A stretch of DNA of 64,000 nt from Hamadaea tsunoensis DSM 44101 (GTDB lineage: Bacteria; Actinomycetota; Actinomycetes; Mycobacteriales; Micromonosporaceae), in assembly GCF_000428945.1 (NCBI RefSeq), contig NZ_AUAX01000025.1:62001-126000 (forward strand), written 5' to 3'. Both the position numbers and the translations under genes were made by a program. Under the pieces are notes generated by a model. That model saw only the letters and a list, made by a program, of their open reading frames with translations, ran no database searches and was not told where the DNA came from. Every line of letters starts with the position of its first letter. Position 1 is the first letter of the stretch. Shown one piece after another: positions 1 to 64,000 of this stretch.

Positions 1-704
1 TCGCCGGCGACGGTCCGCGTACGCGGATACAGCACAACGGCGAGGCCGAGTCCGAGCGCGGCGCCGACGATCTGGAAGGCGACGAACCCGGGCACCGAGG
101 CCGGGCTGATCCCGGCGAACGTATCGGTGAACGCGCGGGCGATCGTGACCGCCGGGTTCGCGAACGAAGTGGAGCTGGTGAACCAGTAGGCGGCGCCGAT
201 ATACGCGCCCACGGCGGCCGGCGCGTACTGAGTCCGGCCGGTGCGGACGAGGGCGAAGATGAGCAGGATCAGCCCGGCGGTCGCGACGGTCTCGCCGATC
301 CACAGATGCGGCGCCGTACGGGTTGTCGTAGCCCAGGTGACGGCGGGCAGGCCGAACATCAGGTTCGCGACGATCGTGCCGCTGATCGCGCCGATCACTT
401 GTGCGCCAACGTATCCACCGAGTTCGGCGACGCCGGTGTGGTCGGGATCGCGGCGGTGCAGCCACCAGTCGGCGGCGGTGACGACCGGGTTGAAGTGAGC
501 GCCGGACACGGGTCCGAGGACGAGGATCAGCACGGCCAAGGCGAGCATCGTGGCGATCGAGTTTTCCAGCAGTTGTACGCCGACGTCGCCCGGGGAGAGC
601 TTGGCGGCCATGATGCCGGAGCCGACCACGGCGACGACCAGCAGCAGGCTGCCGAGGTATTCGGCGAGCAGTCGCCGGGGCTGAAGGGTGCGGCCGGGGT
701 TCAC
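1..704 (-). CDS. MIP-family aquaporin/aquaglyceroporin of an ars operon (3' end beyond window)
   Basis: A membrane channel of the major intrinsic protein family. In ars operons such channels (AqpS type) let arsenite produced by ArsC leave the cell down its gradient. Visible are about six hydrophobic segments and both half-helix signatures: NPV near residue 73 (in GAHFNPVVT) and NPA near residue 184 (in FANPAVTIAR). The GTG start (704-702) overlaps the TGA of the upstream arsR-arsC gene as GTGA, so translation is probably coupled. The frame stays open to base 1, so the C-terminus is missing. The first motif is NPV rather than NPA, which is tolerated in glyceroporin-like channels. Its role in arsenic is inferred from the neighbour; the family call is firm. 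Confidence 0.9.
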   Translation of the reverse strand, partial: MNPGRTLQPRRLLAEYLGSLLLVVAVVGSGIMAAKLSPGDVGVQLLENSIATMLALAVLILVLGPVSGAHFNPVVTAADWWLHRRDPDHTGVAELGGYVGAQVIGAISGTIVANLMFGLPAVTWATTTRTAPHLWIGETVATAGLILLIFALVRTGRTQYAPAAVGAYIGAAYWFTSSTSFANPAVTIARAFTDTFAGISPASVPGFVAFQIVGAALGLGLAVVLYPRTRTVAG

Positions 705-1381
705 GGGTGCTGCTCCTCGATGGTCGGGGCGAGCCGGTGGATGCGGTCGGCGAGGTCGGCGTACGCGGTCTCGAACGCCTCGTCGGTGTCGACCGGGACG
801 GGGTCGGGGATCGACCAGTGCAGCCGGGCGGTGTCGACCGGGAGGATTTCGTGGACGTGGTCGCACACGGCGATCACGAGGTCCCCGTCGTCGGCGACGT
901 CGTCGAGCCGACGCGTACCGGTCGGATCGAGGCGTAGTCCGTGGCGTCGGGCGATGCGTACGGCCCGGGGGTTGACTCGTGTGGCGGGCTCGGTGCCGGC
1001 CGACGCGACCGCGATCGGGCTGGCTTGCGTCCACAGGGCGGCGGCCAGCTGGGAGCGGGCGGAGTTGCGGGTGCACACGAACACCACCCGCCGCGGTGCC
1101 GACAGGCGGGGCGGGTGCAGCGCGGCGAGCGCGGCCGGGCGTAGCTGGAGGTAGGAGCGGCGGCGGTCGTGCTCGGACCGGCGGCGGTCGATCACCCCGG
1201 CGTCGGCCAGGACGCCGAGGTGGTGGGCGACGAGGTTGGTCGGCATCCCGAGGTGGGCGCCGATCTCGCCGGGTGAGGCGTCCCCGGTGGCGAGGATGTC
1301 GGCGATCGCCAGCCGGGCGGGGTCGCCGAGGGCGGCGTGGATCCGCGCCCGCAGCTCGACCGACGAAAGCTCAACGCTCAT
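701..1381 (-). CDS. ArsR-ArsC fusion: As-responsive repressor joined to arsenate reductase
   Basis: A two-domain protein of about 226 aa. An N-terminal ArsR-type winged helix (about residues 1-85, with LGMPTNLVAHHLGVLADAG as recognition helix region) is followed by a low-molecular-weight phosphatase fold (about 95-225). The latter carries the CX5R loop VFVCTRNSARSQLAAAL, typical of thioredoxin- or mycothiol-coupled arsenate reductases. The domains are known families; fusion of the two in one chain is seen directly. I chose ATG 1381 because an in-frame ATG at 1396 lies inside the operator palindrome. A TATTTT box ends about 7 bases before 1381, which would give a leaderless mRNA (inference). 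It overlaps the aquaporin gene by three bases, so reduction and export are probably made together. Confidence 0.88.
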   Translation of the reverse strand: MSVELSSVELRARIHAALGDPARLAIADILATGDASPGEIGAHLGMPTNLVAHHLGVLADAGVIDRRRSEHDRRRSYLQLRPAALAALHPPRLSAPRRVVFVCTRNSARSQLAAALWTQASPIAVASAGTEPATRVNPRAVRIARRHGLRLDPTGTRRLDDVADDGDLVIAVCDHVHEILPVDTARLHWSIPDPVPVDTDEAFETAYADLADRIHRLAPTIEEQHP

Positions 1382-1384
1382 TGC

Positions 1385-1400
1385 CTCAAAATACATTGAG
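1385..1400. promoter_or_regulatory. Probable ArsR operator of the arsR-arsC/aquaporin operon
   Basis: Inverted repeat CTCAA-N6-TTGAG immediately upstream of ATG 1381, in the usual ArsR/SmtB half-site style (TCAA/TTGA). It overlaps the presumed -10 region of the minus-strand promoter, so binding would block transcription. Autoregulation is inferred. Confidence 0.6.
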
Positions 1401-1460
1401 TAAATTTGGTCGCGCAAGCCAGTGCCGGAGATCGGCTGGCGGCGACGGCTACCCGCCCAC

Positions 1461-2033
1461 CTACAGGTGTCCGGTGTCGTTGAAGGCGACCAAGGTCGGC
1501 GGCCGGGCGTCGTCCCACTGCACGATGGTGATGGCGCAGTTGGCCTGGTTCAGCCCGATCCACCGCCACGTGGGCGCGTCCAACACGTGCCGGACGAACC
1601 AGCCGATCACGAAGTTGTGCGTGATCAGCAGCTCGTTGCGGTCCTGCTCCCCGGCGACGCCGAAATGGTCGACGGCGCCCTGCAACGCGACAGCGTCCAC
1701 ATCGCGCTCGTCTTCCGGTACGCCCTCCAGCCACGCATGCCACCGCTCCGGGTAACCGTCACGCTGCCCCGGCGACGGCACCGGCGTCCGGTCCGCCACG
1801 TAGTCGCAGGCGTGGCTCGGCACGTGGGGAAGATGGCCGGCCACGATGCCGGCGGTCTGCTCCGCCCGGGCCAGCGGGCTGTGATGGATGGCTGCGAACG
1901 GGACGGCTGCGAGCCGCCGGCCGAGCCGATCCGCTTGTTCGCGACCGAGTCGCGACAGGCCGCCGTCCGGAGCGTGATCCGAGGACGGGTCCTGTTCGCC
2001 GTGCCGGACGAGGTACAGGTGTGTGCGAGCCAT
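1461..2033 (-). CDS. Histidine phosphatase superfamily protein (phosphoglycerate mutase-like)
   Basis: A 190-aa cytoplasmic phosphatase-fold protein. The N-terminal LYLVRHGEQD carries the RHG phosphohistidine motif at residues 10-12. An arginine follows in SPLARAEQTA, and the second catalytic histidine lies in LITHNFVIGW near residue 140. Length fits a compact broad-specificity phosphatase of this family. The substrate cannot be told. It lies between the ars flavoprotein and arsR-arsC genes in the same orientation, separated from the former by a strong hairpin, so it probably has its own promoter. A role in arsenic metabolism is possible only by position. Confidence 0.82.
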   Translation of the reverse strand: MARTHLYLVRHGEQDPSSDHAPDGGLSRLGREQADRLGRRLAAVPFAAIHHSPLARAEQTAGIVAGHLPHVPSHACDYVADRTPVPSPGQRDGYPERWHAWLEGVPEDERDVDAVALQGAVDHFGVAGEQDRNELLITHNFVIGWFVRHVLDAPTWRWIGLNQANCAITIVQWDDARPPTLVAFNDTGHL

Positions 2034-2096
2034 CGATGTACATCCTTGGAGTGGTCAGTGATCATCACGATAGATCACGAAGCGCAGCGGCCCGCA

Positions 2097-2123
2097 CCTC
2101 GGTTCCCGCGGCGGGAACCGAGG
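2097..2123 (-). terminator. Hairpin terminator after the flavoprotein gene
   Basis: A 13-bp perfect GC-rich stem (CCTCGGTTCCCGC and its complement) with almost no loop, 18 bases beyond the flavoprotein stop on the minus strand. No T-run follows, as is common in actinobacteria. Confidence 0.6.
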
Positions 2124-2140
2124 CGGTGGTCGGGGGCGGG

Positions 2141-3529
2141 TCAGCCGCAGCAGGATCCGCCGGCCGACGCGGTCGCGCTGACGTCGACCAGTGGCAGCGA
2201 CAGCAGTCCGCCCGCGACGCCGGTCGCCAGTCCCCGCCCGACTTCCACCGTCGCCGGGGCCGGGCCGCAGCACGAACTCCCGGCGCTGTCGTCGGTGAAG
2301 TCCGAGCTGCACACGCCGGTCTCGGGCAGGTCGAGCCGGACGTCGCGGGCGGCGGTCCAGTCCCCGGCCAGGGCGGCGACGACCGAGCGGGCCTGCTCGT
2401 ACCCGGTGGCGAGCAGGAAGGTCGGGGCGCGGCCGTAGGACTTGGCGCCGACGACGTAGAAGCCGGGCTCGGGGTGGGCGAGTTGGTCGACGCCGTGCGG
2501 CGGCACGGTACCGCAGGAGTGCTCGTTCGGGTCGATCAACGGGGCGAGCGTACGCGTCGAGCCGAGGATCGGGTCCACGTCGAGGCGCAGTTCGGCGGCG
2601 GGGGAGTGGTCCGGGCGGGCGCCGGTGGCGTTGACGATGACGGCCGCGTCGAGCTTGCGCCCGTCGGCCGACACCAGGCCCTCGTCGGTGACCTCCTGGA
2701 CGAGGAATCCGGTGTGGACGGTCACGATCCCTTCGTCCACCAAGGCTTTGATGCGGGTGCCGATGGCGCCGCGTGCGGGCAGCGCGTCGTTGTCCCCGCC
2801 GCCGTACGCGCGCACAGGCGTCGAGGCGCGCAGGACCCAGTGCACGGTGGTGCCCGGCTCGGCGGCGGCGAGGTCGGCGAGAGCGATGAGCGTCCCGGTC
2901 GCCGAGTGGCCGGCACCTACGACCGCGACGCTGCGCCCGGCGAACTGCGTACGCAGTCGGCCGGTGACGTCGGGCATGCCGTTGAAGACCCGCCCATCGG
3001 CGTACGCGCCGATCTCGCCTTGGGCTGGGATGCCGTTGCCGCCCACGGGGTTCGGCGTACGCCACGTTCCGGATGCGTCGATCACGGCCGAGGCGGGGAG
3101 TTCTGTGCCGTCGGCCAGGCGGATCAGGAACGGCGCGGCTTCCCGCCCGGCGGTGCGGACCTTGTCGAAGCCCTGCCGGGCGATCGCGACCACTGCGGCG
3201 TTCAGCCGGATGTGGGGGGCGATCGCCGGATGCGCGGCCAGCGGAGTGAGGTAGTCGTCGACGAGTTCGCCGCCGGTCGGCAGCCGCTCGGGGTCCGGGG
3301 CGGCCCAGCCGGTCGCTTCGAGGAGCGTACGGGCGGCCGGGTCGGTGTCGTAGCGCCACGGGGAGAACAGCCGCACGTGTGCCCACTCGCCGATCGACGC
3401 CGCGATCCGGTCGCCGGCCTCCAGGACGACGAAGTCGAGGCCGCGGGTGGCCAGTTGGGCGGCGGCGGCCAGGCCCACCGGGCCGGCGCCGATCACCGCG
3501 ACGGGAAGCCGTTGCGTGCTGGTGTCCAT
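2141..3529 (-). CDS. FAD-dependent oxidoreductase of an ars cluster with CC-rich C-terminal tail
   Basis: A 462-aa flavoprotein of the FAD/NAD(P)-binding monooxygenase type often found in ars clusters (ArsO-like; the reaction is unproven). The N-terminal FAD-binding loop is VAVIGAGPVGLAAAAQL (about residues 9-25). A second dinucleotide loop, VAVVGAGHSATG, lies near 210, and an ATG-type motif (VNATGARPDHSP) near 320. The last 50 residues are unusual: SSCCGPAP and a terminal GGSCCG give two vicinal cysteine pairs that could bind As(III). Start ATG 3529 has GGAGG eight bases upstream; the longer open frame upstream lacks these features. A tandem operator precedes it. The CCG signature is shared with the small protein at 5778-6008. 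Confidence 0.82.
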   Translation of the reverse strand: MDTSTQRLPVAVIGAGPVGLAAAAQLATRGLDFVVLEAGDRIAASIGEWAHVRLFSPWRYDTDPAARTLLEATGWAAPDPERLPTGGELVDDYLTPLAAHPAIAPHIRLNAAVVAIARQGFDKVRTAGREAAPFLIRLADGTELPASAVIDASGTWRTPNPVGGNGIPAQGEIGAYADGRVFNGMPDVTGRLRTQFAGRSVAVVGAGHSATGTLIALADLAAAEPGTTVHWVLRASTPVRAYGGGDNDALPARGAIGTRIKALVDEGIVTVHTGFLVQEVTDEGLVSADGRKLDAAVIVNATGARPDHSPAAELRLDVDPILGSTRTLAPLIDPNEHSCGTVPPHGVDQLAHPEPGFYVVGAKSYGRAPTFLLATGYEQARSVVAALAGDWTAARDVRLDLPETGVCSSDFTDDSAGSSCCGPAPATVEVGRGLATGVAGGLLSLPLVDVSATASAGGSCCG

Positions 3530-3564
3530 GGTCGCGCTCCTCCCCGGCACACGGCCGAGACTGT

Positions 3565-3625
3565 TTAGAGGTTTTTCAAACCAACGTTGTCTAGACTGCC
3601 GCCTACTTAGAGGTTTGTCAAACCA
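3565..3625. promoter_or_regulatory. Tandem operator upstream of the flavoprotein gene
   Basis: Two 19-bp near-identical copies (3565-3583 and 3607-3625) of TTAGAGGTTTKTCAAACCA, 42 bp apart centre to centre, i.e. four helical turns. Each copy contains the palindrome GGTTT-K-TCAAACC. The sequence differs from the operator of the adjacent ArsR (4490-4524), so the regulator may be another ArsR of the cluster. Confidence 0.6.
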
Positions 3626-3642
3626 GGGTCCGGCGGGCTGGT

Positions 3643-4152
3643 TCAGTCGATGCCGGCGGTCGGGCTGCGGCGTTCGATCATCACGACGTCGCGCCAGCCG
3701 TCGAGGGGGTGCCGTCCGACGCGTTCGCGTACGCCGACGACGCGGAATCCGGCCCGCTCGTGCAGGCGCAGGCTCGCCGTGTTGACGGGGAAGACGCCGG
3801 ACTGGATCGTCCAGATACCGGCGGCCTCCGTCGAGGCGAACAGCGCCGCCAGCAACGCCCTCCCGACGCCGCGGCCCTGGACGGCCGGGTCGACGTACAC
3901 CGAATGCTCGACCACCCCGGCGTACACCGGGCGGGCCGACACCCGTGACACCGCCACCCAGCCGGCCACCACGCCGTCGATCTCCGCGACGAGGCGGTGC
4001 TCGGGCAGCTTGCCCGCGTCGAACGCGGGCCAGTCCGGAGCGATCGTCTCGAACGACGCCAAGCCGCCATCGAGGCCGGCCTGATAGATCTCGCGTACGC
4101 GGGGGCCGTCGGCGGTGGTCATCAGCCGGATGTCGTGCGGCGCAACGGTCAT
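3643..4152 (-). CDS. GNAT acetyltransferase, ArsN1/phosphinothricin-acetyltransferase-like
   Basis: A 169-aa N-acetyltransferase. The acetyl-CoA loop VQGRGVGRALLAAL lies near residue 95. The pattern SFET..., SVYVDP, W.IQSGVFPVNTASLRLHERAGFRVVGVRER and WRDVVMIERRS is that of the PAT/ArsN family. ArsN1 proteins acetylate and detoxify arsinothricin, and related ones detoxify phosphinothricin; which substrate is used here cannot be read from sequence. The ATG (4152) overlaps the stop of the upstream arsR as ATGA, so the enzyme is co-translated with its repressor, which supports the ArsN reading. Confidence 0.82.
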   Translation of the reverse strand: MTVAPHDIRLMTTADGPRVREIYQAGLDGGLASFETIAPDWPAFDAGKLPEHRLVAEIDGVVAGWVAVSRVSARPVYAGVVEHSVYVDPAVQGRGVGRALLAALFASTEAAGIWTIQSGVFPVNTASLRLHERAGFRVVGVRERVGRHPLDGWRDVVMIERRSPTAGID

Positions 4153-4475
4153 GAGCAGCCACCGGCCGCCGCGGGAGCGGGCTTGCCCATCACGATGTCG
4201 GCGGCGCTCGGGAAGCAGGCGATGCAGTTGGCGTTGATGCGGTAGTGGCGGGCGTTGCCGACCGGTTCCACGAGCACGAACCGCACCTCGGTCAGGACCT
4301 TCAGATGCTGCGAGACCGTCGACTGCGCCAACCCGATCGCGGCCACGATCTGCCCCACGCTCATCGGCTCGCCGACCCGGGCGAGGAGCTCGACCAGCTG
4401 TACGCGCGACGGGTCGGCCAGGGCTCGAAACCACGACGCGTACTGTTCGGCGGTCGCCCGCTCCAACAACTCCAC
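4149..4475 (-). CDS. arsR: ArsR-family repressor with C-terminal cysteine cluster
   Basis: A 108-aa winged-helix repressor. The recognition region is IGLAQSTVSQHLKVLTEVRF (about residues 46-65). Three cysteines near the C-terminus, in NANCIACFPSA and the final GGCS, form a plausible As(III) site distinct from the classical CVC site of helix alpha4. GTG start at 4475 with GGGAG upstream. Followed directly by the overlapping acetyltransferase gene, and preceded by a perfect 12-bp inverted repeat, so it is probably autoregulated. Confidence 0.88.
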   Translation of the reverse strand: MELLERATAEQYASWFRALADPSRVQLVELLARVGEPMSVGQIVAAIGLAQSTVSQHLKVLTEVRFVLVEPVGNARHYRINANCIACFPSAADIVMGKPAPAAAGGCS

Positions 4476-4489
4476 CCGACGCTCCCATC

Positions 4490-4524
4490 AACATCATCGT
4501 TCATCGCCGATCAACGATGATGTT
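4490..4524. promoter_or_regulatory. Perfect 12-11-12 inverted repeat, ArsR operator
   Basis: AACATCATCGTT (4490-4501) and its exact complement (4513-4524), separated by 11 bases, 14 bases upstream of the GTG of the ArsR gene. Position and symmetry fit an autoregulatory operator. Confidence 0.68.
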
Positions 4525-4557
4525 ACGCCGGGCCGCGGAGACGCGGCAACTGCCCGG

Positions 4558-5781
4558 TCAGGTGGCGTAGCCGCGTACGCCGTTGAACGACCTGGCCAGG
4601 TTCGCCACCGTCCCCACCACCAGTCGGGCGGCCCGGTCAAGGGTCGCGTCATCGACTCGGTCGGGGGTTTCGGCGGGGGTCTGGTAGCCGGGCATGCCCA
4701 TGCCGATCCCGACCGCGGGCAGTCCGGCGGCGGCGTAGCGGCGGTTGTCCGACGGCATCGCCGCGGCGACCAGGGGTACGCCGACCTCACGGCCCGCCAG
4801 GTCGAGCGCGGTGAGCAGGGGCCGGGACGGGCCGCCGGCCTGCACGTGCGCGGCATCGGCCAGCTGCGCGGCACCGTCGAGATTGATCACGAAGGTGCCC
4901 TCCTCGACGAACCGGGCATGATGCGCCGACCCGTACGCGCCGGCCTCCTCGGCGTCCAGCAGCGCGACCGCCAGACCGACCTCAAGGGGTAGGACCGTGT
5001 GCAGGACGCGGGCGGCTTCCAGGACCGCGGCGACGCCGGAGGCGTTGTCGCACGCGGCCGGGAAGCGTACTCCGTCCGGGTCGTCGCCGACCCCGTCGAA
5101 ATGCGCGGTCAGCAGCACCGACAACCGGCCCGGCGCCGGTGCCCGGAACGTGGCCAGGACGTTGACGCCGGTGACGTCGACCGGGCGTACCGGCGTCGAC
5201 GCCGACACCACCGCTTCGCTGGTGGCGAGTCCCTCGTGCAGGTCGGCACGCACAGCCAGCACCGGTAGGCCGACCGGCGCCGGGCCGGCGATCATCTTCG
5301 GCATCCACCCCGCGCCGTCGGTGCCTCGCGGGAGCAGAACCCCGGCAGCGCCGGCGGCGTACGCGGATGCGACGCGCTCGGCCGAGAAGCCGCTGTCGAG
5401 AACCCACGCCCCCGATACGTCCTTGTCTCCGAACCGGGCCAGGCGCCCGGCCCGTGGGGTCGGCACGTCGGCCGTCGCGAGGTGTTCGCAGAACTCCCGC
5501 CGGAACATCAAGTCCCGCGAGCCGTCGCGGTCGCGGATCGTCAGCGTCGGCGTCGCGTACACCTCGCGGACCGAGCCGGTGACCGCGAACTCGTCCAGCA
5601 CCACGACCGCGCCGAGATCCCGCAGGCGGTCGGCGAGGTGATCGGCGGCGGCCCGGCCGCCGGGCGTACCGACCCGACGGCCCGCGTACGCATCAGCGGC
5701 CAGGGCGGTGACGGTTCGGCGCATCGCGTGAGGGTCCGGGCCGGCACCGGTCGGTGCCGGCCCGAGGACGGGCGAGGTCAC
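4558..5781 (-). CDS. M28-family metallopeptidase-like protein with altered metal site
   Basis: About 407 aa, cytoplasmic (no signal peptide from the chosen GTG). M28 landmarks are visible: AHFDG (His ligand), AACDNASG (bridging Asp), LDAEEAG (catalytic Glu and Glu ligand) and INLDGAA (Asp ligand). An inserted PA-like region lies between about residues 100 and 200. The expected final ligand motif SDH is SDN here (MPSDNRRYAAAG), so the fifth ligand His is replaced by Asn. GTG 5781 overlaps the stop of the Cys-rich small protein as GTGA, so the two are coupled. It may be a peptidase acting on its small neighbour or a non-catalytic binding protein; both are inference. Confidence 0.78.
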   Translation of the reverse strand: MTSPVLGPAPTGAGPDPHAMRRTVTALAADAYAGRRVGTPGGRAAADHLADRLRDLGAVVVLDEFAVTGSVREVYATPTLTIRDRDGSRDLMFRREFCEHLATADVPTPRAGRLARFGDKDVSGAWVLDSGFSAERVASAYAAGAAGVLLPRGTDGAGWMPKMIAGPAPVGLPVLAVRADLHEGLATSEAVVSASTPVRPVDVTGVNVLATFRAPAPGRLSVLLTAHFDGVGDDPDGVRFPAACDNASGVAAVLEAARVLHTVLPLEVGLAVALLDAEEAGAYGSAHHARFVEEGTFVINLDGAAQLADAAHVQAGGPSRPLLTALDLAGREVGVPLVAAAMPSDNRRYAAAGLPAVGIGMGMPGYQTPAETPDRVDDATLDRAARLVVGTVANLARSFNGVRGYAT

Positions 5782-6008
5782 CCGCAGCACCCCGCACCCG
5801 AAGCCACCGCATCCGCCTTCGCCGCCGTCCCGCAGCAGCCACCCTCGGCGGCCGCCTCCTGCGCCGTCCCACAGCAGGCGCTCGCCTGCGCAGGCTGCGT
5901 CGCGCCGGCGGCCGGGCCGCCGCAACAGCCACCGGCCGCCTCGGGCGGGGTCAGTGCCTCGGCCGGATCGCCGGCGAACCCGCCGACCTTCGTCGTCTCC
6001 ACACTCAT
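5778..6008 (-). CDS. Small protein with four CCG motifs, putative metalloid binder
   Basis: A 76-aa Ala/Gly-rich protein with four evenly spread vicinal cysteine pairs: GGCCGG near residue 29, ACCGT near 46, GGCCGT near 58 and a terminal GCCG. No fold, signal peptide or known domain is evident. Vicinal cysteines are classical As(III) ligands, so a metallothionein- or chaperone-like role is a reasonable inference from its place in an ars cluster. ATG 6008 is used because AGGAG stands six bases upstream; a GTG lies one codon earlier. It sits between a Cys4 micro-protein and the M28-like gene, overlapping the latter by GTGA. The flavoprotein at 2141-3529 ends in the same CCG motif. Confidence 0.75.
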   Translation of the reverse strand: MSVETTKVGGFAGDPAEALTPPEAAGGCCGGPAAGATQPAQASACCGTAQEAAAEGGCCGTAAKADAVASGAGCCG

Positions 6009-6026
6009 CACGAACTCCTTCTCCTC

Positions 6027-6066
6027 GAACCCGGTGCGTCAGATCAGAACCCGGTGCTCCAGATCA
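6027..6066. repeat. Two 20-bp direct repeats at the end of the Cys4 gene
   Basis: GAACCCGGTGCGTCAGATCA (6027-6046) and a copy with two changes (6047-6066) lie head to tail. The stop codon of the 50-aa gene is in the second copy. This is a local duplication between two small genes. Confidence 0.7.
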
Positions 6067-6216
6067 GCGGGGCAGGCCGATGCGCAACATCGCCTCGGTA
6101 CGCATCCGGTCGTAGCGGGCGTCGGCCCGGCAGCCGGCCGTGCACACCTCACTGCACGACTCGCAGAACTCCACCCCGCGTACCTGTCCCAGGCGCTGAC
6201 GCAGCTTGGCGAACAT
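6064..6216 (-). CDS. 50-aa four-cysteine protein, first gene of the Cys-rich operon
   Basis: A very small gene with a strong Shine-Dalgarno AGGAGG five bases before ATG 6216. The product begins MFAKLRQRLGQVRGVEF and contains FCESCSEVCTAGCRADAR, i.e. C-x2-C-x3-C-x3-C, then a basic/acidic helix-like end (DRMRTEAMLRIGLPR). Four clustered cysteines suggest a zinc- or metalloid-binding knuckle. The family is not one I can name. It is the promoter-proximal gene of the minus-strand operon (this gene, the CCG protein, the M28-like protein) and shares its regulatory region with the divergent ArsR gene. Confidence 0.75.
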   Translation of the reverse strand: MFAKLRQRLGQVRGVEFCESCSEVCTAGCRADARYDRMRTEAMLRIGLPR

Positions 6217-6240
6217 GACCGCCTCCTGTCTTGATGTTTA

Positions 6241-6280
6241 TCGAATCAGTCGACCGAGGGAAGCTTGCACCCTGATTCGA
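6241..6280. promoter_or_regulatory. Operator between divergent Cys-rich operon and arsR
   Basis: Perfect 9-bp inverted arms TCGAATCAG (6241-6249) and CTGATTCGA (6272-6280), 22 bases apart, in an 83-bp divergent promoter region. A further TTGAT...ATCGAA half-palindrome adjoins at 6231-6245. Probably the binding site for the ArsR encoded at 6300. Confidence 0.62.
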
Positions 6281-6299
6281 GATCTGTCAACCTAGAGGC

Positions 6300-6668
6300 A
6301 TGTCGAAGCAACTCGTCGTCCTGGACAACCCCGCCGACACGGCGGCCGCCTGCTGCGCGCCGATCACCGAGGCATCCCTGGACGCCGAAGCCGCCACCGA
6401 CCTCGCCCGCATGTTCAAAGCCCTCGGCGACCCCATCCGGCTGCGGCTGCTCTCCCGCATCACCTCGGCTGAAGGCGGCGAGATCTGCGTGTGCGACCTG
6501 ACCGGCGACGACTTCAACGTCACCGGCCCCACGATCAGCCACCACCTCAAAGTCCTGCGCGAAGCCGGGCTCATCGACGGCGAACGCCGCGGCACCTGGG
6601 TCTACTACCGACCGGTCGTGGCCAATCTTCGGCAGCTCGGCGCTCTACTCGAAGCCCCGACCGCCTGA
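6300..6668 (+). CDS. arsR: ArsR-family arsenite sensor, Corynebacterium type
   Basis: A 122-aa repressor. The N-terminal extension carries a vicinal pair (AAACCAPI, residues 18-19), and a further ICVCDL motif lies near residue 62. The three-cysteine arrangement (N-terminal CC plus one later Cys) resembles the As(III) site described for Corynebacterium glutamicum ArsR1. The winged helix is complete: PTISHHLKVLREAGLIDGERRGTWVYY. ATG 6300 has only a weak AGAGG almost touching it, so a short or leaderless mRNA is likely. It is divergent from the Cys-rich operon and probably controls both directions. Confidence 0.88.
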   Translation: MSKQLVVLDNPADTAAACCAPITEASLDAEAATDLARMFKALGDPIRLRLLSRITSAEGGEICVCDLTGDDFNVTGPTISHHLKVLREAGLIDGERRGTWVYYRPVVANLRQLGALLEAPTA

Positions 6669-6731
6669 TCGGCGTCAGCTCGTCGGCTGGCCGGACCTTA
6701 GCTTCCTTCCCTTTGCCTTAACCCCTTGCGT

Positions 6732-6755
6732 AATGGTCAAGAATCGTTGACCATT
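6732..6755. promoter_or_regulatory. Perfect 9-6-9 palindrome before the HTH/MFS operon
   Basis: AATGGTCAA (6732-6740), six bases, then TTGACCATT (6747-6755); the GTG start of the regulator follows five bases later. This is probably its operator, and the short distance suggests a leaderless or nearly leaderless transcript. Confidence 0.66.
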
Positions 6756-6760
6756 GTCCC

Positions 6761-7300
6761 GTGCCTACCGATGATCTTCCCGAGACCTTCCACGTCACCA
6801 CGGACGAGCAGCTGCGCGCCGTCTCCAACCTCACCCGCCACCGGATCATGGCCATCCTCCGGTTCGAGCCGTCGACGATCACGCAGATCGCCCACCGGAT
6901 GGGCCTCGCGAAGGGCAGTTCCAGCTATCACGTACGCCTGCTGGAGCGGGCCGGCCTGGTGAAGGTGGTGCGGACGGCGAAGGTGAGGGGAGTCGTCGAG
7001 CGCTACTACGCGATGGCCGCGCGGTCGATCGAGTTGCCGGATCCCGGGCCGGGGCAGCCGGATGTGCTGCTGCGGAACGCGGTGGCCGACCTGGAGGCGT
7101 CGCCTGTGGACGGTGAACGGCACGTACGCATGGCGCACCTGCGACTCACCGACGAGCAGTTCACGGAGCTCGGGGAGCGGCTGCAGGCGCTGGCGGACGA
7201 GTACCGGGCGCTGTCGGATTCGGCGCTCCCCGACGTGTCGCTGGTTTTCGCGCTGTTCCGGCCGGCCTCGGGCCAGCCGGTCGAGGAGGACGCCCGATGA
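6761..7300 (+). CDS. ArsR-like winged-helix regulator (HTH_20 type)
   Basis: A 179-aa DNA-binding protein. Its N-terminal winged helix (about residues 15-90: LTRHRIMAILRFEPSTITQ, MGLAKGSSSYHVRLLERAGL) is followed by a C-terminal effector or dimer region of unknown ligand. GTG start directly after a perfect palindrome. Its TGA overlaps the ATG of the following MFS gene (ATGA), the usual arrangement for a local regulator of an efflux pump. Inference: it represses the pump until an exported compound is bound. Confidence 0.82.
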   Translation: MPTDDLPETFHVTTDEQLRAVSNLTRHRIMAILRFEPSTITQIAHRMGLAKGSSSYHVRLLERAGLVKVVRTAKVRGVVERYYAMAARSIELPDPGPGQPDVLLRNAVADLEASPVDGERHVRMAHLRLTDEQFTELGERLQALADEYRALSDSALPDVSLVFALFRPASGQPVEEDAR

Positions 7301-8718
7301 GTGCGATGCCAGCCGCCTTCGAGCCGACCGACCGCGAAGGACGCCGAATGAAGATGCCCACCGGGTTCGGGCGGCTGTGGACCGCGCAGACCGTGTCCTC
7401 CCTCGGCGACGGCGTGACGCATGCCGCCCTGCCGCTGATCGCGTTGACGCTGACCCGGGATCCGATGGCGCTGGCCGTCGTCACGGCCGCCGGGACGGTG
7501 CCGTGGCTGCTGTTCGGCGTACTCGGCGGGGCGCTGGTCGACCGGTGGGATCGTCGGCGCACGATGTGGGTCACGGACGCTGCGCGTACGGTGCTGCTGG
7601 GCGTGACCGCCGGGGCGGCTGTGTTCGGCGCGCTGAGCATCCCGTTGCTGGCGGCCGTCGCTTTCCTGCTCGCCCTGGGCGGTCTGTTCTTCGACACGGC
7701 TGCCACGGCGTACCTGCCGGATCTGCTGGGGCGCGATCCTGGACGGCTGGAACGGGCCAACGCTCGGCTGCGGGGTGCTCAGACCGCGGCCTCCGGCTTC
7801 GCCGGTCCGCCGGCGGGTAGTGCGCTGCTCGCGCTCGGGCGGTCGGTTCCGCTGCTCGCCGATGCGGCTTCGTTCGCGCTGTCGGCGCTGCTCGTCCGGT
7901 CGCTGCCCGCCGTGCCGCGGCCGGCCGTGAGCGCCCGCGAATCGCTGCTGCGGCAGGCGCGTGCGGGAGCTTCCTACGTGTTCAAGGATCGGCTGCTCCT
8001 CGGGCTCGCGCTGCGTCCGGCGGTCGGGAACGTCGCCTTCCTCGCCGTGGAAACGGTGCTGGCGCTGTTCGCCCGCGAACGCCTCGGCGTCGGCGCCTTC
8101 GGCTTCGGCCTGCTGCTCACCGCCGAGGCCACCGGCGGCCTGCTCGGCGCGGGCATCGCCTCGTTCCTCGGCCGGCGGCTGGGCACCGGTACGGCGCTGA
8201 CCTGCACCGCCACCATCGAGGGCCTCGCCATCATGGGGCTCGCCGCCGCTCCGAACGCGTACGTGGCCGGGCTCGCGCTCGCCGTCTGCGGGGCGGGCAT
8301 GGGCGCCACGATGGTGCTCGGACCGTCCCTCCGGCAGGCCATCGTCCCGGCTCATCTCATGGGGCGGGTCGCCTCCACCTCCCGCATGCTCGCCATGTGC
8401 GCCGCGCCCTTCGGCGCCTTCCTCGGCGGGTGGCTGGCCACCACCTTCGACCTGCGTACCCCGCTCTATGCCGCGGCCGGCCTGCTGCTCGCGATGACCG
8501 CGGTCACCGCGACCATGACCACCAACCGCCGGGTCGAGGCCGCACTGCGCCTCGCGCGCCCGGCGGAGGAAACCATCGAACCCATCGAGGCGTACGCGAC
8601 CTCGGCGTCAACTCCAGACGCAGCGGAAGCCGACGTGGCTCATGCCGGTGTCGATCATCTGAGGGCGGCGGGCGGCGGGCCGGTAGCGCAGGCAGTAGGA
8701 GTCGGCGCAGAGGTGTGA
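7297..8718 (+). CDS. MFS transporter, drug-efflux type, with extended C-terminus
   Basis: A 473-aa inner-membrane transporter with about twelve hydrophobic segments. The loop 2-3 motif GGALVDRWDRRRTMWVTD (about residues 75-92) is characteristic of major facilitator proteins. Typical of MFS exporters without a named substrate. It is co-transcribed with the winged-helix regulator. The last ~65 residues (after TTNRRVEAALRLARPAEE) are hydrophilic and low-complexity, and 111 bases of this end lie antisense to the 3' end of the formylglycine-generating enzyme gene. The original stop may have been lost. Confidence 0.85.
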   Translation: MSAMPAAFEPTDREGRRMKMPTGFGRLWTAQTVSSLGDGVTHAALPLIALTLTRDPMALAVVTAAGTVPWLLFGVLGGALVDRWDRRRTMWVTDAARTVLLGVTAGAAVFGALSIPLLAAVAFLLALGGLFFDTAATAYLPDLLGRDPGRLERANARLRGAQTAASGFAGPPAGSALLALGRSVPLLADAASFALSALLVRSLPAVPRPAVSARESLLRQARAGASYVFKDRLLLGLALRPAVGNVAFLAVETVLALFARERLGVGAFGFGLLLTAEATGGLLGAGIASFLGRRLGTGTALTCTATIEGLAIMGLAAAPNAYVAGLALAVCGAGMGATMVLGPSLRQAIVPAHLMGRVASTSRMLAMCAAPFGAFLGGWLATTFDLRTPLYAAAGLLLAMTAVTATMTTNRRVEAALRLARPAEETIEPIEAYATSASTPDAAEADVAHAGVDHLRAAGGGPVAQAVGVGAEV

Positions 8719-9570
8719 CCCGCCTTTGACCACCTTGCGGGGTACGGAGAACTGCGGCTGCCGGCGGTCGAGGCTGGCGGCCGCGGTGCCGCCGCGGGGG
8801 TTCGCCGGTGCGCAGCAGGAATCGGCGACCGGATGCTGGTCGGTCCACCAGTCGGCCGTCCACTCCCACACGTTGCCGGCCATGTCGAAGAGGCCGTAAC
8901 CGTTGGGGGGAAACGATCCTACGGGTGCGGTGCGGATCCAGCCCGATTCGCCGGTGCTGCGCCACGGGAAGTCGGGGCCGTCCCACGTGTTGGCCATGAT
9001 CCGACCGCCGGGGCGCGGCTCGTCGCCCCAGGTGAAGTCGGCGCCGTCGAGGCCGCCGCGGGCCGCGTACTCCCATTGGGCCTCGGTCGGCAGGGCGGCG
9101 CCGGCCCAGCGCGCGAAGGATGCGGCGTCCTCGTACGCGATGTGGACCACCGGATGCTCGCCGAGCTTGTCGATGCCGGAACGGGGTCCGCGGGGGTGGC
9201 GCCACGACGCGCCGGGCCGCCACGTCCACCACTGGTTCAGGTGGCGCAGGTCGACCGGGCCCCGGGTCGGCGTGAACACCATCGACCCGGGTACCAGGTT
9301 CTCCGGCGGGGCACCTGGGAACTGGGCCGGGTCGAGCGGCCGCTCGGCGACGGTCACGTATCCGGTCGCCGTCACGAAGGCTGCGAAACGTTCGTTCGTG
9401 ACCGCGTACCGGTCGATGGCGAAACCGTCCACCGACACGCGGTGGGCCGGCGCCTCCTCGGGGTAGTGCCGGTCGGAGCCCATCACGAAGGTGCCGCCGG
9501 GCAACCGGATCGCATCGTCGGGCGTCGCCCGCCGGATTCCGGGCGACGCCAGCAGGACGGGCTCGCTCAT
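8608..9570 (-). CDS. Formylglycine-generating enzyme (sulfatase-activating)
   Basis: A 320-aa oxidase that converts the active-site Cys of sulfatases to formylglycine. FGE/SUMF1 domain landmarks: LPGGTFVMGSD (about 22-32), LPTEAQWEYAARGG, GLFDMAGNVWEWTADWW, and VVKGGSHLCADSYCLRYRPAAR, which holds both copper/catalytic cysteines (CxxxxC) near the C-terminus. The ATG (9570) overlaps the stop of the sulfatase gene as ATGA. The enzyme and its substrate protein are therefore made from one mRNA. Complete and of normal length. Confidence 0.93.
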   Translation of the reverse strand: MSEPVLLASPGIRRATPDDAIRLPGGTFVMGSDRHYPEEAPAHRVSVDGFAIDRYAVTNERFAAFVTATGYVTVAERPLDPAQFPGAPPENLVPGSMVFTPTRGPVDLRHLNQWWTWRPGASWRHPRGPRSGIDKLGEHPVVHIAYEDAASFARWAGAALPTEAQWEYAARGGLDGADFTWGDEPRPGGRIMANTWDGPDFPWRSTGESGWIRTAPVGSFPPNGYGLFDMAGNVWEWTADWWTDQHPVADSCCAPANPRGGTAAASLDRRQPQFSVPRKVVKGGSHLCADSYCLRYRPAARRPQMIDTGMSHVGFRCVWS

Positions 9571-11099
9571 GAGCTGGAGACGCCGGCCTTGAGCTTCTCC
9601 AGGACCTGGTCGACACCGAAGCTCGACGGCGCCTGCCGGGCCGGGAACTCGGCCAGCGTCGCGATCATCCTGGCCACGTACGCCTGCGCCGGTACCAGCG
9701 TCCACGCATGATCGAGACACCAGTCGTAGTAGGTGTTCGAGGTGATGTCGGCCCGCTCGTAGGGATCGGTACGCAGATTGAATATCTTCGGCGCACGCAA
9801 CTGCGTGTACGGCTCGGCCCAGACGCGCAGCGTGCCGGGGACGCGCTGCTCCAGGAACACGAACTTCCAGTTGTCGTACCGCAGCGCGGTCAGATCGCCG
9901 TCGTCGGAGACGTAGAAGAAATGCTTGCGCGGGCTCTGGTCGACCTCGCCGGTGAGGTAGGGCAGCTGGTCGTGGCCGTCGAGGTGGACCTTGTAGCGGA
10001 CGCCGTTCAGCTCGGTGCCCTCCCGCAGCCGGTCGGCGATGTCGGGTACGCCCGCCGCCGACAGGAGCGTCACGAACCAGTCGTTGTGGCTGACGATGCC
10101 GTTCAGGACCGTGCCGGCCGGGACGTGACCGGGCCAGCGGATCATCGCCGGCACCCGGTACGCGCCCTCCCAGTTGGAGTTCTTCTCGTTGCGGAAGGGC
10201 GTCATGCCCGAGTCGGGCCACGTGTTCATGTGCGGCCCGTTGTCGGTGGAGTAGATGACCAGCGTGTTGTCGGCGATGCCCAGCTCGTCCAGCGCGGTCA
10301 GGAGATCGCCGACCACGTCGTCGTGATCGAGCATCGTGTCGTGGTAATCCGACTGCCACCGCCCGGCCCGGCCCTTGCTCTCCGGCTTGGTATGCGTACG
10401 GAAGTGCATGTGGGTGGAGTTGAACCAGAGGAAGAACGGCTTGCCGTCGGTGCTCTGGCGGCGCATGAAGTCGATCGCGGCGTCGCGGAACTCCTCGTCG
10501 CACGTCTCCATCCGCTTGCGGGTCAGCGGGCCGGTGTCCTCGATGCGTTGCGTCCCGTCGGCATTGGCCCAGGAACGGATGACCCCGCGCGGGCCGAACT
10601 TCTCCCGGAATCCGGGGATGTCCTCCTCGGTCGGGTAGTCCGGCTGCTCCGGCTCCTCCTCGGCGTTGAGGTGGTAGAGGTTGCCGAAGAACTCGTCGAA
10701 CCCGTGCGCCGTGGGCAGGAACTCGTCACGGTCGCCGAGGTGGTTCTTGCCGAACTGGCCGGTCGCGTACCCGATGCTCTTGAGGGCGGTGGCGATCGTG
10801 GGGTCCTCGGCCCGCAGCCCGAGGTCGGCGCCGGGCATGCCGACCTTCGTCAGGCCGGTGCGGTACGGGTTCTGCCCGCAGATGAAGGCGGCGCGCCCAG
10901 CGGTGCAGCTCTGCTCGCCGTAATAGTCGGTGAACCGCGCACCCTCGGCGGCGATCCGGTCGATGTTCGGCGTCCGGTACCCCATGACGCCGTCGGAGTA
11001 GCAGCTCAGGTTGGACGTGCCGATGTCATCGCCCCAGATGACCAGGATGTTCACACGATCCGTGCGCTCGCCGTCCGCCACTGCATCCCCCTCGGCCAT
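9567..11099 (-). CDS. Type I sulfatase (arylsulfatase family)
   Basis: A 510-aa alkaline-phosphatase-superfamily hydrolase that cleaves sulfate esters. NILVIWGDDIG holds the first metal-binding Asp pair. SCTAGRAAF at residues 64-72 is the formylglycine site (C65-T-A-G-R), to be modified by the adjacent FGE. YSTDNGPHMNTWPDS gives the second Asp/Asn metal site. No signal peptide, so it acts in the cytoplasm or is exported otherwise. ATG 11099 is the longest start. GTG 11081 has GAGGGGG five bases upstream and may be the true start. The substrate is unknown. Confidence 0.92.
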   Translation of the reverse strand: MAEGDAVADGERTDRVNILVIWGDDIGTSNLSCYSDGVMGYRTPNIDRIAAEGARFTDYYGEQSCTAGRAAFICGQNPYRTGLTKVGMPGADLGLRAEDPTIATALKSIGYATGQFGKNHLGDRDEFLPTAHGFDEFFGNLYHLNAEEEPEQPDYPTEEDIPGFREKFGPRGVIRSWANADGTQRIEDTGPLTRKRMETCDEEFRDAAIDFMRRQSTDGKPFFLWFNSTHMHFRTHTKPESKGRAGRWQSDYHDTMLDHDDVVGDLLTALDELGIADNTLVIYSTDNGPHMNTWPDSGMTPFRNEKNSNWEGAYRVPAMIRWPGHVPAGTVLNGIVSHNDWFVTLLSAAGVPDIADRLREGTELNGVRYKVHLDGHDQLPYLTGEVDQSPRKHFFYVSDDGDLTALRYDNWKFVFLEQRVPGTLRVWAEPYTQLRAPKIFNLRTDPYERADITSNTYYDWCLDHAWTLVPAQAYVARMIATLAEFPARQAPSSFGVDQVLEKLKAGVSSS

Positions 11100-11184
11100 G
11101 GTGCGGGCAGCGCAGCCCGCCGAACCTGATGCTAGCGGGATGATAGATATGAAATTGGTTGTATCCGGATCTCGGCGACCCTTC

Positions 11185-12150
11185 TCAGCTGCTGGGGACG
11201 AAGACGGCGCGTACGCCGGTGTTCTGCTGGAAGGAGAGCGTGCAGGTGGGGTTGTTGCGGCCTGTCGCCGTGTTGCACGCGCCGGCCCACCCGTCGAACC
11301 GGAAGCCGGCCAGGGGCAGGGCGTTGAGGGTGACGGTGGTGCCCACCGGGTAGGTGAAGTCGCATTCCGCGGTGCAGGTGTGGTCGCCCGTCGCGTTCAC
11401 TATGCCGCCCGAGGCGGGGAACACCTGCACCTTGATCGTGAAGGTGGCGACGGCGAAGGTCGCGGCCACCGTCTGCGTACCGGCGGCGATGGTCACTGTG
11501 CAGCGCGTGTCGTCGGGCGCTGGGCAGTTCTGCCAGCCGCCGAACGTCGCGCCCTCGGCCGGTGTCGCCGTGAGGGTGACCACCGTGCCGAGGGGATAGC
11601 CGCTCCGGCAGCCGGTCGGGCAGGTGATGGCGGCCGGGCTGCTGCTCACGGATCCGGTGCCGCTGACATCGACCGCCAGCGTACCGGTGGACTCGCCGCC
11701 GCCACCACCGTCGCCGCCGAAGACCAGCCAGCCGATCACACCGAGTGCGACGATCACCAGTCCCGCGGCTACCGCGTACGGCCACCAGGGTCTGGCCGGC
11801 CGGGCGGAGGGCGCCACGTCGAAGGCGACGCGGGTGCTGAGCCGCGAGGCCTCTTCGGGGGCCGAGTCGGCAGGGTATACGCGTCCCTGCAACGTGTAGG
11901 CGCCGGCGGCCGTCCCGGCGGGCACGGCGATCCTGACCAGATAGGACACCGAGGTGCCGGCGTCCACCCGGCGCTGGGGTTCGTCGACGCCGAACCAGCC
12001 GCCGTCGGCGCCGTCACCGGGTACGACCTCGAAGACCACCTGGTTCGGTGCGGCTCCCGAGTTGGTCGCGGTGAACGCGACCTCGGCCCGGCCCTGCCCG
12101 TCCAGCTTCACCCGCTCGGCGGCTGCGGTGACCGCCAGTTCCGTCGTCAT
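11185..12150 (-). CDS. Membrane-anchored protein with extracellular InlB B-type repeats
   Basis: About 321 aa. An N-terminal cytoplasmic beta domain (residues 1-120, with a LTVxAAAERVKLDGQGRAEV-like start) is followed by one transmembrane helix (WWPYAVAAGLVIVALGVIGW, near 137-160) and a Gly linker. The outside part has two to three Cys-containing repeats of the GYPLGTVVTLTATPAEGATF / FTYPVGTTVTLNALPLAGF type (divergent InlB B-repeat / bacterial repeat domain). ATG 12150 has GGGAGGG seven bases upstream. Probably a surface or adhesion-like protein; no partner gene is evident. Confidence 0.72.
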   Translation of the reverse strand: MTTELAVTAAAERVKLDGQGRAEVAFTATNSGAAPNQVVFEVVPGDGADGGWFGVDEPQRRVDAGTSVSYLVRIAVPAGTAAGAYTLQGRVYPADSAPEEASRLSTRVAFDVAPSARPARPWWPYAVAAGLVIVALGVIGWLVFGGDGGGGGESTGTLAVDVSGTGSVSSSPAAITCPTGCRSGYPLGTVVTLTATPAEGATFGGWQNCPAPDDTRCTVTIAAGTQTVAATFAVATFTIKVQVFPASGGIVNATGDHTCTAECDFTYPVGTTVTLNALPLAGFRFDGWAGACNTATGRNNPTCTLSFQQNTGVRAVFVPSS

Positions 12151-12210
12151 CGATTGCCCTCCCGTCCGTGTGGGCACGAGTATGGCCCTCCGGAGTTCCC
12201 AGGACGATCA

Positions 12211-12267
12211 GGAAAGCGTCACTGTCGCCGGAAAGCGTCACTCTCTCCGGAAAGCATCACTGTCGCC
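12211..12267. repeat. Three 19-bp tandem repeats running into the tetR 3' end
   Basis: Units GGAAAGCGTCACTGTCGCC at 12211-12229, 12230-12248 and 12249-12267, followed by a fourth partial start. The last unit contains the final codons and the stop of the TetR gene (12257-12259), so the array supplies the C-terminal FRRQ of the protein. Confidence 0.8.
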
Positions 12268-12817
12268 GGAAAGCGGCGTCGAGACCGTCGACGAGCCGCG
12301 CGAACGTCTCGTCGACCGACGCCGGCAGCCCGAATCCCCCGGCCGCCTCCAGCGCCACGAAACCGTGCAGCAGCACGCGAAGCGACCGGATGGCGTGGAC
12401 GAGATCCTCACCCGCCAGGCCGTAGTCCCCGAGAGTGGCCGCGAGTACGCCGACCGCCGCCGTCCCCGCCGCGATGTGCTCGGCGTCCGCCGGGTCGGGT
12501 GCGCGTACGCTCGCCGCGGACCGGGCCGGGTGGCGGTGCGCGTACTCCCGGTAGGCGGTGGCCACGGCGAACAGGGCGTCGCGGCCCGAGCGGCCGACCG
12601 CGGCGGTGCCCAGCGCGGCGGTGAGCTCGCGGACGCCGAGGACCGCGAGGTCGCGTCGCAGCCCGTCGAGGCTGTCGATGTGCTTGTAGAGGCCGGGCAG
12701 CGAGACGTTGAGCCGCTTGGCGACGGTGGCCAGCGCGAGGCGGTCGAGACCCACCTCGTCGGCCACCGCCGCGGCCTCGGCGACCACGCGGTCGCGCGTC
12801 AGACCCATGCGGGGCAC
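12257..12817 (-). CDS. TetR-family repressor
   Basis: A 186-aa regulator. The N-terminal HTH (about residues 8-50, LATVAKRLNVSLPGLYKHIDS) is followed by an all-helical ligand domain with PxxxE/WHG-type features (HPARSAASVRAPDP). GTG 12817 has AGGAGG four bases upstream. It lies nine bases downstream of a membrane-protein gene in the same direction, with a palindrome upstream of that gene, so it most likely represses its own operon. The ligand is unknown. Confidence 0.85.
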   Translation of the reverse strand: MPRMGLTRDRVVAEAAAVADEVGLDRLALATVAKRLNVSLPGLYKHIDSLDGLRRDLAVLGVRELTAALGTAAVGRSGRDALFAVATAYREYAHRHPARSAASVRAPDPADAEHIAAGTAAVGVLAATLGDYGLAGEDLVHAIRSLRVLLHGFVALEAAGGFGLPASVDETFARLVDGLDAAFRRQ

Positions 12818-12826
12818 CGGTCCTCC

Positions 12827-13507
12827 TCAGCGTCGGTTGCGGCCCAGAACGATACCCGTGCCGGTGACCCAGACAAGCAGCAGCGGCAGCGACACCCAGG
12901 CGGCGACCGAGAAGCCGTCGAGCAGGAAGAGGTAGCCCACACCCGACAGGACGATCGCCACGGCGAGGGCCGGGCCCGTGAAGCGCAGCCAGGCGGGCAG
13001 CCCGACGCGCCGGGCGAGCGCTGTTCCGGCCAGGGCGAGCCCGGCGAGGAGGAACATCTTCACGCCGTCGAGCCGGTTGATCGTTTCGCTGAGCGTGCCG
13101 GCCGTGGCGGCATCCCCGTTGGACGTCGCGGGGCCGGCGACGACGATGCCGAGTCCGCATTGGACGAACGCGATCAGCGCCGCGATGCCGCCGGTCGCGG
13201 CGGTCCAGAAGGCGGCCCGGCGGGCGCCGGCGGCCCGGCCCGAGCGGGCCAGCCCGAACGCCACGACGGCCAGGAACACCGAGGCGACACCCTCGGTGAG
13301 GACGAACTGGGCTATCGCGCCGGTCTGGTGGCCGGTGTACGCGGCGACGAGTTCCGCTCCGGTCGAGTGGACGTCGGTGCTCGCCGACGAGACGCTCAGC
13401 CCGGCGATCCAGGCGGCCGTGTACGCGATGCCGGCCGAGGCCGGGACGGTCAGCCACCAGCGGCGTACGCGGGTGGGGGTGGTGGTGGGGGTGGCGAGGT
13501 CGGTCAC
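12827..13507 (-). CDS. Six-helix integral membrane protein of unknown function
   Basis: A 226-aa protein with six hydrophobic segments and short loops, and a ten-residue Thr/Pro-rich N-terminus. It resembles small DUF-type multi-pass proteins that travel with TetR repressors; I cannot name a transport or enzyme family. First gene of a two-gene operon with the TetR gene. A 6-4-6 palindrome (13541-13556) upstream suggests repression by that TetR. Confidence 0.75.
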   Translation of the reverse strand: MTDLATPTTTPTRVRRWWLTVPASAGIAYTAAWIAGLSVSSASTDVHSTGAELVAAYTGHQTGAIAQFVLTEGVASVFLAVVAFGLARSGRAAGARRAAFWTAATGGIAALIAFVQCGLGIVVAGPATSNGDAATAGTLSETINRLDGVKMFLLAGLALAGTALARRVGLPAWLRFTGPALAVAIVLSGVGYLFLLDGFSVAAWVSLPLLLVWVTGTGIVLGRNRR

Positions 13508-13540
13508 AGCCGCTCCAGGTGTGCGAGAAGGTTAAGGTTG

Positions 13541-13556
13541 CTAACTCATAAGTTAG
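13541..13556. promoter_or_regulatory. TetR operator candidate
   Basis: CTAACT-CATA-AGTTAG, a perfect palindrome in an AT-rich patch 34 bases upstream of the membrane-protein start. Size and position fit a TetR-family site. Confidence 0.62.
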
Positions 13557-13697
13557 TGGCATTAACTTCGGCTGTCAAGCGCGGGGTGGGCAAGCGTTGT
13601 GAGCGAGCGTGGTAAGGCGGTGGTAAGGCGGCCGATCCAGGATTCCCCGCAGATCGCCGGCCACGGGGGACGGCGAGAGAACTGAAACGGGGAAACA

Positions 13698-14075
13698 GTG
13701 AGGAAAACCCTGACGCGCTGGGCGGTCGCCGCCGTGGCCGTCCTCGGGCTGGTCGTCGGCATCAGCGAGCCGGCGGCCGCGGTGGACTACAAGTTCAACA
13801 TCACGGACGGAGACAAGGTGGTATTCGGATATACCTCCATGAACGTCCAGCAGACCTGGATCGACATCTGCGACAAGCTGTCCGACGGCGTCGGCGTCTA
13901 CGTCGAGTTCCACATCTACAAGAACGGCGAGGCCGCGCAGTACAAGACCCTCAGTGACACCAACGGTTCGGCCGGTGGCTGCGGCGACTACACCACCCCG
14001 AGCGGCTGGCGGATCATCGACCTGAACGGTCACGACCGCAACGGCCACAGCACGGGCTGGAAGTACTTCCCGTAA
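13698..14075 (+). CDS. Small secreted protein of unknown function
   Basis: A 125-aa protein. Sec signal peptide: RKTLTRW, then the hydrophobic AVAAVAVLGLVVGI and a cleavage-like site after EPAAA. The mature part (about 95 aa) is polar with aromatic residues and two cysteines (IDICDKL and GGCGDY) that could form one disulfide. GTG 13698 follows a purine-rich GGGGAAACA. A single-gene unit ending in a strong terminator. No family recognised. Confidence 0.72.
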   Translation: MRKTLTRWAVAAVAVLGLVVGISEPAAAVDYKFNITDGDKVVFGYTSMNVQQTWIDICDKLSDGVGVYVEFHIYKNGEAAQYKTLSDTNGSAGGCGDYTTPSGWRIIDLNGHDRNGHSTGWKYFP

Positions 14076-14079
14076 TGCG

Positions 14080-14114
14080 ATGGGGAGGGCCGGCGTACCG
14101 CCGGTTCTCCCCAT
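14080..14114 (+). terminator. Terminator after the small secreted protein gene
   Basis: Stem ATGGGGAG...CTCCCCAT with a second inner stem CCGGCG/CGCCGG, followed by GATCCTTCTT; it begins four bases after the stop codon. Confidence 0.68.
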
Positions 14115-14148
14115 GATCCTTCTTGCCGTGGTGATCTAGGCTCGGCGC

Positions 14149-17100
14149 GTGGAATTCCGGGTGCTGGGGGGCATGGCGGCGGAGCATGCCGGCCGGGCGG
14201 TGGAGCTCGGCCGGCGGCAGGAGCGGTGCCTGCTGGGTCTGCTCCTGCTGGAGGCGGGCCGGGTCGTCACGATGGACCGGCTCGTCGACCTGCTGTGGCC
14301 GGTGGAACCACCCGCCGCCAGCCGCGCGACCCTGCACACCTACGCTGCCCGCCTGCGCTCGAAGCTCAGCCCGTTCGGGATTCCCGTGACCGCCCGCGAC
14401 GGCGGGTACGCGGTCGGCGTGGACGCGTACCAGGTGGACGTGCACCGGTTCCGGGCCGAGGTCGAGCGGGCCCGCGACATCGCCGATCCCGCGGCCCGGG
14501 TCGAAGTCCTCGCCGCCGCGCTCGGGCTGTGGCGCGGACCGGTCCTCGCCGGGGTGGCCGACGACGCGCTCGCCGTCCGGCTCGGCCGGCCGTTCGAGGA
14601 GCTGCGCTTCGAGGCGCTGGAACTGCACGCCGACGCGGCGCTGGCCGCGGGCTGCCACGAGACCCTGGTCGTGTCGCTCACCGCGCTGCTGGAACAGCAG
14701 CCGACCCGGGAACGGCTCGTCGGGTCGCTCATGACCGCGTTGTACCGCAACGGGCGGCAGGCGGACGCGCTCGACCTCTACCGGCGGACCCGGGCGATCC
14801 TCGCCGACGAGCTGGGCCTCGATCCCTCGGCCGAGTTGCAGTCGCTGCATCGGCGGGTGCTGGCCGGCGACCCCGATCTGGCGTTCCGCGCTCCCACCGG
14901 CCGGACGACCGCACGCCGGTTCCTGCCCCGTGACATCCCGGACTTCGCGGGGCGGCAGGCCGAGCTGGACGAACTCGACCGCAGGCTGAGCGGGCCGGCC
15001 GGCCCTGCGATGATCGTCATCACCGCGATCGCCGGGACCGCCGGGGTCGGCAAGACCGCGCTGGCCGTGCGCTGGGCGCGGCGGTCGGCGTCCCTGTTCC
15101 CGGACGGCCAGCTGTACGTCGACCTGCGGGGGTTCGACAACCGCGCCCCGATGTCGGCCCGCGAGGCGCTCAGCCACCTGCTGGCCCAGCTGGAGGTGGC
15201 ACCCGAGCGGGTCCCGGCCGGGCTCGACCAGGCGGCCGCGCTGTTCCGCGGCCTGGTGGCCGACCGGAAGCTGCTGCTGGTGCTGGACAACGCGGCCGCC
15301 GCCGAGCAGGTCCGTCCGCTGCTGCCCGGCACACCGGACTGCGTGGTGCTCGTGACGAGCCGGACCGTGCTCGGCGGCCTCGTGGCCCGCGAGGGGGCCG
15401 CCCGGCTGACCCTCGACGTCCTGCCGGCCGAGACCTCCGCCGAACTGCTGGCGGCCATCCTCGGCGCCGATCGGGCCGAGGCTGAACCGCTTGCCGTGCA
15501 ACGACTTGGCGAGATCTGCGGGCACCTGCCGCTGGCGCTGCGGATCGCCGCCGCCAACCTCGTCGCGGAGCCGGGCCGCAGTGTCGCCGACTACGTCGCG
15601 AGTCTGGGCGAAGCGGTCCGCATCGGCGCGCTCGCGGTCGCCGACGATCCGGCCAGCGCCGTCCGCACGATCTTCGACCAGTCGTACGGCGCCCTGTCCG
15701 CCGAACGCCGGCGCGCCTTCCGGCTGCTCGGCCTGATCCCCGGCGACGACTTCGACGTGGCGGCCGTGGCCGCGCTCACCGGCCGGCCCGCGGCCGACGC
15801 CGCGCAGGCGCTCGCCGGCCTGCTCGACGCGCACCTCATCGTGGCGAAGGACGCCGACCGCTACGCGATGCACGATCTGGTCCGGCTGTACGCGCGTGAG
15901 CAGGTCGCGGCGCCCGAAGCAGCCGAACCGCTGCACGCCTGGTACGCGTACTACGCGGCGGTCGCCCGAAGTGCCGTCGAAGTGGTGTCTCCGCAGACCA
16001 CCCGGCTACCGGCCCCGGCCGGCGAGCGGAGTTCCGAGGTCCGTTTCGCGGATTCGTCGGCCGCGCTCGCCTGGCTGGTCGTGGAGCAGCCGAACCTCGC
16101 CGCCGCCGTGGCGTACGCGGACCGGGCCGGGCTGTCCTCGTTCGCCTGGTCGATCGCCGACACGCTGCGCGGCTACTTCTGGATCCGGCGGGATCTGCAC
16201 GCCTGGACCGCGATGGCGGAGACAGGGCTGGCGGCCGCGACGTCCGCCGCGTCGACCACCGGTCAGGCGGCGATGCACGTGAGCCTCGGGGTCGCCCGGC
16301 GGGCCGCCGGTGATCTCGACGGCTCGATCGAGCACCTGACCGCGGCCTTGGCGTACGCGCGCGCCTGCGCATGGGCGGAGTGCGAGGCCACGGTCGTCGG
16401 CAGCCTGGGCATCGCGCACGCCGAGACGGGGAACGGCCCGGCGGCGTTCGCCGCGTTCGACGAGGCGGTCGCCATCAACCGGCGGCTGGGCCGGGTCGGC
16501 CCGCTCGCCGTGCAACTGGGCAATGCCGCGGGTCTGCGGCGCCGGCTGGGTGAGCTGCGGCGCGCCGAGGGCGACCTCGCCGAGGCGCTGACCGTCTACC
16601 GTGCCTCGGGCAACCGGGCCGGCGAGGCCGTCACGCTGACGAACCTCGCGATGACCCGGCACGAACTGGGTGACGCGGCGGGCGCCGCGGAACTGCTCGC
16701 CGAGGCGCTGGCCGGGCACCGGGAGCTCGACGACCGGTACGGCGAGGCGATCGCGTCGACCGCGCTGGGCCGGCTGAGCCTCGATGCCGGTGATCTCGAC
16801 GATGCGGCGGCGCGGCTGGCGGCCGCGGTCGAGCTGGCCGGGCAGACCGGCGACGTCCAGCACGAGGCGGCCGCCACCGGGCTGCTGGCCATGGTGGCGC
16901 TCGGATCCGGCGATCCAGGCACCGCGGCCGATCGGATGGAGCGCGCCCTCGCGCTGCCCGGCGTCGACGGCCACACCTACCTGTACGCCGACCTCCTCGA
17001 CGAGCACGCCCGGGTCCTGCTGGCCGGCGGCCGGGTCGCCGAGGCGGCCGAACGCGCGACCGCAGCCCTGAACCTCGCCCGGGCCGACGGCTACGCGGTG

Positions 17101-17340
17101 ATCGAGACGCATGCCCGTACGACGCTCGCGGAGATCCGGCTGCGGGCGGGCGACCCCGTTGCCGCGGCGGCCGAGGCCGAGCTGGCTCGGGAACTCGTCG
17201 AGCACACCGGTTACGCCCGCTGTACGCAGCGCGTCGAGGCGGTTCTCGCAGGCACGGCGTATCCGGCCGGCTCATCAGGTCGCGGGTCGGATCACCCCCC
17301 GCTCGTACGCGTACACCACCGCGTGGACACGGTCGCGTAA
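14149..17340 (+). CDS. SARP/AfsR-like transcriptional regulator (BTAD, NB-ARC, TPR)
   Basis: A 1063-aa regulator. It has an N-terminal OmpR-like winged helix plus bacterial transcriptional activation domain (about 1-245), and an NB-ARC-type ATPase (about 270-580) with P-loop GTAGVGKTALAVRW near residue 300 and LLLVLDNAAAAEQVRPLL as Walker B region. A long array of TPR repeats follows (about 600-1050). Such proteins activate secondary-metabolite or developmental genes after nucleotide and partner binding. GTG start. Its last 66 bases overlap the convergent response regulator gene on the other strand. The target genes are not evident; no biosynthetic cluster adjoins. Confidence 0.9.
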   Translation: MEFRVLGGMAAEHAGRAVELGRRQERCLLGLLLLEAGRVVTMDRLVDLLWPVEPPAASRATLHTYAARLRSKLSPFGIPVTARDGGYAVGVDAYQVDVHRFRAEVERARDIADPAARVEVLAAALGLWRGPVLAGVADDALAVRLGRPFEELRFEALELHADAALAAGCHETLVVSLTALLEQQPTRERLVGSLMTALYRNGRQADALDLYRRTRAILADELGLDPSAELQSLHRRVLAGDPDLAFRAPTGRTTARRFLPRDIPDFAGRQAELDELDRRLSGPAGPAMIVITAIAGTAGVGKTALAVRWARRSASLFPDGQLYVDLRGFDNRAPMSAREALSHLLAQLEVAPERVPAGLDQAAALFRGLVADRKLLLVLDNAAAAEQVRPLLPGTPDCVVLVTSRTVLGGLVAREGAARLTLDVLPAETSAELLAAILGADRAEAEPLAVQRLGEICGHLPLALRIAAANLVAEPGRSVADYVASLGEAVRIGALAVADDPASAVRTIFDQSYGALSAERRRAFRLLGLIPGDDFDVAAVAALTGRPAADAAQALAGLLDAHLIVAKDADRYAMHDLVRLYAREQVAAPEAAEPLHAWYAYYAAVARSAVEVVSPQTTRLPAPAGERSSEVRFADSSAALAWLVVEQPNLAAAVAYADRAGLSSFAWSIADTLRGYFWIRRDLHAWTAMAETGLAAATSAASTTGQAAMHVSLGVARRAAGDLDGSIEHLTAALAYARACAWAECEATVVGSLGIAHAETGNGPAAFAAFDEAVAINRRLGRVGPLAVQLGNAAGLRRRLGELRRAEGDLAEALTVYRASGNRAGEAVTLTNLAMTRHELGDAAGAAELLAEALAGHRELDDRYGEAIASTALGRLSLDAGDLDDAAARLAAAVELAGQTGDVQHEAAATGLLAMVALGSGDPGTAADRMERALALPGVDGHTYLYADLLDEHARVLLAGGRVAEAAERATAALNLARADGYAVIETHARTTLAEIRLRAGDPVAAAAEAELARELVEHTGYARCTQRVEAVLAGTAYPAGSSGRGSDHPPLVRVHHRVDTVA

Positions 17341-17928
17341 CTCCAGTTTGGACAGTATCCGGCTCACGTGGGTCTTGACGGTACCCTCGGTGAGGAAGAG
17401 CGCGGCGGCGATCTCCAGATTGGACATGCCCTTGGCGACCAGGCCCAGCACCTCCCGCTCGCGTTCGGTGAGGCGGCCCAGGTCGGCCGGGGGCGGCGGC
17501 TCGTCACCGACGCCGACGTAGCGCTCCAGCAGCCGCCGGGTCGCCGAGGGCGCGACGACCGCATCGCCGCGGGCGACGACGCGTATGGCCGACAGGAGGT
17601 CGTCGGCCAGGGTGTCCTTGAGGAGGAAGGCGCTCGCCCCGGCCCGGAGGGCGGCGTAGACGTACTCGTCGAGGTCGAACGTCGTGAGGACCAGCACGTG
17701 GATGTGCGGGGCCTGGGCCCGCAGCCGTCTCGTCGCCGCCACGCCGTCCACGTCCGGCATGCGTACGTCCATGAGGACGACGTCCGGGTTCAGCTCCAGG
17801 GCCAGGTCCACGGCCTCGCCGCCGTCGCCGGCCTCGCCGACGACCGACATGTCGCCGGTGTTCTCCAGGATCATCTTCAGCCCGGTACGCACCAGCGCCT
17901 GGTCGTCCGCGATCAGGACCCGGATCAT
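17275..17928 (-). CDS. NarL/FixJ-family response regulator
   Basis: A 217-aa regulator. The receiver domain (1-120) has the acidic pair in VLIADDQALVR, phospho-acceptor Asp in PDVVLMDVRMP (about residue 54), Thr in VLVLTTFD and Lys in FLLKDT. A LuxR-type HTH follows (LTEREREVLGLVAKGMSNLEI, about 150-210). It is phosphorylated by the histidine kinase encoded immediately upstream, whose stop codon overlaps this ATG (ATGA). The 3' end lies antisense to the SARP gene end. Confidence 0.95.
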   Translation of the reverse strand: MIRVLIADDQALVRTGLKMILENTGDMSVVGEAGDGGEAVDLALELNPDVVLMDVRMPDVDGVAATRRLRAQAPHIHVLVLTTFDLDEYVYAALRAGASAFLLKDTLADDLLSAIRVVARGDAVVAPSATRRLLERYVGVGDEPPPPADLGRLTEREREVLGLVAKGMSNLEIAAALFLTEGTVKTHVSRILSKLELRDRVHAVVYAYERGVIRPAT

Positions 17929-19208
17929 CGGCCTCCTCCCCGTTCCGTTCGCTGCCGTGGCAGCCAGGCCGTGACCTGGAAGCCGACGTCGGCCGGGCCG
18001 GCGGTGAAGCGCCCGCCGAGCAGTTCGGCGCGCTCGCGCATGCCGCGCAGCCCGGCGCCGTCCCCGGCCGGCCTGGCCGGGGTGCCGTCATCGGTGCAGA
18101 CGACCGTCAGGCTGCCCGGCTGATAGATGATCTCGACCCGGGCGGTGGCGCCGGGTCCGGCGTGCTTGACGGTGTTGGTCAGCGCCTCCTGCACGATGCG
18201 GTACACGGCCAGCCCCACGGCCGTCGGCACGGCGCCGCGCTCACCGCTCTCGGCGAAGTCCACCGCCACCCCCGCCGCGGCGAGCTGGGCCACGAGCTTC
18301 GGCAGGGCGGCCAGGCCGGGTACCGGATGCCAGCCGGCACCGGGGTTCACCGCACCGAGCACCCGGCGCATGTCGGCCAGCGACTCCCGGCCGGTCTCGA
18401 CGATCGCCGCCAGCGCCGCCCGGGTGTCCTCGGGCCGATGATCCAGAGCGGCCACGCCGCCCTGCGCCTGCACGACCATCACGGACAAGCCGTGCGCCAC
18501 CACGTCGTGCAGCTCCCGGCTGATGCGGTCCCGCTCGGCCGCGACCGCCAGGGCGGCCTGCTGGTGCTGCGAACGCTCGAGGTCGTCGGCTCGTGCGCGC
18601 AGGGCTTCCAGGTACGCGCGGCGGCTGCGCGCGGCCGCGCCGGTCGCCCAGGCCACCAGGAACAGCGAGCCCAGCAGCGAGAGCAGGCCGGTCTGGTCCA
18701 TCATGAAGATCTTGGGGGCGATGACGAGGACGGGCAGGTCCGGCTGCGGATCCTGGGCGATCGCGTATTTGACGTCCGACACTTCGACGTTCTTGCCGTC
18801 CCGTTCGGCGGCGGACTTCCACAGCATGAAGGCGCCTGCCGCCACCACGACCACGAGGACGAGGGCGCTCAGCGACACCGCTCGGGGCCGCAGGTCGGCG
18901 ACGGTGTAGAGCACGGCCGCCGCGGTCAGATCCGCCGCCGTGATCGGTGACCCGAGCACCAGGTGCACGACGGCCGCCGTGACGCTCAGGCCGAGCATCG
19001 ACAACGGTGCGACCCGGCGCAGAGCGAGGGCGGCGGTGCAGGCCAGGGTCGCCAGCCACCAGATCATCAGGGGTTCCGGCAACGTGGCGGTCTTCAGACC
19101 GTCCAGCAGCCCCGCGGGCGAGTTCACCACCGCGGAGACGACGAGCAGCACCACGGCCAGCCCGGCGTCCGTCCACACCCGACGATTCCCCACTGCATTC
19201 ATGGTCAT
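17925..19208 (-). CDS. Sensor histidine kinase, HisKA_3/NarX type
   Basis: A 427-aa membrane kinase. The N-terminal sensor half has about five transmembrane segments, with an extracytoplasmic stretch near AAERDGKNVEVSDVKYAI. The dimerisation/phospho-acceptor helix is ERDRISRELHDVVAHGLSVM (His near residue 232). The ATPase domain has AVYRIVQEALTNTVKHAG (N box) and DDGTPARPAGDGAGLRGMRE (G boxes). ATG 19208 is chosen; a second in-frame ATG is six bases later. The longer open frame upstream looks non-coding. Coupled to the response regulator; the signal is unknown. Confidence 0.92.
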   Translation of the reverse strand: MTMNAVGNRRVWTDAGLAVVLLVVSAVVNSPAGLLDGLKTATLPEPLMIWWLATLACTAALALRRVAPLSMLGLSVTAAVVHLVLGSPITAADLTAAAVLYTVADLRPRAVSLSALVLVVVVAAGAFMLWKSAAERDGKNVEVSDVKYAIAQDPQPDLPVLVIAPKIFMMDQTGLLSLLGSLFLVAWATGAAARSRRAYLEALRARADDLERSQHQQAALAVAAERDRISRELHDVVAHGLSVMVVQAQGGVAALDHRPEDTRAALAAIVETGRESLADMRRVLGAVNPGAGWHPVPGLAALPKLVAQLAAAGVAVDFAESGERGAVPTAVGLAVYRIVQEALTNTVKHAGPGATARVEIIYQPGSLTVVCTDDGTPARPAGDGAGLRGMRERAELLGGRFTAGPADVGFQVTAWLPRQRTERGGGR

Positions 19209-19347
19209 CGCAGCATACGTCGGCAGTGTCCACTCCGGATCTGTCTCAGGAGGGACATGCGAAGCCTTCCGCGTACATCCGAAGGAAGAGGGAGCGGACG
19301 ACGGTGGAGCGACGCGGGTTGAGGCGGTCGCGGCCGAGGCTGGGTTC

Positions 19348-20937
19348 ATGAACCTCACCCGAACCCTGACCCTGGCGGGCCTCGCGGGCCTGGCCGGCGC
19401 GGTCGTGGCGGCGGTACCGGCGGCCGCGGGGCCGCCGGCGATCGTCTGGGCCCCCTGCCCCTCGGCGGTGACCAGCACCGACCGGGTGCCGCCGGAAGAC
19501 CTCGACCGGTACCGCGAGCTCGTGTCCACGCTGCAGTGCGGCACCCTGCGGGTGCCGCTGGACTACCGGCGACCGGGCGGAAAGTCGATCACGATCGGCT
19601 TCACCCGCCTGCCGGCCGCCGACCGCGCCCACCGGCAGGGAACCCTCGCGGTCAACCCGGGCGGACCGGGCGGCTCGGCCTACCTCATGCCCATCGACCT
19701 GAGCATGTCCCCGACGACCGCCGGGCTGCACGACACCTACGATCTGATCGGCATGGACCCGCGCGGCGTCGGCTACAGCACGCGGGCCACCTGCGACGAA
19801 CCCCCGAGCGTGGCCGCGGCGCAGGAGTCCCGCGGCCTGGCCGCGGTGACGAACCCCGACGCGCTCACCCGCGAGCAGGCGTTGGCGATCTACGCCGACT
19901 CCGTTATCAAGAACAGGACGTGCCTGGCCGCTCAGGGCGAGTTCCTCCGCCAGGTCACCACCGAGAACATCTCCCGTGACCTCGATGCCGTACGCGCGGG
20001 CCTCGGCGAGCGGCGGATCAGCTTCTTCGGCGTGTCGTGGGGCACGTGGTTCGGATCCGTCTACCGCAGCCTGTTCCCGAGCCACGTCGATCGCATGTGG
20101 ATCGACAGCAGTGCGCCGACGCGGTTCTACGGCAACGAGTTCATCACCGCCCGGTCGACCGCGGCGGAAGCCGGGGCGGACCGGATGACCGTCTGGATCG
20201 CGCAGCACGACGACGTCTACCACTTCGGCACCACGGCGTCGGCCGTCAAGGCATCGCTGCTCGCCCTCGAACAGTCGCTGACCGATCACCCCCGGGTCTT
20301 CACCGACCTGCCGAAACCGGTGGACGCCATCGTGGTCGCCCTGTCGACCGTGCAGCCGTCACCGGTGTGGCCGCTGGCCGCCGTCGTCCTGGCCGAAATG
20401 CGCGACTCCCACGACGGTACGCCGGCACCGCCGCACGTGAAGATGGTCCTCGGCGGTGACGACGGTGGCGGTGACGGTGGCGACACGCCGCCGCCGGCCG
20501 ACGCGCCGCAGGACTTCAACGATGTGATGAACCACGCCGCCATCTGCAACGAAGACTTCGGGCGGCGCGACTTCGACACCGCGTGGAACACCTACCAGCA
20601 GCTCAGCACGTTGCCGCTGAGCGGCCTGCTGGCCCAGTTCGACGCGGGCTGCGCCGGCTGGGACCCCGTCCGGCCGGTGACCCTCAAGTACAGCACCGGC
20701 GCCCTGGTCCTGTCCGGCCACCGGGACGAGTCCGTCTCCATCTATCCCTGGACGCTGCAGATGCAGCACGCCATCGGGGGCACGGTCCTCACCGTCAACG
20801 ACGACGTGCACGGATCCGTGGCCAGGACGCAGGACTGCTCCGCGCTGCTGGTCGCGTACTTCCGCACCGGAGCGCTGACGTCGCGGCAGTGTGAGGGCGA
20901 GGGCGAGAACCCCGATCCTTCCGACGTCCGGGACTGA
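19348..20937 (+). CDS. Secreted alpha/beta-hydrolase, tripeptidyl-aminopeptidase-like
   Basis: About 529 aa. A Sec signal peptide (LTLAGLAGLAGAVVAAVPAAAG) is followed by an alpha/beta-hydrolase of the mycelial tripeptidyl-peptidase (SlpD/SlpE, TAP) type. Oxyanion region VNPGGPGGSA, nucleophile elbow FFGVSWGTWFG (Ser near residue 230), and a late His in DVHGSVARTQDC, with the C-terminal TAP-like region rich in Cys. Predicted to release N-terminal tripeptides outside the cell. ATG 19348 is chosen because it gives the signal peptide. A strong terminator follows the stop. Divergent from the two-component system. Confidence 0.88.
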   Translation: MNLTRTLTLAGLAGLAGAVVAAVPAAAGPPAIVWAPCPSAVTSTDRVPPEDLDRYRELVSTLQCGTLRVPLDYRRPGGKSITIGFTRLPAADRAHRQGTLAVNPGGPGGSAYLMPIDLSMSPTTAGLHDTYDLIGMDPRGVGYSTRATCDEPPSVAAAQESRGLAAVTNPDALTREQALAIYADSVIKNRTCLAAQGEFLRQVTTENISRDLDAVRAGLGERRISFFGVSWGTWFGSVYRSLFPSHVDRMWIDSSAPTRFYGNEFITARSTAAEAGADRMTVWIAQHDDVYHFGTTASAVKASLLALEQSLTDHPRVFTDLPKPVDAIVVALSTVQPSPVWPLAAVVLAEMRDSHDGTPAPPHVKMVLGGDDGGGDGGDTPPPADAPQDFNDVMNHAAICNEDFGRRDFDTAWNTYQQLSTLPLSGLLAQFDAGCAGWDPVRPVTLKYSTGALVLSGHRDESVSIYPWTLQMQHAIGGTVLTVNDDVHGSVARTQDCSALLVAYFRTGALTSRQCEGEGENPDPSDVRD

Positions 20938-20950
20938 CCGGTCACCCACG

Positions 20951-20982
20951 AGGTCGCCCCGTCCCGACGGACGGGGCGACCT
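20951..20982. terminator. Bidirectional terminator between convergent genes
   Basis: 13-bp perfect stem AGGTCGCCCCGTC with complement at 20970-20982 and a six-base loop, followed by TTCCTTGT. It stands between the hydrolase stop (20937) and the AHSA1 gene stop (21001). Confidence 0.75.
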
Positions 20983-21000
20983 TCCTTGTCGGCGCGGCCG

Positions 21001-21549
21001 TCAGGCGACGGCCGTGGCCTGCTCCAGATAGGACGGAAGCAGCTCGGCCCACCGGGCCGCGTCGTCGCCGCCCGCGCGCCCGGCGACGTGGGCCGCCAGG
21101 TTCTCGGCGTGGACCTGCCAGCCGACCCCGTAGTAGGCGACCTTCTCCAGCGGCATGCCGCTGGTCTCGATGACGAGCGCGGTGTGATCGCCGTCGGCGG
21201 TCAGCGTGGCCTCGATGACATGGTCGAACGGCGGCACGCCGCCGTTCTCCCGCCAGGACTCGTCGACCTCCGTGGTGACGACCCGCAGCCGCCTCGGCGG
21301 CTCGCACACCTCCACCCGCCCGACCCCGTCCAGGCCGGCCGCCTCGATGTGGACCCGGAACTCGCCGCCCCGGCGGAGGTCGCCCTCGACGGTGCCGTAC
21401 CAGCGGGCCAGCCGCGCCGGGTCGGTCAGCGCCGACCACAGGTCGTCGATGTCGGTGTCGTAGCGGTCCTCGATGCGGACGACGCCCCTGCCGTCGGCCG
21501 CCCGCAGGCTGCCCAGAATGCGCGTGGCGCCGCCTGTCCCAGTGGTCAT
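21001..21549 (-). CDS. AHSA1/SRPBCC-family protein
   Basis: A 182-aa helix-grip protein of the activator-of-Hsp90-ATPase (AHSA1) type: VRIEDRYDTDIDDLWSALTD, ARWYGTVEGDLRRGGEFR and a C-terminal GWQVHAENLAAHV. Such proteins bind hydrophobic ligands and very often form two-gene units with ArsR repressors, as here: its ATG (21549) overlaps the stop of the ArsR gene (ATGA). The biochemical role is unknown. Confidence 0.86.
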   Translation of the reverse strand: MTTGTGGATRILGSLRAADGRGVVRIEDRYDTDIDDLWSALTDPARLARWYGTVEGDLRRGGEFRVHIEAAGLDGVGRVEVCEPPRRLRVVTTEVDESWRENGGVPPFDHVIEATLTADGDHTALVIETSGMPLEKVAYYGVGWQVHAENLAAHVAGRAGGDDAARWAELLPSYLEQATAVA

Positions 21550-21872
21550 CCGGTGCTCCTTCGCTCGTGCCTGCCTCGGGCCACCTCGGCGTGCAGCGCG
21601 TCCATCCGCTGCTGCCACAAGGCTCGGTAACGGCCCAGCCATTCGTCGATCTCGGCGAGCGGCTGGGGGCGGAGGCTGTAGATGCGCTGCTGCGCCCGCT
21701 GACGAACCTCGACCAGGCCGGCCTCGCGTAACACGCGCAGATGCCGGGAGACGCCCGGCCGGGCGATCGGCAGCAGCGCCGCCAGCTCGCCCGCCGTCGC
21801 CTCGCCGGCGACCAGCGCGTCCAGCACGGTACGCCGGCTCTCGTCCGCCAGGGCGTGCAGAACTGCCTCCAT
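21546..21872 (-). CDS. ArsR-family repressor without metal-site cysteines
   Basis: A 108-aa winged-helix protein (MEAVLHALADESRRTVLDAL; LLPIARPGVSRHLRVLREAG as recognition helix; QQRIYSLRP wing). It has no cysteine, so metal sensing is unlikely. This is the common ArsR/AHSA1 two-gene module. A symmetric GTAC-containing element lies directly upstream and is probably its operator. Confidence 0.87.
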   Translation of the reverse strand: MEAVLHALADESRRTVLDALVAGEATAGELAALLPIARPGVSRHLRVLREAGLVEVRQRAQQRIYSLRPQPLAEIDEWLGRYRALWQQRMDALHAEVARGRHERRSTG

Positions 21873-21879
21873 GCGGCCA

Positions 21880-21915
21880 ATGTACCCAGCAGGTTACGTA
21901 CCCGTCAAGGTACAT
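21880..21915. promoter_or_regulatory. Operator/promoter region of the ArsR-AHSA1 unit
   Basis: ATGTACC (21880-21886) and GGTACAT (21909-21915) flank an internal GGTTACGTACC. The three GTAC-centred half-sites within 36 bp lie just upstream of the ATG at 21872. Confidence 0.5.
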
Positions 21916-22039
21916 AGAAGTGCGGACTTCATACACCGGCCATCCACTGTCCATGTAGGAATTCTGTGCATCGAATGTAGTCGACCTCTATAGCGTCGGA
22001 ACCTGAACATCTTTCGTCGAGCTTCGGTAGGAGGAGCCC

Positions 22040-23128
22040 GTGGGCAATCTCGGACTGCGCGGGGCGTTCGTCGCCCTCGCGACGACCGCTCTGGTGGTGA
22101 CCACGGCGTCGGCGGCCCCCGCGGCGCCGGTACGCGACGACGCCCGGTTCTCCCTCCAGGCGAGCACGTCCACCTTCCCGCTGGCCGACCCCGACACGCT
22201 GCTGGCGGAGGACGGCACCTACGTCACCTACGGCACCACGGTCGGCGCCGGGACCGGTACGCGTTGCGGCGCGACCGGCCGCCTCTACGTTCCCGTCCTC
22301 GTCCACGGTTCCGGCAGCGCCGTCGGCATGGCGAACTGCGCCTCGTACGACGCGCTCCCGTCCGGCCCGGGCGCGTGGGCCGAGCCCGGCGGCGCGATCT
22401 GGGCGCCGGGCGTCGTCCGCTTCGGCAGCCGGTTCTTCATGTTCTACACGGCCTCCCGCAGCGGTTCCGGCCAGAAGTGCATCGGCCGGGCCATCGCCAC
22501 CAGCGCCCACGGCCCGTTCCAGAACCAGGGCGAGTGGGCCTGTCCGGACGCGGGCCGGTGGGCACTCGACCCCAACCCCTTCGTCGCCGGCGGGAACCTG
22601 TACGTGACCTACCGCGACGACGCCATCGCGACGGGTGCGGAGACCGGCATCTCGACCGTGCGTACCGACAGTGAGGGCCGCGCGATCTGGGACACCCGGC
22701 GGGACATGCTCAAGAGCACCGACATCACCTGGGACACGGCGAAGACCAGCGGCGGCACGCATGTCGTCGAGAACCCGTCGATGTGGAAGGCCGCCGACGG
22801 GGACTGGTACCTGATGTACTCGGGCAACAACTGGGACAGCCCCCGGTACGCGACCGGCATCGCGAACTGCGGCACGACCCCGCTGCCCGCCTCCCGCTGT
22901 ACGCCCATCCGCGACGGCGTCGCCCACCCGTTCTTCGGCTTCACCGGCGCCGCCGGGCTGGACCCGCTCCGCGGCCTGCCCGGCAACCACGAAGGTCCCG
23001 GCGGCATGGACGTGTTCACCGCCGCCGACGGCACCGCCCGCGTGGTCTGGCACTGGTGGGACGGCACGCACCGGTTCCCGATGACCGGCGTCCTGACGCG
23101 GCCGACGTCGGGCTGGCTCGTCTCCTGA
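22040..23128 (+). CDS. Secreted glycoside hydrolase family 43-like protein
   Basis: A 362-aa extracellular five-bladed beta-propeller hydrolase. Signal peptide LRGAFVALATTALVVTTASA. ADPDTLLAEDGTYVTYGTT gives the general-base Asp, WALDPNPFV the middle Asp, and VVENPSMWK the candidate acid Glu. GH43 enzymes cleave arabinose or xylose side chains of plant polysaccharides; the exact substrate is unknown. GTG 22040 with GGAGGAG four bases upstream. Followed 54 bases later by a Tat-exported EEP-fold protein, perhaps in one transcript. Confidence 0.84.
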   Translation: MGNLGLRGAFVALATTALVVTTASAAPAAPVRDDARFSLQASTSTFPLADPDTLLAEDGTYVTYGTTVGAGTGTRCGATGRLYVPVLVHGSGSAVGMANCASYDALPSGPGAWAEPGGAIWAPGVVRFGSRFFMFYTASRSGSGQKCIGRAIATSAHGPFQNQGEWACPDAGRWALDPNPFVAGGNLYVTYRDDAIATGAETGISTVRTDSEGRAIWDTRRDMLKSTDITWDTAKTSGGTHVVENPSMWKAADGDWYLMYSGNNWDSPRYATGIANCGTTPLPASRCTPIRDGVAHPFFGFTGAAGLDPLRGLPGNHEGPGGMDVFTAADGTARVVWHWWDGTHRFPMTGVLTRPTSGWLVS

Positions 23129-23181
23129 ACCTTCGCGAACCCCGCCCGATTCTCCGCAACCCCTCTCGTGAAGGAGATCCC

Positions 23182-24015
23182 ATGGGACCCATCAGCAGGC
23201 GCCGCGCCCTCGGCCTGGCCGGCGGCGCCGCCCTCGCCGGCGCGACCGGCGCCCTCGCCGCCACCGAACCCGCCGGGGCGGCCACCGCCTGGCGCAACCT
23301 CGGCGTCATCACCGCCAACATCGGCCGTGACAACCTCGGCCGGCGCGACGCCGCGATCATCGCCGTCCGCAACGCCCTCAGCATGGAAGGCCCGCAAGAC
23401 CGTCCGCTGGTCGGCTGGCAGGAGATCGGCGAGGGCGACGGCGACGAGAAGGAGAAGGGCTACATCAACGACCACTTCGGCCCGTACTACAACAACCTGC
23501 ACCTCAACGACGGCGGGCAGCTCGTACCGATCTCGGCGCCCAAGGCGTACAACGTGCTCGCGCAGCGCGTCACCTCCGTGCACGCCGGCAAGGCGGGCGT
23601 CTCGCCGAACCGGGTCATCACCGAGGTCCTCCTCGGCGCGGCCGACGACCCCGCGCTCCAGTTCGCCTTCCTGAACACGCATTTCGTGGCGGGCGCGTAC
23701 AACGGGAAGGAAGATCCTTACGAGGCGTGGCGCGACCAGATGTGGGGCATCCACTTCGACAAGATGCGCGACACCATGTCCTACTGGCTCGACCGCGGCT
23801 ACCCGGTGATCTGGACCGGGGACACCAACCGGGACCCGATGCCGAAGTTCTTCCCGGCGCGCGAGGCGCGCGCGTTCGCCAACGGGATCGACCAGATCGG
23901 GTGGGTCCTGAGCACGAACGGAGTGCAGATCCAGCTGCGCAACAAGTTCACGGTCGCGATGAACGTCGACGACCACGACGCCCGGGTGGCGGTCCTCCAG
24001 CTCCGCCGAGCCTGA
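23182..24015 (+). CDS. Tat-exported endonuclease/exonuclease/phosphatase-fold protein
   Basis: A 277-aa secreted hydrolase. Twin-arginine signal ISRRRALGLAGGAALAGATG at residues 4-23. EEP family residues: VGWQEIGEG (metal Glu), NTHFVAG (His), WTGDTNRD (Asp/Asn) and a final NVDDHDARVAVL (Asp-His pair). It could be an extracellular nuclease or a phosphodiesterase. ATG 23182 with AAGGAG six bases upstream. Last gene before the first repeat island. Confidence 0.84.
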   Translation: MGPISRRRALGLAGGAALAGATGALAATEPAGAATAWRNLGVITANIGRDNLGRRDAAIIAVRNALSMEGPQDRPLVGWQEIGEGDGDEKEKGYINDHFGPYYNNLHLNDGGQLVPISAPKAYNVLAQRVTSVHAGKAGVSPNRVITEVLLGAADDPALQFAFLNTHFVAGAYNGKEDPYEAWRDQMWGIHFDKMRDTMSYWLDRGYPVIWTGDTNRDPMPKFFPAREARAFANGIDQIGWVLSTNGVQIQLRNKFTVAMNVDDHDARVAVLQLRRA

Positions 24016-24017
24016 CG

Positions 24018-24170
24018 TTCAAAATCAAGATCAATTTCATGTCCCGGGTTCGTCGATCTCACCTCCGCTCCTCACGCGGGAGACCGTTCCGGCGCGGGGC
24101 GCCTCCACTGCCAGCACAGTGGGGCGACGCATCATCCACCGCGGATCGGTCACCGCTTCACCCGCCCAGG
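24018..24170 (-). repeat. Repeat A, copy 1 (~150 bp intergenic element)
   Basis: Reading on the minus strand: a region ending GGCAGTGGAGGC, then GGAACGGTCTCCCGCGTGAG, GAGCGGAGGTGAGATCGACG, AACCCGGGACA and an AT-rich GAAATTGATCTTGATTTTGA. The same order recurs at 62955-63110 (+), and the core recurs at 46525-46612 (+). Confidence 0.85.
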
Positions 24171-24227
24171 CATCGGCTGACGGTCCACAATCGGCCAACC
24201 CATCGAGCAGTCCTGGCGCGGTGATCG

Positions 24228-24371
24228 TTTACCGTCATTACGGCAAGCCGACCCCGATTTCCTTGATCAAATACCGTCAATACGGCAGAGGGGCGCTCCC
24301 GTGCCGTCATAGGGGTATTTGATCAAGACAATCGGGGTCGCGCTGCCGTAATAGCGGTATCTGATCAAGGC
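24228..24371 (+). repeat. Nested palindrome of island 1 (left, left, loop, right, right arms)
   Basis: Inner hairpin 24263-24326: TTGATCAAATACC with perfect complement, plus ACGGCA/TGCCGT around a GAGGGGCGCTCCCG loop. Outer arms: TTACGGCA (24238-24245) with TGCCGTAA (24344-24351), and CGACCCCGAT with ATCGGGGTCG (24331-24340). The second right arm at 24344-24370 repeats the first. It fills the gap between two convergent genes. Confidence 0.85.
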
Positions 24372-24416
24372 GAATCGCGTCGACCGGTGTAGCGGAAAGC
24401 GGCGCTGACCGGCGCG

Positions 24417-27400
24417 CTAGACAATTTCCAGAAGTGCCTGTGCTGCGCGGATGCCGAGTGGCTGCCCGATCTCCTCGTGGTACGCGAGCGCCTCTGCCGC
24501 CAGCCGCCGCCCTTCCGCCACCTCGCCGAGCCGGAGCTTGACTGCTGCGAGGGCGGCCGCGGCGTACCCGTGGGTGACGCGGATGCCGAGTTCGCGGGCC
24601 AGGTCGAGAGCGGTCCGCGCGTGCGGCAGGGCGGCCGCCGGATCGTCCAGGCCGAGCAGGGCGTGGGTCAGGGCCACCCGGGCGTCGAGTTCGGGGTCCC
24701 GGCCGCCGGTCATGATGCACAGGTCGAGCGCCGTCTGGAGCAGGTCGACGGCTTGCCGGTGATCGCCGCGGGCACTGTGGACGATCGCGACGCGGTTGAG
24801 GACGTTGGCCTCCGCGTTGGGGTCGCCGGTTTCGCGTACCAGGTCGAGGGCTGCCGTCGCGGAGTGCAGGGCGGTGTCCAGGTCGCCGGATTCGCACTCG
24901 ACGTACGCGAGGTTGATCAGTGCCACCGCTTCGGCGAGTCTTCCGCCGGCGGCTCGCAGGACGGTCAGCGACTCCCGCAGGACGGTGGCGGCTTCGGTGA
25001 GGCGGCCGGCGTACCGGAGGGTGTCGCCGAGGTTGGCCAGGGCCAGCCCTTCGCTGTTGCGGGCACCCGCCTCCCGGTGCAGGCCGACGGCTTCGCGGAA
25101 GCAGCGTTCGGCTTCGCCGAGGTCGCCGACCGACAGGCAGACGAACGCCAGGGTGCCGAGTGCCTGGGCCTGGCCGGCACCGTTGCCGGTCAGCCGGTGC
25201 GCGTCGAGGGCGCGCCGGGCGTACCCGGCCGACTGCTCGTATTCGCCGGTCCACAAGTGGACGACGCCGAGGTTGACCAGGGCGGCCGCGTGGCCGTCGG
25301 CCCAGCCGATCGGTTCGGCGAGGTCGACCGCCCGGCGGCCGTACGCCTTCGCCTCGTCGTACCGGCCGAGGCCGCGGAAGTAGAAGGCGATGCTGAGTTC
25401 GGCCGCGGCGGCTTCGGCGGCGGCCAGGAAGGGGTCGGCGACGGCCGGGGCGGCCGACTGCGCGTACTCGGCGGTGGGCAACCAGTCGATCATGTCCCGG
25501 GCCAGGTGGAAGTAGGGCCGCAACCGGTCGGCCAGGGCGCAGCAGTGCTCCGGCAGATCGTGGTCGTACGCGTCGCGTACGCAGGCGACGAGGTTGGCGG
25601 CTTCCTCGTCGAGCCAGTCGGCGGGGACGTCGCCGGGCGGGACCGGCGCCGGGACGGGAGCGGGCAGCGGCAGCAGGGGCAGGTTCGGCATCATCCGGCG
25701 GGCGGCCGCGTCCGCGCGGACCAGGTACCACCCGATCAGCCGCTGCCGGGCCCCGGGCGTCTCCGGGTCGCGGAGCGAGTACGCGTACAGCCGCAGGAGG
25801 TCGTGCAGCGAGTAGCGGCCGTCGGCCCGCTCCTGGACGAGATGCGCGGCGGTCAGGCGGCGCAGCAGCGTCTCGGTGGTGTCGAGGGGCAGATCGGCGA
25901 GCGCGGCGGCCGCCGGCAGCGGGATGTCGGGCCCGGTGACCATGCCGAGCAGGCGGAACAGGCGGGCGGCCGGTGCGGTGAGGCGGGCGTAGGACTGGTC
26001 GAAGGCCGCGCGGACCGTGCTGTCCTGGTCGCCGTCGATCGCCAGGGCGGCGAGCCGGTCGCCGCCGCGCAGTTGCGAGACGTAGTCGGCGATCGGCTTG
26101 CCGGGCTGGTCGGCGAGGTTGGCCGCGGCGATGCGCAGGGCCAGAGGCAGGTACCCGCAGGCGGCGGCGAGGTCGGCGACGGCGTCGGGTTCGCCGCCCG
26201 CGCGGTCCCGGCCGAGGACGCGGGCGAGCAGGTCTTCGGCGTCGCGGGCGGACAGGACGCCGAGGTCGAGCCGGCGGGCGCCGTCGCGGGCGACCAGGCC
26301 GCTGAGCCGGTCGCGGCTGGTGATCAGGGCCAGGCTGCCGGCGCCGCCGGGCAGCAGCGGGCGTACCTGGTCGATGGTGGCCGCATTGTCCAGCAGGACC
26401 AGCACCCTGCGCTCGGCGAGCAGCGACCGGTAGAGGCCCGCGGCTTCGGCGGGATCGACGGGGATCCGGTCGCTCGGCTGGCCGAGCGCGCGCAGCACCT
26501 GCGCGAGCGCGTCGACCGGGCGCAGCGGGCGGCCGGTGGCGAAGCCGCGCAGGTCGACGTAGAGCTGGCCGTCGGGGTAGCGATGGGCGGCAGCGTGTCC
26601 CCAGTGGACGGCCAGCGCGGTCTTGCCGGCGCCGGGCGCGCCGGTGATCAGCGCGGACCCCGCGACGGCCGCGCTCTCGCCGGCGATCTCGTCCAGGCGC
26701 CGCAGGTCGGCCTCGCGCCCGGCGAAGTCCGGCACCGCGCGCGGCAGGAACCGCGGCACGGTCGCCATCGCCAGGCCCGGGTCGTTCGCCAGGATCCGCG
26801 CCTGCAGGTCGCGCAGTCCCGGCCCCGGCGCGACACCGAGCTCCGTGTCCAAGGTCTTCCACACCCGGCGGTACGCGGCGAGCGCGTCGCCCTGCCGTCC
26901 GGCGCGGTAGTACGCGAGCATCAGCAGTTCGGTCAGGTGCTCGCGGGTCGGGTGCTCCTCGACGAGCCGGGTCAGGTCGGTCAGCACCTTCTCGTGCCGG
27001 CCGCAGTCCAGGTCGGCCTGGGCGAGCAGCTCGATCGCGGTGAACCGCCGCTCCTCCAGGGCGGCGCCGACCCGGGCCCGCAGATAGTCCCCGGCGGCGT
27101 CGGCCAGGAGCGGGCCGCGCCACAGCGTGAGGGCCTCGGCCAGCACCGCCGCGCGTACGCCGGGATCGTCGGTGTCGCGAGCCCGCGCGACGGCGGCGGT
27201 GAAGCGGTGCGCGTCGACCTGGGCCGGGTCGATCTCGATGCGGTAGCCGTTGCCGCGGGTGGCGATCCGGATGCCGTGCGGCTTGAGGCGGGCCCGCAGC
27301 CGGGCGACGTAGGTGTGCACGGTGCGCTGCGCGCCGGCGGGCGGATCGTCGTCCCACAGCAGGGTCTGCAGCCGGTCGTTGGCCAGGATGCCGCCGTCGG

Positions 27401-27509
27401 CCGCCAGCAGGAGCAGGCCGAGCAGGCAGCGCTCGCCACGCCGCGGGCCGAGGTCGATCAGCCCCGCGTCATGCTGGATCTCGACCGGACCGAGGATCCG
27501 GAACAGCAA
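24417..27509 (-). CDS. SARP/AfsR-like transcriptional regulator (BTAD, NB-ARC, TPR)
   Basis: A 1030-aa protein with the same architecture as the 14149-17340 gene. Winged helix plus BTAD (about 1-250: LLFRILGPVEIQHDAGLIDL, later GDALAAYRRVWKTLDTELGV), NB-ARC ATPase with P-loop ITGAPGAGKTALAVHWG near residue 291 and LVLLDNAATIDQVRPLLPGG, and C-terminal TPR repeats (about 640-1030). A pathway-level activator; target unknown. ATG 27509. Its 3' end faces repeat island 1. A pseudo-receiver LuxR regulator is divergent upstream, so the two may be linked. Confidence 0.9.
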   Translation of the reverse strand: MLFRILGPVEIQHDAGLIDLGPRRGERCLLGLLLLAADGGILANDRLQTLLWDDDPPAGAQRTVHTYVARLRARLKPHGIRIATRGNGYRIEIDPAQVDAHRFTAAVARARDTDDPGVRAAVLAEALTLWRGPLLADAAGDYLRARVGAALEERRFTAIELLAQADLDCGRHEKVLTDLTRLVEEHPTREHLTELLMLAYYRAGRQGDALAAYRRVWKTLDTELGVAPGPGLRDLQARILANDPGLAMATVPRFLPRAVPDFAGREADLRRLDEIAGESAAVAGSALITGAPGAGKTALAVHWGHAAAHRYPDGQLYVDLRGFATGRPLRPVDALAQVLRALGQPSDRIPVDPAEAAGLYRSLLAERRVLVLLDNAATIDQVRPLLPGGAGSLALITSRDRLSGLVARDGARRLDLGVLSARDAEDLLARVLGRDRAGGEPDAVADLAAACGYLPLALRIAAANLADQPGKPIADYVSQLRGGDRLAALAIDGDQDSTVRAAFDQSYARLTAPAARLFRLLGMVTGPDIPLPAAAALADLPLDTTETLLRRLTAAHLVQERADGRYSLHDLLRLYAYSLRDPETPGARQRLIGWYLVRADAAARRMMPNLPLLPLPAPVPAPVPPGDVPADWLDEEAANLVACVRDAYDHDLPEHCCALADRLRPYFHLARDMIDWLPTAEYAQSAAPAVADPFLAAAEAAAAELSIAFYFRGLGRYDEAKAYGRRAVDLAEPIGWADGHAAALVNLGVVHLWTGEYEQSAGYARRALDAHRLTGNGAGQAQALGTLAFVCLSVGDLGEAERCFREAVGLHREAGARNSEGLALANLGDTLRYAGRLTEAATVLRESLTVLRAAGGRLAEAVALINLAYVECESGDLDTALHSATAALDLVRETGDPNAEANVLNRVAIVHSARGDHRQAVDLLQTALDLCIMTGGRDPELDARVALTHALLGLDDPAAALPHARTALDLARELGIRVTHGYAAAALAAVKLRLGEVAEGRRLAAEALAYHEEIGQPLGIRAAQALLEIV

Positions 27510-27727
27510 GACGGTACCTCGTCTCCGCCGGGGGGAGTCTGGTGTCCGAGTCTAGGGACGCGGGCGTCCGGCGACCACCCGGCGGCCGGGGGCCTTGACA
27601 CTAAAGTGACAGGCAACGTGTTGCGTCAATGTAGAAATTTGTCAATGTTATGCCATTTGGTGGCACTACCAGCCCCGATAATTCCTCCACTATGGATTGC
27701 TAGTTCACAATGGCTGTGTAGCCTGAG
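27510..27727. promoter_or_regulatory. AT-rich divergent promoter region
   Basis: 218 bases between divergent regulators. About 27595-27725 is clearly AT-richer than its surroundings and holds CACT-AA-AGTG (27599-27608) and two GTCAATGT direct repeats 16 bp apart (27625-27632, 27641-27648). This is likely a regulator-binding promoter region for one or both genes. Confidence 0.5.
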
Positions 27728-28339
27728 ATGGTGGCCGAACGGATTCTTGTCGTCTCCCATGTGCCGGCCTTCGGCGAGGGGATCGCGGCGTACCTGACCG
27801 GGAAAGGGTTCGACGTCGCCCAGCCGGTGGACCCGCTGCGGTGGCTGCGTGACACCACGGCCGACGCCGCGGTGGTGATCGTCGGCACCCCCGCGGCCGA
27901 GAAGATCATCCGTACGCTGAACGCCGAGCATCCCAAGCTGGCCATCGTCGGGCTGCTGTCCGCACCGGATCCGGTGGACTGCCGGTGGCTGCTCGACGCG
28001 GGCGCGCACGCCGCGATCCCGTGGTCGGCGTCGTCGGCCGAGATCCTGCAGGCGCTGCTGTCCGCGCTCGGCGGGTTCACGACCCTGCCGACGGAGGTGG
28101 CCCGGGCGATGGCGCGTACGGTGCCGGGCCGGGCCGCGATGGTGGAACTCGATCCGCAGGAGACGCTCTGGCTGCGGCAGCTCGCCCGCGGCGGCTCGGT
28201 CGTCGATCTCGCCCGGCGGGTCGGCTACTCGCAGCGGGAACTGCACCGGCGGCTCGCGCAGCTCTACCGCCGGATGGGCGTGGCCACCCGACCCGAGGCG
28301 ATCGCGCTGGCCGCCCAGTGGGGCGTCCTGCGCGACTAG
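27728..28339 (+). CDS. Orphan LuxR-type regulator with degenerate receiver domain
   Basis: A 203-aa protein. The N-terminal receiver-like fold (ILVVSHVPAFGEGIAAYLTG ... AAVVIVGTPAAEK) lacks the acidic pair and the phospho-acceptor Asp expected after the third strand, so phosphorylation is unlikely. The C-terminal HTH (LDPQETLWLRQLARGGSVVDL ... QRELHRRLAQLYRRMGVATR) is of LuxR type. A GTG three bases after the ATG is an alternative start. It is divergent from the SARP gene across an AT-rich region. Its stop overlaps the stop of the convergent EamA gene in a CTAG palindrome. Confidence 0.8.
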   Translation: MVAERILVVSHVPAFGEGIAAYLTGKGFDVAQPVDPLRWLRDTTADAAVVIVGTPAAEKIIRTLNAEHPKLAIVGLLSAPDPVDCRWLLDAGAHAAIPWSASSAEILQALLSALGGFTTLPTEVARAMARTVPGRAAMVELDPQETLWLRQLARGGSVVDLARRVGYSQRELHRRLAQLYRRMGVATRPEAIALAAQWGVLRD

Positions 28340-29289
28340 TCGCTGACCCGCGCGGCTTCGGCCTCGTCGCCGGCGGAGACGACCTCGGTGCGGACCTCGG
28401 TAGGAGCGTCGGTAGAGGCCTCGGCGGGGGCGTCGGTGTGGGCGGAGAACAGCACCAGCCCGGCCAGGATCAGCACGCCGCCCAGGGCCTGGCCCGCGTG
28501 CAGCGGCTCGCCGAGCCAGACGATCGCGGTAAGCAGCCCGAAGACGGGGATCAGATTGAGCGTGAAGCCGGCGAAGCTGGCCGGTACGCCGGTGATCGCG
28601 TAGTTGTAGAGCAGGAAGCTGGCGGCGAAGCCGAGCACGCCCGCGAGCGCCCCGGCGACCCAGAACCGGGCCGGGATCGAGGTCGAGACGCTCTCCGCGC
28701 CGGTGCCCCACTGCCAGGCGGCGACGGGGATGGTGAAGATCAGTCCGAAGAGGAACTGCCAGGCCGTCATCAGCGTGGGGTCGATGGAACCAGCCATCCG
28801 GCCGGCCAGCGTCACGTAGATCGCGGCCGACAGCGCGCCGCCCATGATGAGCAGGTCGCCCAGGCCCACCGCGGCGACCGGATGGGCGCCCTCGATGACG
28901 GTGACCCCGACGGCCGCGAGCACCACGCCGAGCACCGAGCGGACCCCGATCCGGTCGCGCAGCACGACCACCGCGAGGACCACCACGAACACGGCCTCCA
29001 GGCTGGACAGCAGGGAGGCGTTGCCGGCCGTCGTGCGGGTCAGCCCGACCGTCAGCCCCGCGTACGCGAGAGCCGGCTCGAACAGTCCCATGACGGCGAG
29101 CAGTCCCGGCCGGCCCGGGAAGCCGATCCGGCCGCGCAGGGCCAGCACGATCCAGATGAGCGCCGTACCCACCACGAGTTCGAACAGCAGCAGGGTCATC
29201 GGGGCGAAGCCGCCGAGCGCGTACTTGGTGATCCCCGTGGCGGTGCCCCAGCAGAGCGCGGCCGCGAACAGGGCGAGACGGTGGCGCAC
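28336..29289 (-). CDS. EamA/DMT-family transporter
   Basis: A 317-aa membrane protein with ten hydrophobic segments in two EamA repeats (about 1-130 and 145-280): ALCWGTATGITKYALGG, LYNYAITGVPASFAGF, GGVLILAGLVLF. The C-terminal 35 residues form an acidic Ala/Thr/Glu-rich cytoplasmic tail. Drug/metabolite transporters of this family export amino acids or small metabolites. It precedes the polyamine genes in the same direction but 64 bases away from the homospermidine synthase end, so a link is only possible. Confidence 0.87.
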   Translation of the reverse strand: MRHRLALFAAALCWGTATGITKYALGGFAPMTLLLFELVVGTALIWIVLALRGRIGFPGRPGLLAVMGLFEPALAYAGLTVGLTRTTAGNASLLSSLEAVFVVVLAVVVLRDRIGVRSVLGVVLAAVGVTVIEGAHPVAAVGLGDLLIMGGALSAAIYVTLAGRMAGSIDPTLMTAWQFLFGLIFTIPVAAWQWGTGAESVSTSIPARFWVAGALAGVLGFAASFLLYNYAITGVPASFAGFTLNLIPVFGLLTAIVWLGEPLHAGQALGGVLILAGLVLFSAHTDAPAEASTDAPTEVRTEVVSAGDEAEAARVSD

Positions 29290-29353
29290 GGAAGCTCCTT
29301 AGCGGACACGGGGCGCGGCGGCGGGCGACCGCGACCGCGCCCCCGACGAGGGA

Positions 29354-30838
29354 TCACTCTACGAGGAAGTTGCCGAATGCCCATGGTTCTACACTCGAAC
29401 CGGTGGCCGGCCGGAAGGTCGAGAACGGCTCGTACGCGGCCGACCGCGGCGTCCAGTCGGTCGCCACCGACGGGCTCGGGCCCAGGTAGGGGTTGGCCAC
29501 GGCCAGCACCTGCTCATGATCGAGGTCGTCCGGTACGCACAGCCCCCGGTCGGGATTGCGCAGGATCCAGTGCACGGCGCCGAGCACCGACGCGGCGACC
29601 TGCAGGGTGGTGGCGTTCTGGTGCGGGGTGAGCGTACGCGTCTCGTGGATGTCCAGCTGGGAGCCGACCCACCAGCCGTTGAGGTCGTGGCCGAGCAGCA
29701 GCACGCCCAGCTCGTCGGCGCCGTCGACGATCTCGTCGTTCATGATCCGCTGGTCCGTCTGCAGCCGGTGGCCGTTCATCCGGCACTCGTGCAGCGACGC
29801 CATCGCGGCATCCGTCGGCAGGTACGCGTAGTGCACGGTCGGCCGGTACGCGGCCCGGTCGCCCTCCCACACGGTCAGGTGATCGCTGATCGTGAAGGCC
29901 TCGCCGTGGCGTACGACCATGCCGATGATGGGACCGGCGGCCGGCACCCAGGACCGCACGAACGTGCTGATCCCGGTCCGGGCCAGGCAGATCTGGTTGC
30001 GCGGACCCGACTCGTGCTCGTACGCGTACGCCGGCAGTTCGGGTTCGTGCGTACCCCAGCCCATCTCGGCGGGGGCGATGCCCTCCTCGTAGAAGCCCTC
30101 GACCGACCAGGTGTTGACGAACTCGCCGACCCGCTTGGGCACGTCGCCGATCTGCGTGTCGCGCTCGGAGATGTGGATGACCTTGACGCCGACCTCGCGG
30201 GCCAGCCGGGCGAAGTCCCGGTCGCCGAGCGCGGTCTCGATCCGGTCCCGCCGCTCGGGCGCGAGCGGGGCGGGCAGCCGCTCCGGCTCCTTGAGCATGG
30301 CGTGGGCGATGTCGGTCAGGGCCACCTTCGTCCAGTGGCTGACCAGGCCCGGGTTGGCGCCGTGCTCCACGACGGCCGTCGGCCCGTGGGCCGGCCAGCC
30401 CGCCGCGCGCCGGCGCAGCTTCATGTGCCGGTGGTAGAGGGTGCGGTCCTGCGGCGGGGTGAGGGCCTGGTTGGCGTACGGGTCCCAGTCCTCGACGGAG
30501 GTGTCCACGTAGAGCACGCCGTTGCGCTGGCACCACTCGATGATGTCGCCGGTGTCGATGTTCCAGCTCAGGTTGACCAGCAGGTCGCCCTCGCCCAGCT
30601 GCTCGCCGAGCTCGGCGGCCAGGTTCTCCGGCGTGATCTGCCGCTGGACGAACCGGGCCCCGGCGGCGAGGGTCTCGGGGATCCGGTCGCGCAGGTCCAG
30701 CATGTCCATCACGGTCAGCCGGCCGTGGTCCATGTCGAGGTGGCGCAGCAGCAGCGGCTGCAGGCACTGCGACACCGAGCCGCAGCCCAGCACCAGCACC
30801 CGGCCGTCGTGCCGGATCGACGGGAAGTCGTCGCTCAT
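29354..30838 (-). CDS. hss: Homospermidine synthase
   Basis: A 494-aa NAD-dependent enzyme of the saccharopine-dehydrogenase-like Rossmann family; makes sym-homospermidine from putrescine. Landmarks: N-terminal dinucleotide loop VLVLGCGSVSQCL (about 13-25), SWNIDTGDIIEWC, YVDTSVEDWDPY, VVEHGANPGLVSHW and LLGHDLNGWWVGSQL. Complete length for the bacterial family. ATG 30838 overlaps the stop of the ornithine decarboxylase gene (ATGA), so precursor formation and condensation are co-translated. Last gene of the polyamine operon. Confidence 0.9.
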   Translation of the reverse strand: MSDDFPSIRHDGRVLVLGCGSVSQCLQPLLLRHLDMDHGRLTVMDMLDLRDRIPETLAAGARFVQRQITPENLAAELGEQLGEGDLLVNLSWNIDTGDIIEWCQRNGVLYVDTSVEDWDPYANQALTPPQDRTLYHRHMKLRRRAAGWPAHGPTAVVEHGANPGLVSHWTKVALTDIAHAMLKEPERLPAPLAPERRDRIETALGDRDFARLAREVGVKVIHISERDTQIGDVPKRVGEFVNTWSVEGFYEEGIAPAEMGWGTHEPELPAYAYEHESGPRNQICLARTGISTFVRSWVPAAGPIIGMVVRHGEAFTISDHLTVWEGDRAAYRPTVHYAYLPTDAAMASLHECRMNGHRLQTDQRIMNDEIVDGADELGVLLLGHDLNGWWVGSQLDIHETRTLTPHQNATTLQVAASVLGAVHWILRNPDRGLCVPDDLDHEQVLAVANPYLGPSPSVATDWTPRSAAYEPFSTFRPATGSSVEPWAFGNFLVE

Positions 30839-31983
30839 GCGGAGTCTCCGATGCAGACGGTGGCCAGCGGGTCGTACCCGTTGAAGCCGACGGACGAATA
30901 GGTGGTGGTGTAGGCGCCGGTGCCGTGGATCTCCACCACGTCGCCCGGGCCGAGCGCCATCGGCAGCCGGTACGCCGCGCGCTGGTAGAGCACGTCCACG
31001 CTGTCGCAGGTGGGCCCGGCCAGGATCACCGGGCCGTCCTCGCCGTCGCCGTCGTGCGGGGTGGCGATGGCGTACTGGATCGCCTCGCCCTCGGTCTCGG
31101 CCAGACCGCCGAAGCGGCCCACGTCCAGGTACACCCAGCGCTTGTCGTCCGTGAACGACTTGCGCGCCACGAGGACGACCTGCGCCCGCAGCACGCCGGC
31201 CGCGGCCGCGACGTACCGGCCCGGTTCGATCGCCAGCGCCGGCGGGTCGCCGTCGAAGTGCCGGTCCATCGCCGCGCGGATCGCCCCGGCGTAGTCCTCG
31301 ATCGGCCGCACGGGCTGCCGGTACGCGGCCGGGAAACCGCCGCCCGCGTTGAGCAGGGTCAGGCGTACGCCGCCCGCCTCGACGGCCTTGAACACCCGGG
31401 CCGCGTCGGCCACGCTGGGCCCCCAGCGGGTGGGGTCGAGCTGCTGCGACCCGACGTGGAACGACACACCCACCGGGGCGAGTCCCTGGTCGGCGGCCGC
31501 GAGCAGCAGCGCGACGGCCATCTCGGGGGAGCAGCCGAACTTGTTGCTCAACGGCCACTGGGCACCGGCGCTGCTGGCGGCGATGCGGCAGTAGACCGCG
31601 GCCCCCGGCGCGTACTTGGCCAGCTTGTCCAGTTCGGACTCGCTGTCGAAGGCGAACATGCGTACGCCGCGGTCGAAGGCGTACGCGATGTCGGCGGCCT
31701 TCTTGATCGTGTTGCCGTAGGACAGCGCCGACGGGTCGGCGCCGAGGTCGAGGCAGAGATCCATCTCGGCGGGGCTGGCGATGTCGAACGCCGATCCGTG
31801 CGCGACGAGCGCCGAGAGCAGGCGTGGTTGCGGGTTGGCCTTCACCGCGTAGAAGGCGGTCGCGTCGCCGAACGCCTGGGTGAGGCGCCGGTACTGGGCG
31901 ACGGCGACGCCGACGTCGAACAGCAGGTACGGTGTCTGCTGCTCGGCGTCGCCGACGCCGGCCGAGGGGCTGGAGATGTTCAT
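30835..31983 (-). CDS. Ornithine decarboxylase-like PLP enzyme (fold type III)
   Basis: A 382-aa alanine-racemase-fold decarboxylase that should give putrescine from ornithine. PLP-binding Lys in FYAVKANPQPR (near residue 48), HVGSQQ, Gly loop NAGGGFPAAY, IEPGRYVAA, and the C-terminal active-site Cys/Asp motif GPTCDSVD, characteristic of eukaryotic-type ODC rather than lysine or diaminopimelate decarboxylases. ATG 31983 chosen. Upstream, 77 bases with short tandem repeats separate it from the unknown 370-aa gene. Confidence 0.88.
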   Translation of the reverse strand: MNISSPSAGVGDAEQQTPYLLFDVGVAVAQYRRLTQAFGDATAFYAVKANPQPRLLSALVAHGSAFDIASPAEMDLCLDLGADPSALSYGNTIKKAADIAYAFDRGVRMFAFDSESELDKLAKYAPGAAVYCRIAASSAGAQWPLSNKFGCSPEMAVALLLAAADQGLAPVGVSFHVGSQQLDPTRWGPSVADAARVFKAVEAGGVRLTLLNAGGGFPAAYRQPVRPIEDYAGAIRAAMDRHFDGDPPALAIEPGRYVAAAAGVLRAQVVLVARKSFTDDKRWVYLDVGRFGGLAETEGEAIQYAIATPHDGDGEDGPVILAGPTCDSVDVLYQRAAYRLPMALGPGDVVEIHGTGAYTTTYSSVGFNGYDPLATVCIGDSA

Positions 31984-32026
31984 CGTCCTTGGGGTCTCCT
32001 CACTGCCGATGGAACCGGCCTTCAGC

Positions 32027-32068
32027 AGCCGGTCGGTAGGAGCCGGTCGGTGGCGGCCGGTCAGTACT
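32027..32068. repeat. Three ~14-bp tandem repeats at the end of the 370-aa gene
   Basis: AGCCGGTCGGTAGG, AGCCGGTCGGTGGC and a degenerate GGCCGGTCAGTACT follow one another. The third contains the stop codon of the 32061-33173 gene. Confidence 0.6.
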
Positions 32069-33173
32069 CGAAGAGCTCGGTGTTGTGCGCGCGGCGGGCC
32101 GGCCACGGGTTGTGGTACTTGTTGCTGTCCTCGGTCGGGTGGCCGTGGAACAGCCCGTAGTTCAGGTGGTCCTGCGGGAACCGCTGGTCGGTGATGTAGT
32201 CGAGGATCAGGTGCGACCAGATCTCCAGGTCCGTCTCCTCGTACGCGACGCCGGTGACGTCGCGGCCGTCGCGGGTCGCGTCGGTGGGGACGAGGACGTC
32301 GGTGTGGTAGAGCGCCGAGTAGCGGGCCGGGTCGAAGTCCTTCGGCACGTAGCCGGGCAGCTTGCCGTCGTGCTGCACCGGGCACTTGCCCTCGGCCAGC
32401 CGGTTGTGCCAGCTCTGGCTCGCCACCCCGTCGACGCCGAGCCCGCCGTTGCCGATCGACCGGTACGCGGTGTCGCGGACGAACTCGATGGCGTCCTCCA
32501 GCTTGGGCATGAGGCCGCGCAGGTGCATCGACTGGGCGTAGTGGCCGGGGGAGTTCATCGAGAACAGCAGGCCGCCGGGGACCCGCCGGTCGTGGTTGCG
32601 GGTGCGGTGGGCGCCGCCGTAGAAGATGTTGCAGCCGGCCTTGAACAGGGTGAGCTGCCCCTCGGCCGTCCGCAGCGGCACCGCTTCGGTATAGATGACG
32701 TCCTGCTGGATCGGGGCGTGCTCGGTGAGGTAGAGGTTCGACAACTCGACGCAGACGTCGATGAGTTCCTGCCCCGGCGCCGCGTACGCGAGCCGGGCAC
32801 TGTTGATCATGATGAGGAAGCCGCTGGCCTCGCCCCGTTCGGCGAGATCCTTGAACTCGCGGCGGCCGCGCTGGATCTCGGCGCTGACGTGGGTGGCGCC
32901 GAGGGCGAGGTCGGCGTCGTCCAGCCAGAGCAGGTACGCGGTCAGCCCCTTCGACGGCGCGATGCCCTTGTCGGCGTGCGAGGACAGCCGTCCGAACAGG
33001 CACGGCGTGAACCGGGCGCACCATTTCCAGAAGGCCGCGCGTTTCTCGGCCCGGTCGGCGTCCGAGAGCAGGATCAGGTTGGCTCGGTCGATGTCTGGGC
33101 CGAAGTCGGTGTCGGCGGGCAGCTGGGGCAGGTCGTCGATCAGGGAATCCAGGGACCTGGCGATGACAGACAT
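32061..33173 (-). CDS. Conserved protein of unknown function in polyamine operon
   Basis: A 370-aa soluble protein that I do not recognise with confidence. Visible: FWKWCARFTPCLFGRLSS near residues 48-65 with two cysteines, LTAYLLWLDDADLALGATHV, LFKAGCNIFYGGAHRTRNHD, several His-rich stretches (SPGHYAQSMHLRG, FHGHPTEDSNKYHNPWP) and a single FTPC-type motif reminiscent of YqcI/YcgG heme N-oxygenases (weak resemblance only). It precedes the ODC and homospermidine synthase genes in one direction, so a polyamine-modifying or -using enzyme is the best guess. A palindrome lies directly upstream of its ATG. Confidence 0.7.
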   Translation of the reverse strand: MSVIARSLDSLIDDLPQLPADTDFGPDIDRANLILLSDADRAEKRAAFWKWCARFTPCLFGRLSSHADKGIAPSKGLTAYLLWLDDADLALGATHVSAEIQRGRREFKDLAERGEASGFLIMINSARLAYAAPGQELIDVCVELSNLYLTEHAPIQQDVIYTEAVPLRTAEGQLTLFKAGCNIFYGGAHRTRNHDRRVPGGLLFSMNSPGHYAQSMHLRGLMPKLEDAIEFVRDTAYRSIGNGGLGVDGVASQSWHNRLAEGKCPVQHDGKLPGYVPKDFDPARYSALYHTDVLVPTDATRDGRDVTGVAYEETDLEIWSHLILDYITDQRFPQDHLNYGLFHGHPTEDSNKYHNPWPARRAHNTELFEY

Positions 33174-33179
33174 GCACTG

Positions 33180-33195
33180 TGTCTATCAATAGACA
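33180..33195. promoter_or_regulatory. Palindromic operator before the polyamine operon
   Basis: TGTCTAT-CA-ATAGACA, a perfect 7-2-7 palindrome ending six bases before the ATG at 33173; a second palindrome, ACATGCATGT, follows at about 33197-33206. Likely repressor site for the operon. Confidence 0.6.
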
Positions 33196-33333
33196 TACAT
33201 GCATGTGTTGGCCAAGTTGACGCAGTATCCGGCCGTCAGTCGGCACGGTCGTGTCACGATCGGGCGGGGCTGCGCCAGGGGGCCGCCCGCGACGGGGCGG
33301 TTCATCGACGGGCGGCGGGGGTAGGCTGCGGCC

Positions 33334-34203
33334 GTGGGAACCACCGTCGCGGTCCTGGGCGCGTCCGGCGTCTACGCCCGCCATCTCCTGCCCCTGCTCA
33401 CCCGGCGCGGGTTGCAGGTGAGGGCGCTCGCGCGGCGGCCCGAGACGGCCACCGTCGCCCACGCGTGCGGCGCCGAGGTCCAGTTCGCCGACCTGCTGGA
33501 GCCGGGGTCGCTCGCCGCCGCCCTGCGCGGCTGCGACGTGGTGGTCAACCTGGCCACGACCCTCCCCGGCCCGCGGGGCGGCGGCGACTTCGCGGCCAAC
33601 GACCGGCTGCGCCGCGAGGGTACGCCGATCCTCGTGACCGCCTGCCGCGAAGCGGGCGTACCCCGGTTGCTGCAGCAGAGCATCTCGATGGTCAACAGCG
33701 GCGCCGGCGCGGAGTGGGCCGACGAGGACACCTGCCTGCCGGCCGACGACTCGGTCGCCGGGCAGGCCATCGCGGCCGCCCGCGACATGGAGGAGGGCAT
33801 CCGCGGGTCCGGTGTGGACTGGCTCATCCTGCGCGGCGGCCTGTTCTACGGCCCCGGCACCGGGCTCGACGACGACTGGTTCGAGCGGGCGCGCTCCGGC
33901 CGGCTGCGGCTGCCCGGCGACGGCGAGGACTACGTCTCCCTGGTCCGCGTCGAGGACATGGCGGCGGCCACCGCGGCGGCGGTCGAGTGGTGGCCGTCGC
34001 GGCAGACCCTGATCGTCGCCGACGACGAGCCGGCCCCCTGGCGGGACGTCCTCGGGCAGGTGGCGACCATGGCCGGGGCGGCGGCCCCGGTGACGGGCGG
34101 CCGGATCGCCTTCCCCTCCTGGCGCGTACGCAACACCCGGGCCCGGGCCGCGCTCGGCTGGGAGCCGTTCTTCGCCACCTACCGGTCCGGACTGATCCGC
34201 TGA
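33334..34203 (+). CDS. NAD(P)-binding atypical SDR / epimerase-like protein
   Basis: A 289-aa Rossmann protein. N-terminal loop VAVLGASGVYARHLLPLL (residues 5-22), then ADLLEPGSLAAALRGCDVV. The canonical YxxxK triad is absent; the region near residue 145-160 reads DSVAGQAIAAARDMEEGI. It is therefore an extended or atypical SDR, such as an NADH-ubiquinone-subunit-like or isoflavone-reductase-like protein, and may be non-catalytic. GTG 33334. Divergent from the polyamine operon; function unknown. Confidence 0.8.
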   Translation: MGTTVAVLGASGVYARHLLPLLTRRGLQVRALARRPETATVAHACGAEVQFADLLEPGSLAAALRGCDVVVNLATTLPGPRGGGDFAANDRLRREGTPILVTACREAGVPRLLQQSISMVNSGAGAEWADEDTCLPADDSVAGQAIAAARDMEEGIRGSGVDWLILRGGLFYGPGTGLDDDWFERARSGRLRLPGDGEDYVSLVRVEDMAAATAAAVEWWPSRQTLIVADDEPAPWRDVLGQVATMAGAAAPVTGGRIAFPSWRVRNTRARAALGWEPFFATYRSGLIR

Positions 34204-34281
34204 ACTGCCCGTCCAGCTGCGCGAAAGCCCAGGAACCTGGATACAGTGCGGGTAAGTGCCCGGCGCATGGGAAGGACCGGC

Positions 34282-34602
34282 GTGACGCAGCTGTCGATCA
34301 CCACTGACCACCAGGCGGAGGCGACCGTCGTGGCGCTGGCCGGCGAGCTGGACCTCGGGTCGCGTACGCGGCTGCAGGCGGCGCTCGCCGAGGCGATCGA
34401 GGCCGGCCGGCCGGTCGTGGTCGACCTGTCCGGGCTGACGTTCATGGACTCCACCGGCATCGCCGTGCTCACCAACGCCCGCCGGGCCGCCGGGGAGGCC
34501 GGCGTGCCGCTGACGGTCACCGAGGCGACCGGCACCGTCGAGCGGATCCTGGAGATGACCGGGGTCCGGCAGTTCCTGTCCGGGGAATGGCCGCAGCGGT
34601 GA
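34282..34602 (+). CDS. Anti-sigma factor antagonist (STAS domain)
   Basis: A 106-aa single-domain STAS protein (SpoIIAA/RsbV type): VVALAGELDLGSRTRLQAAL, VVVDLSGLTFMDSTGIAVL, with the phosphorylatable Ser in FMDSTGI near residue 56. In partner-switching systems the dephosphorylated form sequesters an anti-sigma kinase. GTG 34282 is chosen for GGAAGGA five bases upstream; an ATG at 34267 is possible. The stop overlaps the GTG of the following phosphatase (GTGA), its likely activator. No RsbW-type kinase gene lies nearby. Confidence 0.88.
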   Translation: MTQLSITTDHQAEATVVALAGELDLGSRTRLQAALAEAIEAGRPVVVDLSGLTFMDSTGIAVLTNARRAAGEAGVPLTVTEATGTVERILEMTGVRQFLSGEWPQR

Positions 34603-35813
34603 CCGCTACGCGTACCGCGGCCGCCCAGCTGCGACGCATCCAGGCCGTGACCGACGCGGCACTGTCCAGTCTGGACCTCGACGCGATGCTCGCCGAGCTG
34701 CTGGACCGCACCCGCGAGGTGCTCGACGCCGACACCGCTGCGATCATGCTGCTCGACCCGTCCGGCACGGAACTGGTCGCCACGGCCGCCGCCGGGCTGG
34801 AGGACGAGGTGCGGCTGGGCATCCGCGTACCGGTGGGGGAGGGGTTCACCGGACGGATCGCGGCCACCGCGCGGCCGATGATCCTCGACCACGTCGACCC
34901 CGGTAACGTGTTCAGCCCGGTCCTGCTCGACCAGCACCTGATCTCGATGGCCGGCGTACCGATGCTCGACCAGGACGAGGTCATCGGCGTCCTGTACGTC
35001 GGCCGGCGGCGCCAGGGCACCTTCACCGGCGAGGACGTGGAGGTGCTCCGGCTGGTCGCCGACCGGGCGAGCCTCGCCACCCGCGCCCAGCTGCGCCGGC
35101 TCGACCGGGCCGCCACCCTCGCCCTGCAGCGCAGCCTGCTGCCCGCCCGGCCGGCCCCGCTGCCCGGGCTCGATCTGGCCGCCCGCTACCTGCCCGGCCA
35201 GCAGGTCGGCGTGGGCGGCGACTGGTACGACGCGTTCCGGCTGCCGAGCGGCCACACCGGCCTGGTCATCGGCGACGTCGCCGGCAGCGGCCTCGCGGCG
35301 GCCGTGATCATGGGCCGGATCCGCAGCGCCCTGCGCGCGTACGCGCTGGAGGACGACGACCCGGCCGAGGTGCTGGCCCGGCTGGACCGCAAGATCCAGC
35401 TGTTCGAGCCGGGTGCCCTCGCCACGGCCGCGTACGTGGTCATCCCGCCCGCCGGGGACGTGATGCACCTGTCGCTGGCCGGCCACCTCCCACCGGTGTA
35501 CGCCGGCCCCGGCGCCCCGGCCCGTCCGGTGGACACCCGCCCGGACCTGCCGTTGGGCGTCTTCCCGGACGCGCCGCGCCGGACGTACACCCTGCCGTTC
35601 CCCACGGGCGCGACGCTGCTGCTCTACACCGACGGGCTGGTCGAGCGGCGCGACCGGGTCATCGACGACGGCATCGCCGAACTGGCGCGTACGGTCGCCG
35701 GATCGAGCGCGCTGGAGATCTGCAACGCGGCCGTCGGCCTCGCCGGTGACCAGGCGGTCTCCGACGACATCGCGATCCTGGCCGTGCTGCGTACGGGCAG
35801 CCTTCTCGGGTAG
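34599..35813 (+). CDS. GAF-PP2C (SpoIIE-type) serine phosphatase
   Basis: About 404 aa. An N-terminal GAF sensor (about 25-160: LLDRTREVLDADTAAIMLLD, VGEGFTGRIAATARPMIL) is followed by a PP2C/SpoIIE phosphatase (about 190-400) with metal-site GGDWYDAFRL, VIGDVAGSGLAAA, GHLPPVYAG, LLLYTDGLVERRD and SDDIAIL. It should dephosphorylate the upstream STAS protein in response to a GAF ligand. GTG 34599 overlaps the STAS stop and has GGGGA 12 bases upstream; ATG 34587 is an alternative but too close to that Shine-Dalgarno. Confidence 0.9.
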   Translation: MTATRTAAAQLRRIQAVTDAALSSLDLDAMLAELLDRTREVLDADTAAIMLLDPSGTELVATAAAGLEDEVRLGIRVPVGEGFTGRIAATARPMILDHVDPGNVFSPVLLDQHLISMAGVPMLDQDEVIGVLYVGRRRQGTFTGEDVEVLRLVADRASLATRAQLRRLDRAATLALQRSLLPARPAPLPGLDLAARYLPGQQVGVGGDWYDAFRLPSGHTGLVIGDVAGSGLAAAVIMGRIRSALRAYALEDDDPAEVLARLDRKIQLFEPGALATAAYVVIPPAGDVMHLSLAGHLPPVYAGPGAPARPVDTRPDLPLGVFPDAPRRTYTLPFPTGATLLLYTDGLVERRDRVIDDGIAELARTVAGSSALEICNAAVGLAGDQAVSDDIAILAVLRTGSLLG

Positions 35814-35892
35814 GCCTCAGGGATGCACCGGAGAATCTTTCCGGGTTGCGGCCCTGATGTCCGGAACGTGGCGCGCTGCGAGGCTCGTAGGC

Positions 35893-37032
35893 ATGACGCT
35901 CTCCCGCCGCACCCTCTTCTCCCTCGCCGCCCTGAGCGGGGTCGCCGCCACGGCGTCCTACCCGGGCCTCGCGATCGCCGCCACGCCTGCCGAGTGGTAC
36001 GCCCCCATGCGCGACGCGATCGCCGGACTGCCCGAGTCCACCGCGACGGCCGCCCAGGTACGCCTGACCCGCGGCGCCGACCGGTGGGACGGGCGGTCGG
36101 GAGTCCGCGACGTCCACAGCGGAGCCCCGGTCCCGGAGCACGCGCGGTTCCGGATCGGCAGCATCACCAAGACGTTCACCGCCACGGTGGTGCTCCAGCT
36201 CGCCGGGGAGGGCCGCCTGCACCTCGACGCCCCGGTACGCCGTTACCTGCCGGGTTTCCTGCCCTCGGCGTACGACGCGGTGACGGTGCGCCACCTGCTC
36301 GACCACCGGACCGGGCTGCCCAGCCCGGCCTGGCCGGACGGCATCGTGTGGCAGGTGGAGCACCGGTTCGACCGGTACACGCCGGAGGAGCTGGTCCGGC
36401 TGGCCCTGCGCGGCGAACCCGAGTTCGCGCCCGGCACCCGGCAGAACTACACGAACATGGGCTACATCGTGGCCGCCGTGCTGATCCGGCGCGTCACCGG
36501 GAACACGTACGCCGAGGAGATCGAGCGGCGGATCCTGCGCCCGCTGGGACTGCGCGACAGCTCGCTGCCGGGCGACGATCCGGCGATCCACGGCCCGCAC
36601 GCGCACGGATACCAGGTGATGCCGGACGGCACGCTGTTCGACGTGAGCCGGTGGAACCAGTCCTCGACGCCCGGCTCGGGGGACATGGTCTCGTCCGTAC
36701 GCGATCTCGACACCTTCATGGCGGCGCTCTTCCGCGGCCGGCTGCTGCCCGCGGCGCAGCAGGCCGCGCTGTTCACCGTGCCGGAGGTGCCGGACCACGA
36801 GACCGGCGGGCCCGCGACCTACAGTGCCGGGCTGACCAAGCTGGTCACGTTCCCCGACGGCCGGGTCGTCTGGGGCAAGAGCGGCTCCCGCTACGGCTAC
36901 AAGGCGGCGATCGCCGGTACGCCGGACGCCGCCTCGCGCGTCGTCTACTCGGTGAACTCGACCGACGCCAAGTCCGCGACCGACGCGCCGGTGGTCGGCC
37001 GGATCACGATGGCGGCCCTGTCCCTGCTGTGA
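35893..37032 (+). CDS. Secreted serine hydrolase, beta-lactamase/DD-carboxypeptidase family
   Basis: A 379-aa exported class C-like serine hydrolase. Tat-type signal TLSRRTLFSLAALSGVAATA. Catalytic SxxK in IGSITKTFTAT (Ser near residue 90), YxN in NYTNMGYI, and a late KSGSRYGYKA in place of the KTG box. It probably acts on D-Ala peptides or as an esterase. ATG 35893 is preceded by an in-frame ATG at about 35857 that would lengthen the signal. A single gene after the PP2C unit. Confidence 0.86.
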   Translation: MTLSRRTLFSLAALSGVAATASYPGLAIAATPAEWYAPMRDAIAGLPESTATAAQVRLTRGADRWDGRSGVRDVHSGAPVPEHARFRIGSITKTFTATVVLQLAGEGRLHLDAPVRRYLPGFLPSAYDAVTVRHLLDHRTGLPSPAWPDGIVWQVEHRFDRYTPEELVRLALRGEPEFAPGTRQNYTNMGYIVAAVLIRRVTGNTYAEEIERRILRPLGLRDSSLPGDDPAIHGPHAHGYQVMPDGTLFDVSRWNQSSTPGSGDMVSSVRDLDTFMAALFRGRLLPAAQQAALFTVPEVPDHETGGPATYSAGLTKLVTFPDGRVVWGKSGSRYGYKAAIAGTPDAASRVVYSVNSTDAKSATDAPVVGRITMAALSLL

Positions 37033-37210
37033 ACCCGGCTGCCCGCGGCGAGCCGGCCCCGCGCCGACACTCCCGTGGTACCCAGGCCGGGGTAGGTCGA
37101 ACGGACCGCGCCCCGGCCGCCCTCCGGCCCGCCACCGGAAGCGATCACCCGGTGTCCGCTGAGGACCGTCGCACCTAGAGTCGGAGGTCACTGCGGCGCC
37201 GGGAGGGCGG

Positions 37211-40200
37211 ATGCGTTTTCGACGCGTACTCGGGCTGGGCTCCAGTCTGCTGCTGGGACTCTCGCTGGTCACGGCGGTTCCCGCCGGTCCGGCGACGGCC
37301 GCCGCGGGCACCGTGACGATCTCCGACCGGGCGTACCAGGCCGTCGATCCGGCACGGATCCTGGACACGCGCAGCGGACTCGGGGCGGCCGGACCGGTCG
37401 GCGCCGGGCAGAGCATCACGCTGAAGGTGACCGGCACGGGCGGCGTACCCGCGTCCGGGGTCGGCGCGGTCGTGCTCAACGTGACCGGGACGGGTGCCAC
37501 CGCGGCCACCTTCGTCAGCGAGTACCCGGCCGGCGGTCCGCTGCCGACGGCCAGCATCCTGAACCTGACCAGCGGCGAGACTTCGCCAAACCTGGTCGTC
37601 GCCAAGCCGGACGCGCAGGGCCGGATCAGCTTCTACAACTACGCGGGCGGCGTCCACCTGATCGCGGACGTGCTCGGCTGGTTCGCGGCGGCGGGGGCGT
37701 TCACCGGGCTCACGCCGGTGCGCGTACTGGACACCCGGTCCGGGCTCGGGGCGCCGGCCGGGGCGGTCGGTCCACAGAAGACGATCAGCCTGCGGCTGGG
37801 CGGCGTCGCGGACATCCCCGACACGGCGGGCGCCGTCGTGCTCAACCTCACCGGCACGGCTCCGACGGCGGCCACCTTCGTCACCGCGTACCCGAGTGAC
37901 GCCGTGCGGCCGACCGCCAGCAACCTGAACCTGACCGCGGGCCAGACGCGCCCGAACCTGGTCATCGCCAAGCTGGGCGCCGACGGCGTCGTCAAGCTCT
38001 ACAACAACTCGGGGTCGGTGCACCTGATCGCGGACGTCGTGGGCTGGATCGCCGCGGGCGGCGACTACACGGGCCTGACGCCGGCGCGGTTCCTCGACAC
38101 GCGGGAGAGCCAGGCGGTCGGGCCCGATGCCGGCGTCCGGCTGCAGCTCACGGGCGAGGGCGAGGTGCCGCCGGACGGCGTCGGCGCCGTCGTGCTCAAC
38201 CTGACGGGCACCGCGGCCTCGGCCGGGACCTTCGTCACCGTCTATCCCGACGGCGCCGCGCGTCCCACCGCGAGCAACCTCAATCTGGTACGCGGCCAGA
38301 CCGCCGCCAACCTCGTCGTCACCAAACTGAGTGCGGACGGGGCGATCCGGCTCTACAACAGTTCCGGCACGGTGCATCTGATCGTGGACGTGGTGGGCTG
38401 GATCTCGACCGGCCTGACCGGGACCGTCGAGAAGCCGGCGGGCACGACCATCGTGCCGGGTGACCAGGTAAGCCAGGTCGATGAGAGCAGCGGCGACCTG
38501 ACCGTCACCGGCGCCGCCCCGGCCACCGGCCAGTTCGTCTTCGTCGAGCCGGGCACCTCGGCGGCCGGGACGATCCTGGGCAAGGTCACCGGCACCACGC
38601 CGGGCGGCGGCGGCACCATCGTGCACACCACGCCCGCCCGCCTGGAGGAGGCGTTCCCGAGCGGCGAGATCCACGGCAGCGTCGACTCCAGCGAGCTCGC
38701 CGGCCCGTCGGCACTGCGGGCGTACGCGGGCCGGAAAGTGGCCGACCGCAACGGTTTCGTGCACACCGCGACCGGTCCCGTCCACGCGGACTGCGAGGGC
38801 AGCCCGATCACCTACGACGTCAACCTCGGCATCCACGCCCGTTTCGTGCTGGACGTACGCTGGGGGCTCGGCTCGGTCGACGAGCTGTCCCTGGTCTTCG
38901 AGCTGGACGTCGCCGGGACGATCACGTTGACCGTCGGCGGGCACGCGTCGTGCGAGATCGGCCTGCCGCCGGCGATCCCGCTGCCGCCGGTGTGGGGCTT
39001 CGTGCCGGTGCTCCAGCCGGCGTTCAAACTCGAGTTCTCCGGCGGCCTCACCCTCACGAGCGAGGTGAAGGGCCAGGTACGCGTCGGCGCCGCGTACCGG
39101 AACGGCGGCATGCAGTGGATCCACAGTGGATCGGTGTCCGGCACGGAACCGGCGCCGGCCGCGGCCGGTGAGCTGACCGCGAAGGTGACCTTCGGTCCCA
39201 AGGCGTCCGTGAAGTTCGCCGACGCGGTCGGGGTCTCGCTGTTCGGCGGCCTGTTCGCCGAGAGCACCGTCTCCACGAGCGGCGACCCGTGGTGGAAGGT
39301 CGACGGCGGCCTGGAGGTCGAGGTCGCGTTCGAGGCCGACCTCTGGTTCACCGACTTCAGCTACGAACTCGGCGCGTACGTGTTCGGCCGGTTCCAGCTC
39401 GCCCGCGCGAGCGGTCCCTGGCCGGGGCCCAGGTTCACGACGCGTACCCTGCCGCGGGGCGAGGTCGGCCTGGCCTACGACGCCGCCCTCGGCCTGGCCG
39501 GCTCGCCGCCGCTCACGGTCACCAAGACCGCCGGAACGCTGCCGGCCGGCCTGTCCCTCAGCGGCTCCCACCTCGTGGGTACGCCGACCGCACCCGCGTA
39601 CGCCCAGTTCACGCTGAAGGTGAGCGACGGCGCCGGGCGGTCGGCGCAGCAGGCGTTCGCCGTCGACGTCATCGCGCCCGGCTCGTCGAACGTGCTGCCG
39701 CTGCCGGGATCGCCGCCGGTGCACGAGTTCGCGACCACGGACCTCTACCTGCCGAGCATCTGGGGTCCCGGCCCGCGCGGCGAGGTGCTCCTGTGCGGCT
39801 TCACCGGCACCGGCTCCGGACTGGTCCGCGCCGCCTCCTACATCGCCCGGGACGGCTCCGTCTCCGGGCCGGCGCCGACGACGGTCTGCGACAACGCGAA
39901 CTTCCCGCGCGACAACCATTTCTACGAGCTGACCTCGGCCGGGGACACCGTCTGGAGCGCGGACGGCTGGACCTACGTGCTCGACACCTCGGCCACCAAG
40001 GTCGTGCGGGCGTACGGTCCGGACGGGACGGTGCGGTGGACCTACCCGGTCGCGGGCCAGACCGGCCTCATCGACGTCACGCCCGACCGGACGCAGCTGC
40101 TGCTGATCGGCGAGCACTCGGCCGTCCTCGACCCGCACACCGGTGCGGTGAAGTACGTGTTCGGCGACTCGGCCTGGGGACCGCTGGCGGCGACGGCCGA

Positions 40201-40990
40201 CTACTTCGTCTTCAAGCCCGACGGCGTCAACCGGGGCATCGGCTACCGGTACCGGGCCACCGGCGCGCACGCGACCGGCACGGACCCGCTGCCCGACGGA
40301 TTCGGCACGCGACCGGCCGACGAGACCGCCGCGCTGGCGGCCCGGCAGGTCAGCGCGGTCTGGTCGCCGTCGGGCGGGGACTGCGGCTCCGACATGGAGC
40401 GCATGGACAGGTCGGGTCCGCAGTGGACGGTCACCGTCCCGCCCGCGTACGCGAGCTGTGCGTACCAGGACTTCTACGCGACGGGAGACGGCGGCGGCTA
40501 CCTCGTGCAGGTGAGCGCCGACCGACACGGAACCACGGTGACCCGCGTGCGGCCGGGCGGCACGATCGCGTGGTCCCGTCCGGAGACACTCCCCGGCGGA
40601 TCGCTCTACGGCATCGACAGCCTCGACGGGGCCGCGGTGGCGGCGGACGCGACGGGCCGGATCGCGTACCTGAGCCAGCAGGACTACGCCTGCGTGGCCC
40701 AGGGATCCGCGGCGACCTGCCGGCGGCTGCGGCTGACCGTGCTGGGCGCCGACGGCACCGTGCTGCTGAGCCGGGTCTTCGAGCAGCCGGGGTACAGGGT
40801 GGACGCCGTGAACACCTTCCACGCGTTCGTCGGCGGCTTCGGACAGGTCTTCGTGGCCCTGAACTACACCCCCGCCGACGCGTCCGACCTCACCGGTCCG
40901 GAACGGTCCGCGCTCGTCAGCGTCGCCGTGCCGTTCGACGGGGACTGGGACTTCACCCGGCGGTACCGGACGGCGTACCAGGCACCGTGA
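37211..40990 (+). CDS. Very large secreted multidomain protein with N-terminal triple repeat
   Basis: A 1259-aa exported protein. Signal peptide to about residue 31. Three ~115-residue repeats follow (about 45-405), each with a VDPARILDTRSGLG / TPVRVLDTRSGLG / TPARFLDTRESQ opening, a GAVVLNLTGT core and a HLIADVVGW end. Next is an approximately 350-aa region resembling no family I can name (two Cys near DCEGSP and ASCEIG), an Ig-like putative domain (LPRGEVGLAYDAAL ... GTLPAGLSLSGSHLVGTPTA), and a C-terminal PQQ-like beta-propeller (about 850-1259). The DTR repeat is common in large actinobacterial surface or enzyme proteins. Probably adhesion or wall-associated; no catalytic motif seen. Confidence 0.85.
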   Translation: MRFRRVLGLGSSLLLGLSLVTAVPAGPATAAAGTVTISDRAYQAVDPARILDTRSGLGAAGPVGAGQSITLKVTGTGGVPASGVGAVVLNVTGTGATAATFVSEYPAGGPLPTASILNLTSGETSPNLVVAKPDAQGRISFYNYAGGVHLIADVLGWFAAAGAFTGLTPVRVLDTRSGLGAPAGAVGPQKTISLRLGGVADIPDTAGAVVLNLTGTAPTAATFVTAYPSDAVRPTASNLNLTAGQTRPNLVIAKLGADGVVKLYNNSGSVHLIADVVGWIAAGGDYTGLTPARFLDTRESQAVGPDAGVRLQLTGEGEVPPDGVGAVVLNLTGTAASAGTFVTVYPDGAARPTASNLNLVRGQTAANLVVTKLSADGAIRLYNSSGTVHLIVDVVGWISTGLTGTVEKPAGTTIVPGDQVSQVDESSGDLTVTGAAPATGQFVFVEPGTSAAGTILGKVTGTTPGGGGTIVHTTPARLEEAFPSGEIHGSVDSSELAGPSALRAYAGRKVADRNGFVHTATGPVHADCEGSPITYDVNLGIHARFVLDVRWGLGSVDELSLVFELDVAGTITLTVGGHASCEIGLPPAIPLPPVWGFVPVLQPAFKLEFSGGLTLTSEVKGQVRVGAAYRNGGMQWIHSGSVSGTEPAPAAAGELTAKVTFGPKASVKFADAVGVSLFGGLFAESTVSTSGDPWWKVDGGLEVEVAFEADLWFTDFSYELGAYVFGRFQLARASGPWPGPRFTTRTLPRGEVGLAYDAALGLAGSPPLTVTKTAGTLPAGLSLSGSHLVGTPTAPAYAQFTLKVSDGAGRSAQQAFAVDVIAPGSSNVLPLPGSPPVHEFATTDLYLPSIWGPGPRGEVLLCGFTGTGSGLVRAASYIARDGSVSGPAPTTVCDNANFPRDNHFYELTSAGDTVWSADGWTYVLDTSATKVVRAYGPDGTVRWTYPVAGQTGLIDVTPDRTQLLLIGEHSAVLDPHTGAVKYVFGDSAWGPLAATADYFVFKPDGVNRGIGYRYRATGAHATGTDPLPDGFGTRPADETAALAARQVSAVWSPSGGDCGSDMERMDRSGPQWTVTVPPAYASCAYQDFYATGDGGGYLVQVSADRHGTTVTRVRPGGTIAWSRPETLPGGSLYGIDSLDGAAVAADATGRIAYLSQQDYACVAQGSAATCRRLRLTVLGADGTVLLSRVFEQPGYRVDAVNTFHAFVGGFGQVFVALNYTPADASDLTGPERSALVSVAVPFDGDWDFTRRYRTAYQAP

Positions 40991-41016
40991 TCGCGCCCCG
41001 TGATCGCGCCCCGTGG

Positions 41017-42837
41017 TCAGTCGCTCGCCGACGCGGTCGCGTACGCGAGGTCGAAGCCGCTGTTCGCGGGCCGGCCCGACGCGTCGAGACACTCGACGTA
41101 CAGGGTGACGTCGTCCTTGGCGCTGTAGTCGTTGCGCAGTTCGACCGAGCAGTACCCGCCGCCGTGGGCGGTCACCCCGGTGAAGCTGGGCACCTGCCCG
41201 AGCGGCACTTTCATCTGGTAATGGCCGGTACGCGGCCGGGTGACCGTCGGCGTCCCCGGCTTCGTGAGCCACCACGACGAGACCACCGGGCCGCCCGCGT
41301 CGTCGACCACGACCGCGGCGGCCTGGGGCCGGCGTACGTCGTCGAGCAGGCTGCCCCGTCCCGCGTACGCGAGCACGAAAGCGGTGTCGGCCGACGTACC
41401 GCCCGGTGCCGCGCAGGTGATCCGCACGGCCGTCGCCGTACGCCCGGCCAGCGCGCAGTACCGGGCCGCCCCGCCGACCGGGGACACCTGCACCGAGCGG
41501 GCTCCGGCGGTCAGCTCCACCGTGTACGCACCGCGGCCCGTCCGGCTGATCCGTCCGGTGCCGGACGCGTTCGGCGTACCGGGGGTGTAGCTCTGGGCCG
41601 CCGGGGCGGACGCGTGGACGAAACCCCGCTCGCCCCCGGCCGCGTACGCCGAGCCGCCGGTGCCGCCGAGGAACAGCACGGCGACCGGGATGTCGGCCGG
41701 CGCGCCGGTGTGGTCGAAGCAGGCGACCTCGACGACCTCGTCGGCGTTGCTCCGCCGCCACTGCACGGGCTGGCAGACGGCGCCCGTGCCGGCATAGTCG
41801 TACGCCTGGGCGAGCACGATCCCGCCGGTGCGCCCGACCCCCGGCAAGGTCACGACCTGCCGCCCGGTCCCCCCGTGGTACGCCGTCGGCGCGCTCGCGG
41901 CGGTCGCCGGATCCAGCCGCCACGGGCCGTAGGTCCAGTTCGCCTCGTCGTTGGTGTCGTGCTGCGGGCTCGCCGTGAGCGGATGGGTCGAGCCGACCGG
42001 GTCGGTGACGTGGCGTACGAACGCGAAGCCCCAGGTGGCGGGGGCGGCCTCGGTGCTACCGCCGCCGTTCGGGCTCGGCGACCCGCCGCCGGGTCCGGAT
42101 GATCGCGGGGATCCGCTCGGCGATGCCGCGCTCACTCCGGCGGACGGGTCGGCGGACGGCCCGGCCGACGGGAACGGGGAGGCGGGCGGGGCGCCCGCGG
42201 TCGCCGAATGCCCGCCACCACCGGTGCCGCTGCCGCCGCCCTCGGTGCGGCCGTCGAAGCCGAAGCCGATCACGGGCGGAACGGTCGTCACGTAGACGGC
42301 CCACACGAGGAGGACCACCACGGCCGAGCCGCCGTACATCAGGGGTGCCGGCAGCACGAGGAAGCCCACCCACCGGCCGACCCGCTTCGCCGGGCGGGCG
42401 GGCCGTTCAGCCTGGTCGGCGGGCCGTTCGGCCTTGGTCCGCTCCTCGGCGACGGCGTCGGCGACCGCCTCCGCGACCTGTTCCCGGGCGGCCCCGCTGA
42501 ACGCGCGGAGCGTGCCGATCACGCCGACAAGTACGCTGACCAGCAGCGCGCCGTCGCCCAGCCGCTCGACGACGGCACCGAGCGCGGCCACGGCCGGCAC
42601 GCTGCGCAGGACGGCGAGGGTCGTCGCGACCACGACCGACGCGAGGGCGATCAGGACGGTCCAGCGCTCCCGCTGCCACGCGGTCCGGATCATCCGCCGC
42701 CGGCTGACGACGGGCACGGCCGGCGGGGATGCCGCGCTCGCCGGGGGCTCAGGGGTCTCGGGGGATGCGGGGGTCTGCTGCGGTTCCGGCGCGTCGTCCA
42801 CGGGGACCGGCGGCTCCTTCCGGCGAATGGTGATCAA
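41017..42837 (-). CDS. Membrane-anchored protein with extracytoplasmic beta repeats
   Basis: A 606-aa protein. Pro/Ala-rich cytoplasmic N-terminus (1-45), two hydrophobic helices (TVLIALASVVVATTLAVL and LVSVLVGVIGTLRAF), an amphipathic Ala/Glu helix, a third helix (SAVVVLLVWAVYVTTV near 170-190), a Ser/Gly/Pro linker, then an external part with three to four repeats containing short FVRHVTDP/ AYAGRGSLLD/ FDLAYATAS motifs and Cys pairs. TTG 42837 is the longest start; GTG 42801 (with AGGAG upstream) and ATG 42693 are alternatives. Function unknown. It converges with the 1259-aa protein gene, and the two may be functionally related surface proteins. Confidence 0.72.
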   Translation of the reverse strand: MITIRRKEPPVPVDDAPEPQQTPASPETPEPPASAASPPAVPVVSRRRMIRTAWQRERWTVLIALASVVVATTLAVLRSVPAVAALGAVVERLGDGALLVSVLVGVIGTLRAFSGAAREQVAEAVADAVAEERTKAERPADQAERPARPAKRVGRWVGFLVLPAPLMYGGSAVVVLLVWAVYVTTVPPVIGFGFDGRTEGGGSGTGGGGHSATAGAPPASPFPSAGPSADPSAGVSAASPSGSPRSSGPGGGSPSPNGGGSTEAAPATWGFAFVRHVTDPVGSTHPLTASPQHDTNDEANWTYGPWRLDPATAASAPTAYHGGTGRQVVTLPGVGRTGGIVLAQAYDYAGTGAVCQPVQWRRSNADEVVEVACFDHTGAPADIPVAVLFLGGTGGSAYAAGGERGFVHASAPAAQSYTPGTPNASGTGRISRTGRGAYTVELTAGARSVQVSPVGGAARYCALAGRTATAVRITCAAPGGTSADTAFVLAYAGRGSLLDDVRRPQAAAVVVDDAGGPVVSSWWLTKPGTPTVTRPRTGHYQMKVPLGQVPSFTGVTAHGGGYCSVELRNDYSAKDDVTLYVECLDASGRPANSGFDLAYATASASD

Positions 42838-42882
42838 CCGGCCACTCTCGGTGCGAGTCTAGTGAAGCGGCGCCAGTGCTCC

Positions 42883-42901
42883 GGAGTCCGAAAGGGACTC
42901 C
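42883..42901. other. Hairpin upstream of the ECF41 promoter
   Basis: GGAGTCC-GAAAG-GGACTCC, a perfect 7-5-7 hairpin between the divergent 41017-42837 gene and the ECF41 promoter. Could be an operator or an insulating hairpin. Confidence 0.5.
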
Positions 42902-42923
42902 CACCTGTGAGCCAGGGCACGGA

Positions 42924-42950
42924 TGTCACACGAACGGGCGTACCGGCGTC
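42924..42950 (+). promoter_or_regulatory. ECF41-type promoter (autoregulatory)
   Basis: TGTCACA (42924-42930), a 16-base spacer and CGTC (42947-42950), matching the -35/-10 pattern described for ECF41 sigma factors. It lies 50 bases upstream of the ECF41 gene itself. Confidence 0.72.
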
Positions 42951-43000
42951 TTGTGGGTGACGCTGGGTAGGCACAGCCGCGAGGGAACGAGGAACCGCCG

Positions 43001-43876
43001 ATGGACGTACTGGACGAGACGACGACCGCCTTCGTCGAGCACCGCAACCTGCTCTTCACGGTCGCGTACGAACTGCTCGGCTCGGCGGCCGACGCGGAGG
43101 ACGTCCTGCAGGAGACCTGGCTGCGCTGGACGGGCGTGGCCCTCGACGAAGTCCGCGACAAGCGCGCGTACCTGGTCCGGATCACCACCCGGCAGGCCCT
43201 GGACCGGCTGCGTACGCTCAGCCGCCGGCGCGAGACCTACGTCGGACCGTGGCTGCCCGAGCCGTTGCTGACGACCCCGGACGTCGCCGAGGACGTCGAA
43301 CTGGCCGAGAGCGTGTCGATGGCGATGCTGCTGGTGCTGGAGACGCTGACCCCGACCGAGCGGGCGGTGTTCGTCCTGCGGGAGGTGTTCGACGTCGACT
43401 ACGACGAGATCGCCGCGGCGGTGGACAAGACGCCGGCCGCCGTACGCCAGATCGCCCACCGCGCCCGGGGGCACGTGGCCGCCCGCCGGCCGCGGACGGC
43501 GATCTCCGCCGCCGACACCCGCGACGCGCTGGACGCGTTCCAGCGCGCGGTCGAGACCGGTGATCTCCAGCGGCTGCTGGACATCCTGGCGCCGGACGTC
43601 GTGCTGCTGACCGACGGCGGCGGCGTGGTGTCGGCGGCCCTGGCTCCCGTCGTCGGCGCGGCGAAGGTGATCGACGTGCTGCGCCGCATCCCGGTCGCGG
43701 CCGGTCTGCTGACAGCGCAGGTCAACGGCTATCCCGCCCTGGTCGTGCGGCAGGACGACGGCATCCTGACCGTCCTCGCCCTGCGGCTGGACCACGGCCA
43801 GGTCACCGGCCTGTACGCCGTGCGCAACCCCGAGAAGCTGACCTTCATGGGCCGGGCGACGAGCCTGCGGCGGTGA
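43001..43876 (+). CDS. ECF41-family RNA polymerase sigma factor with SnoaL-like C-terminus
   Basis: A 291-aa sigma factor. Region 2 (about 10-75: FVEHRNLLFTVAYELLGSAADAEDVLQE) and region 4 (about 110-165: LTPTERAVFVLREVFDVDYDEIAAAV) are followed by a SnoaL-like domain (about 170-290). The family signature YVGPWLPEPL stands between regions 2 and 4, and NPEKL near the C-terminus. In ECF41 factors that tail both inhibits and assists the sigma, replacing an anti-sigma. Probably reads its own promoter. The usual partner (an oxidoreductase or carboxymuconolactone-decarboxylase-type gene) is not adjacent. Confidence 0.92.
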   Translation: MDVLDETTTAFVEHRNLLFTVAYELLGSAADAEDVLQETWLRWTGVALDEVRDKRAYLVRITTRQALDRLRTLSRRRETYVGPWLPEPLLTTPDVAEDVELAESVSMAMLLVLETLTPTERAVFVLREVFDVDYDEIAAAVDKTPAAVRQIAHRARGHVAARRPRTAISAADTRDALDAFQRAVETGDLQRLLDILAPDVVLLTDGGGVVSAALAPVVGAAKVIDVLRRIPVAAGLLTAQVNGYPALVVRQDDGILTVLALRLDHGQVTGLYAVRNPEKLTFMGRATSLRR

Positions 43877-43992
43877 CCGCTGTCGGATCTCTGCGGATGG
43901 CTTGTGACCTCGGGACTTCCCCGACGACCCTCGCGGAGGCACGATGTACCCGGCCGTAGGAGGCCGACCGCTGGAAGATCAGGGAGTTCGAG

Positions 43993-44187
43993 ATGAGTGA
44001 AAACCCGCTGTACGCCTTCGACACCGACGGCGACGGCCAGGCGGACGTGGTCGCGTACGACACGGACGGCGACGGGCGGGCCGACAAGATCCTCGTCGAC
44101 GAGAACAAGGACGGCGAGTTCGACGCGGCCATGTACGACGACGACAAGGACGGCCAGATCGACCGCCTGATCCGCTCGGCCGAGTAG
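43993..44187 (+). CDS. 64-aa acidic protein with calcium-binding DxDxDG repeats
   Basis: A tiny soluble protein made almost wholly of four repeats: DTDGDGQAD, DTDGDGRAD, DENKDGEFD and DDDKDGQID, each an EF-loop/thrombospondin-type-3-like calcium loop spaced about 13 residues apart. No signal peptide. ATG 43993 with AGGGAG seven bases upstream. Single gene between the ECF41 gene and the GntR gene, followed by a terminator. A calcium buffer or sensor role is inferred from the repeats. Confidence 0.82.
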   Translation: MSENPLYAFDTDGDGQADVVAYDTDGDGRADKILVDENKDGEFDAAMYDDDKDGQIDRLIRSAE

Positions 44188-44210
44188 TCCCGCCGGACGG
44201 TCTCGTCCCG

Positions 44211-44239
44211 GCGCGGGTGCCGCCCGCCGGTACCCGCGC
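44211..44239 (+). terminator. Terminator after the calcium-repeat gene
   Basis: Stem GCGCGGGT...ACCCGCGC with an inner CCG/CGG pairing, 23 bases after the stop. Confidence 0.55.
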
Positions 44240-44305
44240 CCGCTACGCGCCGACCAGGGGAGTACGCTCGCCAAGTCCTCAGACAAGTAGAGGAGTTGGC
44301 CACCG

Positions 44306-44977
44306 ATGACCACCACGGTACGCCGTCATCCGCTGGCGGCGCAGACGGCGGAAGTCCTGCTCGGCCGGATCAGAGCGGGCGAGTGGCCGCTCGGCGGACG
44401 GCTGCCCGGCGAGACGACCCTGGCGGCGCTGCTCGGCGTCGGCCGGTCGACCGTACGCGAGGCGATCCGCGAGCTGGCCGGCAAGGGCGTACTCGACTCG
44501 CGGCAGGGGTCCGGCGTCTACGTGACCGCCCTGGACGTCGCCGAGGACTGGGACGCCGTGCTGACCCGGGTCTCCGTCGTCGCTGTGCTGGAGGCGCGGA
44601 TCGCCGTCGAAGCCGAGGCCGCCGCGCTGGCCGCCGACCGGCGTACGCCCGCCGACGTGCGTGCGATCCGGCGCGCGCTCGCGTACCGGGGGGAGGAGCA
44701 CGCGTCGATCGAGGACCACGTGGACGCCGACATGGCCTTCCACCGGGCCGTCCTCGTCGCGGCCCACAACGACGTCCTGATCGAGCTGTTCGACACGTTC
44801 GTGCCGCGTATCCGCACCGCGATGGTGGCGATGCTGCGCGCCCGCCCGCTCGCCTCGCCCGCCGCCGACCACGACGCCCACATCGCGCTGGCCGACGCCA
44901 TCGCGGCGCGCGACGCCCGGGCCGCGGCCGCGGACAGTCGCACGCACCTGACCTCGCTGAAGGAGGCCCTGGCATGA
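44306..44977 (+). CDS. GntR-family regulator, FadR/FCD type
   Basis: A 223-aa repressor. N-terminal winged helix (about 8-75: GRLPGETTLAALLGVGRSTVREAIRELAGKGVLDSRQGSGVYV) and a C-terminal FCD helical bundle (about 90-215) with metal/ligand residues in HVDADMAFHRAV and HDAHIALADAI. ATG 44306. Its TGA overlaps the ATG of the ABC ATPase gene (ATGA), so it probably controls that gene; the effector is likely a carboxylate, unknown. Confidence 0.88.
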   Translation: MTTTVRRHPLAAQTAEVLLGRIRAGEWPLGGRLPGETTLAALLGVGRSTVREAIRELAGKGVLDSRQGSGVYVTALDVAEDWDAVLTRVSVVAVLEARIAVEAEAAALAADRRTPADVRAIRRALAYRGEEHASIEDHVDADMAFHRAVLVAAHNDVLIELFDTFVPRIRTAMVAMLRARPLASPAADHDAHIALADAIAARDARAAAADSRTHLTSLKEALA

Positions 44978-45777
44978 CCGCCGCCATCGAACTGCGCGAC
45001 GTCACCTTCCGCCGCGACGGCAAGGAGATCCTGCACGGGATCGACCTCAAGATCGGTTCCGGCGAGCACTGGGCGCTGCTCGGCCCGAACGGCGCGGGAA
45101 AGAGCACGATCCTCGGCTTCTGCGGCGCGGTCACCCACCCGAGCACCGGCACCGTCGACGTCCTCGGCCACCGCCTCGGCCACGTCGAACTGCAGGCCCT
45201 GCGTCGCACGATCGGCCACGTCAACCCGCGCCACCCGTTGCGCTACGCATTGACGGTACGCGAAGTCGTGTACACCGGTCTCACCGGCTCGATCGACCTG
45301 CCGGCCCGGTGGACGCCGACGGCCGAGCAACGGGACAAGGCCGACCACCTTCTGCGTACGCTGGGATTGGCGAAGAAGGCCGAGGACGTCTGGCCGGTGC
45401 TGTCGCAGGGAGAGCGGGGACGGACGCTCGTGGCGCGGGCACTGATCATCGAGCCGCGGCTGCTGTTGCTCGACGAGCCGACGACGGGCCTGGACGTGGC
45501 CGCGCGGGAGCAGTTGCTGGCGACCATCGACCTGCTCGACAGTACGCATCCCGGAGTGACGTCGGTGCTGGTCACGCACCATCTGGAGGAACTGCCCTCC
45601 ACCACGACGCACGCGGTGCTGATCGCGGACGGGCGGGTGGTCGCGGCCGGTCCGGCGGCGGCGACGGTCACGACGCGCAACGTGTCGGCGGCGTTCGACC
45701 ACCCGATCGAGGTGACGCGCCGTGACGGGCGCTGGTCTGCCCGAGCATCCTTCTCCCCGGAAAGCCCTGCCGTCTGA
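44974..45777 (+). CDS. Stand-alone ABC ATP-binding protein
   Basis: A 267-aa ATPase. Walker A GPNGAGKST (about 38-46), signature LSQGERGRTLVARAL, Walker B LLLLDEPTTGLD, switch His in VTHHLEE. No membrane component or binding protein gene adjoins, so it is an orphan, similar in layout to ModF-type or iron-type ATPases (the NPRHPLRYALTVREVV region is unusual). Coupled by ATGA to the GntR gene. The stop is followed by repeat island 2. Confidence 0.88.
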   Translation: MTAAIELRDVTFRRDGKEILHGIDLKIGSGEHWALLGPNGAGKSTILGFCGAVTHPSTGTVDVLGHRLGHVELQALRRTIGHVNPRHPLRYALTVREVVYTGLTGSIDLPARWTPTAEQRDKADHLLRTLGLAKKAEDVWPVLSQGERGRTLVARALIIEPRLLLLDEPTTGLDVAAREQLLATIDLLDSTHPGVTSVLVTHHLEELPSTTTHAVLIADGRVVAAGPAAATVTTRNVSAAFDHPIEVTRRDGRWSARASFSPESPAV

Positions 45778-45839
45778 GCCGGCCGCCGCATCCGTCACCG
45801 GCCACCGTCTCACCCCACCGCCCCGGCCTTCGCCCCGGC

Positions 45840-45862
45840 CTTTGCCGCGACTGTCCGACTTG
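45840..45862 (-). repeat. Repeat B, copy 1 (reverse)
   Basis: Complement of a degenerate CAAGTCGGACAGTCGCGGCAAAG; other copies at 46291, 46489, 62298 (reverse) and 62888. It opens island 2. Confidence 0.75.
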
Positions 45863-45894
45863 CGCGCCCGCCGTCGACCGACGGCTTGACGGCG

Positions 45895-46040
45895 TGATCG
45901 TTTACGGCTGAGGTGTGGAAACAGCCACCCGATGCATGATCGTTTACGGTTCTGGAGCGCGCTGACCGGGTTCTGCTGCACCTGGGGCGTCATCGATCAC
46001 GCAGTTCGGGCCGGATGGACACCCCAGCCGTGAACGATCA
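45895..46040. repeat. Long-range inverted pair, 22-bp arms
   Basis: TGATCGTTTACGGCTGAGGTGT (45895-45916, first 20 bases TGATCGTTTACGGCTGAGGT) pairs with 46019-46040 with two mismatches. A second left-type arm, TGATCGTTTACGG, stands inside near 45940. TGATCGTTTACC also begins the outer palindrome of island 1. Confidence 0.72.
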
Positions 46041-46121
46041 AGAAGACGGCGCCCCGGGTCCACCTATCGGAAGATCGTTCCCGCATCACGGGCTACGGCC
46101 ATCGGCGGGACGGCGTGGACG

Positions 46122-46265
46122 TGATCCACAGCGGCTGAGATGTAGAACCGGCCCCTCGCCCAAGATCCACAGCGGTCGGGATGCAGAGAATGGCCCCTGC
46201 CTACATCCCAGTCGCATTGGATCGAGGGAACGGACCCGAAACTACATCCCAGCCGCGAACGATCA
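46122..46265. repeat. Nested double palindrome of island 2
   Basis: Outer arms 46122-46145 (TGATCCACAGCGGCTGAGAT...) and 46242-46265. Inner arms 46164-46186 (GATCCACAGCGGTCGGGATG...) and 46201-46223 (CTACATCCCAGTCGCATTGG...). Order left, left, right, right, the same plan as in island 1 but with a different stem sequence. Confidence 0.78.
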
Positions 46266-46290
46266 CCGACCAGCCGATCCACCCGACCGC

Positions 46291-46313
46291 CATATCGGAC
46301 AGTCGCGACAAAG
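46291..46313 (+). repeat. Repeat B, copy 2
   Basis: CATATCGGACAGTCGCGACA followed by AAG; identical over 23 bases to copies at 46489 and 62888. Confidence 0.85.
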
Positions 46314-46360
46314 TCGGCGCGAGGAGCTTTGCGGCCCCGGATGATCGCGTCGAGATCCTC

Positions 46361-46463
46361 GATCATGTAGCGCCATATCGGCAAGAAAACGCTCTCCCGC
46401 CGATATGGCGCTACATGATCAACGCTCGACCGCCAGCATTGCCGGAATAGTGCTACATGATCA
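46361..46463 (+). repeat. Hairpin E1 with second right arm
   Basis: Left arm 46361-46381 (GATCATGTAGCGCCATATCG G), 18-base loop ending CGCTCTCCCG, right arm 46400-46420, a perfect 21-bp inverted repeat. After 20 bases a second, diverged right arm GCCGGAATAGTGCTACATGA (46441-46463) follows. Confidence 0.88.
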
Positions 46464-46488
46464 TGGGCATCGAGCGGCCCCCGGTGTC

Positions 46489-46511
46489 CATATCGGACAG
46501 TCGCGACAAAG
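46489..46511 (+). repeat. Repeat B, copy 3
   Basis: Identical 23-base copy of CATATCGGACAGTCGCGACA plus AAG, immediately before repeat A copy 2. Confidence 0.85.
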
Positions 46512-46524
46512 CCTAAGACGCGGG

Positions 46525-46612
46525 GGTGAGACGGTGACGGGGCCTCCTGGTCTCCCGCGCGAGGAGCGGAGGTGAGATCGACGAACCCGGGACAAAATGC
46601 CCTCAAAAGATC
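46525..46612 (+). repeat. Repeat A, copy 2 (shorter)
   Basis: Contains GGTCTCCCGCGCGAGGAGCG, GAGGTGAGATCGACGAACCC and GGGACA, as in the copies at 24018 and 62955. The AT-rich tail is not conserved here. Confidence 0.82.
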
Positions 46613-46706
46613 CGACCCCCGACGATCTTGCGCGAGTGTCCCAAATTTCGTCCGGAATGCCCGAAGGGCCCGAACATTCGCGCAAGATCGTCGGAAGGGG
46701 GCGGCG

Positions 46707-47741
46707 CTAGATGATGGAGAGGTGTACGTGGTTGGTGTGCTCGCCGGACGGTCCGGACTCGCCGCCGGACGGCGTGAAGTTCCGCCAGCCGAGGCCCGGT
46801 AGCCAGATCATGCGGTACCAGATGACGTACAAGATCCCCAGCCGGTCGGCGTTGTAGACGAAGAAGTACGCCAATCGCTGGCCGTACAGGCGGTATTCGC
46901 CCTTGGCCGGGCCCATGAAGCCGCTGGGATAGGTCGCGAAATCGCAGGCCCTGCCCAGCGGATGCTCACCCCAGCTCTGCTCACGCCAGCAGGCGTTGAA
47001 CCACGTGAAGCCGGCCTTCATCGCTTCCGTACGCGCATGCGCGAGGCGCGGGGTGATGTGACCGCCCGAGGTCGGGTCGTCGAGCGAGGCGCTCTGCTTC
47101 GGCCAGTTGCCGCTGGAGGTCTTGGGCGACGGCACGGCCGTCTTCACCGCCGGGTCGACGAAGTTGGGGTTGGCGCGGCTGCCGCCGGCCGACGAGAGGG
47201 CGAGCTCGGCCGCGTGGATGCGGGACTGGATCTCGGTGGTCTGCTGCGCCATGATCTTGACCTGCGCGTCGATCTCCGCCTTGTCCCGGGAGATCTCGTC
47301 CTCGGCCGAGGCCAGCGCCCCGATGGCGTCGTTGTCGCGAGTGTTGATCTCTTCGAGCATGGTGGCGCGTTCCAGGAACGCCGACGGCGTCGGGCTGGAC
47401 AGCAGGGCCGTGACGCTGGAGAAGCGGCCGTTCTCGTACGCCTGCGCGGCCATCTTCGAGACCTGGATGCGCAGCGGCAGCAGGTCCGACTCGATCTGGT
47501 CCAGCCGCTTGTTCAGCTCCTGCTGGCGGGCCTTGGCCGCATCGTAGGCCTGCTTGGCGGCGACGTAGCCGCGGGCGGCGGCCTCGACGTTCTGCAGCAG
47601 CTTCGGGTCGTCCTCGCCGCCGGTGGCGTACGCGCTGCCGGGCGCGGTGAACAGGGACGCGACGATCACCATGGCGAGTAGTGCCGCTACTCTCCGTACG
47701 AACCTGGCCGAGGTGCGCCGTCGCGGGGGTGTCGAGGTCAC
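46707..47741 (-). CDS. Secreted coiled-coil peptidoglycan-hydrolase-like protein
   Basis: About 344 aa. Twin-Arg-like signal (SARFVRRVAALLAMVIVASL), then a long coiled coil (about 45-190: VEAAARGYVAAKQAYDAAKA, LNKRLDQIESDLLPLRIQVS, IMAQQTTEIQSRIHAAELAL). A linker follows, then a C-terminal domain (about 235-344) with ARTEAMKAGFTW, GEHPLGRACDFATYPSGF and GEHTNHVHLSII. The latter resembles the ARB_07466/M15-like catalytic domain (HxxGxACDF ... HxHLS zinc residues). The coiled coil is like that in PcsB/RipA-type cell-division hydrolases. GTG 47741 with AAAGGA eight bases upstream. Confidence 0.82.
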   Translation of the reverse strand: MTSTPPRRRTSARFVRRVAALLAMVIVASLFTAPGSAYATGGEDDPKLLQNVEAAARGYVAAKQAYDAAKARQQELNKRLDQIESDLLPLRIQVSKMAAQAYENGRFSSVTALLSSPTPSAFLERATMLEEINTRDNDAIGALASAEDEISRDKAEIDAQVKIMAQQTTEIQSRIHAAELALSSAGGSRANPNFVDPAVKTAVPSPKTSSGNWPKQSASLDDPTSGGHITPRLAHARTEAMKAGFTWFNACWREQSWGEHPLGRACDFATYPSGFMGPAKGEYRLYGQRLAYFFVYNADRLGILYVIWYRMIWLPGLGWRNFTPSGGESGPSGEHTNHVHLSII

Positions 47742-48057
47742 AGGGCGGTCCTTTCCGGGTCGGCGCACAGCGTACCGGAGCGAGCTCGACGTCCCCAGGC
47801 GTAAGGAGTCGACCCCGTCACTACGGAGAGCGATGAACGCTCCGGAAGGGGGACGAGACGGGCACCGGTTCCGGCGAACCGGGCAGCGCCCGCGTGTCAC
47901 CGGAACGGGATTGGCACGCCATCGGATCGATACGCGCACCCGGCCGGCGTACAAGATCGTCGGGTGAAAGGTCGGGGCGCGGTGTCGATGGAGCGGGGGC
48001 GCGTGCGTCGTTAGGGTGGAAGGGCCGAACGGCGGCCCCGGGGAAAGGCCTTGTGAC
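47742..48057. other. 316-base divergent promoter region
   Basis: No gene seen. It holds the ECF42-type promoter (47983-48009) on the plus strand and a CCGGTTC-CGGC-GAACCGG hairpin (47865-47882). The hydrolase promoter should lie within about 47750-47900 on the minus strand. A c-di-AMP riboswitch was considered, but its conserved core was not found. Confidence 0.55.
47983..48009 (+). promoter_or_regulatory. ECF42-type promoter of the YCII/sigma operon
   Basis: TGTCGA (47983-47988), a 17-base spacer and CGTC (48006-48009), matching the pattern reported for ECF42 sigma factors; the YCII ATG is 48 bases downstream. Confidence 0.65.
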
Positions 48058-48411
48058 ATGGCGAAATACCTCATCCTGATCTACGGCGTCGAGCAGAAGT
48101 GGGACGCGATGACGGAGTCGGAGGTCGCCGACCTGTTCGCCGCCCACCGTGCCTTCTCCGCGGCCGCGGGCGACTCGCTCGTCCTCGGCGCCCAGCTGGA
48201 GAGCTCCTCGACCGCGACCAGCCTGCGCAGCGGGCCGGACCGCAGCGTGGTGCCCACGGACGGGCCGTTCCTGGAGACCAAGGAGGCCCTCGGCGGCTTC
48301 TACCTCGTCGAGGCGCCGGACCTGGACAAGGTCGTCGAGATGGCGAGCGGCCTCTACGAGGTGCACGCGGGGCACAGCGGCGTCGAGATCCGGCCGCTGG
48401 TCGAGCAGTGA
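48058..48411 (+). CDS. YCII/DGPF-domain protein, partner of ECF42 sigma
   Basis: A 117-aa small protein of the YCII-related (DGPFAETKE) family: MAKYLILIYGVEQKWDAMTE at the start and TDGPFLETKEALGGFYLVEA near residue 75, the hallmark. ECF42 sigma factors are routinely encoded with one or more DGPF proteins and drive their expression; the molecular role is unknown. ATG 48058. The stop overlaps the GTG of the sigma gene (GTGA). Confidence 0.9.
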   Translation: MAKYLILIYGVEQKWDAMTESEVADLFAAHRAFSAAAGDSLVLGAQLESSSTATSLRSGPDRSVVPTDGPFLETKEALGGFYLVEAPDLDKVVEMASGLYEVHAGHSGVEIRPLVEQ

Positions 48412-49667
48412 CGGACGCGCCCGGGTCCGCCGCGATCGCCGACGCGGTCGCGGCGGCCCACCGCGCCGAGTGGGCCCGGGTCCTCGCCGCCACGGTACGC
48501 GTCACCAAGGACCTCGACCTCGCCGAGGAATGTACGCAGGACGCGTTCGCGAAGGCGCTCGAATCGTGGCCGCGCGACGGCGTACCGGACCGGCCGGGGG
48601 CGTGGCTGACGACCGTGGCCCGCAACCGGGCGGTGTCCGGGCTGCGGCACGAGTCCGCGCTGCAGCGGCGGTTGCCGTTGCTGGTCACCGAGGAGAGCAC
48701 GCCGGGTCCGGAGGAGGCGCCCGAGCGCCCGGCGGTCGACGACGACCGGCTCCGCCTCATCTTCACCTGCTGCCATCCGACGCTGAGCCGCGAGGCGCAG
48801 GTCGCGCTGACCCTCAGGCTCCTGTGTGGACTGTCGACCGGCGAGGTGGCCCGGGCCTTCCTCGTCTCCGAGGCGACCATGGCCGCCCGGGTCACGCGGG
48901 CGAAGAAGAAGATCGCCGCGGCGCGCGTACCCTATCGGATCCCGACGCGGGCGGACCTGCCCGCGCGGGTGAGTGCGGTGCTGCAGGTGGTGCATCTGCT
49001 CTTCACCACCGGGCACACGGCGCCGATCGGCGACCGGCTGGTACGCGGTGATCTGGTGGAGTCGGCGATCGGGCTGGCCCGCATGCTGTACGAGCTGCTG
49101 CCCGGCGACGCCGAGGTGGCCGGGTTGCTCGCGTTGCTGCTGCTCATCGACGCGCGCCGGGCGACGCGCCAGGCTCCCGACGGCCGCCTGCTGCTGCTGC
49201 GCGAGCAGGACCGCGCGCGCTGGGACCGGGCCCGGATCGACGAGGGCGTCCGCCTGCTGACCGTCGCCCTGTCCCGCCGGCCTTCCCGGTACGCCGTCGA
49301 AGCGGCCATCGCGGCCGTGCACGCCGAGGCGCCGACCTGGGCGGCGACCGACTGGACCGAGATCGTGGGCCTGTACGACGTGCTCCGGTCGCTTTGGGAT
49401 TCGCCGGTCGTGGAGCTGAACCGGGCGGTCGCCGTCGGCGAGCGGGACGGCGCGGCGGCCGGGCTGGCGGCGCTGGACGCCTTGCTCGACGAGCCGGTGC
49501 TGGCCGCGTACGGGTATCTGAGCGCGGCCCGCGCCGAGTTCCTCGGCCGGCTCGGACGCTGGCCCGAGGCCGTGCCCGCCTACGAGGAGGCGCTCGCCCT
49601 CACCGACAACGACGTCGAGCGGGCCTTCCTCGACGGCCGGCTGACCGCCGCCCGCCTGCGCCTGTAG
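48408..49667 (+). CDS. ECF42-family sigma factor with large C-terminal domain
   Basis: A 419-aa sigma factor. Region 2 (about 15-85: AEWARVLAATVRVTKDLDLAEE, GAWLTTVARNRA) and region 4 (about 115-175: RLRLIFTCCHPTLSREAQVAL, GEVARAFLVSEATMAARVTRAK) are followed by a ~230-aa helical/TPR-like extension (PIGDRLVRGDLVESAIGLAR ... ELNRAVAVGERDG). This matches the ECF42 family, in which the extension is required for activity. GTG 48408, coupled to the YCII gene. Confidence 0.93.
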   Translation: MTDAPGSAAIADAVAAAHRAEWARVLAATVRVTKDLDLAEECTQDAFAKALESWPRDGVPDRPGAWLTTVARNRAVSGLRHESALQRRLPLLVTEESTPGPEEAPERPAVDDDRLRLIFTCCHPTLSREAQVALTLRLLCGLSTGEVARAFLVSEATMAARVTRAKKKIAAARVPYRIPTRADLPARVSAVLQVVHLLFTTGHTAPIGDRLVRGDLVESAIGLARMLYELLPGDAEVAGLLALLLLIDARRATRQAPDGRLLLLREQDRARWDRARIDEGVRLLTVALSRRPSRYAVEAAIAAVHAEAPTWAATDWTEIVGLYDVLRSLWDSPVVELNRAVAVGERDGAAAGLAALDALLDEPVLAAYGYLSAARAEFLGRLGRWPEAVPAYEEALALTDNDVERAFLDGRLTAARLRL

Positions 49668-49711
49668 CGACCCTGTACTGGGGTTGTAGCCGGGCGACCT
49701 AGCGTCTGCGC

Positions 49712-50539
49712 ATGATCACAAGAAGACAAGCGTTGATGTCCGTCGCCGCCGGTGCGCTCACCGCCGGCCTCGGCGCGCGCGCCGACGCCGCCCTGCCCGT
49801 CGTCGACATGGAAGCGGTGGTCAAGGCCGCGCAGATCGACCCGCGCCGCGCGGACAGCACGCTCACCCCCGGTGCCAAGGCCAGTGTCCTGCTCGTCGAG
49901 CAGGCCCTCGCGGCCGCCGGCCTGCTCTCATCCACCTATGTGGACGGTTACTTCGGCACGAAGACCATCGACGCGTACGCGGCGTACCAGCGCTCGCTCG
50001 GGTACACCGGACTGGACGCGTCCGGCCTGCCCGGCCCGACGTCGCTGAAAACCTTGGGCACCAACCGGTACACGGTCACCAAGCTGCTCTCGCCCGGCTC
50101 GCGGATCACCTACCGCGGCGTGCAGATGAACACGCGTACGCAGTCGATGCTGCTCGCCGCCGAAGGACTGCTCGGCCGCACGCTCACCATCACGCAGGGC
50201 TCCTACAACCCCGGTGGCGAAGCCGCGTCGGCCGGTACGCACGACGGCGGCGGCGTCCTCGACATCGGCGTGGACGGGATGACGGCCGCGACGCGTACGG
50301 CGGTGGCGAAGCAGTTGCGCGTCGTCGGTTTCGCCGCCTGGGTACGCAATCCCTCGCAGGGCGACTGGCCGTACCACATCCACGCCGTGGCGATCTCCGA
50401 CACCGACCAGTCCCCGGCGGCGCAGCACCAGGTCGGCGACTACTACCTCGGCCTGAACGGGCTGGCGAACCGGGCCGCCGACGACGGTCCGGCCGTGTCG
50501 CCGATCCTGACCTGGGAGGAGTACCAGCGCTCGCTGTGA
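49712..50539 (+). CDS. Tat-exported peptidoglycan-binding/M15-like protein
   Basis: A 275-aa secreted protein. Signal ITRRQALMSVAAGALTAGLG (twin Arg). A peptidoglycan-binding (PG_binding_1-like) helical domain (about 50-115: LLVEQALAAAGLLSSTYVDG, TKTIDAYAAYQRSLGYTG) is followed by an M15/DacB-like fold with ITQGSYNPGG, SAGTHDGGGVLDIGV and WPYHIHAVAI (His, Asp and His zinc ligands in HDGGGVLDIG and HIHA). A predicted wall carboxypeptidase or endolysin-like enzyme. ATG 49712. Confidence 0.84.
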   Translation: MITRRQALMSVAAGALTAGLGARADAALPVVDMEAVVKAAQIDPRRADSTLTPGAKASVLLVEQALAAAGLLSSTYVDGYFGTKTIDAYAAYQRSLGYTGLDASGLPGPTSLKTLGTNRYTVTKLLSPGSRITYRGVQMNTRTQSMLLAAEGLLGRTLTITQGSYNPGGEAASAGTHDGGGVLDIGVDGMTAATRTAVAKQLRVVGFAAWVRNPSQGDWPYHIHAVAISDTDQSPAAQHQVGDYYLGLNGLANRAADDGPAVSPILTWEEYQRSL

Positions 50540-50574
50540 GCAACCTTCACCAATGCCTCGGGCGTTACGTGGGC

Positions 50575-51309
50575 ATGCTGAAGACAATCGTCCACGTGGG
50601 CGTGCTCACGGCGCTGTTCGCGGTGGCCGCCTGCTCGACGTCGACCCCGTCGGCGCCGCAGGTGCCCGCCGCCGAACAGGCCCGCCAGGCCCGGATCGAC
50701 AGCGCCGCCCCCACCTGCGTCGCGCCCGGGGCACGGGCCGCGAAGCTCGTCACCTACCCGACGAAGGGCGACGACCTCGGGCTCGCGTACTCGGCCGGGA
50801 AGGGGTCGACGGCGGTCGTCCTGCTGCACCAGTCCGACGGCGACCTCTGCCAGCTCACCCCGTACGCCGAACTGCTGGCCCAGCGAGGGCTGCGCGGCTT
50901 CGCCGTCGACATCACGCAGCCGTCCAGAGTGGACGACACGATCGCGGCCGTCGCGTACCTGCGGAAGGAGGGCGTGACCAAGGTCTTCGTCGTCGGCACG
51001 TCGATGGGCGCGACCACGGCGATCGTCGCGTCCGCGCAGATCCAGCCGCCGGTCGACGGCGTGGTCAGCCTGTCCGGACCGGCTCTCTACGACGGAATGG
51101 ACGCCGGCGCGGCCGCGAAGAACCTGACCGTGCCGGTGATCTTCGCGGCCGGGGAGACCGACGGCAACTTCGCGACCGACGCGAAGGCGATGGCGGCGTC
51201 GTGCCCGTCGAAGCACAAGGTCCTGAGCATCCTGCCCACGAGTGACCACGGCGTGTCGCTCCTCAACGGCGCCATGAAGCCCGCCGTCGCCGACTTCCTC
51301 GGCATCTGA
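50575..51309 (+). CDS. Lipoprotein alpha/beta-hydrolase, dienelactone-hydrolase-like
   Basis: About 244 aa. Lipoprotein signal MLKTIVHVGVLTALFAVAAC with a VAAC lipobox. The alpha/beta-hydrolase core has VVLLHQSDGD, nucleophile elbow VVGTSMGATTAI (Ser near residue 150) and late Asp/His in GETDGNFATD and TSDHGVSLL. A surface-tethered esterase or lactonase of unknown substrate. ATG 50575 is chosen for the lipobox; GTG 50536, overlapping the preceding stop, would add 13 residues. It ends 31 bases before the F1 hairpin. Confidence 0.83.
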   Translation: MLKTIVHVGVLTALFAVAACSTSTPSAPQVPAAEQARQARIDSAAPTCVAPGARAAKLVTYPTKGDDLGLAYSAGKGSTAVVLLHQSDGDLCQLTPYAELLAQRGLRGFAVDITQPSRVDDTIAAVAYLRKEGVTKVFVVGTSMGATTAIVASAQIQPPVDGVVSLSGPALYDGMDAGAAAKNLTVPVIFAAGETDGNFATDAKAMAASCPSKHKVLSILPTSDHGVSLLNGAMKPAVADFLGI

Positions 51310-51340
51310 CCCCGCCCCTACCTGCCCCGTGATCCCGCCG

Positions 51341-51423
51341 CCTTGATCCCGTTTGGATCAGGGAAATCACCCGAATCTTGGGCCAAGATTACGTGGCGAT
51401 CCCTGATCCAAACGGGATCAAGG
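51341..51423. repeat. Palindromic element F1 (83 bp), likely bidirectional terminator
   Basis: Left arm CCTTGATCCCGTTTGGATCAGGG (51341-51363; first 20 shown elsewhere as TTGATCCCGTTTGGATCAGG) and a perfect 23-bp complement at 51401-51423. An inner AATCTTGG/CCAAGATT stem completes one long hairpin. It sits between convergent genes and has copies at 59162-59244 and a half copy at 63150-63192. Confidence 0.85.
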
Positions 51424-51455
51424 GGCGGGACCGGGCGGGTGTGACGCGGGCGGGG

Positions 51456-52502
51456 TCAGCGGAGGGGGTTCCAGGCGTCGGAGCCCGCGAGGTAGGCCTC
51501 GGGAGTCGTCGCGGCCGCCGTGGCCTCGTCGATCTGCGGGCGGTCCGGGCTGTCGACCGCGCCCGGCCCCCGGTTGTGGTACTCGGCGTACCGGGCGTCG
51601 CGCCAGGAGAACGTGCCGAAGTCCGTCCACGGCGCGGCCGGGATGATGTGCGGGCCGATCTTCGAGTCCCGGATCAGCACCTGCGCGACGGCGTTCGGAT
51701 CGTTGCCCGGATGCCAGGGCCGTCCCAGGTAGACGGTCCCGTCCGGCGCCGACCCAGTGAACGAGCAGTGCGTGAACAGGAACCCGTACGCGTTGCCGAT
51801 GCTCGTACTGGCCGCCGTCACGTACCCGTTGTTGGTGGTCGAGCCGCGGTCGAGGGAGCGTACGTCGCAGCGGTCGAAGACGGCGGTCGCGCGGCCGAAG
51901 ATGAAGTCGACGTCCCCTTCGATATGGCACTGGCGCAGGTAGACGCGGGCGACCACGGTCGCGGCCGAGCTGTTGAGGTAGAGCGTGTCCTGATTGCCGA
52001 GGAACCGCACGTTGTCGAAGACGATCCGGTCGGCCCGGGTGAGCACGGCCACCGCCTGCCGGTTGGTGATCTCCGGATGGGCGGCCTCGTCGAACGCGTT
52101 CTCGAAGGTCAGGTTGCGGGCCGTGAAGTCGTGGCCGTCGATCGTCACTGAAGCACTGCCGGACGTGCCCCAAGGCGTACCGTCGGGCTTGAGGGTGCCG
52201 TTGGCGCGGTTGTCGGAGATGACGACGGCGGCCGGATTCGGGCCCTGGCCGCGGAACGTGATGTAGGGCTTGGTCGACGGGATGACGACCTGGCCCTGAT
52301 AGACGCCGGGCTTGATCTTGATGGTGAAGGTCGACGCGTTCCCGGCGGGTACGGCGTCGACGGCGGCCTGGATCGAGGTGTAGTCGCCGGTGCCGTCGAC
52401 GGCGACCGTGACGTAGGGTCCGGGCCACGCGTACGCGGGGGTGCCGGCGGCGAGCAGGATGCCCAGGGCGAGGAGGACCCCGCCGAGGCTGCGTGTACGC
52501 AT
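51456..52502 (-). CDS. Secreted pectinesterase (CE8)
   Basis: A 348-aa extracellular right-handed beta-helix enzyme that removes methyl groups from pectin. Signal peptide LGGVLLALGILLAAGTPAYA. Family motifs: VAVDGTGDYTSIQAAVDAVP at the start of the mature protein, GNQDTLYLNSS (oxyanion Gln/catalytic Asp region), VDFIFGRATAVFDRC (catalytic Asp) and VYLGRPWHPG. ATG 52502 with AAGGAG six bases upstream; the longer frame upstream is not needed. A LacI-type palindrome precedes it, fitting carbon-source control. Confidence 0.92.
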   Translation of the reverse strand: MRTRSLGGVLLALGILLAAGTPAYAWPGPYVTVAVDGTGDYTSIQAAVDAVPAGNASTFTIKIKPGVYQGQVVIPSTKPYITFRGQGPNPAAVVISDNRANGTLKPDGTPWGTSGSASVTIDGHDFTARNLTFENAFDEAAHPEITNRQAVAVLTRADRIVFDNVRFLGNQDTLYLNSSAATVVARVYLRQCHIEGDVDFIFGRATAVFDRCDVRSLDRGSTTNNGYVTAASTSIGNAYGFLFTHCSFTGSAPDGTVYLGRPWHPGNDPNAVAQVLIRDSKIGPHIIPAAPWTDFGTFSWRDARYAEYHNRGPGAVDSPDRPQIDEATAAATTPEAYLAGSDAWNPLR

Positions 52503-52538
52503 TGCGTGCTCCTTGAGCGCTCTGGGACGACCGTGGAT

Positions 52539-52552
52539 GGAAAGCGCTTTCC
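52539..52552. promoter_or_regulatory. LacI-family operator before pectinesterase
   Basis: GGAAAGCGCTTTCC, a perfect 14-bp palindrome with the central CG typical of LacI/GalR regulators of sugar utilisation, 37 bases upstream of the ATG. Confidence 0.7.
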
Positions 52553-52638
52553 GAGAATCCCGCTCAACATAGACGCCTCTCACTCGCCCGTCAAGCACCC
52601 GTCATCCGGTCCGGTCCCCGTTCGAAGAGTGTGGACGG

Positions 52639-52659
52639 ATATACGTCCAACACGTATAT
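52639..52659. promoter_or_regulatory. PadR operator and leaderless promoter
   Basis: ATATACGT-CCAAC-ACGTATAT, a perfect 8-5-8 palindrome. The right arm overlaps a -10-like TATAGT that ends about nine bases before ATG 52670, so the mRNA is probably leaderless and repressed by the PadR protein itself. Confidence 0.68.
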
Positions 52660-52669
52660 AGTGGTGCCC

Positions 52670-53008
52670 ATGACCGATGCCCTTTCGGAACCGGCGTACC
52701 TGGTGCTGACCGCCCTGGCCGGGCCGCCGCAGCACGGGTACGCCATCCTCGCCGACGTCCGGGACCTCTCCCGCAACGACGTCACCCTCCACACCGGAAC
52801 CCTGTACGCGATTCTCGACCGCCTGCACCGCGGGGGCCTGGTCGAGATCGAGCGCGAGGAGGTTCAGCAGTCCCGGCTGCGCCGCTACTACCGGTTGACG
52901 GGCGCGGGAGTCGAACGGCTGGCGGCCGAGACCGAGCGCCGTCAGACCCAGGCGAAGGCCGCCGCGAGCCGGCTGCGCAACCTCCGGACCGCCGGCGGCA
53001 CGGCATGA
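52670..53008 (+). CDS. PadR-family repressor
   Basis: A 112-aa winged-helix protein: LSEPAYLVLTALAGPPQHGY, LHTGTLYAILDRLHRGGLVE, RLRRYYRLTGAG (wing), with a C-terminal dimer helix. Short PadR-s type. ATG 52670; an in-frame ATG at 52631 lies upstream of the operator and is unlikely. Its stop overlaps the ATG of a membrane-protein gene (ATGA), the usual PadR partner layout. Confidence 0.9.
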   Translation: MTDALSEPAYLVLTALAGPPQHGYAILADVRDLSRNDVTLHTGTLYAILDRLHRGGLVEIEREEVQQSRLRRYYRLTGAGVERLAAETERRQTQAKAAASRLRNLRTAGGTA

Positions 53009-54090
53009 CCGACCCCCAGGACGTCCAAGCCGAAGGAACAAGCCAAACCGCCGAAGACGTTCTCGCCGCCCGTTACCGGAAGCTCCTGCGCTGGTATCCC
53101 GCCGATCATCGCGACCACTACGAGGAGGAGATGATCGGCGTACTACTGGACGATGCCGCGCCCGGCCGGCGTCGTCCCACCCCGGCCGAGGCCGCCGTCC
53201 TCGTCGTGACCGGCCTGCGTACGCGTATCACCGGCACGGGCACCGCGCTCGGCCATCCCCGCTGGCGGGAGGGTGCCGCTGTGGCAGGCGTACTGCTGGT
53301 GCTGGGACTGGCGGTGAAGGCGGTGCACCCGGTGGCGGTCATGGCCGGGTTCGCGCTGCATCTGCCGCGCGCGTGGGGCGCCGTCACGCCGGAGGTGTCG
53401 CTGCTCGCGGCGGTCTGGGCGGTCGCGGCGGTGCTCGTGCTGACGCCGCTGCGCCGGACCGCGGCGGTCGCCGCGTGGGTGGCGGCCGCCGCGCAGGCGG
53501 CAGTGCTGGGAGTGTCTTATCTGGAGGATCCGGTCGCGGTGCTCGACGGCACGTGGGTCATCGTCGCCTCGTTCATCGCGGCGCTGGGCCTGACCGTCGC
53601 GGGCGGCGCTCCGCGGCTGATCCCGAAGACGTTCGCCATCGGCGCCGTCCTCGCGGTGATCGGCACCTTCTGCACTTACGCCCTCACCCGCGCCGTACCG
53701 GGCGAGTCCCTGGAGCCCCTTGTCCGCGCGCCGTTCCACGTTTACCTGATCTACAACTGGCGCTTGGACAACCTGCCCGCCGACGTGTTCCTGGCGGCGG
53801 CGGCGATCGCCGTGCTCCTCGGCCTGCGCCGGCTCGCTCCTGCCGTGCGCCTGCGGCTGGCCGCGTTCGTCGCGCCGCCGGTCGCGCTGATCGTCGTCGT
53901 GCACCGGGTCTACGCGGGGTTCGCGGCCTCCAGCCCGCGCTTCGATCCGCCCGTCCTGCTCACCGCGGGCGAGTGGGCCGGGCTCGTCCTCGTCCCGCTG
54001 GTCACGTTCCTGCTCGCGGCCGCGTTCGTCCACCGCGTCGAGCGCCTGGCCGAGCTGGTCGAGTTGGGCCGCGCCGCCCGCCGCCGCTGA
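53005..54090 (+). CDS. PadR-associated multi-pass membrane protein
   Basis: A 361-aa protein. A soluble N-terminal part (about 20-90) has AARYRKLLRWYPADHRDHYE-like sequence (WYP-RHR motif common in PadR-linked permease-like proteins), then about seven hydrophobic helices with short loops. No transport signature. It ends in a basic tail LGRAARRR, and its stop codon is the first of several TGA triplets in an 18-bp tandem repeat. Likely co-regulated with and perhaps sensed by PadR. Confidence 0.78.
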   Translation: MTDPQDVQAEGTSQTAEDVLAARYRKLLRWYPADHRDHYEEEMIGVLLDDAAPGRRRPTPAEAAVLVVTGLRTRITGTGTALGHPRWREGAAVAGVLLVLGLAVKAVHPVAVMAGFALHLPRAWGAVTPEVSLLAAVWAVAAVLVLTPLRRTAAVAAWVAAAAQAAVLGVSYLEDPVAVLDGTWVIVASFIAALGLTVAGGAPRLIPKTFAIGAVLAVIGTFCTYALTRAVPGESLEPLVRAPFHVYLIYNWRLDNLPADVFLAAAAIAVLLGLRRLAPAVRLRLAAFVAPPVALIVVVHRVYAGFAASSPRFDPPVLLTAGEWAGLVLVPLVTFLLAAAFVHRVERLAELVELGRAARRR

Positions 54091-54140
54091 CCACCAGGCC
54101 GCCGCTGACCACCAGGCCGCCGCTGATCACCAGGCCGCCG
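54087..54140. repeat. Three 18-bp tandem repeats containing both convergent stops
   Basis: CTGACCACCAGGCCGCCG at 54087-54104 and 54105-54122, then a copy with one change (CTGATC...) at 54123-54140. The first unit holds the TGA of the membrane-protein gene, the third the stop of the CoA-transferase gene on the other strand. Confidence 0.85.
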
Positions 54141-55401
54141 CGTCCCGTCCCCACGGGCGCGGCGGCGCCGGCCACTCCAGGTCGCCGAACGCCGGCCGGG
54201 CCACCGTCAGCCCGCCGAGCTCCACAGTGGTCGGTTCCGGCGCGCGCCCGGCGACATGTTCCCGCGCGGGCAAGGCCAGAAGCCATTCCGCGGTACGCGC
54301 GAGGGCGAGCTCCAGGACCGCGCCGTGGCCGTCGGTGTGCCGTCGGGCCAGGGCCCGCAGCACGGCCGCGGCCAGCAGGTACCCGCTGCCGTGATCGAGG
54401 GCCTGGGCGGGCAGCGCGCCGGGGCGGTCGTCGTGCCCCTCGCGGAGGGCGATGCCGGTCGCGGCCTGGACCAGGCTGTCGAAGCCCCGCCGGCCCGACC
54501 AGCCGCCCGTCCAGGCGGCCAGCCGCCCGACGATGAGGCCGGGCCGCCGTTCCAGCAGCGCGTCGGGGGTCAGCCCGAACCGGTCGAGCGCCCCCGGCCG
54601 GTAGCCCGTGATGACGACGTCCGCGCCGGACAGCAGCTCCTCGAACGTCGCGCGGTCGGCCGCCCGGTCGAGGTCGAGCAGGGTCGTACGCTTCCCGAGT
54701 CCCGTGTCGAGATGCTGCCCCTCGATCTCCGGCAGCCGCGGACTGTCCACTCGCAACACGTCGGCTCCGAGCAGGGCGAGCGCGCGCGTCGCGACCGGGC
54801 CGGCGATGACCCGCGTCAGATCGAGCACGCGTACGCCGTCACTGGGGCGGCCGTCATGGGGGGTAGGGAGCGGCTGGTGCGGTCCGGGGACCGGGCGCCG
54901 GGCGATGAGCGGGACGTCTCCGGCCGGCCATTGCCCGGCCGGTCGCACGGCGAACGCCAACCCGCCCGCGGCCAGCACGTCCTCCTCGACCTCGATCGCG
55001 GTACGCCGGGCGATCCCGGCCGCCACGTCGGCCCCGACCACGGACGTGAGCCGGTCGCGGTGGTGCGGATAGTTGGCGTGCGTACGCACCCAGCCGTCGG
55101 ACGCCGCGAAGAAGGCGGATTCCGGGGCGAACCCCGTGAACGCCTCGGTACCCCGGCGGAGGTGCCGTTCGCTGGTGAACGCGGTCGCGACCCGGGCGGC
55201 GTCGACGCGTACCACCGGGACGGGCGGGCCGCCCCGGGCGACGGCCAGTTCGGCGGCGGCGCAGGCGCACGCGGCGACGGTCGCCAGCGCGAGATCGGCG
55301 GTCGGCAGCGCTCCCGGCAGCACCGGCGCGTCGACGACCTCGACCTCCGGCCGCTGCCCGCCGCCCAGCGCCGCCCATGCCTGCTCGAATGCGGTTCGCA
55401 T
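54127..55401 (-). CDS. CoA-transferase family III (CaiB/BaiF) protein
   Basis: A 424-aa class III CoA-transferase that moves CoA between carboxylic acids. VLDLTRVIAGPVATRALALLGADVLRVD (family motif; here split as VIAGPVATRALALLGADVL) lies near residue 195, and GYRPGALDRFGL and GLIVGRLAAWTGGW later. The N-terminal 180 residues correspond to a second copy-like region with weaker conservation. The substrate is unknown. A single gene; the ATG at 55401 precedes no visible operator. Confidence 0.84.
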   Translation of the reverse strand: MRTAFEQAWAALGGGQRPEVEVVDAPVLPGALPTADLALATVAACACAAAELAVARGGPPVPVVRVDAARVATAFTSERHLRRGTEAFTGFAPESAFFAASDGWVRTHANYPHHRDRLTSVVGADVAAGIARRTAIEVEEDVLAAGGLAFAVRPAGQWPAGDVPLIARRPVPGPHQPLPTPHDGRPSDGVRVLDLTRVIAGPVATRALALLGADVLRVDSPRLPEIEGQHLDTGLGKRTTLLDLDRAADRATFEELLSGADVVITGYRPGALDRFGLTPDALLERRPGLIVGRLAAWTGGWSGRRGFDSLVQAATGIALREGHDDRPGALPAQALDHGSGYLLAAAVLRALARRHTDGHGAVLELALARTAEWLLALPAREHVAGRAPEPTTVELGGLTVARPAFGDLEWPAPPRPWGRDAAAW

Positions 55402-55412
55402 CCCCCGAGGCT

Positions 55413-55443
55413 AGCCGTCCCCGGCGGGCGGCCGGGGACGGCT
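55413..55443 (-). terminator. Terminator after the CBM2/Cip1-like gene
   Basis: 12-bp perfect stem AGCCGTCCCCGG with complement at 55432-55443 and a seven-base loop, just beyond the stop at 55456 on the minus strand. Confidence 0.68.
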
Positions 55444-55455
55444 GTGACGAACGGG

Positions 55456-56718
55456 TCAGCAGGAGATGGGGGTGGCGGAGAGGGCCACCTCGTCGAACCA
55501 GAGGGTGTCGGTGCCGACGCCGTAGGACTCCCAGCCGAGCCGGAAGTCGGCGGGTGCCGGGTGCCAGCCGGCCCGGCCCAGCCACTGCGAGTCGACGTCG
55601 TGCGTGGCGACCCCGTCCTCGTGCAGCCCGGCGACCTCGGTCCCGTTGAGCCAGGTCGACATCGTCCCGGCGGTCCCGTTCACCATGAACTGCACGCAGT
55701 TCCACGAGTTCACCGGCAGCGGCACGGACAGGGCGACGCCCGCCGGGCTCTGCTCGGGCAGGGTGGCGTCGTCCGACTGCCGGTTCCACTGCAGGGCGCC
55801 GTTCTGGCCGCCCATGCGCAGGTCCTTGCCGCCGTCGGCGGAGTCCTTGAGCGCGGCGAACGTCACATGCGCCGTCGGGAGGGCCGTCGTGTGGCGTACG
55901 TAGAAGCGGGCGTACCAGATCGGGCCGATCCCGGTCAGGTTCGCGGTCGCCTTCGCGAAGACGTGGTTGCAGTAGCCCTCGGCACCGTTGATCTTCAACG
56001 ACTTCGCCCCCCGGTACGCGACCGTCGAGTCGACCACGGCCGTACCCGCGCCCTGGCAGTCCTGGTAGGTGGCCTGCCAGGCGCCGCTCGGCGTACTCCC
56101 GGACTGGTTCTCGAACCCGTCGCAGAGGGCGAGCGAGCCGCAGCCCGCGCCCGGCGACGTGGAGGGCGAGACCGAAGGCGAGGCCGACGGTGAGACGGAC
56201 GGCGAAGCGGAGGCGGAAGGTGAGGCCGAGCGCGACGGCGAGACCGACGGCGACGGCGACGCGGACCGCGAGGGGGAGACCGAGGGCGACGGGGAGGCGG
56301 CGGAGGCCGACGGCGACGGTGCCGTGCCGCAGGGCGCGCCGTTGAGCAGCAGCGTCGTCGGCGTCGGGTCGGCGGCCGACCACGTCCCCTGTACGCCGAA
56401 CTCCACGGTCGCGCCCGGGTTGACGTCCGCGTTGTAGGACAGGTTGACGGCGGTGACGTTGGCACCGGTCTGGGTGACGGTGGCCCCCCAGCCGGAGGTG
56501 ATGTGCTGGTCGCCGCCGTAGGTCCAGGTGACGTTCCAGCCGTGGATGGCGGTGGCGCCCGCGGTGATGTCGACGTAGCCGACGAAGCCGCCGGTCCACT
56601 CGTTGACGCGGTAGGTGACCGAGCAGGCGGTGGCGGCCTCGGCCGGGCCGAGCTGGGTGACGAGGAGGGCGGTGGCGCCGAGGGTGAGCGCGGCGAGCAC
56701 GCCGAGCATGCGTTTCAC
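55456..56718 (-). CDS. Secreted CBM2 protein with Cip1-like catalytic-type domain
   Basis: About 420 aa. Signal peptide (MLGVLAALTLGATALLVTQL). A family-2 carbohydrate-binding module follows (about 32-135: VTYRVNEWTGGFVGYVDITA, WNVTWTYGGDQHITSGWGAT, ending in a Cys). Next is a 60-residue Ser-Pro-Ala linker of SPS repeats (about 140-195). The C-terminal domain (about 200-420) has LCDGFENQSG, GYCNHVF, YVRHTTALPTAHVTFAALKD, GGKDLRMGGQ and WNRQSDDATLP. I recall this pattern from fungal Cip1 and its actinobacterial homologues, cellulose-associated proteins related to polysaccharide lyases. GTG 56718 with AAAGGA upstream. Acts on plant cell wall; activity not established. Confidence 0.83.
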   Translation of the reverse strand: MKRMLGVLAALTLGATALLVTQLGPAEAATACSVTYRVNEWTGGFVGYVDITAGATAIHGWNVTWTYGGDQHITSGWGATVTQTGANVTAVNLSYNADVNPGATVEFGVQGTWSAADPTPTTLLLNGAPCGTAPSPSASAASPSPSVSPSRSASPSPSVSPSRSASPSASASPSVSPSASPSVSPSTSPGAGCGSLALCDGFENQSGSTPSGAWQATYQDCQGAGTAVVDSTVAYRGAKSLKINGAEGYCNHVFAKATANLTGIGPIWYARFYVRHTTALPTAHVTFAALKDSADGGKDLRMGGQNGALQWNRQSDDATLPEQSPAGVALSVPLPVNSWNCVQFMVNGTAGTMSTWLNGTEVAGLHEDGVATHDVDSQWLGRAGWHPAPADFRLGWESYGVGTDTLWFDEVALSATPISC

Positions 56719-56880
56719 GGGGGCGGTCCTTTCGGCCGTGAGGGTATGCGTATGCCCGGACCGGTGTTGCTGGATCGTCCCCACGATCAGTCGCGCGTGG
56801 ACAGTGTAACGTCGAGACCTGTCAATCACCAAGATCCAGCCGTCCGGGTACGTGCGTTCGGCTGGACCAGGGGCGATCAT

Positions 56881-59154
56881 GTGCACGTGGAGCACACCGG
56901 AGTACGCCGCATCGTCGCGGGCCTGGTCGCGTTGATCTTCCTGGCCGCCCTCACCCTGGCCAGTCTGTGGGCCGTGCGACCGCCGTCCCCGCTCGGCCCG
57001 GACGCGCCCGCCGGCGAGTTCAGCGGCGCCCGGGCGTACGCGCACGTCGCGAAGATCGGGCAGAACGTCCACGTGGCCGGGTCGGGCGCGGCCGACGACG
57101 TGCGGGCGTACATCGTCCGGACGCTCCAGGACGACGGGCTCGACCCCCGGATCCAGGACGCGGTCGGCGCGGACGACGCGCTCGGCGACGGCTACACCAT
57201 GGCCCGCGTACGCAACGTCGTCGCGGTCCTGCCCGGCACGAATCCGACCGGCCGGATCTTCATGATGGCCCACTACGACTCGGTCCAGGTCTCGTACGGC
57301 GCCAACGACGACGGCGCGGGCGTGGCGACGCTGCTGGAGACGGTCCGCGCGCTCAAGACCGGCCCGGCTCCGAAGAACGACATCGTCTTCGTCTTCACCG
57401 AGGCCGAGGAGGCGTGCCTGTGCGGGGCGGAGGCGTTCGTGCACTCCGACCCGCTGGCCGCGGACGGCGGCGTGGTCCTCAACTTCGAGGCCCGCGGGTC
57501 GAGCGGCCCGGCCATCATGTTCGAGACCACCCGCGAGAACGCCGGGGTCGTCGGCGTCTACGGCGACTCGGTCCCGTACCCGGTCGCGACCAGTTTCGCG
57601 GTCGAGGTCTACCGGATCCTGCCCAACGACACCGACTTCTCCCCGTTCCGGGACGCCGGGCGGTTCACGGGGCTGAACACGGCGTACATCGACGGGTCGG
57701 CGGTCTACCACTCGCCCGAGGACCGGCCCGAGTACATGGACCAGGCGAGCCTGCAACACCACGGCTCCAACGCGTTCGCGCTCGCCCGCGCGTTCGGCGG
57801 CGCCGACCTCAAGACCTTGTCGCAGCCGTCCGCTTCGGACGCCACGTACTTCCCGGTCCTGCGCTACCTCGTGCGCTACCCCGGCTGGCTGGTCTGGCCG
57901 CTCGCGATCCTGGCGCTGCTCGCCGTGCTCGCCCTCGCCTGGCTCGGCCGCCGCCGCGGCAAGTTCGGCTTCGGCCGCCTGTCGGCCGCCTTCGGCCTCG
58001 CGCTCGTCCCGATCCTGCTCGCGCCGGTCCTGGCCCAGGTCCTGTGGGCGATCCTCGTCGCGGTCCGGCCCGGCTACCGGCCCATGCTCGACCCCTGGCG
58101 GCCCGACTGGTTCCGGCTCGCGGTGGTCGCCCTCGTCGCCACCACGGTCCTTGTCTGGTACGCGTTGCTGCGCAAGCGATTCGGCTCCTGGGCGCTGGCC
58201 GTCGGCGGCCTCGCGTGGTTGGCCGTCCTCGGCATCGTCCTCGCGGCCTTCGCGCCCGGCGGCTCCTACCTGACCGCGCTGCCCGCGCTGGCCGGGGGCG
58301 TCGCGGGGATCGTGGCGCTGGTCGTGCGTACGGGATGGGTGAAGTTGCTCGCCCTGACCCTCGGCGCGGCGGTGGCGGTCGTCATCCTGGCGCCGACGGT
58401 GCTGCTCTTCTTCCCGGCCCTGGGCCTGGCCACGGGGGCCGCGCCCGCGTTCTTCGCGGCGCTGCTCGGCCTGACGCTGATCCTGCTGATCCCGCGCCGC
58501 GCGTGGTGGCCCGCGATCGGCGCGGCGCTCGCGTTCGTGGTGTTCCTCGGCGTCGGCCTGGCCGTCGACTCGTTCGACGTCCGCCACCCCGCCCCCGAAC
58601 AGCTCATGTACGCGCTCGACACCGACACCGGCCAGGCGCAGTGGGTCAGCGGCGACGACCGGCCGGGATCCTGGGCGAAGCAGCTGGCCGGCGGCCGGGC
58701 CGATCTGAAGGACGAGTTCCCGCTGCTGCGCGACGACATGGCCGCCGGGCCGGCGCAGGCCGCGAACCTGCCCGCCCCGGCGCTCACGGTGACGTCCGAC
58801 AGCACGGCCGGCGGGCAGCGGACGGTCACCCTGAACCTGAAGCCGCAGCGGTCGGTCCGGCTCGCCTACCTCCAGGTACGCGACGCCCACGTGATCAGCG
58901 CGACGGTCGACGGCCGCCCCGTCCCGGCCGACGCGCTGGCGGGGGAGTTCGGCGTGCTGTTCCACAACGTGCCGACCGACGGCCTGGTCGTCTCGCTCGT
59001 CCTGGACAAGCCGGGGCCCACGACGTTCAAGGTGCTCGACGGCAGCGACGGCCTGGCCGGCCTGCCGGGCTTCATCCCGCGCCCGGCCGGGATCGGCGTC
59101 GAAGGCTCCCACACCTCCGAACTGGTGATGGTCGCGAAGACCTACCACCTGTGA
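56881..59154 (+). CDS. Membrane M28-family metallopeptidase (Fxna-like)
   Basis: A 757-aa protein. N-terminal anchor (RRIVAGLVALIFLAALTLAS). Extracytoplasmic M28 domain (about 50-330) with all ligands visible: MMAHYDSV (His), GANDDGAG (Asp), FTEAEEACLCGAEAF (Glu, Glu), LNFEARGSSGPAIMFETT (Asp-to-Glu variant usual in this subfamily) and YHSPEDR (His). About eight transmembrane helices follow (about 335-560), then a C-terminal beta domain (about 570-757). GTG 56881 with AGGGG upstream. Likely exports activity to the cell surface; the substrate is unknown. The F2 hairpin follows the stop. Confidence 0.87.
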   Translation: MHVEHTGVRRIVAGLVALIFLAALTLASLWAVRPPSPLGPDAPAGEFSGARAYAHVAKIGQNVHVAGSGAADDVRAYIVRTLQDDGLDPRIQDAVGADDALGDGYTMARVRNVVAVLPGTNPTGRIFMMAHYDSVQVSYGANDDGAGVATLLETVRALKTGPAPKNDIVFVFTEAEEACLCGAEAFVHSDPLAADGGVVLNFEARGSSGPAIMFETTRENAGVVGVYGDSVPYPVATSFAVEVYRILPNDTDFSPFRDAGRFTGLNTAYIDGSAVYHSPEDRPEYMDQASLQHHGSNAFALARAFGGADLKTLSQPSASDATYFPVLRYLVRYPGWLVWPLAILALLAVLALAWLGRRRGKFGFGRLSAAFGLALVPILLAPVLAQVLWAILVAVRPGYRPMLDPWRPDWFRLAVVALVATTVLVWYALLRKRFGSWALAVGGLAWLAVLGIVLAAFAPGGSYLTALPALAGGVAGIVALVVRTGWVKLLALTLGAAVAVVILAPTVLLFFPALGLATGAAPAFFAALLGLTLILLIPRRAWWPAIGAALAFVVFLGVGLAVDSFDVRHPAPEQLMYALDTDTGQAQWVSGDDRPGSWAKQLAGGRADLKDEFPLLRDDMAAGPAQAANLPAPALTVTSDSTAGGQRTVTLNLKPQRSVRLAYLQVRDAHVISATVDGRPVPADALAGEFGVLFHNVPTDGLVVSLVLDKPGPTTFKVLDGSDGLAGLPGFIPRPAGIGVEGSHTSELVMVAKTYHL

Positions 59155-59161
59155 CCCTGTT

Positions 59162-59244
59162 CCATGATCCCGTTTGGATCAGGGAAATCACCCGAATCTT
59201 GGGCCATGATTCGGGTGGAAGACCTGATCCAAACGGGATCATGG
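59162..59244. repeat. Palindromic element F2 (83 bp), likely terminator
   Basis: Left arm ATGATCCCGTTTGGATCAGG (59164-59183) with perfect complement at 59223-59242; flanking bases extend this to 22 bp. Inner stem CACCCGAATC/GATTCGGGTG. Almost the same sequence as F1. Where F1 has CCTTGATCC...GGATCAAGG, F2 has CCATGATCC...GGATCATGG, changed in both arms. Confidence 0.85.
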
Positions 59245-59315
59245 CGCGGAGCCGGGCCACGAGCGTGATGGCGATCATGAGGCGGGGGCCGGCCGGGCCG
59301 GGTTACGGTCGGCGT

Positions 59316-60050
59316 ATGCGGATCGCGATCATCGGGGCGACGGGGCGGATCGGGAAGCTGGCCATGGCGGCCGTGACACGGGACGGGCACGAGGCGGTCG
59401 GGGTCAGCCGCTCGCTCGGCGTGGATCTGTCCACGGGGGACGGACTCGACGCGGCCCTCGACGGCGTGGACGCGGTGGTCGACGCGGTCAACGCCGGGGC
59501 GGCGGAGCCGGTCGCGTACTTCACGCGGACGACGGAGAACCTGCTGGCGGCCGAGCAGCGGGCCGGCGTACGCCACCACGTGCTGCTCTCGATCGTCAAC
59601 GTCGACCGGATCGCCGGCAATCCGCACTACGACGGCAAGGTGGCGCAGGAGAACCTGGTCGCGGCCGGGCCGGTCCCGTGGTCGATCGTCCGGGCGACCC
59701 AGTTCCACGACTTCCCGGAGATGATCGCCGAGCGCGCCCGGACCGGGGACACCGTCGCCCTGGCGCCGCTGCTGCTGCAGCCGGTCGCCCCGGAGGACGT
59801 CGCCGACACGCTGGTCTTCGTGGCGGGCGGCGCTCCCCGGGGCCGGCTGGACCTCGCCGGGCCCCGGACGGAGGACATGGTCGACATGCTCCGCCGCGCG
59901 TACGCCCACCGGGGCGAGACGATCGACATCGTGCCGACCTGGCGGGCGGGGTTCGGCCTGAGCATGTCCGGCGAGGCCCTGATCCCGGACGAGGGCGCGC
60001 TGCTCGCGGCTACGACGTTCGAGGACTGGCTGCGCCGCCCGAGGGGATGA
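59316..60050 (+). CDS. NAD(P)H-binding atypical SDR (NmrA/YwnB-like)
   Basis: A 244-aa Rossmann protein: RIAIIGATGRIGKLAMAAVT (residues 2-21), VDLSTGDGLDAALDGVDAVV, YDGKVAQENLVAAGPVPWSIVRATQF. No YxxxK pair, typical of NmrA-like or flavin-reductase-like SDRs. ATG 59316. Its last 41 bases overlap the convergent RidA gene. Role unknown. Confidence 0.84.
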   Translation: MRIAIIGATGRIGKLAMAAVTRDGHEAVGVSRSLGVDLSTGDGLDAALDGVDAVVDAVNAGAAEPVAYFTRTTENLLAAEQRAGVRHHVLLSIVNVDRIAGNPHYDGKVAQENLVAAGPVPWSIVRATQFHDFPEMIAERARTGDTVALAPLLLQPVAPEDVADTLVFVAGGAPRGRLDLAGPRTEDMVDMLRRAYAHRGETIDIVPTWRAGFGLSMSGEALIPDEGALLAATTFEDWLRRPRG

Positions 60051-60429
60051 CGGCGGTGAGCTCGACCTCCAGCACCGCCCCCGGCAGGAACAGCCGGCTC
60101 ACCTCGACCGTCGTGCTCGCGGGCGGGTCGGCGGGGAAGAAGCGGTCGCGTACCGACCCGTAGCCGCGCAGGTCGTCGAGGTTCGTCATGAACGTACGCA
60201 CGTGCGCGACGTCGGCGAACGTGGCGCCGTGGGCGGCCAGGATGCCGCCGAGGATCTCGAAGATCCGCTCCGACTGGGCCACGACGTCGCCCGGCGCGAC
60301 CACGGCCCCGTCGTCGTCGACGGCGACCTGGCCGGCCGTGATGAGCAGGCTGCCGCCGTCGATCCGGGCGACATGTGCGAACCGGTCGCCGAACGGTGCG
60401 GCGACGGGGTTGTCCTTCAGCAGCGGCAT
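60010..60429 (-). CDS. RidA/YjgF-family enamine/imine deaminase-like protein
   Basis: A 139-aa trimeric chorismate-mutase-like fold protein: LLITAGQVAVDDDGAVVAPG, GGILAAHGATFADVAHVRTF, with the substrate-binding Arg in AHVRTFMTN and the tail Glu in AVLEVELTAVIP. RidA proteins hydrolyse reactive imines/enamines. Four bases downstream of the 3-hydroxyisobutyrate-dehydrogenase-like gene, so it is in one operon with it. A metabolic link (clearing a reactive intermediate) is inferred. Confidence 0.88.
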   Translation of the reverse strand: MPLLKDNPVAAPFGDRFAHVARIDGGSLLITAGQVAVDDDGAVVAPGDVVAQSERIFEILGGILAAHGATFADVAHVRTFMTNLDDLRGYGSVRDRFFPADPPASTTVEVSRLFLPGAVLEVELTAVIPSGGAASPRTS

Positions 60430-60432
60430 CTT

Positions 60433-61221
60433 CTACTCCGTCACAAGGGTGGATACGTCCACGGACTGATCCGCCTCGGCGTCCAGCAGGCCGAGCGCGG
60501 CGAGGGTGACCGGCAGATCGCCGGCGCGGTCGATCGCGAGGCGGAGATCCTTCGCGGCCAGGCCGACCGAGAAGGCCGCGCCCGGCGACGGCGTGGCCCG
60601 GCCGACCGCCCCGGACAGCGGCCCCTTGCCCAGGGCCGCCAGCGCCGCTTCGCGCGGCACGCCCAGGGCCGCCGCCACCGCGAGCGCGTCGCGCAGCGCG
60701 GCCAGCGCCGTGACCAGGCCCGTGTTCACGACCAGCTTGGTCGCCGCGCCCGCGCCGACGTCGCCGCAGCGTACGACCGTGCCGAGCGTGTCCAGCACGG
60801 CCTGCGCGGGCGCCGGGTCACCGCCCACCAGGATCGTCAGCGTCCCCGCCGCCACCGCGCCGATGCTCCCCGCCACCGGCGCGTCGACGTACCTTCCCGC
60901 GGGCACGCGGCGGCTGAGCGCCACCGTCTCGTCCGGCCCGATGGTCGACATCTGCAGGATCACCGCGTCCGTACGCAGAGCCGGCCCGATCTCGTCCAGC
61001 ACGGTCTCGACGGCGGGCCCGTCGCTGAGCATCAGCAGGACGACGTCGGCGTCGCGTACGCCGTCCGGTGCGGTCGCGGCGATCCGGGCACCGTCGGCGG
61101 CGAGCGCGGCCGCCCGGGCCGCAGTGCGATTCCAGGCCGTGACGTCGTGCCCGGCCGACAGCAGCCGGCGGACCATCGCGGCGCCCATGGTTCCCGTGCC
61201 GAGCACGGCGATCTTGGTCAT
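60433..61221 (-). CDS. 3-hydroxyisobutyrate-dehydrogenase-like NAD(P)-dependent oxidoreductase
   Basis: A 262-aa beta-hydroxyacid dehydrogenase. Dinucleotide loop IAVLGTGTMGAAMVRRLL (4-21), MLSDGPAVETVL, substrate loop DAPVAGSIGAVAAGTLTILV, catalytic Lys in GAATKLVVNTGL (near 166), KDLRLAIDRAG. May reduce tartronate semialdehyde or succinic/hydroxy acids. ATG 61221. Divergent from the LysR gene, which probably regulates this operon. Confidence 0.88.
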   Translation of the reverse strand: MTKIAVLGTGTMGAAMVRRLLSAGHDVTAWNRTAARAAALAADGARIAATAPDGVRDADVVLLMLSDGPAVETVLDEIGPALRTDAVILQMSTIGPDETVALSRRVPAGRYVDAPVAGSIGAVAAGTLTILVGGDPAPAQAVLDTLGTVVRCGDVGAGAATKLVVNTGLVTALAALRDALAVAAALGVPREAALAALGKGPLSGAVGRATPSPGAAFSVGLAAKDLRLAIDRAGDLPVTLAALGLLDAEADQSVDVSTLVTE

Positions 61222-61313
61222 GCCACCAACCTAGGCCGCGACCGGGCATGCCACCAACGAATGAATCGCATGCGAGCCATGCGTGACCGGCATGTCCGGC
61301 TAACCTGTCGGGC

Positions 61314-62216
61314 GTGGAGACCCAACTGCTGGAAGTGTTCAGGACCGTCGCGCGGACGCGGTCGATCTCGGCGGCCGCCCGCGAACTCCGCTACACCCAG
61401 TCGGCCGTCTCCCGGCAGATCGCCGCTCTCGAGGCCGAGCTCGGTGGGCGGCTGTTCGACCGGCTCGCCCGCGGCGTCACCTTGACCGACGAGGGGACCG
61501 CCCTGCTCCCGTACGCCGACGCCGTCCTCGGCCGCCTCGACGCCGCCCGCCGGGACCTCGACGACCGGCGCCGCCTCGGCAGCGGCCGGTTACGCGTCGG
61601 CGCCTTCGCGACCGCGGTCGCCGCCCTCGTCCCGCGGGCGCTGGCGTCGTTCCGCGAGGCGTACCCGGGAGTGGCTCTGTCCTTGGTGGAGGGACTGACC
61701 CCGGCACTGCTGGACCGGCTCGCGGCGGGGGAGGCGGACCTCGCGGTGGTGAGTTCGTCGCCCGCGGACCTGCTGGAACCGGAGCGCTTCGAGCTGCACC
61801 ACCTGCTCGACGAGCGGCTGCTGCTGGCCGTGGCGCGCGGTCACCGCCTCGCGCGCCGCCGCACGGTACGCCTCGCGGAGTTCGCCGACGAGCCCTTCAT
61901 CGCCGGGTCGGCGACGGCCGAGAAGACGCTGCTGCGAGCCAGCCTGCCGGCCGGGTTCCGGCCCAGGATCGACATCATCGCGGCCGACTGGACCGGCAAA
62001 CTCGGGTGCGTGGCCGCGGGGCTGGGCGTGGCGCTCATCCCGGCCCTGGCCGTCCGGGGTACGCCGCCGGACATCGCCCTGCTCCGCCTGCACCCCGCCG
62101 ACGAGTCGGTACGCCGGGTCTTCGCGGCGACGGCCGCCGGGCGTACGCCGTCGCCGGCGGTCACGGAGTTCCTCACCCACCTCCACGCCGCCACCCGCAC
62201 CCTCTCCCTCTCCTGA
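61314..62216 (+). CDS. LysR-family regulator
   Basis: A 300-aa regulator. N-terminal HTH (about 1-60: FRTVARTRSISAAARELRYTQSAVSRQIAAL) and a periplasmic-binding-like effector domain (about 90-295: LRVGAFATAVAALVPRALAS, LAVVSSSPADLL). GTG 61314, 92 bases from the divergent dehydrogenase start. The spacer contains TCGCATGCGA and a second GCATGC, candidate LysR half-sites. The stop is followed by the short F4 hairpin. Confidence 0.92.
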   Translation: METQLLEVFRTVARTRSISAAARELRYTQSAVSRQIAALEAELGGRLFDRLARGVTLTDEGTALLPYADAVLGRLDAARRDLDDRRRLGSGRLRVGAFATAVAALVPRALASFREAYPGVALSLVEGLTPALLDRLAAGEADLAVVSSSPADLLEPERFELHHLLDERLLLAVARGHRLARRRTVRLAEFADEPFIAGSATAEKTLLRASLPAGFRPRIDIIAADWTGKLGCVAAGLGVALIPALAVRGTPPDIALLRLHPADESVRRVFAATAAGRTPSPAVTEFLTHLHAATRTLSLS

Positions 62217-62225
62217 CGGGCTTCC

Positions 62226-62262
62226 AAGATCCCGTGTGGATCAGCGATCCACACGATCATGG
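62226..62262. terminator. Hairpin F4 after lysR
   Basis: GTGTGGATC-AGC-GATCCACAC perfect stem (62234-62254) inside a longer AGATCCC...GATCATGG palindrome, ten bases after the LysR stop; a short relative of F1/F2. Confidence 0.65.
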
Positions 62263-62297
62263 CCGAGATTCGCCCCGCAGTCCTGTCTCGGTCCGGC

Positions 62298-62320
62298 CTT
62301 TGTCGCGACTGTCCGCTATG
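62298..62320 (-). repeat. Repeat B, copy 4 (reverse)
   Basis: Complement reads CATAGCGGACAGTCGCGACA plus AAG; one or two changes from copies 2, 3 and 5. It opens island 3 as copy 1 opens island 2. Confidence 0.82.
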
Positions 62321-62520
62321 CGCGCTGGGCGGGCCGCCGGCGACGGCCGTTCACTAACGGAAGACCGTTCCCTGCATCGCCGAGCAAGGGCGGCAGCGGG
62401 ACGGCTCGGACGTGACCCATGGCGGCCCCAGACGCATCTACCTCCCAGCCACAGATGATCACAGGCCCGGCGGCCCACTCGTGCGCTCTCGTCAGGCCGG
62501 AACCGGGCGTGCGCGTATCG

Positions 62521-62632
62521 GCCTTGATCATGTAACTCATATATGTCGAAATACGGCCGCTATGACATATATGAGTTACATGATCAAGGCTTGGCCATCC
62601 ACTTCGACATATATCAGCGACATGATCAAGGC
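62521..62632 (+). repeat. Hairpin E2 with second right arm
   Basis: Left arm 62521-62547 (begins GCCTTGATCATGTAACTCAT) and right arm 62564-62590 form a perfect 27-bp inverted repeat with a 16-base loop. A second right arm (CGACATATATCAGCGACATG..., 62605-62632) follows after 14 bases. It lies in an AT-richer patch. Confidence 0.9.
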
Positions 62633-62758
62633 CCGGTGGTCAGGGAAACGGCAAGGTCGGGGCAAAGCACGAGGCGCGTCGCACTGTCGGGAAGATCCCT
62701 CCCGCAACCTGGATGGCGACAGGCCCGCAGTGGATACCGGACATGATCACGGCCACCT

Positions 62759-62868
62759 CCTTGATCATGTATCGCCAGTTCGGTGAGATCGCGCTCTCCC
62801 GCCGAACTGGCGTCACATGATCAAGGCCAGGACGGTCCCGCCGCCGGAATAGCGTCACATGATCAAGC
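62759..62868 (+). repeat. Hairpin E3 with second right arm
   Basis: Left arm 62759-62783 (CCTTGATCATGTATCGCCAG TTCGG) and right arm 62802-62826, 23 of 25 paired, 18-base loop ending CGCTCTCCCG as in E1. A second right arm 62844-62868 begins CCGGAATAGCGTCACATGAT. Confidence 0.88.
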
Positions 62869-62887
62869 CGCCGAACCCGCCCGAGCC

Positions 62888-62910
62888 CCATATCGGACAG
62901 TCGCGACAAA
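62888..62910 (+). repeat. Repeat B, copy 5
   Basis: CATATCGGACAGTCGCGACA plus AAG, identical over 23 bases to copies 2 and 3, just before repeat A copy 3. Confidence 0.85.
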
Positions 62911-62954
62911 GGCCGGGGTGACACAGGACGGGCGCGGGACGGGCGCGGGTCGGA

Positions 62955-63110
62955 GTGAAACCGTGAGCGGGCGATGGCGAACGATGCTTCGCCCCACTCA
63001 CCTGGCAGTGGAGGCCTCGGAGCGCAGCGGAGAGGCCGGAACGGTCTCCCGCGTGAGGAGCGGAGGTGAGATCGACGAAACCGGGACAAGAAATTGATCA
63101 TGATTTTGAT
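62955..63110 (+). repeat. Repeat A, copy 3
   Basis: CGATGCTTCGCCCCACT, GGCAGTGGAGGCCTC, GGAACGGTCTCCCGCGTGAG, GAGCGGAGGTGAGATCGACG, then CCGGGACA and GAAATTGATCATGATTTTGA; a near full-length match to copy 1 (24018-24170) in the other orientation. Confidence 0.86.
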
Positions 63111-63149
63111 CCACCCCCACCGTCATCGACCTAATACATGCAGGGGAAG

Positions 63150-63192
63150 AGCCCAAGATTCGAGTGATTTCCCTGATCCAAGCGGGATCTTG
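63150..63192. repeat. Half-element F3
   Basis: CCCAAGATTCGAGTGATTTC then CCTGATCCAAGCGGGATC: the reverse of the left half of F1/F2 with two changes. Its ends, CCAAGAT and ATCTTGG, pair with each other. It stands just beyond the stop of the permease gene. Confidence 0.75.
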
Positions 63193-63205
63193 GAAAGAGC
63201 GCCGG

Positions 63206-64000
63206 TCAGAGGGGCCAGATGAACGGGACCACGATGACGCCGATCAGCAGGAACCAGCTCAGCAGGACCAGCCCCAGCTTCCAGTAGTCGCCGAACCGGT
63301 ACCCGCCCGGATCCTTGACCATCAGGTTCGCCGCCGTGGCGATCGGTGTGAGGAACGCGCCCGCCGCGGCCACCGCGATGCACATCATCACCGGCTGGAC
63401 CGAGATCGCGGCCTCCGTCGCGGCCGCCGCGCCGATCGGGATGACGATCAGCGCCGTCGCCGTGTTGCTGATGACCTGCCCGAAGATCGCCGTGAGCAGG
63501 AACATGCCGAGCAGCAGCAGGATCCCGCTCGCGCCGAACAGGCGTACCACGAGGTGGGCGAGGTCGTCGGCGAGTCCGGACTGTCGCATCGCGACGGACA
63601 GCGGGATGAGCCCCGCCACGATCATGATCGTGGTCCAGGAGATCCCCTCGTACGCCTGCCCCATCGTCAGGACGCGGGACACGATCATCGCCCCGGCGGC
63701 CAGGACGGCGACGGCGGCCGGCGGGAACAGACCCGTCGCGAGCAGCACGATCATCGCGGCGAGGATGACCAGGGCCGGCCGGGCGCCGGGGCCGAGCGGG
63801 AGAGCCTGGCGGCGTACGGCCGAGGGCTCGTCGACGAGCAGGACGTCGCGGTCGCCGGTGACCCGGTCCAGCGCCAGCCAGGAGCCCTGGACCAGCAGCA
63901 TGTCGCCGGGTACGAGAGCCACGGCGCCGGGGCCGAGCTGGTCGCCGTTGCGGTGTACGGCCAGGACCACGAGTTCGCCGCTGTCCGTGGTCATCCCCGG
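63206..64000 (-). CDS. SLC13/DASS-type permease with RCK_C domain (5' end beyond window)
   Basis: 265 codons of a longer gene; the frame is open to base 64000. Visible from the edge: a TrkA/RCK_C-like domain (ELVVLAVHRNGDQLGPGAVA, LVPGDMLLVQGS), then about six membrane helices with the family's NTATALIVIPIG and TPIATAANLMVKDPGGYRFG motifs near the C-terminus. Prokaryotic SLC13-like permeases with internal RCK_C domains move dicarboxylates, sulfate or other anions with Na+. Substrate undetermined. The upstream half lies outside the window. Confidence 0.88.
   Translation of the reverse strand, partial: PGMTTDSGELVVLAVHRNGDQLGPGAVALVPGDMLLVQGSWLALDRVTGDRDVLLVDEPSAVRRQALPLGPGARPALVILAAMIVLLATGLFPPAAVAVLAAGAMIVSRVLTMGQAYEGISWTTIMIVAGLIPLSVAMRQSGLADDLAHLVVRLFGASGILLLLGMFLLTAIFGQVISNTATALIVIPIGAAAATEAAISVQPVMMCIAVAAAGAFLTPIATAANLMVKDPGGYRFGDYWKLGLVLLSWFLLIGVIVVPFIWPL

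Follow-up and report, generated by a model that had tools for sequence, protein, structure and literature searches.

Four hairpins that lie between genes in the 64-kb window (the whole stretch of DNA analysed, from genome G000) belong to larger modules of about 145 bp, in which four units, each opening with GATC, follow one another in the order +,+,-,-. The evidence favours DNA-binding-site arrays over RNA hairpins or arm-to-arm copying as the explanation of this plan. We would give about an even chance to the fuller reading, in which the modules are candidate binding-site arrays that spread as a REPIN- or MITE-like population.

A sequence-only reading of the window had described hairpins with closely matching arms at 24263-24326 (A), 46361-46420 (B), 62521-62590 (C) and 62759-62826 (D). 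All four were present, and over 24 bases from the GATC their arms were alike at 18, 22, 22 and 20 positions, respectively. Arm starts fell at constant offsets (40 bp from first to second, 42 bp from second to third), and GATC-to-GATC distances within a module were 42, 56-57 and 42 bp. A one-arm motif matched the window 17 times, 13 of these inside three islands, whereas shuffles predict 0.58. Hairpin A lies in a complete four-unit palindrome of type A (24223..24366; units like GATCAAATACCGTCATTACGGC; GATC spacing 42, 56, 42), whose fourth unit, at 24223, had been missed before. Also missed were two further full modules in island B, one of type iv (45896..46039; units like GATCGTTTACGGCTGAGGTGT; spacing 42, 57, 41) and one of type v (46123..46264; units like GATCCACAGCGGCTGAGATGTAG; spacing 41, 56, 41). 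The modules around hairpins B (type ii, 46361..46462), C (type iii, 62526..62627; units like GATCATGTAACTCATATATGTC) and D (type ii, 62763..62864) retain three units, and the stems of the four hairpins fall into three subfamilies, namely type A, type ii for B and D, and type iii for C. Inverted 23-mers (CATATCGGACAGTCGCGACAAAG) flank islands B and C/D: minus-strand copies form the left borders at 45840..45862 (3 mismatches) and 62298..62320 (1 mismatch), and plus-strand copies lie at 46291..46313, at 46489..46511 and, as the right border of island C/D, at 62889..62911. Each of the three islands sits in a gap where genes converge, as had been claimed, with orientations taken from our own, unbenchmarked gene caller; genome-wide, such placement is enriched but not universal (19 of 51 modules).

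Several module subfamilies coexist in G000, where copies were typed by similarity thresholds and duplicates removed. The type A module occupies 40 distinct genomic places, 24223..24366 included (counted from the BLAST list), and a pattern defined by spacing only matched 82 places. On contig C1 (596 kb) we found 22 full modules, and nine control spacings gave 0, 0, 0, 0, 0, 0, 1, 0 and 1. Near-identical copies stand at several places, 49 of the 51 modules are intergenic, and the 23-mer has 237 genomic copies with at most 2 mismatches over 22 bases. Except in G128, modules were collected via GATC, which biases the sample towards intact spacing, and the GATC start describes the set so found.

Outside this genome the spacing was concentrated in a second genus, g19. 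Among 300 genomes of the family, five of six sampled g19 genomes had 23, 15, 15, 14 and 3 places and the sixth had 0, the other family genomes had 0-4 each, and a reversed control pattern matched once, in G115. Three congeners of G000 gave a single spacing match apiece and lacked the 23-mer. A stricter pattern found only G000 among 397 genomes of the order, a draw without g19 genomes, and a scan of wider genome contigs, a set that may omit records near G000, gave one match, in a Spirochaetes MAG. No syntenic empty site was found in G001-G003, in which segments of 43001-48411 match scattered places. Island C/D had no match among plasmids, island B none among phages and the three-unit pattern of the g19 type none among viral contigs.

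The modules of g19, present in five of the six sampled genomes, share the geometry and have other unit sequences, with an arm match of about 60%. In the complete genome G128, a unit pattern free of any spacing requirement gave 88 matches, of which 85 lay within 26 modules. Exactly 42/57/42 was the spacing of 59 of the 62 g19 module loci, in a search that admitted only 41-43/56-58/41-43. Over the 23 of 26 G128 modules with exact 42/57/42 spacing, mean pairwise identity (gapless) was 0.69-0.77 for units, 0.75 for the core, 0.48-0.51 for spacers and 0.31 for flanks; the spacers thus differ in sequence and barely in length. At base 20 of the unit, C stood in 79 of 92 G128 units from the same exact-spacing modules, and G in 71 of 76 units of G140 and 26 of 28 of G149. 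That unlinked modules share a species-specific base fits reading by a trans-acting protein. The same base could also result if each species had amplified a single source copy: of the 19 modules in G140, only 3 occupy a gap that also holds one of the 26 G128 modules, and shared-gap pairs are generally no more alike than other cross-species pairs. By gene context, 39 of the 62 loci were convergent, 22 tandem and 1 divergent. No informative gene family recurred next to the modules; the recurrent neighbours are presumably ABC transporter genes.

The sequence-only reading had further held that the two arms of each hairpin changed together, through selection for structure or through inverted copying or gene conversion within a locus. 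Permutations in five subfamilies, at the commonest spacing of each (20 of 28 copies for type iii; type v left out), did not bear this out. Once copies were oriented, own-partner arm identity was about that between loci in four of the five subfamilies, the very absence of covariation over the null that was to count against the claim, and type vi gave a small excess (13.55 versus 13.15; 18 of 2000 permutations). For type A, an excess seen without orienting the copies (14.42 versus 13.51; 25 of 2000) vanished on orientation (14.32 versus 14.37; 1291 of 2000). In g19, the U1-U2 arms were more alike within than across loci (10.63 versus 9.91 of 18), but so were the direct repeats U0-U1 (11.36 versus 10.67) and U2-U3 (11.05 versus 10.17), which cannot pair. 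Paired cells of both g19 stems scored 0.762 in own loci versus 0.721 when shuffled; the most strongly coupled columns were the inner-arm pair 62-82 (z 8.5), and column 62 coupled more weakly (z 5.3-6.6) with the non-partner columns 20, 21, 27 and 138. A few hairpins with matched arms can mimic covariation if the copies stem from different subfamilies. Template switching or conversion inside each locus could still account for the nearly perfect arms of hairpins B and C, and sister copies of type A carried 14 two-sided changes where 4.6 were expected; however, the match was kept in only 4 of these 14, and non-pairing controls were equally raised (U0/U2, 11 versus 3.5; U1/U3, 13 versus 6.0). Together with the covariation results, this makes such copying highly improbable. 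Selection on an RNA stem is not supported by covariation either. Modules acting as transcribed hairpins that stop or protect the transcripts of both convergent genes would explain their enrichment at gene 3-prime ends, and G000 modules do fold better than shuffles (mean z from -9.73/-9.42 for type A to -2.85/-4.09 for type vi, 15 sampled per type), as do, moderately, 25 sampled g19 modules (-2.53/-2.78; flanks -0.30/-0.67). Yet the two strands fold about equally well, which is typical of any palindrome, spacers vary in sequence and hardly in length, and the compensatory stem changes that mark a structured RNA did not appear in the five subfamilies. Reading the sequence at the three islands, we saw no T-run behind the stems on either strand that could give the U-tract of an intrinsic terminator. 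A terminator scan returned 0 in each island, with loops restricted to 3-8, which excludes these hairpins, and no Rfam family matched any of 5 loci (25666 bases) at E up to 1. We therefore consider an RNA function unlikely. What stands of the claim of selection for structure takes another form: the spacing of GATC-anchored units is kept despite different sequences, across subfamilies and two genera, which supports selection on an architecture in DNA.

That architecture could also serve the host. A lineage-specific protein might bind the arrays at gene ends, organising the nucleoid or insulating convergent genes, with each copy selected, a view that we find possible but doubtful. In its more specific form, to which we lend equally little credence, each module would offer four phased sites to a fast-evolving, lineage-specific putative protein that bridges gene-end DNA, and selected sites would switch in place; all unlinked sites of one genome would then follow the specificity of the protein. 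The predominance of convergent and tandem gaps in g19 agrees with this, and four positions are common to g19 species. At one of these, the same gene runs 2 bp into the module in three species, and TGATC thereby provides its stop codon. Core orientation was consistent with the flanking genes in 6 of 6 comparisons at shared positions, and GATC bases matched at 16 of 16 in each of the six, although this match is partly ascertained, as the search demanded GATCs. Should these copies descend vertically, base 20 would have switched in place (CCCC/GGGG, CGCC/GGGG, CACG/GGGG and CCCC/GGGG/TCGC). However, unit identity of shared-position modules was 36-41 of 72 against null means of 37.6-41.5, and spacers stood out in one of six shared pairs (L186/L217, 25 of 40; 0 of 181 null pairs). 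Since shared-position modules are mostly no more alike than other cross-species pairs, their sequences do not demonstrate vertical descent. The comparison of shared with all other cross-species pairs erased most of the sequence support for it, and we dropped in-place switching as strong evidence and lowered our confidence in both forms of the host-site reading. Modules of G128 are unevenly placed around dnaA (Rayleigh p ~0.013), but G140 shows no chromosomal bias (p 0.79), and a distribution like that of nucleoid occlusion, hinted at by the former, was rejected. Most module positions differ between these two genomes. The near-identical copies in G000 and the scarcity of the pattern in its three congeners also count against selection of each copy in place.

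Our preferred reading is that of protein-binding-site arrays with mobile copies. Each module would consist of four copies of a recognition site of about 22 bp for one sequence-specific DNA-binding protein, two facing right and two left about a short core. Neighbouring sites 42 bp apart, or about four helical turns, would share one face of the DNA, which would let bound proteins touch one another and fold the module or bridge it; the hairpins would simply follow from the dyad symmetry of the array. The units with their spacing and subfamilies, the intergenic placement, the lack of hairpin-specific covariation and the species-specific base in unlinked modules are observations, whereas the binding protein, what it touches and the mobilisation of copies are inferred. 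The non-coding copies would spread as REPINs or MITEs do and come to rest in the gaps where genes end, sparing promoters.

The copies behave like a REPIN- or MITE-type population. For the Y1 transposase (PF01797), no match at E up to 0.001 was found in G000, G113, G128, G140 or G149, and the domain matched one of ten genomes (G054; partial, with an internal stop). Target duplication was sought in two ways: at least 3 flanking bases were shared in 1 of 39 23-mer pairs (null 0.86), and among 108 modules offsets 1, 2 and 7 gave 9, 6 and 8 cases versus 2.55, 3.73 and 5.97 expected, with the remaining seven offsets at or under the null. Within 1.12 Mb of the 9.48-Mb genome, no two inverted 23-mers stood 0.8-8 kb from each other, as they would at the ends of a parent or autonomous element. 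The modules resemble MITEs in being short, non-coding and dispersed with inverted termini, the 23-mers that bound islands B and C/D; they may differ in that a target duplication was not clear and that 1.12 Mb yielded no parent transposon.

REPINs and tagged REPs are described as dispersed inverted units for which spacer length is important, with species-specific sequences, several families per genome and intergenic placement beside convergent and co-directional genes (PMC3116915, PMC3733652). GTAG REPs are tied to RAYT transposases, whereas no dedicated transposase goes with CGTC REPs (PMC3733652), and REPIN hairpins are reported with common compensatory changes (PMC3116915), unlike the modules, which show no hairpin-specific covariation. 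The modules are like these elements in dispersed inverted units, a fixed spacer, species-specific sequences, intergenic placement and multiple families. They differ in having four units rather than two, in their length and in opening with GATC in every subfamily and in g19, where a REP or REPIN would be marked by GTAG or CGTC next to a palindrome of 20-40 bp. Neither G000 nor four of the five g19 carriers yielded a Y1 transposase, in which respect the modules resemble CGTC REPs. ERIC, also known as RU-1, offers another comparison. This enterobacterial intergenic repeat unit (127 bp) is described as a small mobile sequence of multiple intergenic regions (PMC2759123), and the modules share its approximate length and its many intergenic sites; their rigid four-site plan and many unit types set them apart by description. 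Searches of open-licence PubMed Central papers brought up no description of such arrays that we recognised, which does not imply absence from print. A high-copy, rigid four-site family with no RAYT found in most carriers tested and a species-specific base in unlinked copies offers a test of whether repeats of this kind are selfish elements, serve as sites for a host protein to read, or combine the two.

Inspection of the sequence showed that all four hairpins (A, 24263-24326; B, 46361-46420; C, 62521-62590; D, 62759-62826) are real. Counting 24 bases from GATC, the two arms match at 18, 22, 22 and 20 positions, respectively, and the offsets are identical in all four, with the starts of the facing arms 40 bp apart and a third arm 42 bp further on. 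With a fourth unit at 24223, locus A forms a complete palindrome, and island B contains two more full modules (45896-46039 and 46123-46264). These ~145-bp modules consist of GATC-started units in the order U0(+), U1(+), U2(-), U3(-), with GATC-to-GATC distances of mostly 41-42, 56-57 and 41-42 bp. At least six unit types follow this four-GATC plan, and some modules have three units only. Islands B and C/D carry inverted copies of a 23-mer at their borders, and elements of ~466 bp comprise two modules flanked by inverted 23-mers.

The window lies on contig C23; the genome totals 9.48 Mb in 68 contigs, and in it BLAST gave 121 matches to the C/D region (counting both strands and 23-mer-only matches) and 75 to locus A, the latter representing 40 distinct places by hand count. 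The 22-base core of the 23-mer occurs 237 times with at most two mismatches, and the exact 64-bp hairpin frame is present at 21 places; neither this frame nor the 23-mer with at most one mismatch was found in 100 relatives. In 1.12 Mb of the genome examined, we counted 108 four-GATC sets at module spacing, and the complete contig C1 has 22 modules versus 0-1 at nine control spacings. Several contigs end within or beside the 23-mer (for example, C9:4-26, C24:1-22 and C12:297348-297370); the repeat may thus break the assembly and lead to underestimated copy numbers. A wider scan of genome contigs returned a single exact hairpin-frame match, in a Spirochaetes MAG (L061), which is perhaps due to chance.

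The sequence-only reading had proposed that the two arms changed together within each locus. We oriented the copies and compared U1-U2 identity (of 20 positions) between own partners and across loci, using 2000 permutations. Own-partner and cross-locus identities were similar for unit types A (14.32 versus 14.37), ii (14.94 versus 14.62; 202/2000 permutations), iii (14.65 versus 14.68) and iv (11.15 versus 11.80); type vi showed a small own-partner excess (13.55 versus 13.15; 18/2000 permutations). Between sister copies, one-arm changes predominate. Two-sided changes in type A exceeded expectation (14 versus 4.6), with a comparable excess in non-pairing controls (11 versus 3.5 and 13 versus 6.0), and no stem pair ranked among the top 15 in a mutual-information scan of any own-genome type. 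Together, these results indicate that the matched-arm pattern mainly reflects differences between subfamilies rather than joint change within loci.

Across 300 family genomes, a pattern keyed solely to four GATCs at module spacing had 82 matches in the own genome. In a second genus, g19, five of the six genomes sampled had 23, 15, 15, 14 and 3 matches and the sixth had none; the remaining genomes had 0-4 each, and the matches listed from outside g19 looked like coding sequence or tandem repeats. The g19 units, which differ from those of the own genome (for example, GATCATGTGTGCCGGATCTGCAC), lie on either side of a conserved core, GACACGCCG, and their arms agree at a mean of 10.63/18 positions. 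The mutual-information scan in g19 ranked two inner-arm columns first (z 8.5), one of which shows weaker coupling to non-partner columns as well. Exact 42/57/42 spacing was seen in 59/62 g19 loci, among which only the G128 set was also recovered without the spacing criterion: in this complete genome, 85 of 88 matches to a spacing-free unit pattern fall inside 26 modules.

Base 20 of the unit is species-specific, and units of unlinked modules mostly share it within G128 (C in 79/92), G140 (G in 71/76) and G149 (G in 26/28); in G113 it is C in 14/28 units and in G054 G in 8/12. Such agreement would result from a putative trans-acting reader but also from amplification of a single source copy. 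Of the 19 G140 modules, three adjoin the same gene as one of the 26 in G128, sharing both flanking genes (L188/L206 and L254/L266) or the right one (L192/L207), and one more position is common to G128, G149 and G113, with a 2-bp overlap with the same gene's end in all three. Core orientation relative to flanking genes is consistent in 6/6 comparisons, each with 16/16 matching GATC bases, and base 20 reads CGCC/GGGG, CACG/GGGG, CCCC/GGGG and CCCC/GGGG/TCGC. Spacers stand out in one comparison (25/40, reached by 0/181 null pairs), as does the core in one (14/17, 4% of null pairs). As unit likeness (36-41/72) is no higher than in other cross-species pairs (null means 37.6-41.5), independent insertion into the same gaps could also explain the shared positions.

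Placement was scored with our own gene calls, for the own genome in 875 kb made up of C1, the window itself and segments picked for their repeats. Among 51 modules there, 19 are convergent, 23 tandem, 7 divergent and 2 genic (0.58, 0.41, 0.17 and 0.003 per kb); the 62 g19 modules split into 39 convergent, 22 tandem and a single divergent one.

Overall, four phased putative protein-binding sites fit the modules better than an RNA stem, because spacing is rigid despite variable spacers, direct-repeat units behave like inverted ones and unlinked copies have base 20 in common. Each module would present four sites phased on the helix, judging from the distances. RNA folding scores were alike for both strands, and none of five loci searched matched an Rfam family. 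As homology covers all 145 bp, spacers too, and stops sharply at the ends, and the own genome holds nearly identical copies, we infer that modules spread by copying.

Two other GATC palindrome families were observed. The first, CCAAGATCCCGTTTGGATCAGGG...CCCTGATCCAAACGGGATCTTGG (GATCs 71 bp apart), has window copies at 51345-51419 and 59166-59240 and 24 (stricter count) or 25 (looser) on the 596-kb C1. The second, CGACGATCTTGCGCGAATG...CATTCGCGCAAGATCGTCG (62 bp apart), has 20-29 copies on C1 in two counts (for example, L096, 2876-2941) and is also denser in convergent gaps. No Y1 transposase (PF01797) match was obtained in the own genome or in four of the five g19 carriers; the only match in ten genomes, L270 (G054:C6:310197-310409), is partial with a stop inside. 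In the 1.12 Mb examined for MITE traits, no parent transposon and no clear target-site duplication turned up, with one module offset giving 9 of 108 against 2.55 expected. The closest known kind is the REPIN (PMC3116915, PMC3733652), from which the present modules differ in the lack of PF01797 from most carriers tested, in being anchored on GATC and in having up to four units.
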